Virus record (IMG/VR): IMGVR_UViG_3300028388_004364
Span: 1-20,393 of that record
Length of the DNA stretch: 20,393 bases
Reading direction: 5' to 3' (one strand)
Source: a virus
Under the pieces are notes generated by a model that saw only the letters and a program-made list of their open reading frames with translations, was not told where the DNA came from and ran no database searches. The translations under genes were made by a program, and so were the position numbers. Position 1 is the first letter of the stretch, and each line of letters opens with the position of its first letter. This document shows, in pieces, positions 1-20,393 of this stretch.

Positions 1-779
1 TTGAAGCTGGCTTGTTCGCCTTTACCGATGGTAAGGGTGGAGCCTTCTTGCATCGGAATTTCACAAGGGGAGTTGTCAGCCAGGTTACGTGCCAGTCGCT
101 TAGCGCCTGTTTTAAGGGGCATGAGACCCAGTGGCTTGCCGTCCTTGGATACCAGACCTAGATACGAGAGGAAGGCCTGATTTTCGCCTGTTTTGACCTC
201 TTTGACGATGATTTTTTCCAGCTCGAGGGTTGTGTCTTGGTAGTCAGCGATGTCCAGGATACCGCCGCCTTTGCCCCGTTCGATGGAGCTTGCGTAGTAG
301 GACAACACTGCGCGCACATCGCTGTTCAAGTCCCGTAAGTGCTTGCGTTCCAGCTTGTCGGTGTTTTGGAAGAAACCGATAGGCATTTCCACCGTGTCGC
401 CGTACTGATTCTCGCCTTCATAAGTGATGGTAATCTTGTTGTCGACGGCAACCAACATCAGCTTATCAGCCAGTTCGTCGCTGATGCGGTAGTAATAATC
501 ACCCACTTGGATTGCCAGTTCAGGTTCATCGCCGTCATCGAACTGTTTCTTACCGATGCGAGGGCCGAAAACCTTACTGACAGTACCGTTGTCGCATTTC
601 AACAGGAAGGGTTTGACGTCAGCGTGCTCCGATTCCAGGGCACCGCAGTCTTCCAACAGGGAGGTAATCAGGCCGTGGACAACGCTGTAACCTTCGATAG
701 CTGCCATCGGTACGGCGGCCCAAGTTTTGTCAGCGGGGACGGTAGCGGCTAAGACGTCGGACTCAAATTTGTTAAGCAT
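1..779 (-). CDS. Hypothetical phage protein, 3' end outside window
   Basis: An open frame runs from an ATG at 779-777 to the window edge without a stop, giving at least 259 residues. The product starts MLNKFESDVLAATVPADKTW and is a soluble, fairly acidic protein with no membrane segment or motif I recognise. The codon pattern (GCC, CTG, GGT, CGT) matches the phage structural genes, so I take it as real; the plus-strand frame at 339-752 is its shadow. No Shine-Dalgarno sequence precedes the ATG and no clear promoter was seen in the 130-bp gap at 780-909. It is the last visible member of a minus-strand series at 1-2411. Function unknown. Confidence 0.7.
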   Translation of the reverse strand, partial: MLNKFESDVLAATVPADKTWAAVPMAAIEGYSVVHGLITSLLEDCGALESEHADVKPFLLKCDNGTVSKVFGPRIGKKQFDDGDEPELAIQVGDYYYRISDELADKLMLVAVDNKITITYEGENQYGDTVEMPIGFFQNTDKLERKHLRDLNSDVRAVLSYYASSIERGKGGGILDIADYQDTTLELEKIIVKEVKTGENQAFLSYLGLVSKDGKPLGLMPLKTGAKRLARNLADNSPCEIPMQEGSTLTIGKGEQASF

Positions 780-909
780 GATAGTGAAGTAGTAGTGAAC
801 TGCTTAGTTATTGTTACGGCGGTTAAGGTGTATTTCCGGGAGACTTTCAAATTAATTTTGTAACCCGTTTCTTTCCTTGACCGTTACTAACAGATTACAG
901 CCGCGATTA

Positions 910-1440
910 TCAAGGTTGGTACCCTATTGTGACACTGTTTTCTTGATGGTAGTCGGAGAAGTAGCGGCATGCCTGCACAAACATTTGGATGTAGGACGCC
1001 TGCACATCGATATCAGGGTTGATGCCGTAGGTTAAATCGGAGGCGTCCTCTGCGGCGTGTTTACCCAGGATGACCTCCAACATGTAGGTAACCACTTCAA
1101 CCTCTGAGATGCCCCGGTCATTGCACACCCATTTCAGGCGCAGTTGCACGTTACGCATGTCTTTGAGGGTGGCTGCACGGAGTGACTGCTCGGTCTCCCG
1201 GTGCAGTATGTCGAGTTCACGTTGCACGGGGTCCCCTGTAGCATAGTCTTCTACATGTGTAGCCATCTTGATACGCAACGTAAGGGCCTCGCGCATCAGG
1301 GCTGACACAACCTCTTGAGCAAGGGGGCTGTAAAGCATCGCGTAACGCATCAGGAAGGCCACTGCGTAGTCTAGAGGCATGATTTGATATCCAACCTCTC
1401 CGACACGCACTGTAGGGGCAGTATAGGATGCCTCAAACAC
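910..1440 (-). CDS. Hypothetical protein with antirepressor-like motif
   Basis: 176 residues if the GTG at 1440-1438 is the start. The N-terminal part holds MPLDYAVAFLMRY followed by an amphipathic stretch ending TLRIKM. This resembles the pattern P-x-x-x-A, aromatic, A/L-rich helix, R shared with the genes at 1558-1914, 1980-2411 and 13564-14046, and recalls the C-terminal region of phage/cyanobacterial BRO-type antirepressor-like proteins. That link is inference from memory. The start is uncertain: no Shine-Dalgarno sequence is present, and a 14-codon ORF beginning ATGCAA on the minus strand ends with a TAA one base before the GTG, so either coupled translation from that leader or a one-base frame difference is possible. 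It lies downstream of 1558-1914, separated by a full-length hairpin repeat. Confidence 0.6.
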   Translation of the reverse strand: MFEASYTAPTVRVGEVGYQIMPLDYAVAFLMRYAMLYSPLAQEVVSALMREALTLRIKMATHVEDYATGDPVQRELDILHRETEQSLRAATLKDMRNVQLRLKWVCNDRGISEVEVVTYMLEVILGKHAAEDASDLTYGINPDIDVQASYIQMFVQACRYFSDYHQENSVTIGYQP

Positions 1441-1495
1441 TTTACGTGATTGTGATAGTGGAATGTTGCATGGTAGTGTCTTGCATGATAGTGTG

Positions 1496-1553
1496 TGCTC
1501 GCTGCGCTCGCGACACCTGGCTGATAGGGCCGTGTGTCAGGAGCGCTAGCGAC
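1496..1553 (-). repeat. Post-stop hairpin repeat, full length (copy A)
   Basis: A 58-bp full-length member of a dispersed family. Read on the minus strand it begins GTCGCTAGCGCTCCTGACAC, continues ACGGCCCTA plus a 7-nt loop, and ends GGTGTCGCGAGCGC-AGCGAGCA. GCGCTC pairs with GAGCGC and GACAC with GTGTC, giving a strong stem-loop without a following T-run. It starts 4 nt after the stop codon of the gene at 1558-1914 and precedes the gene at 910-1440. Role inferred: mRNA 3' end protection, processing or attenuation. Confidence 0.85.
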
Positions 1554-1557
1554 TGTG

Positions 1558-1914
1558 TTAGGAGTTACAGCGGTTAACTGACTTCAGTGCCCGCAGTCCC
1601 AGTGGGATGCTACCCACGTATGAGAGTAGTGCATTTGCCCGGGGATTTTCCTTTAACACCTCGTACCAGAATACGAAGTAGGCTTGTTCCAGTGGTAGCA
1701 AGTGGTACAAGGCCCCGTCAGCCTCTAGGACGCTAGGAAAGTAGCCTTTACCGTGCATCCGCTTGTAGACGTCGGTCTGTAGGATAGCGTTCACTTCAGC
1801 AGGTCCCAGTCCGAGGAGGCCCCCAAAATTGGTGGTATCGAAGGACACTTTATTGTCATGGCTGATGAAGGCATCAATCGTGTAGTTGCGTGCTTTGAAG
1901 TTGGTGTGTTGCAT
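1558..1914 (-). CDS. Hypothetical protein, antirepressor-like paralogue
   Basis: 118 residues from ATG 1914-1912 to TAA. The C-terminal half carries LLPLEQAYFVFWYEVLKE followed by an A/L-rich helix and SIPLGLRALK. This lines up by eye with MPLDYAVAFLMRY in the gene at 910-1440, VPAADADGLVIKW at 1980-2411 and VLPVEDAISVIFWEYW at 13564-14046. The N-terminal part (KVSFDTTNFGGLLGL) could be a small DNA-binding or BRO-N-like fold, but I cannot show that. No Shine-Dalgarno sequence is visible; a 6-bp perfect hairpin lies 8 nt upstream of the ATG. Genes 1980-2411, 1558-1914 and 910-1440 are probably transcribed together from the promoter at 2439-2467. Confidence 0.65.
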   Translation of the reverse strand: MQHTNFKARNYTIDAFISHDNKVSFDTTNFGGLLGLGPAEVNAILQTDVYKRMHGKGYFPSVLEADGALYHLLPLEQAYFVFWYEVLKENPRANALLSYVGSIPLGLRALKSVNRCNS

Positions 1915-1922
1915 GGTAATGT

Positions 1923-1938
1923 GCGGGCTAGCGCCCGC
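1923..1938 (-). promoter_or_regulatory. Perfect 6-bp hairpin before the 1914 start codon
   Basis: GCGGGC-loop-GCCCGC, a perfect G+C stem with a 4-nt loop, lies between the half-repeat at 1951-1980 and the ATG at 1914-1912. It stands where the 3' arm of the repeat family would be expected, and could structure the intercistronic mRNA or affect initiation of the 118-residue gene. No T-run follows, so it is not a classical terminator. Confidence 0.5.
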
Positions 1939-1950
1939 GATATATGGTCA

Positions 1951-1980
1951 ATAGGGCAGTGTGTCAGGAGCGACAGCGAC
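1951..1980 (-). repeat. Post-stop hairpin repeat, 5' half (copy E)
   Basis: On the minus strand this reads GTCGCTGTCGCTCCTGACAC followed by ACTGCCCTAT, which matches the 5' half of the full-length repeat at 1496-1553. The 3' arm is missing. It abuts the stop codon of the gene at 1980-2411, whose last two codons and TAG (AGTCGCTAG) look like part of the repeat, as in the gene ending at 6528. Confidence 0.75.
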
Positions 1981-2411
1981 TAGCGACTAGCTGGCAGGTA
2001 GGAGACCGAGCTGAAATCGGACTCCAATTGGTGCCAGTTGCTATCGTATGTCGAGATGATTTCAGAGAAGCTAAGGGGCGATGCGCTGGTAATCATCGTG
2101 CTCCAGGCGGTAACCAGTTCACCGCTGTTACGATACACGGGCTTGATGTATGGGAGTAAGGCCCCTGATGTTTCCAGCCACTTGATAACCAGGCCGTCCG
2201 CGTCAGCAGCAGGCACCCGTTCAAAGGTAAGGGACCGCATAACAAAGGGCTTACCGTCGGTGTCCCGTAACAGGGGGTAGGAGGCCCCGCAGACGCATGC
2301 AATGGTAAGGGTCCCATCGCTGTATTTCACAACGTAATCACCTGACTCGGTGTGCAGCACATAGGTGGACAGGGTAGTGTATGGTAGCGTGCTAATGCGT
2401 TGGTTCATCAT
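1980..2411 (-). CDS. Hypothetical protein, first gene of the leftward operon
   Basis: 143 residues starting MMNQRISTLPYTTLSTYVLH. The frame is open upstream to a GTG at 2453, but that region overlaps a near-consensus sigma70 promoter whose -10 box is at 2439-2444, so translation must begin downstream. The ATG pair at 2411-2406 is the first suitable start, about 20 nt after the predicted transcription start, with no Shine-Dalgarno sequence. FERVPAADADGLVIKWLET in the middle resembles the shared motif of the genes at 910-1440, 1558-1914 and 13564-14046. The last codons, AGT CGC TAG, are supplied by the adjoining repeat. Function unknown; position suggests early expression, divergent from the replication block. 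Confidence 0.65.
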   Translation of the reverse strand: MMNQRISTLPYTTLSTYVLHTESGDYVVKYSDGTLTIACVCGASYPLLRDTDGKPFVMRSLTFERVPAADADGLVIKWLETSGALLPYIKPVYRNSGELVTAWSTMITSASPLSFSEIISTYDSNWHQLESDFSSVSYLPASR

Positions 2412-2438
2412 GTTGTCGTAATCAATTTGTACACGTAC

Positions 2439-2467
2439 ATCATAATATACCACGCCTGGAACGTCAA
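2439..2467 (-). promoter_or_regulatory. Sigma70-type promoter, leftward
   Basis: On the minus strand TTGACG (2467-2462), a 17-nt spacer, then TATGAT (2444-2439). An alternative -10, TATATT, overlaps at 2449-2444 but with a short spacer. It drives the genes at 1980-2411, 1558-1914 and 910-1440 and forms a divergent pair with the promoter at 2905-2933. Confidence 0.8.
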
Positions 2468-2502
2468 CCCGGGCAAAAATAAAAAGTTTTTACAGCAACC
2501 AT

Positions 2503-2824
2503 GACAGTTTTCATAAATCGCTAAATTGTCACAGCATGCGGTCCCACCTGAAACCATGCATCATGGCCGCAAAATGGCTGAAACCCCTATTATCTCGTTC
2601 ATTTTTTGTCAAAAAATTTCCAAAAGTGTGAATAAGGTGCACGCTAGTATTTATTTATTACTAGATAATAAAAAAGAGGGTCCCACTGTACCTTGTGCAC
2701 ACTTTACAAAAATTTTTGACAAAAAATGAACGAGATAATAAGGGTTTCAGCGATTTACGGTATTTATGCCCGGCTGTAAGTGGTACCACCTGCTGTGACA
2801 ATCCGATGGTTTTTGAAAACTGTC
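2503..2824. repeat. 322-bp coaxial imperfect palindrome in the divergent region
   Basis: Three sets of inverted arms share the same centre near 2664: GACAGTTTTCA (2503-2513) with TGAAAACTGTC (2814-2824), ATTGTCACAGCA (2525-2536) with TGCTGTGACAAT (2791-2802, 12 of 12), and the element arms that open at 2577 with GCTGAAACCC and close at 2751 with GGGTTTCAGC. The core is A+T rich and contains the smaller palindrome CTAGTA...TACTAG. Between the promoters at 2467 and 2905 there is no convincing gene; the frame at 2526-2729 is merely open through the palindrome. A candidate replication origin, partition site or regulatory hub. Confidence 0.85.
2577..2751 (+). repeat. Palindromic element, left copy (175 bp)
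   Basis: Starts GCTGAAACCCCTATTATCTC and ends with the near-inverse GAGATAATAAGGGTTTCAGC. Each arm reads outward TTTTTGACAAAAAATGAACG. The asymmetric core (GTGCACGCTAGTATTTATTT...AGAGGGTCCCAC) gives it an orientation. A second copy with the core inverted lies at 11326-11499; the two are roughly 90% alike by eye. No target-site duplication was evident at either copy, so a transposable MITE is possible but unproven. Confidence 0.9.
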
Positions 2825-2880
2825 ACACTGGGTGCTGTTACGGTACCCTGCGTGTTGTACTTATGTGAATGTGCAGCCCT

Positions 2881-2901
2881 GTGTCGCGAGCAAAGCGAGC
2901 A
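2881..2901 (+). repeat. Post-stop hairpin repeat, 3' half only (copy D)
   Basis: GTGTCGCGAGCAAAGCGAGCA matches the 3' arm of the dispersed repeat family (one or two substitutions relative to the copy at 6521-6579). It is the only copy with the 3' arm alone and lies just upstream of the -35 box at 2905, in the sense direction of the replication operon. Confidence 0.7.
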
Positions 2902-2904
2902 GGG

Positions 2905-2933
2905 TTGACAATCTCGGTGCAGGATGTTATAAT
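2905..2933 (+). promoter_or_regulatory. Perfect consensus sigma70 promoter
   Basis: TTGACA (2905-2910), a 17-nt spacer and TATAAT (2928-2933), identical to the bacterial housekeeping consensus. Transcription should start near 2940, about 40 nt before the ATG at 2982, and would drive 2982-3488, 3485-4174 and probably the helicase. Host RNA polymerase is therefore the likely early polymerase. Confidence 0.92.
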
Positions 2934-2981
2934 ATAGACATCGCGCACGAACCTACACAATAAAATAGGAGATAGTGTTTC

Positions 2982-3488
2982 ATGCTAAAGATTGGTGACA
3001 AGGATACCCGTCAGGTTAAAATCTCGAACAGTAACCCACTACACAATTACTTTCAACGGAAAGTGAATGACGGCATGCACAAAGCAGGGACCGAAATCAT
3101 GGACCTCTGGGAGCAGGCTGAAGAGTGGAGCCTCGACTTGGAGGAGTTGTTAATGGGTGTTGCCGTCAATGGCAAAAAATTTAACGCCGTGTTTTATGTG
3201 AAAATTGAGGAGTTTTTGGCTGTAACCCTCGAGAAATACGGGCGCGGGGCGGTCTACCACAAAAAACTGACCCCTCTTCACAAATACCTGGCAAAAACGG
3301 AGGTCGATAAACCCGCTAAAGCAAATATCGCTGACGTCTATGAAAACGCTGGAGGCCCTGTGCTGTCTGAGTATGACGCACTTGCCTTTGTTGAGTCCCG
3401 CCGTGACGCCCTCCTGCTGTTGTTGGAGCTGTATGGCAAGGTGGGTCAACAGAGGGCCTCCTACTGGCTGATTACGCGCACCGCATGA
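2982..3488 (+). CDS. Hypothetical early protein
   Basis: 168 residues beginning MLKIGDKDTRQVKISNSNPL. A clear ribosome binding site (AGGAG, 2968-2972) lies 9 nt before the ATG, and the perfect promoter at 2905-2933 immediately precedes it, so this is probably the first strongly expressed gene of the rightward block. The sequence is mixed helical, with a Leu-rich helix near the C-terminus (DALLLLLELYGK) too short and charged to be a membrane anchor. It overlaps the next gene by 4 nt (ATGA), indicating translational coupling. I do not recognise a family; partner of the following gene is a fair inference. Confidence 0.85.
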   Translation: MLKIGDKDTRQVKISNSNPLHNYFQRKVNDGMHKAGTEIMDLWEQAEEWSLDLEELLMGVAVNGKKFNAVFYVKIEEFLAVTLEKYGRGAVYHKKLTPLHKYLAKTEVDKPAKANIADVYENAGGPVLSEYDALAFVESRRDALLLLLELYGKVGQQRASYWLITRTA

Positions 3489-4174
3489 TGCAACCATTCA
3501 TCGCTATGTGTGAATTGAACCCCTGGTTTGAGGAGGCAATCATGCGTAACGCTGAACCGACACCGCGCCTCGGTAAGGGCAGTTTCAAAGACAAGGTGTT
3601 ACGGGGCATCTGGAGGCTACGCGGTGGCAAGACCCGCAACCTGCGGGGTGTGGGACGTCAACTGTGGTTGCTGATGCACGCCGTTTTAGAGGCCGTGGCT
3701 TTCTCGGAGCGCATGGATTTTGCTAAAACATGGATTTTGGCGGAAAGCATGTACAGCGAGTGTTTCAAGAATTGGTGGATACCTAACCTGCCTGTTTTCA
3801 CCGATAACTGCTATGCTGTCAAATACGTCCTGGACTGCCATGAGCATGACGCGCATGTCATCACCAAAAGCCGGGATGGTATGTTACGTATGTCCGATTT
3901 CGGGGGTGTCTACACGGCCCCTGAACGGGAGGTCCACCCGCTGGAGGTTAATAAGTATTTCTACATGAGTAAAGATACTTACATCCACCGCCTGGCAGCC
4001 CTGGAACTGGTACACGTCGATAAGGAGGTCCCACAATTCAGTGCAAATATGGAATGGTACGAGGAGATTGCTGAAATGAACCCTGACCTGTACGATAAGC
4101 TGCACCGTCGCAACCGCATCGACCCCCGTAAAAAATCATACGCTGGTATCAAGGCACTACCGCCTCTCAGATAG
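3485..4174 (+). CDS. Hypothetical early protein coupled to upstream gene
   Basis: 229 residues; the ATG at 3485 overlaps the TGA of the preceding gene (ATGA). The N-terminal third is basic (RLGKGSFKDKVLRGIWRLRG), which would suit nucleic-acid binding; the middle is aromatic, with a run around ESMYSECFKNWWIPNLPVF; the C-terminus is again basic (KLHRRNRIDPRKKSYAGIK). No catalytic motif was identified. Located directly upstream of the SF3 helicase, so a replication accessory or primase-related role is possible, but there is no direct support. A half-copy of the hairpin repeat begins 10 nt after its stop codon. Confidence 0.8.
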   Translation: MMQPFIAMCELNPWFEEAIMRNAEPTPRLGKGSFKDKVLRGIWRLRGGKTRNLRGVGRQLWLLMHAVLEAVAFSERMDFAKTWILAESMYSECFKNWWIPNLPVFTDNCYAVKYVLDCHEHDAHVITKSRDGMLRMSDFGGVYTAPEREVHPLEVNKYFYMSKDTYIHRLAALELVHVDKEVPQFSANMEWYEEIAEMNPDLYDKLHRRNRIDPRKKSYAGIKALPPLR

Positions 4175-4183
4175 TAGGCCCCG

Positions 4184-4213
4184 GTCGCTGTCGCTCCTGA
4201 AAACGGCCCTATA
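4184..4213 (+). repeat. Post-stop hairpin repeat, 5' half (copy F)
   Basis: GTCGCTGTCGCTCCTGAAAA then CGGCCCTATA matches the 5' half of the family, 10 nt after the TAG of the gene at 3485-4174. The 3' arm is absent. Sense orientation, as in all other copies. Confidence 0.75.
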
Positions 4214-4252
4214 CTAACGCTTGATTAACCGTTCAACCCTTTGGAGAATCTA

Positions 4253-4357
4253 ATGTCCAACAACAACAAACTATCGAAACAGGAAATCGCTGAAATCAAC
4301 GAGAAGATGGCTCGCATGATGCGCACTGGTAAGGGCCGTCCCACTGCCTGGCACTGA
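4253..4357 (+). CDS. 34-codon ORF in frame with the helicase, ended by TGA
   Basis: ATG at 4253 with a good ribosome binding site (TTTGGAG, 4240-4246); the same leader, TTTGGAGA then TAATG, precedes the gene at 6616. The product starts MSNNNKLSKQEIAEINEKMA, is helical and basic, and ends GRPTAWH before TGA (4355-4357). The reading frame then continues without interruption through 27 protein-like codons (GGNWQGLSLYRPYVQEW...) into the helicase ORF at 4439, in the same frame. The ORF is thus either a small independent gene or, more interestingly, the true N-terminus of the helicase separated by one stop codon. A strong Shine-Dalgarno-like GAGGAGG overlaps and follows the TGA. Confidence 0.65.
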   Translation: MSNNNKLSKQEIAEINEKMARMMRTGKGRPTAWH

Positions 4358-4438
4358 GGAGGCAACTGGCAGGGACTGTCCCTGTATCGCCCCTACGTCC
4401 AAGAATGGCAGGGCACAACCTATCGTATCTGGAAGCTG

Positions 4439-5677
4439 ATGTCACCGCAGGATTACGGCGATATCCAGTACCTCTCTGAAAGCATGAATGAGGTCGTAGC
4501 CAAAATTTGGGGCGAAAACTTCATGGAATTTGCGCAGAGCATGATTACTTGGGGTGCAAATGTGAAGGACGGTTTCATCAACCGTGTCACTGCAGGCCGT
4601 CATCTCACCCATGAGCACAAGCACCTCCTGCACCGCCGCGAGGACATCGGATTTGACGGCCTTGCAATGAAGTACCGCCCGCACAACCCAAAGGGCCTCA
4701 ATGTCACCGACAAAATCTTGTCCTGGTTACCGGAGGCTGAACGCAAAATCCTGGCTCTCTGTATCGGTCGTATCATGAACAATGATGACGGCAGCACATG
4801 GCGCACGGTACCCATCATCAACGGTCGCCCCGGCCTCGGTAAGACGATGTTTGTCAGCAAGCTGGGACGTCATCTGGAACGCCTCGGATGCGTTGTTGCA
4901 CACATTGGAGCACCCATCGACCGTTTCACGTTCAACATCGAGAACGCGGCCGCTGACTTTTGGATTACCGATGACACCTCCCGCTCCGACATTGAGGGCC
5001 TGACACGTAACAGCACCTTCAAGTCCCTTGCATCCAACAGTGACACCGTCGTGGAGGACAAGTATGTCCAACCCGTCACTGTGAAGCCCTGTGGTAGCTG
5101 GTTCATGCTCGGTAATGCCATCCACCGTAACCACCTGATTGGTGCTGACCCGGGTGTGTTAGACCGTATTGCAATACTGCAATGTAACCCAGAAGACACC
5201 CGTAGCACCGACGTAATCGAGAAGGACGCTTGCATGCAACTAGGCATGGATGCTACCGCCCTGTGGGAGGAGCTGCTGGCTGAGTGCAGTGCCTACTACC
5301 GTCAAAACGTTGGTAATATGGAAAAGGCTATCAACGACTTGCGTAATCACTGCATTGAACCACCCACCGAGCTGCCCCTGGCTGAACTTGCAGCTATCGG
5401 TATCGTGTTGCATCACACCGCAGATAGCGATGGGAACCCGTTTGTTGAATGGAGCCTGGACACAATCCTGGAAAGCATTGCCGTCGGTCAACACTGGCTC
5501 CCACAGTCCCTGGTTGACAGCCTGCAGTGCATCCAATGGAAAGCAACGGTACGCTCCATCCGCCGTCGTTCAAACATGGGTGTGGAGCCATCCCCTAAAA
5601 CCATGACCCAGTACATCCGTACCACCGACGGTCACACCCTGCCCTCTACCATGGCGCCTTACGCTCAATCAGTGTAA
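4439..5677 (+). CDS. Superfamily 3 (D5/primase-helicase type) ATPase
   Basis: 412 residues from the ATG at 4439. Walker A is NGRPGLGKT (residues 128-136), a Walker B-like ADFWITDD lies at 172-179, and FKSLASNSDT...SWFMLGN (194-226) fits the SF3 motif region ending in the sensor Asn; PGVLDRIA carries a likely arginine finger. SF3 enzymes unwind DNA as hexamers at replication forks and often carry a primase or DNA-binding N-terminus. The same frame is open upstream to 4358 and, across a TGA, to the ATG at 4253, so the annotated start may not be the native one; the site before 4439 has only a weak GGAAG. The 3' end overlaps the convergent gene at 5665-6189 by 13 nt. Confidence 0.85.
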   Translation: MSPQDYGDIQYLSESMNEVVAKIWGENFMEFAQSMITWGANVKDGFINRVTAGRHLTHEHKHLLHRREDIGFDGLAMKYRPHNPKGLNVTDKILSWLPEAERKILALCIGRIMNNDDGSTWRTVPIINGRPGLGKTMFVSKLGRHLERLGCVVAHIGAPIDRFTFNIENAAADFWITDDTSRSDIEGLTRNSTFKSLASNSDTVVEDKYVQPVTVKPCGSWFMLGNAIHRNHLIGADPGVLDRIAILQCNPEDTRSTDVIEKDACMQLGMDATALWEELLAECSAYYRQNVGNMEKAINDLRNHCIEPPTELPLAELAAIGIVLHHTADSDGNPFVEWSLDTILESIAVGQHWLPQSLVDSLQCIQWKATVRSIRRRSNMGVEPSPKTMTQYIRTTDGHTLPSTMAPYAQSV

Positions 5678-6189
5678 CCCGCCGCCTTTGCCTCCCGCTT
5701 GGCCCGTTCCACCTCTGCCTTTGTCAGTTCATCATCAACATCCCCTATGATGGGTGCCTGCAGTGATGCCTGTTTGATGCAGGATAACGACAGGCGGGCC
5801 TCCACCGGGAAGCCGTATAGCCAGTCACTTTCAACCCAGTCATAGGATTGGATAATAAGGCCCTCAATAGTACGAGGCCCCTGACTGAAAGCCAGTACCT
5901 TACCTGTAGCAACAAAGCGGTCTACAGTCTCCCTGATAGGTGATATGTTCCTACAGCCCTGACGCACCAAAATATCGGACAGTGTCAGGGCCGTATTAGG
6001 CACCCTTACCCGCCTGTGGTAGGTCCTACTGCTACCGAGGGGTGTGATAGGGTTGTACTCTGCCTGACGGTTATATTGGATGGACTGCGGTGCCACTGGT
6101 AGCACCAATACTGTGTCACCGTCATCGGTGAATACGGCTGGTTGGAACCCGGTCGTCTTGAGATTTTCCGGAATGTTTATTGCACGCAT
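5665..6189 (-). CDS. Probable baseplate / tail-tube adaptor protein
   Basis: 174 residues from ATG 6189-6187. The β-rich sequence LVLPVAPQSIQYNRQAEY near residues 28-45 followed by a long strand-loop-strand region and ESDWLYGFPVEARLSLSCIK (residues ~130-150) resembles the fold of phage baseplate LysM-adaptor/tube-initiator proteins, which link the hub to the tube. This is a pattern impression, not a confident family assignment. The last 25 residues are a charged helix. It is on the opposite strand to the surrounding replication genes, sharing a 9-nt divergent start region with 6199-6528 and overlapping the helicase end by 13 nt, so it is likely expressed late from its own promoter, which I could not identify. 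Confidence 0.75.
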   Translation of the reverse strand: MRAINIPENLKTTGFQPAVFTDDGDTVLVLPVAPQSIQYNRQAEYNPITPLGSSRTYHRRVRVPNTALTLSDILVRQGCRNISPIRETVDRFVATGKVLAFSQGPRTIEGLIIQSYDWVESDWLYGFPVEARLSLSCIKQASLQAPIIGDVDDELTKAEVERAKREAKAAGYTD

Positions 6190-6198
6190 AGGATTGAT

Positions 6199-6528
6199 AT
6201 GTTAACGTTGAAACAACGGGTTATGCAGGCCCTTGGTCATCCTGCATCAGCCTTTGAACTGTGGCCTGACTTCACGACTGACATCAGCACGGAGTTGGAG
6301 GCCCTACTGACCCAGCTACAGGACATTGATGATGCTATGGCGGCCCTTGTATCGGACAGTAATGTTGTCCAACTGGATACCATCAAACTGGATGTCAGCA
6401 AGGGCCTCAAAAGCCTGAGACGTCAGGGTAGCCTCAAACTGAAGTACATAGCGGCTATAACTGGCTATCCTTTAGCCTATGACAGGTATGTACCACCCAC
6501 GCGGTTATCACTGCGTAACAGTCGCTAG
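6199..6528 (+). CDS. Hypothetical small protein
   Basis: 109 residues starting MLTLKQRVMQALGHPASAFE. The frame is open to an ATG at 6142, but that start would overlap the divergent gene starting at 6189; the ATG at 6199 has AGGA 6-9 nt upstream and is preferred. The protein is mainly helical with a C-terminal YPLAYDRY. It has the size of head-tail joining or neck proteins, but I do not recognise the family. The final codons, AGT CGC TAG, belong to the repeat at 6521-6579, so the current C-terminus may have been set by repeat insertion. Confidence 0.7.
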   Translation: MLTLKQRVMQALGHPASAFELWPDFTTDISTELEALLTQLQDIDDAMAALVSDSNVVQLDTIKLDVSKGLKSLRRQGSLKLKYIAAITGYPLAYDRYVPPTRLSLRNSR

Positions 6529-6586
6529 CGCTCCTGACACACGGCCCTAGTAACCAGGGTGTCGCGAGCGCAGCGAGCACAGCGAC
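6521..6586 (+). repeat. Post-stop hairpin repeat, full length (copy B)
   Basis: GTCGCTAGCGCTCCTGACAC through GTGTCGCGAGCGCAGCGAGC (6521-6579), extended by ACAGCGAC whose AGCGAC (6581-6586) pairs with the first GTCGCT. Stem pairs visible: GCGCTC 6528-6533 with GAGCGC 6566-6571; GACAC 6536-6540 with GTGTC 6559-6563; CCT 6546-6548 with AGG 6556-6558. It contains the stop codon of the gene at 6199-6528 and precedes the ribosome binding site at 6601. Confidence 0.9.
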
Positions 6587-6615
6587 CGCACACACAACTT
6601 TTTGGAGATTATGTA

Positions 6616-7116
6616 ATGGCTAGACTATCATTCACCCAGCAATTGAAAGTGGGTAAACAACTGGAGGAATACCTGCTGGAGATACTGGGTGCTGAACCCG
6701 TTGATATGGAACAGCAACGCCGGGGTATCGATATGGTCTGTAGCAACGGTGTTACAGTCGAGGCAAAGCTGGACGTCCGAGGTGCCAAAAGTGGTAACTT
6801 CTTTGCTGAATTACAGACTGGTAACAAGCCGGGGTGCATGTTTACGTCCACTGCTGACATCATCGTTATCTGCATCGGTAGCCCCGGCAACTATCCGATG
6901 TTTTTGACGAACAGTTCCCGGTTTTCGGCGGCAATGATTACATTCAACCAGAAAAAGCTGAAAACCGTGACATGCCGTAATCCTGGAGGCTACAGCTCCA
7001 AGGGGATGTTGGTACCTTTCCGGTTATTGAAAGAATTCTGTGTTATAGTGGAATCGGAGTCTCAATTTATCGAGTATGTCTCTGATTACAGTTTACGATT
7101 TAGAAAGGCGTCATAG
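6616..7116 (+). CDS. PD-(D/E)XK nuclease-like protein
   Basis: 166 residues from the ATG at 6616, chosen because it has TTTGGAG 10-15 nt upstream (6601-6606) and because the longer frame to 6559 would run through the repeat. RRGIDMVCSNGVTVEAKLD gives the spaced D39...E49-A-K51 of the PD-(D/E)XK fold, with a preceding helix containing EEYLLEIL that can supply the first acidic residue. Such enzymes include resolvases, recombination exonucleases and restriction enzymes; the position directly before the polymerase suggests a role in phage DNA processing or recombination. A 41-nt overlap with the polymerase start indicates coupled translation. Exact substrate unknown. Confidence 0.8.
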   Translation: MARLSFTQQLKVGKQLEEYLLEILGAEPVDMEQQRRGIDMVCSNGVTVEAKLDVRGAKSGNFFAELQTGNKPGCMFTSTADIIVICIGSPGNYPMFLTNSSRFSAAMITFNQKKLKTVTCRNPGGYSSKGMLVPFRLLKEFCVIVESESQFIEYVSDYSLRFRKAS

Positions 7117-9478
7117 CCCTCCACAGCCATCTCAGGGGGTCAAACAGGCCCTCGAGATGCACGGTCTCTCATTAGAGTACCGATACACCGACAAACTACC
7201 CATTGAGGGCGTTTCCATCGATGACCTGCATACAGGGGCGGTGGACACCTTCAATGGGTTGCTTTTTGATGTGAAGGTCCCACAAAACATTGGTTATGTA
7301 GCAACGCTGGAGAGGGGCCTCTGGTACTATCAACCACATGGTAGTAGTGAATGGGTGGCAGTAGCACCGCCCTGCAATGAGTATTTAGTCCTAGATACTG
7401 AGACATACGGCCTTGCACAATCACGGCCCGCAATCGCCGTTGCAGCCTGCAGCCGTGGTACCTACGCATACGTGCACACGCCGCACCATAACCCACACTC
7501 GCTGGAGAGCCGGATACCACTGGGTGATGGCAATGTTGTTGCAGGGTGGAACGTGTCGTTTGACCGGGCACAGATGAGAAGCACTTTCCGCTACCATGAC
7601 GACAACCTGTGGCTTGATTACATGTCTATCATTGTGGCAATGCACGGTCACAGCAATCAGCAGGCAGGCTTAGTGCGCAAAATTCAGTCAGGAAAGTGCG
7701 AGTATGTGCCTGAATGGTACGAGCATGTCTGCGGCCGTTCCCTAAAGGCTGCTGCTCAATATTTTGGCCTCTCAGTGGACAAAAGCCAGCGTGACATCAT
7801 CGTCGATGAAGGGTACGCGGCGTTCAAAGGCAACCTGTTGCACGATAGCATTCAATACTGCTTTGATGACGTGCTGTTGACTGCAAAGGTGGGACGCCTG
7901 ATGATTGCAGCGGCCTTACGGTGGTACCATCCAGTTTCGTTGCGCGCCCTGATGTTACGTAACACCCAGATTATGCCGTTGTCAGAGGCGTGGGTGGATT
8001 ACCTGGACCGTAATGAACCAGAGAGTGAAGCCATTTTGGAACGGGTGTCACAGTTCATCCTCGACAGGGCTGATGCACTGCTGGAAAGCGGTCCCACTAC
8101 GGAGCAGCACGAGGAGTTGGACTGGACCCTGTTGAAGGCGGGCAAAAACAAGGGCCTCCCACGATGGTATGTTGACATACGCAAGAACCCCTCTTTAGGC
8201 GTCCGTGTTGTGCCCTACATCATCGGCCTGCATTACCGGGGTGCACCGATGTTCCTGGATGACAACAAAAAGTGGGTCGCAGGCGGCAAGCATGTGCCAC
8301 ACCCTGAAACCGGGCTACCGATATCAAATGCGTTCGTCAAAGGCAGTCGGTACGAGGGTGACGGGCTATCTGACCTGTTGACTGACGTGGAAAGCCTTAC
8401 CAACTGGAAGTCGATGCGTAAACAGATTGCTGAAACCACCTATGTGCGCGGTGAAGACGGCACTGTGTGGCATTGCCCCCGTGTTGTTGCTTGGGGTACC
8501 ATCAGCCGCCGTGAAGCCTCCAGTATCTGGATGCAGGTGCCTAACCCTAAAGAGCACCGCCTGGGTACCGAGGCACGCATGTTAATCCAGGCCCCTAAGG
8601 GTTACACACTGGTAACGTTTGACGTGGACAGTGAAGAGGCTATGATTGCGGCGATTATGGGTGATGCACACGCCCCTAGTGATTACCGCATGGACATCAA
8701 GGAGCCACTGCCTGGAGCCACCCCGTTCTCGTTGTCAGCGCTTGCAGGCGACAAGGGTGAAGGCACAGACATCCACTCACTGGCTGCTAAAAAGCCCGGC
8801 ATCGCCCGTGCAAGTGCAAAGGGCTTAGTGTACGGCGGCCTGTATGGACAGGGCGTTAAGGGGGCATCTGACAGCCTCTACAAAGCAGGTGTGGCTCCAG
8901 AGGACTGTGACCGTATTGCACAGGAGTTTACCGCCGGGTTTAAGGGTGTCAAACGCGGTAATGCATACCACGGCGGGCTGGCATCATACACGTTTACGGC
9001 CCTGGATAACCGGGGTGACTGGAACGCTAAAACACTAGCATTCAACCATCCATTACCCCGCAGTTTACAGGGGCACGAGGAGTTTGCCACAACCCGGAAA
9101 AACTGGGTCATCCAATCCACTGGCTCCGACATCCTGGACATCATAACCACCGTCTTTGACAATCTAGCCACAAGTGAAGGTATCCGATATCGCTTCGTGA
9201 TGTTCCATCATGACTGCGTTAGTGTGATGGTAGAGGACGATGCAGCCCTGACTGAACGTGTTGCAGTGTTGTTACAACGCGCACACGCAACCGCATGGCT
9301 CCACATCTACCAAAAACTGGGTTTCAAGGTGGTACCTACCAAGGTGTTGATTGCATCATCAACAGAGGTGGGTCCACAATACAAACATGGAAAAACTCCA
9401 AAATATTCCGTGAATCTTCCGGTTAAGGAGTTGTACCCCTCGGATATTAGCAGTAGTTACTGGAATAACAAACAATGA
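7076..9478 (+). CDS. Family A DNA polymerase, mitochondrial Pol gamma-like
   Basis: 800 residues with 3'-5' exonuclease and polymerase domains. Exonuclease: DTE (D107, E109), GWNVSFDRA (D163) and YCFDDVLLT (D265), equivalent to D198/E200, D274 and D399 of human Pol gamma. Polymerase: motif A FDVDSEE (D516), motif B R578-x3-K582-x3-Y586 (RASAKGLVYGGLYGQG), motif C HHDC (D713). Features shared with Pol gamma but not with T7 or Pol I include GTISRRE before motif A, QAPKGYTLVTFDVDSEE, GTDIHS before motif B and NWVIQSTGSDIL after it, and a Pol gamma-like spacer between the domains. In motif C the usual Glu after HD is Cys714. Start 7076 lies inside the nuclease gene; a later start is possible. The stop overlaps the next ATG (ATGA). 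Confidence 0.95.
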   Translation: MSLITVYDLERRHSPPQPSQGVKQALEMHGLSLEYRYTDKLPIEGVSIDDLHTGAVDTFNGLLFDVKVPQNIGYVATLERGLWYYQPHGSSEWVAVAPPCNEYLVLDTETYGLAQSRPAIAVAACSRGTYAYVHTPHHNPHSLESRIPLGDGNVVAGWNVSFDRAQMRSTFRYHDDNLWLDYMSIIVAMHGHSNQQAGLVRKIQSGKCEYVPEWYEHVCGRSLKAAAQYFGLSVDKSQRDIIVDEGYAAFKGNLLHDSIQYCFDDVLLTAKVGRLMIAAALRWYHPVSLRALMLRNTQIMPLSEAWVDYLDRNEPESEAILERVSQFILDRADALLESGPTTEQHEELDWTLLKAGKNKGLPRWYVDIRKNPSLGVRVVPYIIGLHYRGAPMFLDDNKKWVAGGKHVPHPETGLPISNAFVKGSRYEGDGLSDLLTDVESLTNWKSMRKQIAETTYVRGEDGTVWHCPRVVAWGTISRREASSIWMQVPNPKEHRLGTEARMLIQAPKGYTLVTFDVDSEEAMIAAIMGDAHAPSDYRMDIKEPLPGATPFSLSALAGDKGEGTDIHSLAAKKPGIARASAKGLVYGGLYGQGVKGASDSLYKAGVAPEDCDRIAQEFTAGFKGVKRGNAYHGGLASYTFTALDNRGDWNAKTLAFNHPLPRSLQGHEEFATTRKNWVIQSTGSDILDIITTVFDNLATSEGIRYRFVMFHHDCVSVMVEDDAALTERVAVLLQRAHATAWLHIYQKLGFKVVPTKVLIASSTEVGPQYKHGKTPKYSVNLPVKELYPSDISSSYWNNKQ

Positions 9479-9792
9479 AACACAACATCATCACCGACTT
9501 CATCCTCGCTGCCACAACAGCCACCGCCCTTTTCGTGACTGGTAGTGTCGCAGACAACCACTTCTCATCCGACAACAGTGCCACTAATCTGGGTATCACA
9601 CACGAGGCCACACTAAACCGGGGCGAGGATACCGAGGCATGCCGCCTCCTGGGACTTGGATGCCCTGATACCGCATCCACCAATACCGACGCCCCTGACA
9701 CCGTTGACAGCCATCACCGTGGCAGCAGCAGACGTCTCGATGATGAGTTACTCAGGCTGTCGTCATTAGGGCCTACGATGATGCCTATGTGA
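9475..9792 (+). CDS. Small exported or membrane-anchored protein
   Basis: 105 residues starting MKHNIITDFILAATTATALF. The ATG overlaps the polymerase stop (ATGA). A hydrophobic segment at about residues 5-26 ends GSVA, a plausible signal-peptidase site before DN; the rest is hydrophilic with C56 and C63 as the only cysteines (ACRLLGLGC), which could form a disulphide in the periplasm. Candidate roles are spanin-like, superinfection exclusion or envelope modification; the sequence does not decide. The last 79 nt overlap the 3' end of the convergent hub-lysin gene at 9714, so the C-terminal third is constrained by both frames. Confidence 0.6.
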   Translation: MKHNIITDFILAATTATALFVTGSVADNHFSSDNSATNLGITHEATLNRGEDTEACRLLGLGCPDTASTNTDAPDTVDSHHRGSSRRLDDELLRLSSLGPTMMPM

Positions 9793-10553
9793 CCGCCGTA
9801 GGTAGGATAGATACGCACCCCTACCGCAATGGCACCGGGTGTTGTCGGTACATTCCTCCAACCCTCCTCTTTAAGGGCCTTTTCGACTGATAGGACCGAT
9901 AGGGTGTTGTCACCAAAAGTCCGTCCAAAAACAGGTTTCATGACGAACTCATTGACCGCCCATGCACAGGATAGCCGTCCGTTACGGGTGGCAGGCGGGC
10001 TGGGTGGGTTACCGCTCTTCTTACCTGTGTTTGATATGGCTGCATCAACCATCTGCTGCAGTATAGGGGCATTAGGGTTTAGGGGCCTGCTACCGCCTGA
10101 TGTGACGGCCCCCTGTACCTGCGGCGGGGGTGGCACCTTGACGTCAGCCTCCTGTGGCTTGTAGACGGTCAGTTCCATCAGGCCGTCACCCTGCCGCTTG
10201 ATACCGTCGACAATGTAATCGCCTGTGGGACGTAGGTGTTCAGATTGCACGTAATCACCTACCCTGATAGGTGAGTCAGGCACTGTTAAGGTAGCCTTAT
10301 GCCCCTTAACGAGACCGTCTTTGATGATAGTCAGGGACGTAACGGGGCTGTCGGACTGGTTGACGTTCAAAACATCCCTGAGTACCACACGACGCCTGTC
10401 CTCGTCCTTCACGTAGATAAGTGATGCCCCGTTGTCTTCACTGACCGTTTCACCGTCTTGTGGCTCGACTGTCAAGGGGCTACCAACCAGCTCGGACGCC
10501 TTACGGTAACCAACCGCCTCAATCCTGATTGTACCGCTGCCACTGACGTGCAT
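9714..10553 (-). CDS. Baseplate hub-like protein with NlpC/P60- or CHAP-type hydrolase
   Basis: 279 residues from ATG 10553-10551. The N-terminus MHVSGSGTIRIEAVGY matches MQVIVGPIRIDNVVGY of the upstream gene. Residues 40-135 are β-rich with RVGDYVQSEHLRPTGDYIVD, like the hub (gpD/XkdQ-type) fold. A PPPPQ linker (141-145) leads to a C-terminal cysteine peptidase-like domain: Cys196 in LSCAWAVNEF, His255 in GGHIGIIVG and Asn269 in LSNSS, consistent with a peptidoglycan amidase/endopeptidase that opens the wall during DNA entry. It overlaps 10519-11298 by 35 nt and the convergent small gene by 79 nt. Family assignment rests on motif order only. Confidence 0.8.
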   Translation of the reverse strand: MHVSGSGTIRIEAVGYRKASELVGSPLTVEPQDGETVSEDNGASLIYVKDEDRRRVVLRDVLNVNQSDSPVTSLTIIKDGLVKGHKATLTVPDSPIRVGDYVQSEHLRPTGDYIVDGIKRQGDGLMELTVYKPQEADVKVPPPPQVQGAVTSGGSRPLNPNAPILQQMVDAAISNTGKKSGNPPSPPATRNGRLSCAWAVNEFVMKPVFGRTFGDNTLSVLSVEKALKEEGWRNVPTTPGAIAVGVRIYPTYGGHIGIIVGPNDDSLSNSSSRRLLLPR

Positions 10554-11298
10554 AGCCCGCTATCTTGGAGGCCCTATCGGTGCCGTTGATGATACGTCTG
10601 GCACCCACAAAATCGACACGACCGGGTCCAATGTAGTCGGATAGGCTTTTGCCCGTGAAGACACCTGTACGGCTACCATGGACCAATACGAAGCAGCTTA
10701 GACCATAGTCTTTAACCATCAGGGTGTAGTCGGTAAGCAGGGGTTGCCCTGTCAAGTCCTGATAGCGTTTGTAGTTAAACCTCCACGTCAACTGGACTAG
10801 GCCCCTACCCCGGTATGGGTCGTATCTGAAGGGGCCTCCAAATTCCGTAATCGGTATGAAGAAGCCGTTTTTGCCGTTCACCTTACCCAGGTTGCTGCAC
10901 TCATGTTGTGCCGTAGCCAGGACATAGGCTATCTGGTTCCTGTCCGTGACACCCTGTCTCAAGCACTCCCGTATGATGCATTGGATGCGTACCCGTTCAC
11001 TGGCAGGTACCGGGAACGATGGGACCCCTCGAGACGTGAACCGCACCGGGGGCATACCATCCACACCCTGTAGCGACACCTGGCTGTTGACAGAGCTGCC
11101 CTGGGTAGGCGGTGTCGGTTGCGGCGGTGTAGGCACAATGATGCCCTTAGTCGTCTTTGCCAGGGACAGTAGGGCCGTCAGCAGGCCGTCGCTGTATGGC
11201 ACCTCAAATGAGTATTTATTACTACCTCCATCAGCCGAAAGTGTCACATCGTAACCTACCACATTATCGATGCGGATAGGTCCCACAATCACTTGCAT
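10519..11298 (-). CDS. Baseplate protein with GH19 (chitinase-like) lysozyme domain
   Basis: 259 residues. The ATG at 11298-11296 has a perfect GGAGG (11308-11304) 5 nt upstream and aligns with the start of the downstream paralogue; the ATG at 11310 inside the Shine-Dalgarno region is rejected. Residues 1-50 are a β-strand hub-type module; a Pro/Thr linker (PTPPQPTPPTQG) follows. Residues 100-258 match the GH19 muramidase/chitinase fold: catalytic Glu133 in ATAQHECSN, YRGRGLVQLTW (162-172), and a C-terminal RRIINGTDRASKIAGY helix. Probably cuts wall glycan during injection or lysis. Transcribed with 9714-10553 away from the palindromic element. Confidence 0.88.
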   Translation of the reverse strand: MQVIVGPIRIDNVVGYDVTLSADGGSNKYSFEVPYSDGLLTALLSLAKTTKGIIVPTPPQPTPPTQGSSVNSQVSLQGVDGMPPVRFTSRGVPSFPVPASERVRIQCIIRECLRQGVTDRNQIAYVLATAQHECSNLGKVNGKNGFFIPITEFGGPFRYDPYRGRGLVQLTWRFNYKRYQDLTGQPLLTDYTLMVKDYGLSCFVLVHGSRTGVFTGKSLSDYIGPGRVDFVGARRIINGTDRASKIAGYARQWQRYNQD

Positions 11299-11325
11299 GC
11301 TAGCCTCCATTTTGACTTACAAATC

Positions 11326-11499
11326 GCTGAAACCCTTATTATCTCGTTCATTTTTTATAAAAAATTTCTGTAAAGTGTGCAGTAGGGCGGTGGGACCCTC
11401 TTTTTTATTATCTAGTAATAAATAAATACTAGCGTGCACCTTGTTCACACTTTTGGAAAATTTTTGATAAAAAATGAACGAGACAATAGGGGTTTCAGC
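11326..11499 (-). repeat. Palindromic element, right copy (174 bp, inverted)
   Basis: Begins GCTGAAACCCTTATTATCTC and ends AATAGGGGTTTCAGC; the core (GTGGGACCCTCTTTTTTATT...TACTAGCGTGCAC) is the reverse complement of the core at 2577-2751, so the two copies are inverted. It lies between divergent genes 10519-11298 and 11600-13459. The right arm contains an ATG (11474) in frame with the Asp-rich gene, but all four arms of the two elements encode the same MNEI(I)-like string, so this ATG belongs to the element rather than the gene. The rest of 11311-11599 holds only the promoter at 11528. Confidence 0.9.
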
Positions 11500-11527
11500 C
11501 GTTTTACCGCGAGTTACCCACTATTGG

Positions 11528-11556
11528 TTGACGTTTCCACCTGACCGTGATATATT
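11528..11556 (+). promoter_or_regulatory. Sigma70-type promoter for the Asp-rich gene
   Basis: TTGACG (11528-11533), 17-nt spacer, TATATT (11551-11556). The -35 TTGACGTTTCC is shared with the leftward promoter at 2467 (TTGACGTTCC). Transcription would start near 11563, downstream of the element ATG at 11474, so the first usable start is ATG 11600. Confidence 0.75.
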
Positions 11557-11599
11557 GAGACAGTACAGTAATATCGACGGACAAAGGTACCACAACATT

Positions 11600-13459
11600 A
11601 TGCGTACAACAACCACTGAACGCTTCACAACAGCCCTTAGCACCCTCCTCCACGCTGATTTTGGGGCTATGACATACCCGCAGTTAAAGAAGGCTGCAAA
11701 GGGCCTTATCATGAAGCCACATAAATTGTCACACGGGGAGCTGTTGGAGGAGCTGTCCCAGTTACGGGAGGTGTCACAGCAGATTATTGAGGGTCCCACA
11801 ACCGAGCGCCTGCCCCTCCGTCTATGGGACTACCAGAATGAGATGCCCCGCCTAGCCACTGTAATGACGCAAGAGGAACGCCGAAAGATGAACCGTAAAA
11901 ACGCCCTTAAACGCCTCAAAAAAGTGTTCAGCGAGGAAGAGTTCAAAAAGATGTCCCGTAGCTCCCTGAACCGCCGTATGGGTGCCTCTCTGAACGTGTA
12001 TCGCAACGAGAGTGCCAGTGTATGGTTCAACCTGACCGATACCACTATCCACTTGCTTCAGGTTGAAGGCACCTTGGAAGGCTGTGAAGAGGGCGACATC
12101 GATACCGACAGCGTGGACATCCTGTCCTTTGACTGGAAGAACCTCCCTGACCTGAAAAAGATTGTCACCCAGGTCCTTGACTCCCGCTCCGACGATGAAG
12201 AAGGCCCTGATGATGACGGCCCTGATGAAGGCCCTGATGATGACGGCCCTGATAACCATCAGCAGCCTGACGATAATCAACAGCCTGATAACAGTCAACA
12301 CGATGACAGCATTGATGAGAATGATAATACTGGCACTGATATTGTCCCTGATGATGACAGTGCTTGTGATGAAGCCCCTGGTAATGATGACCCTGACGAC
12401 AGTGCCCCTGACATTGACGATAGCCCTGATGAGCCAGTAGATGATAGCCAGGGTGACGCGGAAGAAACGGGCAAGCAGCGGTTCTTTGAAGGGGGTGAGG
12501 AACATAACTCGGACAAGCACGCAGAGCTGCTTAACGACATTTTTACCCGGGTACAGCAGCAATTGGACCTCCAACCAGCCAACATGTCATGGTCTGAAGA
12601 GGTGGCATACGAGGCACACAAGATGCTCAAAGAGGCCCCGTTCGAGGTACCTGGGTTGTGTCTGAACCATGAGTTTCAACTGCAGTTCACAATTGAACGG
12701 CGCCCCTACTACTACACGATAGACGAGGACAGTTGTTCAGCCACCTTCCAGTGCATGTTTGAGGAGCGGGATGACGCGAAAATCCCGGTGTATTTCGAGA
12801 GCGACAATGTCATCAGCGCTGCAATGTCATTACGGTTCGACGTTGAACGGGCCTTGGACATCGACGTCCCTAAAGACCGATTTGTGGGACTACCCACTGC
12901 ACAGGAGATTGACGGTCGCTCCGCTCCCGAAAACGGCCCTACCAACCAAGGTGTCGCGAGCGTAGCGAGCGCTAGCAGTGTGTATGAAGCGTATTTCCGC
13001 ACCCTCCAGGACCTGGGTGACCCTGCTTTCAGTGCAGCGGGTGAACAGGGTGGCACCTTTGTTATGACCATTAACGGCAAGGCATGCACCCTCGGTATCT
13101 CTCCCACCCATACCATGCGCGGTAACTTTGAAGGCAGCCAGGAAGTGGGTGGCAAATACACCTACACCGCGATGTGTGACCGTTCACGGCAACGCATCAA
13201 GACCGATGAACCAAAAGACACCTTGGTCATTATGGACCTGCTAGTGCGCACGATAGGCCCCGCTGATGCCCTGTATGATGTGTACGATGACATCAATCTG
13301 ACCAAGTGCATCACCGAGGACACCGTTGCCTACTTCGTCATCCAGCCTGATGATACCTTTGCTATCCACGTCATCAAAGACGGCAACAAGGACGATTACG
13401 CGGTCCTGACATTGGATGAGAACGGTACTGTGCAACCACCTATCGCCTCCATCCGCTAG
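11600..13459 (+). CDS. Asp-rich hypothetical protein with embedded repeat
   Basis: 619 residues from ATG 11600 (MRTTTTERFTTALSTLLHAD). The frame is open to 11474, but that start lies in the palindromic element and upstream of the promoter at 11528-11556. Order: a basic helical N-terminus (residues 1-150, with RRKMNRKNALKRLKK), an Asp/Pro/Gly/Asn-rich acidic region (about 195-290) built from GPDDDGPDE-type repeats, and a folded C-terminal half. Residues 439-458 (GRSAPENGPTNQGVASVASA) are encoded by a copy of the dispersed hairpin repeat. I recognise no family. The acidic tract could mimic DNA or bind basic partners, but this is speculation. Ends at a half-repeat and a strong bidirectional terminator. 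Confidence 0.85.
   Translation: MRTTTTERFTTALSTLLHADFGAMTYPQLKKAAKGLIMKPHKLSHGELLEELSQLREVSQQIIEGPTTERLPLRLWDYQNEMPRLATVMTQEERRKMNRKNALKRLKKVFSEEEFKKMSRSSLNRRMGASLNVYRNESASVWFNLTDTTIHLLQVEGTLEGCEEGDIDTDSVDILSFDWKNLPDLKKIVTQVLDSRSDDEEGPDDDGPDEGPDDDGPDNHQQPDDNQQPDNSQHDDSIDENDNTGTDIVPDDDSACDEAPGNDDPDDSAPDIDDSPDEPVDDSQGDAEETGKQRFFEGGEEHNSDKHAELLNDIFTRVQQQLDLQPANMSWSEEVAYEAHKMLKEAPFEVPGLCLNHEFQLQFTIERRPYYYTIDEDSCSATFQCMFEERDDAKIPVYFESDNVISAAMSLRFDVERALDIDVPKDRFVGLPTAQEIDGRSAPENGPTNQGVASVASASSVYEAYFRTLQDLGDPAFSAAGEQGGTFVMTINGKACTLGISPTHTMRGNFEGSQEVGGKYTYTAMCDRSRQRIKTDEPKDTLVIMDLLVRTIGPADALYDVYDDINLTKCITEDTVAYFVIQPDDTFAIHVIKDGNKDDYAVLTLDENGTVQPPIASIR
12203..12256 (+). repeat. Short tandem coding repeat GGCCCTGATGATGAC
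   Basis: Units of 15, 12, 15 and 12 nt starting GGCCCTGAT encode GPDDD, GPDE, GPDDD, GPDN. Looser CCTGA units continue to about 12436. Slippage-prone; length variation between isolates would be expected. Confidence 0.8.
12915..12972 (+). repeat. Hairpin repeat inserted in frame inside a gene (copy C)
   Basis: GTCGCTCCGCTCCCGAAAAC, then GGCCCTACCAACCAAG, then GTGTCGCGAGCGTAGCGAGC, a full-length member carrying several substitutions. It lies within the 619-residue gene, in the sense direction and open in frame, with flanking coding sequence continuing on both sides. Confidence 0.85.
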
Positions 13460-13460
13460 G

Positions 13461-13489
13461 GTCGCTACGCTCCCGAAACCCTGGCTATA
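13461..13489 (+). repeat. Post-stop hairpin repeat, 5' half (copy G)
   Basis: GTCGCTACGCTCCCGAAACC then CTGGCTATA, closest to copy C, one base after the TAG of the 619-residue gene. GGGT before it and ACCC after it can pair. Confidence 0.65.
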
Positions 13490-13493
13490 GAAA

Positions 13494-13527
13494 AGGCCCT
13501 TACCGATGTGGTAGGGGCCTATTTTTT
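13494..13527. terminator. Bidirectional Rho-independent terminator
   Basis: AGGCCCTTACC-GATGT-GGTAGGGGCCT forms an 11-bp stem (one G-T wobble) followed by ATTTTTT on the plus strand; the plus-strand AAAA before the stem supplies a T-run for the minus strand. It closes the convergent genes ending at 13459 (plus) and 13564 (minus). It is the only classical terminator I found in the window. Confidence 0.9.
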
Positions 13528-13531
13528 ATGA

Positions 13532-13555
13532 CCGTGTGTCAGGAGCGACAGCGAC
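13532..13555 (-). repeat. Post-stop hairpin repeat, 5' half (copy H)
   Basis: On the minus strand GTCGCTGTCGCTCCTGACAC followed by ACGG, 8 nt after the TAG of the gene at 13564-14046 and before the terminator. Same orientation rule as the other copies. Confidence 0.75.
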
Positions 13556-13563
13556 TAGTGACC

Positions 13564-14046
13564 CTAGCCCGCATAGTCAGGGTCCTCTCCGACACGGATG
13601 ATTGCCTCGTTGAACTCACCCTCTAGGTAGCCCTCTAGGATGTCCAGCTCCTCGTCACCGTAGGGCAGTTGCATGTAAGTGTGCAGGGCGTTAGTGATGT
13701 CCGAAAGCTCCTCAATCTCAGTGATTGTGTCAAGGGCGTCCCCGTCCTGGTTTGTCCAATACTCCCAGAAAATCACCGAGATAGCGTCCTCCACAGGCAA
13801 TACCTCCAATGTCAACACGTCCTCTTCACCGATGACGACGGCATCCAGGGTGTCAATCAAGGGGTCATCAAAGTATTTAAGATACTTATCGTTGTGGGAC
13901 AGGCGATAAATATCAACAATGTTGTCCAGCCCTGCCAGTTCGACTACGGACGGCAGTGTCAGGTAGAACTCCCCGGTGCTTGTGTCAATCACGAACCGTA
14001 CCAGCACACCTGCAATACGGTCCTCTCCAGTGAAACACCTACTCAT
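13564..14046 (-). CDS. Acidic hypothetical protein, antirepressor-like paralogue
   Basis: 160 residues; GGAGG with a 6-nt spacer precedes the ATG at 14046. Very acidic (many D/E, few K/R). VLPVEDAISVIFWEYW near the middle, followed by an Asp/Ala/Ile helix, matches the motif in the genes at 910-1440, 1558-1914 and 1980-2411, and FYLTLPSVVELAGL resembles SFDTTNFGGLLGL of the 118-residue protein. It follows the tail tube gene by 36 nt and is probably the last gene of the tail operon, so it may be made late. The function is not known; a small tail chaperone-like role is an alternative suggested only by position. Confidence 0.8.
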   Translation of the reverse strand: MSRCFTGEDRIAGVLVRFVIDTSTGEFYLTLPSVVELAGLDNIVDIYRLSHNDKYLKYFDDPLIDTLDAVVIGEEDVLTLEVLPVEDAISVIFWEYWTNQDGDALDTITEIEELSDITNALHTYMQLPYGDEELDILEGYLEGEFNEAIIRVGEDPDYAG

Positions 14047-14082
14047 ATCAGTCCTCCAATATTGTCATCATGTTGAGTGTAC

Positions 14083-14517
14083 CTATTTGATTGATGTGGG
14101 TGACACAACCATCTCCGTCATCGACACCCCGCTACCATCCAGGTCAATGTCACCCAGTGTGACAGATTGGACGATGCACCCTACCAGTCGGACGGTGGCA
14201 CCCACAGGCTCGTTACCGCACGCAGAGACGGGTGTAAGGGCGATGTCAAAGGCCGCCTCTGCAGGGTCACGACAGTCGTCGATAACCCACGACATAAGCA
14301 CTGCATCGATGTCAGGGTCAGCAGGCTTTTTCATGGACACATCACCATACTCCACCTTGCCCGGGACTGGTACCTTTTCCCGGCTGAACCCATCTGCAAT
14401 CTTCTCCATATTCCGGGTGGCCTGTAACCCAGACACACTGGTAAAATACAGTTGACCCTCATGCCCTGAAACTGTCACTAACCACTGTGCCTGTGGCTGG
14501 ATTTTAGGCTTACGCAT
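14083..14517 (-). CDS. Tail tube protein (T4 gp19-like)
   Basis: 144 residues. An N-terminal strand WLVTVSGHEGQLYFTSVSGL (residues 12-31), then QATRNM, VPVPGKVEYGDVSMKKP (49-65) and a β-rich C-terminus reproduce the order seen in T4 gp19-like tube proteins: FxxVSGLx, charged linker, LPGxxxYGxVxLK. The protein would stack as hexameric rings inside the sheath. It is the next gene after the sheath at 14631-15776, the usual order in myoviruses. The upstream gap of 113 nt (14518-14630) shows no clear promoter or terminator. Start ATG 14517-14515 has only a distant GAGG. Confidence 0.82.
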   Translation of the reverse strand: MRKPKIQPQAQWLVTVSGHEGQLYFTSVSGLQATRNMEKIADGFSREKVPVPGKVEYGDVSMKKPADPDIDAVLMSWVIDDCRDPAEAAFDIALTPVSACGNEPVGATVRLVGCIVQSVTLGDIDLDGSGVSMTEMVVSPTSIK

Positions 14518-14630
14518 ACGTCATTTTAGGGGCACCTCGTTTATTGGACGGGCACCAACTATCGTGTTACAAAAGTTGCAGCGCATAGAAGCACGTCTAA
14601 ACAGGCTCTATACGCCGCTATGATGCACTG

Positions 14631-15776
14631 TTACTGACCGGGTACCTGTAGTGTCGGTCTGATGATAATCTTTTCAACAGAGGACGCAGGCTGTGTCACA
14701 ATATCCATGAACAGGATGCCGTTCGCTAAATCTGTCACATTGTTGTTGGAACTGTCACAGGTCACCTCGTAGGCGTCACGGGGTGTGTTACCTACCAAGG
14801 CCCCTAGGTTGTAGAGGCGCCGCATAACCTGATTTGCCATGTTGGACGCAATCAGGTACAGCATGCCCTGGTTGTCAGCCCGTCCGAAAAGGATACGCTC
14901 TGCCTCTACTGTCAACGTGTTACGAATAACGCTGATGATAATAGCAGAGTTGATAAAGGGCCGCCCGGTACCCAGTGTACGGGCACCCATAACCGCGATA
15001 GCCCCTGCACGACTACGGGTAATCAGATTGACCCCTAGGGCCGTCAGGTGCTCCCAGTCAGTATCGGACACCGACAATGGCTGTGTGACACCCCGTAACG
15101 GATAGGCGGTACCTGCAGGGCTTTGTGCAATACCGTCCTGTTGCCACACAGACAGGGCAAGGGCCGCTACAGCAGAGGACGGAGGTACCAGTGTACTGTC
15201 TTGGTCCACCCACGGGAAATACAGGGCCGTGTTCTCCATAGGGGATATGTTACTAGCAAAGCCCCTGATGCCAGAGGTACTGTCAGCACCCACTACATCC
15301 TTTACGTCGTCTGGAGGGTCGATGATAGCAAAGAGTCCCGTGCGTTGCGCTGCCGTATCAACATACCCGGTCAAAATCTCATAATCGATGTCAGTTGATG
15401 CAGTGGCATACGCCCGTGGCAAACACAGGATGCCACTCACATTGCCGGGTAGCGACTGTAAGGCTGTCTGCCAGTCATCATGCCGGGTAGAGGCGTTACC
15501 TACCGTCTCTTCAACATTAACAAACAGCAGCGTGTTCCAGTGCTGGAAGAACAGTGCCACATCGTCCCGTGATGGACTATCGGACCCAAAGGCAGCATCA
15601 AACTCATCCAAGCTGTTGATACGTATTGCAGTATTGAAATTAGTAATGTCAGTACCACTTGTTCCCGGCAATCCTAGCATGTACACCTCGTTAGGGACTA
15701 CCAGTGTTACGGGTTGGTTATTTGCCGTCTGCGTGACGTACACACCCGGTCTGTTAGGGACATTAAAGCTTGTCAT
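14631..15776 (-). CDS. Contractile tail sheath protein
   Basis: 381 residues. The N-terminus contains RPGVYVTQ (residues 9-16), the hallmark first strand of phage and contractile-injection sheaths; VYMLGLPGTSG, FFQHWNTLLFVNVEE, the central LYFPWV segment, and the C-terminal GVNLITRSRAGAIAVMGARTL-type core with FINSAIIISVIRNT and MDIVTQPASSVEKIII follow the order of the family. The size is at the short end for sheaths. The ATG overlaps the stop of 15773-16054 by 4 nt (ATGA on the minus strand), so translation is coupled. Sheath plus tube makes the virus a myovirus. Confidence 0.92.
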   Translation of the reverse strand: MTSFNVPNRPGVYVTQTANNQPVTLVVPNEVYMLGLPGTSGTDITNFNTAIRINSLDEFDAAFGSDSPSRDDVALFFQHWNTLLFVNVEETVGNASTRHDDWQTALQSLPGNVSGILCLPRAYATASTDIDYEILTGYVDTAAQRTGLFAIIDPPDDVKDVVGADSTSGIRGFASNISPMENTALYFPWVDQDSTLVPPSSAVAALALSVWQQDGIAQSPAGTAYPLRGVTQPLSVSDTDWEHLTALGVNLITRSRAGAIAVMGARTLGTGRPFINSAIIISVIRNTLTVEAERILFGRADNQGMLYLIASNMANQVMRRLYNLGALVGNTPRDAYEVTCDSSNNNVTDLANGILFMDIVTQPASSVEKIIIRPTLQVPGQ

Positions 15777-16054
15777 AGCGAGGGCCTTGCCTCCATAATA
15801 TTTACAACAAATTCAGTCTGGCTATCGTCCTGACTGTCCTGCAACGTAGCTATAGCACGTATTGCAGCGATAGCAGTGGCAGGGTCCTGTCTGATGGCAG
15901 GCTCAATAGTGCCAGTCTTTTGGATGACTACTTCGTTAACGTAACCCTCGATACAAAGTCGAGCGATGTCCCGTAGCGCGTGTAGCCGTCCCTCGTGGGT
16001 AAGCAAGTCATTACCCACTATGGCTTTAACCCTCTTGGTGTCGTATTTACCCAT
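15773..16054 (-). CDS. Hypothetical small tail-operon protein
   Basis: 93 residues beginning MGKYDTKRVKAIVGNDLLTH. GGAGG 5 nt before the ATG. Helical, with an Ala/Ile-rich segment TAIAAIRAIATLQDSQDDS resembling the helix of small terminase-type or DNA-binding proteins; this resemblance is weak and terminase genes would not normally sit between sheath and tail-completion genes. It overlaps 16047-16439 by 8 nt and the sheath gene by 4 nt, so it is in the tail operon. Confidence 0.8.
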   Translation of the reverse strand: MGKYDTKRVKAIVGNDLLTHEGRLHALRDIARLCIEGYVNEVVIQKTGTIEPAIRQDPATAIAAIRAIATLQDSQDDSQTEFVVNIMEARPSL

Positions 16055-16439
16055 AGGGCCTCCAGCTATTGTCTGTCTGCTGCTTCAACACTACACGGGT
16101 AGCCAGCACCCCTTTATCGATGTGGATGGGTACCCACTCCTTACCGTCGACGTAAAACCGACATAACCCACCGTCATCCAACGATGCATTGAGCGTCGAT
16201 GATACCTCCACTTCAACCATAGTCTCATCCACCTGTATCCCTGATGAAGCCAGGGTTACAAGCTTACTTTTGGAGGGTGGACCCACTGATACGATACCCG
16301 TTTCAATCTCAGTCTCTGGGACCCCTGGAGAGGCCCCTACCACAATTTTGATTGAGGGCCGTATGTAGGGCATACCCAGCCTGTCTGGTACAGTTTGTAA
16401 CCTGTCACGTAACTGTCTCATCCTGTCAACTAAAGACAT
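16047..16439 (-). CDS. Hypothetical tail/neck protein
   Basis: 130 residues with AGGAG 5 nt upstream of ATG 16439-16437. A short helical N-terminus is followed by β-strands (IKIVVGASPGVP, VSVGPPSKSKLVTL, RFYVDGKEWVPIHI). The size, fold pattern and place between an HK97 gp10-like gene and the sheath suggest a tail terminator or head-tail connector protein, but I cannot name the family. Confidence 0.8.
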   Translation of the reverse strand: MSLVDRMRQLRDRLQTVPDRLGMPYIRPSIKIVVGASPGVPETEIETGIVSVGPPSKSKLVTLASSGIQVDETMVEVEVSSTLNASLDDGGLCRFYVDGKEWVPIHIDKGVLATRVVLKQQTDNSWRPYG

Positions 16440-16464
16440 AGCACTCCTATCTACTACAATACTT

Positions 16465-16478
16465 GCATGCTAGCATGC
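16465..16478. repeat. 14-bp perfect palindrome GCATGCTAGCATGC
   Basis: Lies between the tail genes at 16483 and 16439. The 14-mer ACTTGCATGCTAGC that covers its left part (16461-16474) also occurs at 11291-11304, where it spans the start codon of the GH19 gene. Confidence 0.7.
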
Positions 16479-16482
16479 TACC

Positions 16483-16974
16483 TTATCTACCCCTTCCTCC
16501 GTAAATCGGTACACCGTTCTTAGTAATTGGACGTCTAATGGGTCGTATAGGCTCTCCACGGCGTCCTAGCTTACGTACCCTGTCTAGTGCCTCGCGTACC
16601 CTTTTACCCGTCGTCTTGCCTCCAGCAGCGGTCACTATATGGTCACCTGCACGGCGGGTAAACTCCTTAGTGATTTCCCTGACACTCCTGTCAACAAAGC
16701 GCCGGGGCGTTATCTTACGGGTGCCTTGGTCCACAAACCCCGCGTAGTAGGCACTATTACGGATTACAATAGTGCGTTCCCCTGTGTTTACCTTCCAACT
16801 ACTGCGCAGTTTCCCGGTCTTCACAGGGCTGTGTTTTTGCAGGATGGGTACCGCATAGTCAGGCACCTCCGACATAGCCCTTTTGATGGCTGCTGGTACA
16901 GTCCTACCGTTCCATAACGTCCCAGTAAAGTGTACACTAGCGTCCCATGCATTCCGTTTCCTACTCATAGCCAT
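16483..16974 (-). CDS. HK97 gp10-like tail completion protein
   Basis: 163 residues from ATG 16974-16972. SPVKTGKLRSSWKV (49-62), AYYAGFVDQGT (75-85) and KITPRRFVDRSV (87-98) match the order of the HK97 gp10 family: PVxTGxLRxS, YAxxVExGT, and the xPRxF segment. These proteins complete or connect the tail to the head. The C-terminal 60 residues are strongly basic (RKLGRRGEPIRPIRRP). First gene of the leftward tail operon; only 26 bp separate its ATG from the divergent fibre gene at 17001, so their promoters must overlap or lie within coding sequence. Confidence 0.85.
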   Translation of the reverse strand: MAMSRKRNAWDASVHFTGTLWNGRTVPAAIKRAMSEVPDYAVPILQKHSPVKTGKLRSSWKVNTGERTIVIRNSAYYAGFVDQGTRKITPRRFVDRSVREITKEFTRRAGDHIVTAAGGKTTGKRVREALDRVRKLGRRGEPIRPIRRPITKNGVPIYGGRGR

Positions 16975-17000
16975 TCATGTAGTTTCAGCGGTTATCATGT

Positions 17001-18440
17001 ATGGCTAAAACCGTATTTACGCCCGGTACACCCATCACCTCCAGCTTCCTTAATGCCGTCAACAACCCGGTGTTTGACGGTGCTGATGTCGATGGACACC
17101 GGGGTCAGATTACAGATGCAGAGCTGGATGACGGCGGCATTAAAGCTGATGTACACGCTATCACGGACAGTTTTAAGGTCACAGCTAACACAGGCACTGT
17201 AGTGGACGTTGCAGCAGGCAACTACCAGGACGAGACTGGGACCCTAATTGTGTTTCCAGGAGACAGTGTGACACTTCCCACAGACGGTACATTTTACATC
17301 GTCATTGCCCCGGGTAACAACCTGACATATACCGAGGACCTGCCACCTGTCTGTCTAGCCCTAGCACGGGTCACTACATCAGGCGGTGCCATTGCCCCTC
17401 CTATCAACGATTTACGGCCCTGGTTCTCGGTGGTACCACGCCCCGTTAACGTCCAGGTTATCGGTGGCTACGGGCAGGAGAAGAGCTTGCGTGTGTCAGC
17501 ATCAGGACCGGGTGGCTGGAACCCCTCAAACACCGAGTATACGGTCATCGGTGATAATGTGTCACCCTACCAACTGGATGGCTCCTTTGACTACGATGAC
17601 TTCATTGTGGAAAGCGGTGCAGAGGTGTTCACTAACGGGGCCTACATCCGTGCATCAGGGGACGTCACAATCAGCGGCACAGTGACGGTTACAGCCACTG
17701 TCAATCCCGGTGCAGGGTTCGATGGTAGCGTGCTAGCACCCTCTGACATCCAGAGCAATAACGGTCAGGGCCTTGGTGGCAGCGGCGGTCACAGTGCCGC
17801 ACCTGAATCGTACAGCTACACCGCGTCACGCCTTGGTAGCGGCGGTGGCTCCTCCTACCTCAAGATGCGGTTAACAGCAGGGGCCACCTTCAGTGACATC
17901 AGCGATGACACCCAGATGAACGTCGGACGGGGCGGTAAAGGCGGTGGCTACTTCGTGATTGAGGCGGCTGGTAAGGTTGACGTATCAGGTACCATCGAGG
18001 CACGGGGCGGTGACGCTGTAGACACAACATATGCATCAGGGCTACCCAGTAACCAGTTCATCCTGGCATCAGGTGCTGGAGGTGGCAGTGGAGGTCTTAT
18101 CCACCTGATGAGTACCACCGAGATTACACTGACGTCCACCTCCACCCTAGACGTGCGGGGCGGTGACGGCGGTAAAGGCTACGTCTCCAGCAATGTGTCG
18201 TCCGCTTACCTGGCACGAGGCGGCGGCGGTGGAGGCGGTGGATACGTTGTCCTCAATGCCCCTAGTATCGTCGATAACTCCGTCAACATCATCCTAGCGG
18301 GTGGCTCTGCAGGCAGTGATGTAGGCACGGGTAGCAACAGCCTATCAGGTTGCCCCGGGGCTGCTTACGGCGGCAATGGAGGTGCATCCCATAGCCCGGG
18401 CGATAACGGCCAAAAGGTCACTATGACTTTCAACCCATAA
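17001..18440 (+). CDS. Glycine-rich tail fibre / adhesin
   Basis: 479 residues from ATG 17001. The N-terminal 150 residues (MAKTVFTPGTPITSSFLNAV...) look like a structural anchor with β-rich segments. From about residue 240 onward the sequence becomes rich in Gly, Ser and Ala with glycine runs (LARGGGGGGGGYVV, AAGSGGG-type, GGKGGGYFV) alternating with short β-strands; this resembles polyglycine-sandwich receptor-binding tips and cyanophage fibres. Likely the receptor-binding or tail-fibre protein. No Shine-Dalgarno sequence is visible; the motif GTTTCAGCGGTTAT just upstream resembles the ends of the palindromic elements. Followed by the tape measure after 13 nt. Confidence 0.8.
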   Translation: MAKTVFTPGTPITSSFLNAVNNPVFDGADVDGHRGQITDAELDDGGIKADVHAITDSFKVTANTGTVVDVAAGNYQDETGTLIVFPGDSVTLPTDGTFYIVIAPGNNLTYTEDLPPVCLALARVTTSGGAIAPPINDLRPWFSVVPRPVNVQVIGGYGQEKSLRVSASGPGGWNPSNTEYTVIGDNVSPYQLDGSFDYDDFIVESGAEVFTNGAYIRASGDVTISGTVTVTATVNPGAGFDGSVLAPSDIQSNNGQGLGGSGGHSAAPESYSYTASRLGSGGGSSYLKMRLTAGATFSDISDDTQMNVGRGGKGGGYFVIEAAGKVDVSGTIEARGGDAVDTTYASGLPSNQFILASGAGGGSGGLIHLMSTTEITLTSTSTLDVRGGDGGKGYVSSNVSSAYLARGGGGGGGGYVVLNAPSIVDNSVNIILAGGSAGSDVGTGSNSLSGCPGAAYGGNGGASHSPGDNGQKVTMTFNP

Positions 18441-18453
18441 GCGAGGCAACCAT

Positions 18454-20393
18454 ATGGCGAGTAACAATGTAAACGTAGCCCTTAACGCTGTCGACAATGT
18501 AACCCCGGCATTGGAGGGCATCACAGCCCGTGGTACCATCATGGGTAACGTGATTACCGGGGGCCTACAGCAAATAGGTGCTCTGGCTGGTAACGTATTC
18601 AACGGCATGCGTAACCAGTATCAAAACGCTGCAGACACCCAGATGTCGTTCATCGGTACCGCAGGCTCCCTGATGGGTGTATTGAACCAGAGCTATGACG
18701 AGGCCCTGGATACCACCATGCGCCTGAACGAACAGTTTGTCGAGCTAGGGGCACAGCTACCGGGCACTGCAGAGGACTTCTCATTCATCGGTCAAAGCAT
18801 CTCAGACGACCTGTTTAACGCCTTTAGGGATGCCAGTGGAGCCATTGACATGACGGCTGCTGAAGACACCCTGATGAACCTGACTGAGAAGTGGGGCCTC
18901 TTTGCACAACAGACGCAGACGACAAGCGCACAGGCGTCACAAAACCTGGTACGTCTGATGTCAGGTGATGTCAACGTGTTGCGTATGGTCCAGTTTGACA
19001 AGTCCCCTGCCTTCAAGAACGCCCTGGAACGGGTACTGGCAGCAGACCAAAAGACACGCGATGACTGGGAGGACGCTACCACAAGACAGCGTGCTGAGTG
19101 GATTGAACAGGCTGTCAGCATGACCATACCGCCTGAAGCAGTGGAGGCTATGAGTGGTACCATCAGCGGTACCATCAACCAGTGGAGAAGCAGCCTCTTT
19201 GATGCCACTAGCGGTGTCTTCGGCTTCCTTAGGGAGATTGAGGGTCGGAGCACTATCATGGAGGCCCTGGAAGGTATCGTGCAGTCCACAAACGACATGG
19301 TAGGTGTCATTGTGCAGCTTTGGCCCTTCAAAGGCGATGTGCTGGCACCGTTGTATGATGCCCTACGGTGGATACAGAGCCAGATTGACAGCGCAGTCAA
19401 CATACTGAACCCCGGTGATGTGGTATCAGGCCTGGAGGAAGGCTCCAAGCAGCTATCAGAGGCTATCGGACAGTCGTTACGTAGGGCGGCTATGCGTGCC
19501 ACTATCGGAATACGGGACATCAGTAGGGTGCTGTCGGACATCGACTTTACCACCGTGTTTTCAGGCATTGTGAACCGTGTCACACAGGGCATGGAGAACC
19601 TGGGTATCGACATGGGTCAAGTTAACCTAGGTAGTGTCACCCAGGCCCTAGCTGGCTACATGAATGACTTCCAGACACTGAGTCACTCAGTAGGGTCCAG
19701 TATTATCAACGGCCTGCTAGCACTGTTCAACCACCTGGTTAATGCAGTTGCAAACATGCAATTTGATACGTCCATCATATCAGGGGCCAATTTTGGGGCG
19801 ATGATAGGTAGGGTTGTGGGACGCAACATCTCATGGCTGCTGGCACGCACTATCGACCTGATATCAAACATCGATTACGGGGCTGTCAGACGCGCTACAT
19901 TCAACATTTTGATGGGTGTAGGAGGGGCCTTTATTGGACTGGTAGCGGGGCTATCACAGGGTTTTGTGTCAGGGCTACCAGATGTCCTATCATCAATCGT
20001 GGGTAGCATAGGCTCCGTCAAGACGATGGTAGACGGTGTCATGAGTGGCTTCTTCAATGGGATGGTAGCTGCCGTGACATGGATTGACGGTATAGCGCGT
20101 CCAATAGAGCTTTGGGCCGCCCGTGCAGACGCCTCCATAGCTGAGTTTGCAGCGTCAGCAGATGCAGCCATATCAGGTGCCGTAGTAGCAACCGTTGAAG
20201 GTGTAGCGGCATTTGCATCAGGCTTAACAGACATACCTAAAGCCTTAGTGGCAGCCATTAAAAGTGCAGCAGACCAAGTAAAGTCAGCTATGAACGGCCT
20301 TGCAGCACCCATCCTAGCCGCTGTCAAGGGCATATTTTCAGGTGTCACAACTGCCATCCGTAACGTGGGTAACCGTGTCACCTCGTTGATACC
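18454..20393 (+). CDS. Tail tape-measure protein, 3' end outside window
   Basis: Open from ATG 18454 to the window end, at least 646 residues with no stop in this frame (checked by translating through). It starts MASNNVNVALNAVDNVTPAL, then a central section with ATEDTLMNL- and SGTISGTINQWRSSLFDATS- and GVFGFLREIEGRS-type segments characteristic of phage tape-measure proteins, and a hydrophobic patch AFIGLVAGLSQGFVSGL near residues 490-510 of the sort used in membrane passage. It sets tail length and may aid DNA injection. A plausible GCGAGG lies 10 nt before the ATG. The two open frames on the opposite strand at 18792-19613 and 19875-20381 are shadows of its codon bias. Confidence 0.85.
   Translation, partial: MASNNVNVALNAVDNVTPALEGITARGTIMGNVITGGLQQIGALAGNVFNGMRNQYQNAADTQMSFIGTAGSLMGVLNQSYDEALDTTMRLNEQFVELGAQLPGTAEDFSFIGQSISDDLFNAFRDASGAIDMTAAEDTLMNLTEKWGLFAQQTQTTSAQASQNLVRLMSGDVNVLRMVQFDKSPAFKNALERVLAADQKTRDDWEDATTRQRAEWIEQAVSMTIPPEAVEAMSGTISGTINQWRSSLFDATSGVFGFLREIEGRSTIMEALEGIVQSTNDMVGVIVQLWPFKGDVLAPLYDALRWIQSQIDSAVNILNPGDVVSGLEEGSKQLSEAIGQSLRRAAMRATIGIRDISRVLSDIDFTTVFSGIVNRVTQGMENLGIDMGQVNLGSVTQALAGYMNDFQTLSHSVGSSIINGLLALFNHLVNAVANMQFDTSIISGANFGAMIGRVVGRNISWLLARTIDLISNIDYGAVRRATFNILMGVGGAFIGLVAGLSQGFVSGLPDVLSSIVGSIGSVKTMVDGVMSGFFNGMVAAVTWIDGIARPIELWAARADASIAEFAASADAAISGAVVATVEGVAAFASGLTDIPKALVAAIKSAADQVKSAMNGLAAPILAAVKGIFSGVTTAIRNVGNRVTSLI

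Follow-up and report, generated by a model that had tools for sequence, protein, structure and literature searches.

The tetranucleotide GATC is completely absent from both strands of a 20,393-base fragment of an uncultured phage, and with a probability of roughly 80% this absence represents escape from host GATC restriction in a contractile-tail phage of cyanobacteria. The whole stretch of 20,393 bases is hereafter called the window; it is a fragment, and the count covers the fragment rather than the full phage genome.

Absence of GATC from the window

We compared exact tetranucleotide counts with several expectations. No GATC was found in the whole window, whereas 79.2 copies were expected from the base composition, and 60.8 and 85.4 copies from the order-1 and order-2 Markov models, respectively. 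A sequence-only reading had reported no GATC where about 80 would be expected, and both figures were borne out by the count of 0 and the expectations of 61–85. GATC was by far the most depleted of the 256 tetranucleotides and the only one with a count near zero; the next was TATA at a ratio of 0.43, and no word other than GATC fell below 0.4 of its expectation. The palindromes of the same composition, CTAG, CATG, and GTAC, were present 50, 95, and 89 times, respectively, and the absence is therefore not a general palindrome effect.

When synonymous codons were shuffled in the 22 predicted genes, with protein and codon usage preserved, 64.9±6.1 copies were obtained, with a minimum of 47 in 500 shuffles. 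The observed count is far below the codon-level expectation as well as the compositional one. The deficit extended over all three codon phases (hyphens mark the codon boundary): NNG-ATC, GAT-C, and NGA-TCN occurred 0 times vs 43.7, 18.5, and 3.1 expected, respectively. Isoleucine following a codon ending in G was encoded by ATT or ATA 60 times and never by ATC, which is the commonest isoleucine codon. The missing GATC is replaced by synonymous codons, which indicates selection on the DNA word. Furthermore, 988 positions lie one substitution away from GATC, so that its absence requires active maintenance. The reading frames are intact across the would-be sites, and lost or misassembled DNA is therefore an implausible cause. 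These results indicate that selection acts on the DNA word GATC and not on the protein, base composition, or assembly.

A bias of composition or mutation, the signature of the host genome, or an artefact of the assembly or the library has next to no probability as the cause. GATC is moderately low (0.4–0.7) in five of eight sampled cyanobacterial chromosomes (see also PMC4390886), but none of them approaches zero, and synonymous shuffling still expects 65 copies. In regards to an artefact, the intact frames argue against it, as does the same absence in A-4L, Pf-WMP4, and Lbo402, which are deposited as complete isolate genomes. A mutational hazard, in which GACC/GGTC would be depleted as one-transition precursors of GATC, was rejected, as the depletion is equal in phages that keep GATC.

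Other missing and unusual words

We scanned 448 palindromic patterns in the window against the synonymous shuffle. The standouts after GATC were RCCGGY (0 vs 26.9 expected) and GRGCYC (0 vs 13.5), and a separate earlier scan gave no CAGCTG. When the core and flanks were conditioned, with the flanks assumed to be independent, the expected counts of RCCGGY, GRGCYC, and CAGCTG were 9.8 (P = 2e-8), 19.4 (P = 6e-12), and 7.5 (P = 2e-6), respectively. All three had been overlooked in the sequence-only reading. Their joint absence suggests that several restriction systems acted on the same phage lineage.

YGGCCR was low in the scan but gave P = 0.055 once its flanks were conditioned, and avoidance is not claimed; nor is it claimed for GANTC and GYCGRC, which look low in the pattern scan. 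GGCC is not avoided, and GGWCC (AvaII), CYCGRG (AvaI), and ATGCAT (AvaIII) are kept with observed/expected counts of 41/57, 12/14, and 6/7, respectively. Over-represented words in comparison with the synonymous shuffles were AGGNCCT (27 vs 6), GTGNCAC (24 vs 6), and GGTACC (24 vs 10).

Gene content and probable host

The predicted genes identify the window as a fragment of a contractile-tail phage, with a tail module (sheath, tube, neck, tape measure, and fibre) and a replication module consisting of a DUF5906 ATPase, a small nuclease-like protein, and a gamma-type DNA polymerase (Table 1). Searches for tRNA and Rfam RNA in the window found none.

Table 1. Predicted genes and repeats of the window.
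Feature	Position	Strand	Remarks
Primase/helicase-like ATPase	4439..5677	+	DUF5906, PHROG 25243
Small putative PD-(D/E)XK-type nuclease	6559..7116	+	G-I-D...V-E-A-K motif; directly upstream of polymerase
DNA polymerase, mitochondrial-gamma type	7076..9478	+	DNApol_Exo and PolA; best isolate matches all cyanophages, 23–27% identity
Endolysin-like	10519..11310	-	PHROG 181; weak GH19 match
Tail tube	14083..14517	-	T4 gp19-like
Tail sheath	14631..15776	-	Closest isolate Leptolyngbya phage Lbo402-yong5, 33% over 96%
Neck/tail completion protein	16483..16974	-	HK97-gp10-like
Tail collar/fibre-like protein	17001..18440	+	N-terminus with cyanophage matches only (Leptolyngbya, Nostoc, Anabaena, Dolichospermum)
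Tape measure protein	18454..20391	+	Truncated by window end; sole isolate match Lbo402-yong5
Palindromic intergenic element, two copies	2566-2756, 11321-11510		About 185 bases, one per gene gap; each copy an inverted repeat; 121-base arms 94% complementary between copies
Short repeat GCTCGCTGCGCTCGCGACACC ... GTGTGTCAGGAGCGCTAGCGACT	1494-1556, 1931-1981, 2874-2901, 4175-4200, 6518-6581, 12922-12970, 13462-13556	both	Mostly at gene ends; possibly a regulatory or small mobile element
Degenerate short tandem repeat	12058-12440		In ORF 11474-13459; codes an acidic Asp/Pro/Gly-rich stretch (DDDGPDEGPDDDGPD)

The core proteins are closest to those of isolates that infect cyanobacteria. All 11 matching isolate records of the polymerase and 15 of the 20 of the sheath were cyanophages, with Lbo402-yong5 first for the sheath, and the isolate matches of the tape measure and tail fibre were cyanophages only; the matches of the endolysin were unspecific for host group. 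Five genomes of the cyanobacterial phylum also carried relatives of the sheath, tape measure, and other structural proteins, at loci that are prophage-like (five such loci for the tape measure). The relatives are distant, with 25–35% identity to the window proteins. A cyanobacterial host is likely because the core proteins are closest to cyanophages and structural relatives lie in genomes of the cyanobacterial phylum. No CRISPR-spacer link to a host was obtained.

The small nuclease-like gene could bear on the absence of GATC if the phage encoded a GATC nuclease that destroys host DNA and its own genome were GATC-free for that reason. The PD-(D/E)XK-like motif and the presence of the gene in both the window and its relative L051, which are both GATC-poor, are consistent with this idea, which we nevertheless judge highly unlikely. 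The gene was found only in these two, in identical gene order between the helicase and polymerase, as for a recombination nuclease, and was undetected in the other phages examined that are free or nearly free of GATC (Lbo402, Pf-WMP4, A-4L, Mic1, L098, L121, and L132). It gave no family match and no usable structure prediction (pLDDT 34), and the other missing sites would be left unexplained. The nuclease was rejected as the cause on its lack of relatives beyond L051, its replication-module position, and the uninformative structure.

GATC in relatives and other cyanophages

Single-protein searches of viral contigs found no close relatives of the window, and alignment searches yielded L051 as the only near relative. 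This contig, the closest relative in IMG/VR, shares the polymerase, nuclease, ATPase (helicase), and neck genes with the window and has an observed/expected GATC count of 1/29. The counts were 0/261 in Leptolyngbya phage Lbo402-yong5, 0/120 in Pf-WMP4, and 0/94 in A-4L (40 kb sampled for each of the latter two), and 11/235 in Mic1. Intermediate ratios (0.6–0.7) were observed for Ma-LMM01 and PaV-LD, and ratios of at least 0.8 (0.8–1.0) for the following phages: N-1, Elbi, YongM, YongM2, A-1(L), Dfl-JY23, S-TIM5, S-CBWM1, A-HIS1, and S-EIV1. The GATC-free phages and the nearly free Mic1 are of differing virion types, and GATC loss therefore probably arose more than once among cyanophages. A literature search for GATC-free cyanophages, with incomplete coverage that left most subscription papers outside it, found no published statement.

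The Nostoc and Anabaena phages N-1, Elbi, and YongM keep GATC and contain no GGWCC, CYCGRG, or ATGCAT. These words are the sites of AvaII, AvaI, and AvaIII, the classical Anabaena enzymes. Methylases against the three enzymes are carried by the conjugation helper plasmid pRL623 (PMC10653904). The absence of the Ava sites serves as a positive control for reading missing words as a mirror of host enzymes.

The prophage-like structural relatives in two genomes (G346 and G048) showed a GATC ratio of 0.20, vs 0.60 and 0.67 for the host chromosomes. These genomes gave no PF04556, PF02976, or PF06044 match despite the GATC-depleted prophage relatives.

Other words were missing from environmental phages. 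ACGT, AGCT, and TCGA were all absent from those with a related tail sheath (L101, L106-L111, L113, L116-L119, L122, L123, L129, and L146); the counts in L116 were 0/73, 0/69, and 0/51, respectively. Five four-base palindromes were gone or nearly so from L126, L130, L131, L134, and L142, with AGCT, CCGG, CGCG, and TCGA at 0 and GATC at 0–2.

We also observed the loss of a non-palindromic word. AATC and GATT together occurred 0 times on both strands vs 111 expected in L051 (1–15713; one GATC), and 0 times vs 239 in A-4L (L035 and L036; no GATC). The window differs from both and contains 63 AATC and 68 GATT. Two phages of different kinds have therefore purged GATY/RATC, a four-base word that is not a palindrome. 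We know of no restriction enzyme with this specificity (AATC/GATT), and a literature search for a GATY/RATC-specific enzyme found none; the shared absence of AATC/GATT from L051 and A-4L suggests a recognition specificity that we could not assign to a known enzyme. A common uncharacterised GATC-centred defence of cyanobacteria beyond the DpnII, Sau3AI/MutH, and DpnI families, with GATY/RATC specificity in some hosts, is a speculative and rather unlikely proposal; if it existed, it would drive GATC to zero in cyanobacterial phages.

GATC enzymes in cyanobacteria and the probable cause of the avoidance

According to Elhai (2015), dmtA, which encodes a GATC methylase, is present in nearly all cyanobacteria except for one group, and Anabaena PCC 7120 is among the carriers; restriction enzymes predicted to cut GATC occur in 10 of 97 genomes (PMC4390886). 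We sampled 386 genomes from the cyanobacterial phylum and found DpnII-family (PF04556) genes in 38 of them. When ten of these genomes were tested for psbA, five were positive, which marks photosynthetic cyanobacteria, and five were negative. All five psbA-positive genomes carried a strong intact DpnII match. A D12-class adenine methylase gene adjoins the DpnII-family gene in four of them, and in the fifth (G180) the neighbour is a shorter reading frame that carries a methylase-like motif. DpnII-type GATC restriction-modification operons that are intact by sequence occur in photosynthetic cyanobacteria. With five such matches among the 386 genomes, known GATC enzyme families seem rarer in the sampled cyanobacteria than GATC-free phages. 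MutH-family and DpnI-family genes were found in 12 and 5 of the 386 genomes, respectively, the latter all of 1.6–2.5 Mb. DpnI-family and DpnII-family genes lie side by side in four small genomes of 1.9–2.5 Mb (G299 (L258), G154, G192, and G355), of which G299 is psbA-negative.

The preferred explanation is that unmethylated GATC is cleaved by a type II system present in hosts of the phage's natural range, in which a DpnII/MboI-type endonuclease is most probably paired with a D12 adenine methylase. Each newly arising GATC would be a cut point in incoming phage DNA, so that lineages with a GATC would die out and the surviving genome would be invisible to the enzyme, with the purge proceeding mostly through synonymous codon choice. 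We infer that the phage's own hosts have a GATC enzyme and that the selective force is cleavage, not methylation or repair. The sequence-only reading had proposed a restriction system in the hosts, which is supported by the specificity of the avoidance for one word, its recurrence across virion types, its variation with host group, and the DpnII-type operons in photosynthetic cyanobacteria. Its alternative of methyl-directed cleavage (MutH-type) is disfavoured by the low frequency of the MutH family and by the phages of the DmtA-bearing Anabaena PCC 7120, which keep GATC.

That alternative holds that MutH-like nicking of unmethylated GATC in methyl-directed mismatch repair selects against the word, as has been suggested for enterobacteriophages and phiX174. 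GATC avoidance was reportedly noted in enterobacteriophages by Deschavanne and Radman in 1991. The GATC-free phiX174 has a Dam/MutH host (PMC5014478), and the Dam-like methylase DmtA is nearly universal in cyanobacteria (PMC4390886). We regard this mechanism as very improbable for the window, as the MutH family was found in just 12 of the 386 genomes, N-1, Elbi, and A-1(L) keep GATC at 0.8–0.9 on DmtA-bearing Anabaena, and the missing RCCGGY, GRGCYC, and CAGCTG would be left unexplained. The Anabaena phages likewise led us to reject avoidance of orphan-methylase marks (GATC for DmtA and RCCGGY for DmtD, both missing from the window).

Methylation-dependent restriction (DpnI-like, type IIM/IV) would instead cut GATC-methylated phage DNA from DmtA-positive hosts in hosts that have a GmATC enzyme. 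GmATC should be common in cyanobacteria given near-universal DmtA (PMC4390886), and phages avoid type IIM GATC sites (PMC6286503), but the DpnI family was found in just five of the 386 genomes, which makes this quite unlikely.

Restriction by an enzyme that cuts unmethylated GATC agrees with the survey of Rusinov (2018), where GATC was under-represented in every one of the 46 phages infecting hosts with the corresponding enzyme (PMC6286503). The window is a new and extreme example of established restriction-site avoidance in an uncultured cyanophage lineage; the phenomenon itself is not new. The case offers a clean, testable instance of phage genomes recording the restriction enzymes of their hosts. 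For an uncultured phage, the missing words GATC, GRGCYC, RCCGGY, and CAGCTG serve as a fingerprint of its host, and the differences between cyanophages, with GATC gone in some and GGCC or the Ava sites in others, could aid host assignment.

Comparison with known systems

The virus set of Rusinov (2018) resembles the window in that a palindromic type II site is removed from the whole sequence (PMC6286503). Unlike that set, the window is at exactly zero over 20 kb and lacks three further sites, and we infer both its host and the enzyme. Lbo402-yong5 (OR994056) has related sheath, tube, tape measure, neck, and tail-fibre proteins, and RCCGGY and GRGCYC are also at zero along with its GATC. However, it additionally lacks GGCC, GGWCC, and CYCGRG, which are all kept in the window, and shows no match to the window polymerase and helicase. 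phiX174 shares the complete absence of GATC (PMC5014478), but phiX174 and other enterobacteriophages have hosts with Dam/MutH mismatch repair, whereas MutH-family genes are rare in the cyanobacterial phylum. The Anabaena and Nostoc phages have, like the window, zero copies of restriction sites, in their case those of the host enzymes AvaI, AvaII, and AvaIII; the sites lost are different ones, and GATC is kept.

Follow-up and report, generated by a model that had tools for sequence, protein, structure and literature searches.

Inverted copies of one sequence that bracket a longer stretch of DNA are familiar from the Flp/FRT system of the yeast 2-micron plasmid, in which the bracketed segment flips. 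Cyanobacteria offer two other points of reference for short palindromic DNA. Their genomes reportedly harbour dispersed repeats, among them the Nezha MITEs and the repeats of Elhai 2008, which are said to be short, non-coding, palindromic and intergenic. Their CRISPR arrays are preceded by leaders, and where the array repeats have an end of the GGAAAC type, the orientation of that end usually marks the leader side. The locus described here touches on all of these systems. The window, that is, the whole stretch of DNA analysed, is an entire IMG/VR virus record of 20,393 bases, within which no terminal repeat was found; the record is therefore probably a fragment, and any statement that two copies bracket a segment counts the visible part only. 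The polymerase of the window matched 11 phage records, all from cyanophages (23-27% identity), and the nearest relative of its tail sheath is that of Leptolyngbya phage Lbo402-yong5 (33%). On these protein matches, the virus is most likely a contractile-tailed cyanophage. Searches of the window gave no Rfam family and, by repeat search, no CRISPR repeat-spacer array.

The two elements at issue are A (2572..2756, plus strand, 185 bp), an imperfect palindrome with an asymmetric core, and B (11321..11504, minus strand), its inverted copy at 93% identity; together they bracket about 8.6 kb. Self-alignment of the window pairs 2571-2756 with 11505-11321 over 186 bp at 93% identity and 274 bits, whereas 30 first-order Markov shuffles yielded minus-strand self-hits of at most 41.9 bits. 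The near-identical, oppositely oriented pair of the original prediction is thus confirmed as real and far above chance. The word palindrome is apt for the arms, which are complementary at 87% in A (2572-2641/2687-2756) and at 82% in B (11321-11386/11439-11504), but the symmetry is imperfect and does not extend to the core. This invariant core (2634..2686, plus strand) comprises 53 nt that are the same in A and B and form the longest exact match between them, and because it is asymmetric the pair has a real orientation. The left arm of A is closer to the right arm of B (94%) than to its own right arm (87%), which indicates that the whole element was duplicated after the palindrome had formed. 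Both elements are AT-rich relative to the phage (GC 32-34% vs 53%), and no further copy exists in the 20,393-base record. A more extended palindrome of lower identity (2492-2838, 75%) encloses element A, and the unstranded arms of an outer, weaker inverted repeat around A lie at 2502..2573 and 2754..2825 (71%).

Both elements occupy gaps between divergent genes, A between 1980-2453 (minus) and a gene starting at 2982 (plus), and B between 10519-11310 (minus) and a gene starting at 11474 or 11600 (plus). The bracketed segment had been described as holding helicase, nuclease, polymerase and lysin genes. A primase/helicase-like protein (4439..5677, plus; DUF5906, PHROG DNA primase), a gamma-type, PolG-like family A DNA polymerase (7076..9478, plus) and one endolysin gene (10519..11310, minus), which starts about 10 bp from B, bear this out, but neither the open reading frame taken for a nuclease (6592-7116) nor the one read as another lysin (9714-10553) matched a family. 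Beyond B lies an acidic open reading frame of 661 aa (11474..13459, plus), likewise matched to no family, whose first ATG falls inside the palindrome.

Outward-facing promoter sequences accompany the elements. A perfect sigma-70-type promoter, TTGACA-17-TATAAT (2905..2933, plus), the sole 12/12 match in window positions 1-20000, leads from A into the replication operon; a promoter-like TTGACG-17-TATGAT (2439..2467, minus, 10/12) points leftward from A, and TTGACG-17-TATATT (11528..11556, plus, 10/12) points outward from B. Eight promoter-type sites in the window score at least 10/12. Such an outward site lies within 200 bp of both elements, against a mean of 0.15 elements for random placement (P = 0.007), a result that supports a regulatory position for the pair. 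The placement of each element between divergent promoters stands in full for A, but at B, which also separates divergent genes, only the right-hand promoter was found and none beyond the left arm. The site at 11528..11556 suggests that the true start of the 661-aa frame is near the ATG at 11600, as judged by eye. The idea that the ATG present in each arm serves as a coding start was dropped after inspection by eye, as three of the four arms open short frames only, and for the fourth a better start lies further downstream.

All four arms are closed by a 23-28 nt module, AACGARANAATARGGGTTTCAGC, which points outward and is absent elsewhere in the window. Its four copies are GAACGAGATAATAGGGGTTTCAGC at 2577..2600 (minus, facing left, 42.5 bits), GAACGAGATAATAAGGGTTTCAGC at 2728..2751 (plus, facing right, 43.9 bits), a third at 11326..11349 (minus, facing left, 44.0 bits) and GAACGAGACAATAGGGGTTTCAGC at 11476..11499 (plus, facing right, 41.0 bits), and in 4/4 arms the outward-facing end reads GAACGAGAYAATARGGGTTTCAGC. 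With a position matrix built from 71 host sites, these four places score 41-44 bits, the next best place in the window 6.2 and shuffled sequence at most 8.7; no fifth copy was seen when up to three mismatches were allowed in the first 21 bases. The distances from module to promoter in the phage vary, at about 29, 110 and 155 nt. The arm can itself be read as TTGACA-12-GATAAT, a spacing that is wrong for a promoter, and interpretation of the module as a -10-like element or a promoter for a single-subunit RNA polymerase was dropped by eye.

The module is scattered among cyanobacteria. Across 84,980 species genomes, its exact 24-base form occurs in a single stretch, which belongs to the cyanobacterium Rhizonema sp. 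PD38; a CRISPR array adjoined by Cas1 and reverse transcriptase genes lies 147 bp away. When up to two mismatches were allowed it was present in 15/195 genomes of the same order, and the relaxed pattern AACGARANAATARGGGTTTCAGC with one mismatch was found in 51/388 genomes of the cyanobacterial class, in up to 17 copies each; the reversed pattern, used as a control, gave zero among the 388. Once repeats of the same site had been removed, 80 module loci were inspected. A CRISPR array was found at 18 of them, stemming from 16 genomes or replicons, and in 18/18 cases it lay on the AACGA side at a distance of 135-151 bp (two loci, L062 and L133, have array-like repeats on the opposite side as well). 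Read from the module towards the array, nearly all the repeats close with GGAAAC or with a sequence one base different from it (L133 gave no clear repeat end), and the module thus lies on the leader side, provided that the usual rule holds. A promoter of the sigma-70 type that scores 9/12 or more faces the array in 11/18 leaders and faces away in 1/18; in ten of those 11 the module and the start of the -35 box are separated by 41-45 or 89 nt, and seven of the 18 leaders have no promoter at this threshold.

An inverted repeat of 10-17 bp (the X-box), different from genome to genome, brackets the module in ten leaders. Whether the module generally forms a hairpin was judged from 62 sites, with 200 swaps as control. 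Stem length averaged 6.65 as against 5.65 in the swaps (highest swap 6.3), but stems of at least 8, found at 13/62 sites, did not exceed the range of the swaps (mean 9.6, highest 13). On this control a general hairpin is rejected; only the longest stems (10-17 bp) stand out, and since all ten sites bearing them are CRISPR-leader loci, the hairpin claim is limited to leaders.

The phage elements could be read as leader decoys, which would titrate a factor that binds the leader, or would misdirect either the integration of spacers or the transcription of the array. The match to a part that cyanobacterial CRISPR leaders keep fixed, the four copies in the phage, and the genes for Cas1 and reverse transcriptase next to one module-linked array favour this reading. 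We regard this as highly improbable, as no CRISPR repeat is recognised in the phage element, the covarying flanking X-box of the leaders is absent from it by eye, and the module is not CRISPR-specific, because plasmids and MITE-like repeats have it too.

Indeed, host copies of the module are also found inside MITE-like repeats, whose terminal inverted repeats differ from one another, by eye; in several of them the module stands twice in tandem, at a distance of about 45 bp. No promoter role is obvious for the module there. Across the hosts, module sites are mostly lone or tandem. A single Rfam match was obtained at the host module loci, to HEARO, and it is unrelated. No account of the module motif was found in searches of the open-access literature, in which PMC5513706 and PMC3733652 were consulted; the latter cites a 2008 study of very small mobile repeats in cyanobacteria, and the module may be one of the repeats of Elhai 2008.

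These host repeats supply the strongest rival explanation, namely that MITE-like or very small mobile repeats from the host inserted in the phage to give A and B, and that their regulatory position simply reflects tolerance of insertion in intergenic DNA. The recurrence of the module in cyanobacterial repeats with differing termini and at up to 17 copies per genome is in accord with this, as are the AT-richness of A and B, their nature as whole-element copies with terminal inverted repeats on a short body (about 185 bp), as in MITEs, and the unrelated dispersed palindromes of phage relatives described below, which turnover would give. However, neither A nor B has a target duplication of at least 3 bp directly at the ends of the homology (a TTAC lies close to B, but is offset by 8 bp), the inverted-pair geometry of the phage occurs in 0/291 host genomes, and the fixed distance of the module in CRISPR leaders favours module function over random insertion. 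We consider a mobile origin rather unlikely.

The module is also carried by plasmids. In the plasmid collection, 17/18 matched records are cyanobacterial, and at the best module place of these 17 an annotated gene was found in 0/17. Ten plasmid loci were inspected, of which three have CRISPR arrays, three have ParA/ParB genes nearby, one has a DUF3854 gene, two have an integrase and one has none of these features. At the locus L127 the module stands beside iteron-like repeats. The exact module further occurs in nine viral contigs that fall into three apparent groups (chance estimate about 0.05), although some of these contigs may be plasmids. An exact 26-mer arm pattern found no match in the viral-contig collection, nor did a 201-bp element in the phage collection, and a 36-base leader query against the latter returned four weak partial matches, none convincing. 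The idea that the elements are linked to a tRNA or an attachment site was dropped, as tRNAs are absent from the window and from five module-bearing viral loci.

The plasmid loci bear on a further rival, in part suggested earlier, in which the phage would use the palindromes as origins of replication or as sites of partition or incompatibility. In its favour, A lies upstream of the replication operon, and the module is near parA/parB or a DUF3854 gene in 4/10 plasmid loci and near the iteron-like repeats already mentioned. On the other hand, GC skew keeps its sign, with no lasting change across A or B, two origins within 20 kb would be unusual, and no role in replication is expected of the CRISPR leaders and MITE-like repeats that also hold the module. 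Such a function is, in our judgement, distinctly improbable.

Absence of the elements from related phages, or a non-regulatory position there, had been named, together with a single orientation, as telling against the original prediction, and this holds in part. Among 45 relative loci (five known phages and 40 relatives of the polymerase), none scored above 9.2 bits with the module matrix, and the A/B sequence is likewise absent from the protein relatives. However, long inverted repeats of unrelated sequence are present in 4/45 loci, two phages and two viral contigs (L005, L006, L010 and L046), while 32 further relatives have none. Peptide-pattern scans with the polymerase alone or with the sheath produced no confirmed relative, and two-row alignments yielded L010 as the sole close one. 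The palindrome of this contig, with 132-bp arms, lies between divergent genes, and a plus-strand promoter is found 64 bp beyond it; a partial, inverted copy closes the contig, directly before the replication operon. Neither resembles A or B in sequence, and matrix scores give no support to the idea that the L010 arms are a diverged module. In Lbo402-yong5 (OR994056), a 53-bp palindromic unit occupies about eight places, mostly intergenic, three of which are inverted pairs and one of which is upstream of the polymerase gene; its loop motif is found in 0/388 cyanobacterial genomes. The association with outward promoters is not significant in L010 (1/2, P 0.23) or in Lbo402-yong5 (1/8, P 0.31). 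A palindromic architecture thus recurs in a few phages, but its sequence does not.

One possibility raised in the original prediction, that A and B are recombination sites which flip the 8.6-kb segment in the manner of the 2-micron plasmid, finds no support. The pair resembles such sites in that its copies are inverted, nearly identical and asymmetric in the core, and 53 bp of exact identity, the longest that the pair offers, could support homologous recombination. However, no recombinase was seen among the scanned proteins of the window, itself a fragment record, the record presents the segment in one orientation, the arms are unrelated to those of L010, the one close protein relative of similar layout, and in hosts the module is mostly lone or tandem. 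Flipping therefore appears extremely unlikely. A borrowed control site is the likelier reading, because the arms hold a module that cyanobacteria keep before CRISPR arrays.

Our preferred explanation, held tentatively and with a little less than even confidence, is that A and B are inverted copies of a host-type, cis-acting control palindrome that lies upstream of sigma-70 promoters. It is favoured by the four high-scoring module sites, by the constant distance and the array-facing promoters of the leaders, by the outward promoters and divergent genes at the phage elements, and by the L010 palindrome in its divergent gap; the non-significant promoter association in L010 and Lbo402-yong5 and the seven leaders lacking a promoter count against it. 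A putative conserved cyanobacterial protein would recognise the module pair and act on nearby promoters by activation, repression or bending, such that a single palindrome could serve both divergent transcription units: at A the replication operon and its left neighbour, and at B the lysin genes and the 661-aa gene. The second copy would have arisen by inverted duplication of the entire element, and the phage would be using a host signal for its own divergent operons. A simple activator model is nevertheless disfavoured by the uneven spacing seen in the phage, by the lack of a promoter on the left side of B, and by the module copies inside MITE-like repeats. A bolder version, which we think very unlikely, is that the module, conserved throughout the cyanobacteria, is a hub of mobile-DNA conflict and that the four phage copies are mimics, recruiting or titrating a host factor that controls CRISPR leader activity. 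If so, hosts would fix the module in CRISPR leaders, whereas plasmids and phages would hold it by replication genes, partition genes and divergent operons. The question this raises is whether phages borrow a control signal of their hosts' immune memory. More generally, the module offers a short, testable probe for a putative factor common to CRISPR leaders, small repeats, plasmids and phages within one phylum.

Set against the known systems, A and B share with Flp/FRT of the 2-micron plasmid the arrangement of inverted copies around a segment, but the phage palindromes are long and non-identical, and neither a recombinase nor a known site was seen. The cyanobacterial MITEs and small repeats are, like the phage elements, short, non-coding, palindromic and intergenic, and some host MITE-like repeats hold the module, but the phage elements lack a flush target duplication, a shared terminal repeat and a host copy. 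The units of Lbo402-yong5 are also palindromic and in part arranged as inverted pairs, although they are unrelated to A and B in sequence, are spread over about eight places and lack the module. The CRISPR leaders differ in that the window has no CRISPR repeat or array, that the inner gap of the module pair is about 144 nt in the phage and short in the leader, and that the longest X-box inverted repeats (10-17 bp) are all at leader loci. Yet it is these cyanobacterial leaders, those of arrays with GGAAAC-like repeat ends, that share the 23-28 nt module with the phage elements; they usually have a weaker inverted half copy of it too, by eye, and most of them place it upstream of a sigma-70-type promoter, so that an odd palindrome of an uncultured phage is tied to a sequence held at a fixed place in CRISPR leaders.

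Outside the window, the module that ends each palindrome arm occurs on a Calothrix plasmid (L136:2679-3022) as two copies 320 bp apart, a pair that sits amid repeated TTCTTAAGT-type units with parA/parB nearby. It also lies amid iteron-like GTCGCAGT repeats (L127:5400-5560) on a 69.8-kb contig that looks plasmid-like. At two further loci, L062 and L133, the module is flanked on either side by array-like repeats, perhaps representing a pair of arrays with a common leader region. Its context is leader-like at L067, L068 and L134, with no array detected within the DNA examined at each locus, and these are possibly orphan leaders; L067 also contains a HEARO RNA match.

Besides palindromes A and B, the window carries a further dispersed repeat family (example units TGTCGCGAGCGCAGCGAGCA and GTGTGTCAGGAGCGACAGCGACT), with copies at 1494-1556, 1920-1981, 2874-2901, 6518-6581, 12912-12970 and 13506-13556 that match over up to 64 bp at 94%. 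Most copies are intergenic, and they may represent terminator-like or REP-like elements. Within the 661-aa ORF, positions 12181-12390 contain an acidic, imperfect tandem repeat of the GPDDD/GPDE type. Microcystis phage Mic1 (L006) has big inverted repeat arrays of its own (~190-400 bp, 88-95% identity), at locus positions 3000-3800 and 19100-20400.

Follow-up and report, generated by a model that had tools for sequence, protein, structure and literature searches.

DNA polymerases of the Pol gamma type are already known in phages, having been published for A-HIS1/2, S-TIM5, S-CBWM1 and Mic1. In 2020, the Mic1 enzyme was proposed to share its origin with mitochondrial Pol gamma (PMC7156551). The gene itself was published in cyanophages in 2011 (Chan et al., as cited in PMC7156551 and PMC4928673), which, as far as these citing papers report it, answers the question of earlier phage homologues that the initial annotation of the present locus had left open.

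The locus described here lies in a viral window (the whole stretch of DNA analysed, 20,393 bases) that encodes an enzyme with the same domain order as these cyanophage polymerases, including the Pol gamma exonuclease and spacer; A-HIS1, Mic1 and S-CBWM1 likewise carry a D5-like primase-helicase related to that of the window. With a probability of roughly nine in ten, we read the 800-residue product as a genuine Pol gamma that branches deep in the family and serves a contractile-tailed cyanophage as its replicative DNA polymerase. What would be new, judged from sequence comparison, is the branching depth of this polymerase, together with stronger though not conclusive evidence for a phage-rooted family.

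Motifs and spacer of the phage polymerase

The polymerase is encoded by a single ORF (Table 1). Its exonuclease motifs, in ORF numbering, are LDTET for Exo I (D107, E109), NVSFDR for Exo II (D163) and YCFDD for Exo III (D265). The spacer carries RWY and PMF segments and is followed by GTISRRE at residues 474–480. Motif A reads DVDSEE (D516, E521), with GTDIHS behind it, motif B reads AKGLVYGGLYGQG (K582, Y586, Y590), followed by NWVIQSTGSD, and motif C reads HDC, with D713 and a cysteine at residue 714 in place of the usual HDE. The motifs that had been lined up by eye with human Pol gamma are all present and in the Pol gamma order, and each of the family signatures that surround motifs A, B and C was found (GTxxRR, GTDxHS and NWxxQS(T/S)). 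The motif B tyrosine is shared by the window enzyme, the mitochondrial enzymes, Mic1 and S-TIM5, and is absent in A-HIS and S-CBWM1.

Table 1. Features of the window, with positions numbered from its first base.
Feature	Positions	Strand	Details
DUF5906/D5-like primase-helicase ATPase	4439–5677	+	PF19263, 1.3e-7; upstream of polymerase
ORF overlapping polymerase start	6559–7116	+	overlap of 41 bases; GID...VEAK...SGN motif, by eye
Pol gamma-type family A DNA polymerase	7076–9478	+	800 aa, ATG to stop: N-terminal part, exonuclease ~80–272, spacer ~280–465, polymerase domain ~466–765
Pol gamma-type 3'-5' exonuclease domain	7307–7891	+	residues 78–272; PF18136, 3.3e-21; Exo I–III acidic residues kept
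Spacer/thumb region	7913–8470	+	residues 280–465; first ~130 residues homologous to Pol gamma spacer; without large animal POLG insertion
Polymerase palm/fingers	8471–9370	+	residues 466–765; motif A D516, motif B K582/Y586/Y590, motif C D713; E 9e-48 against mitochondrial profile
Chitinase/lysozyme-like C-terminal domain	10519–11310	-	phrog_181 endolysin, 1.4e-16
661-aa protein	11474–13459	+	long Asp/Pro-rich low-complexity middle
Contractile tail sheath	14631–15776	-	phrog_17610, 3e-35; 33% over 96% to Leptolyngbya phage Lbo402-yong5
Tape measure protein	18454–20391	+	runs off window end; 22% over 594 aa to Lbo402-yong5 tape measure; phrog_167 weakly

In animal POLG, a large insertion in the spacer bears the accessory-binding and processivity parts. 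This insertion was not found in the window spacer, in which 209 residues separate Exo III from GTISRR, compared with at least 384 in human; the same distance is 304 residues in yeast and about 245–294 in the other phage enzymes, and yeast and the other phage members are also without most of the animal insertion. The spacer, called long in the initial annotation, is in fact short, and the proposed ‘end to end’ likeness to Pol gamma stands for the motif order and for most of the length, but not for the large insertion of the human enzyme. The shortening is not confined to this region: the window enzyme has 800 residues compared with about 850–990 in its cyanophage homologues, and 106 residues precede Exo I compared with 131–169 in the complete phage members. 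A further departure from the mitochondrial system concerns the accessory subunit, as no sign of a POLG2-like partner was seen within the 20,393-base window.

The shortened spacer and the HDC motif C, together with a long branch and the lowest identity among the family members, could mark a decaying or repurposed, fast-evolving polymerase that no longer serves as a replicase. We consider this highly improbable. The frame is open over 800 codons, the metal-binding Asp/Glu residues are all retained (D107, E109, D163, D265, D516 and D713), and no second polymerase occurs within the window, a 20-kb fragment. The third residue of motif C also differs in other phage lineages, being HDS in 166 and HDE in 13 of 187 phage Pol gamma ORFs; variation at this position is thus found among enzymes that are presumably active.

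Homology and predicted fold

T7 DNA polymerase and bacterial Pol I share the family A core and the DEDD-type exonuclease chemistry with the Pol gamma family. The window ORF might then be a phage polymerase of the ordinary T7-like or Pol I type, resembling Pol gamma in no more than the motifs common to all of family A; motifs A, B and C are indeed present, and the Pfam DNA_pol_A match falls slightly under the cut-off (32.7 of 34.3 bits, 5e-8). Four profiles were compared with the ORF and its pieces: mitochondria-only (human, mouse and yeast Pol gamma, copied from PDB alignments), phage Pol gamma-only, Pol I types and T7 types. The mitochondria-only profile scored 213 bits over residues 81–411 and 466–762, and the phage-only profile 318 bits over residues 78–766, whereas the Pol I (19.5 bits, residues 500–773) and T7 (3 bits) profiles matched in the catalytic core only. 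When searched alone, the spacer (residues 280–460) matched the mitochondria-only profile with an E-value of 5e-10 and the phage profile with 3e-14, but neither the Pol I nor the T7 profile; among 20 shuffled spacers, used as a control, the lowest E-value was 0.02.

The exonuclease part behaves likewise, matching the Pol gamma profiles and not those of Pol I or T7. PF18136, the Pfam family of the mitochondrial polymerase exonuclease, matches the window ORF but none of T7, E. coli Pol I and the Leptolyngbya phage polymerase. In a phmmer search of the PDB, the top matches were yeast Mip1 (1.3e-42) and human POLG (1e-38); Pol I followed as the best-scoring other family (0.015). From the profile coverage, homology extends across the exonuclease, 130 residues into the spacer and again across the polymerase domain, with a weak stretch at ~412–465. 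The likeness to Pol gamma first noticed by eye is thus borne out by the profiles and reaches beyond the universal family A motifs; on these sequence scores, homology to Pol gamma is far above chance. Membership among T7-like or Pol I polymerases is refuted by the spacer and exonuclease profiles and by the tree described below, which leaves that reading a negligible probability.

For an AlphaFold2 model, the ORF was aligned with 19 relatives of viral and metagenomic origin; the model has middling confidence (pLDDT 63, pTM 0.71). Foldseek ranked Pol gamma first with this model (1.4e-31, compared with 1.6e-13 for the best non-gamma structure). VIA-align 2 superimposed 726 of the 800 residues on mammalian Pol gamma (Z 24.3) and 513 on Pol I (Z 16.0), and identity to mitochondrial Pol gamma across the structure alignments is ~20–24%. 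The ORF is thus predicted to adopt the whole-chain fold of Pol gamma, and it has the same catalytic residues as human POLG and yeast Mip1.

Relatives and position in the family A tree

A tblastn search of the phage collection matched eleven records, all cyanophages (A-HIS1, A-HIS2, the S-TIM5 group, S-CBWM1 and Mic1). Motif scans of IMG/VR found 56 loci by the exonuclease motifs and, by the NWxIQ motif, 222 related stretches, and the majority of the IMG/VR sequences retained cluster with S-TIM5; two further Mic1-like Pol gamma copies, 96–98% identical, occur in IMG/VR contigs L201 and L202. A single-sequence scan of IMG/VR returned no close relative of the window polymerase. Three profile scans of the same database with different motif sets yielded many Pol gamma genes but no closer relative, the best reaching ~34% identity in the polymerase domain and 41–42% across the best ~130 residues. 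Overall, the window enzyme is 22–27% identical to every other Pol gamma found, compared with 29–59% for representatives among themselves.

A scan of genome contigs pointed to Pol gamma genes in Vibrio, Shewanella and Rhizobium, which profile scoring (22–25 bits) assigned to ordinary family A polymerases. The only real one in that scan lies in a contig binned as Microbacteriaceae (L135, CALGUV010000039.1), whose genuine Pol gamma gene groups with the cyanophage S-CBWM1 clade. This contig may be a mis-binned cyanophage or may belong to an actinobacterial Pol gamma phage, which, if true, would break the cyanophage-only pattern.

A maximum-likelihood family A tree was built with ten outgroups (T7-like, Pol I-like and other phages). 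The mitochondrial sample consisted of three sequences (human, mouse and yeast) taken from PDB alignments, partly incomplete and without protists, and the Mic1 sequence was joined across an intron from two annotated ORFs, with part of motif A missing. All Pol gamma, the window included, form one clade apart from T7-like and Pol I polymerases (100/100 in the full tree and 100/100 with the polymerase domain only), which agrees with the family assignment made at first sight. Within this clade, the window forms the sister branch to every other Pol gamma, those of mitochondria included (92/96 full, 87/92 polymerase domain only). The mitochondrial enzymes are nested within the phage sequences as sister to Mic1 (100/98 full, 99/98 polymerase domain), and this Microcystis phage accordingly has an enzyme nearer to the human, mouse and yeast ones than to those of other phages. 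A clade made up of phage sequences alone was rejected whether the window was included (p 0.007) or left out (p 0.012).

Three other placements of the window were not rejected, namely with mitochondria and Mic1 (p 0.088), with A-HIS (p 0.051) and with the S-TIM5/S-CBWM1 clade (p 0.067). At 1.48 changes per site in the full tree and 4.05 in the tree restricted to Pol gamma, the window branch is long, and long-branch attraction could account for its basal place. The window sequence is the most divergent Pol gamma among those found here and appears to be their deepest branch.

The direction of transfer bears on the origin of the gene. A phage might have captured it from a eukaryotic mitochondrial Pol gamma: the sister relationship of Mic1 and the mitochondrial enzymes by itself gives no direction, and in the trimmed alignments, the single rows most identical to the window are those of mammalian POLG. 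A grouping of the window with mitochondria alone was rejected, however (p 0.011), and several deep phage lineages lie outside the group of mitochondria and Mic1, which makes a single phage-to-eukaryote transfer simpler; capture from a eukaryote is, on this evidence, highly improbable. In the fuller scenario that the tree suggests, Pol gamma would have diversified in phages, and the window enzyme would be the first representative known from a phage lineage that diverged ahead of every other Pol gamma, the mitochondrial enzymes among them. The root of the family would then lie in phages, and opisthokont mitochondria would have their replicase by capture from the phage lineage nearest Mic1. We regard this scenario as evenly balanced between true and false, and hold it with less assurance than the identity of the enzyme.

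Gene neighbourhood, host and proposed role

The D5-like primase-helicase encoded upstream of the polymerase has tblastn matches in the phage collection only in A-HIS1, Mic1 and S-CBWM1, all of them Pol gamma phages, and is a probable replicative partner of the polymerase. The ORF that overlaps the polymerase start matched no family in profile searches; its motif suggests a PD-(D/E)XK nuclease. The structural genes encode sheath, tube, neck, tape measure and tail fibre, and most are nearest to those of Lbo402-yong5 among the loci compared. These neighbouring genes indicate a contractile-tailed cyanophage, a myovirus nearest Lbo402-yong5, as the source and, the latter being a Leptolyngbya phage, a cyanobacterium as the most likely host. 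Lbo402-yong5 itself carries an ordinary family A polymerase and not Pol gamma, so the type of polymerase differs between related cyanophages.

Two other genes of the window deserve description. The product with a chitinase/lysozyme-like C-terminal domain is apparently tail-associated and matches a tail protein of Lbo402-yong5. The 661-residue protein, with its Asp/Pro-rich middle (DDDGPDEGPDDDGPDN...), matched no known family. No tRNA genes were found in the 20,393 bases.

In the proposed role, the polymerase would follow the D5-like primase-helicase encoded nearby as it copies the phage genome, and its own exonuclease would proofread. Because the accessory-binding and processivity insertion of animal POLG is absent, the enzyme would act as a single subunit, or with some other partner, and without the animal-type accessory interaction.

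The case for a phage origin of the mitochondrial replicase has been made on the basis of a few cyanophage sequences. An enzyme placed outside all others provides the family with an internal outgroup, which breaks the long branch to the other family A polymerases and lets the phage-to-eukaryote direction be tested with protist sampling. At 800 residues, the enzyme also offers a small Pol gamma for biochemistry.
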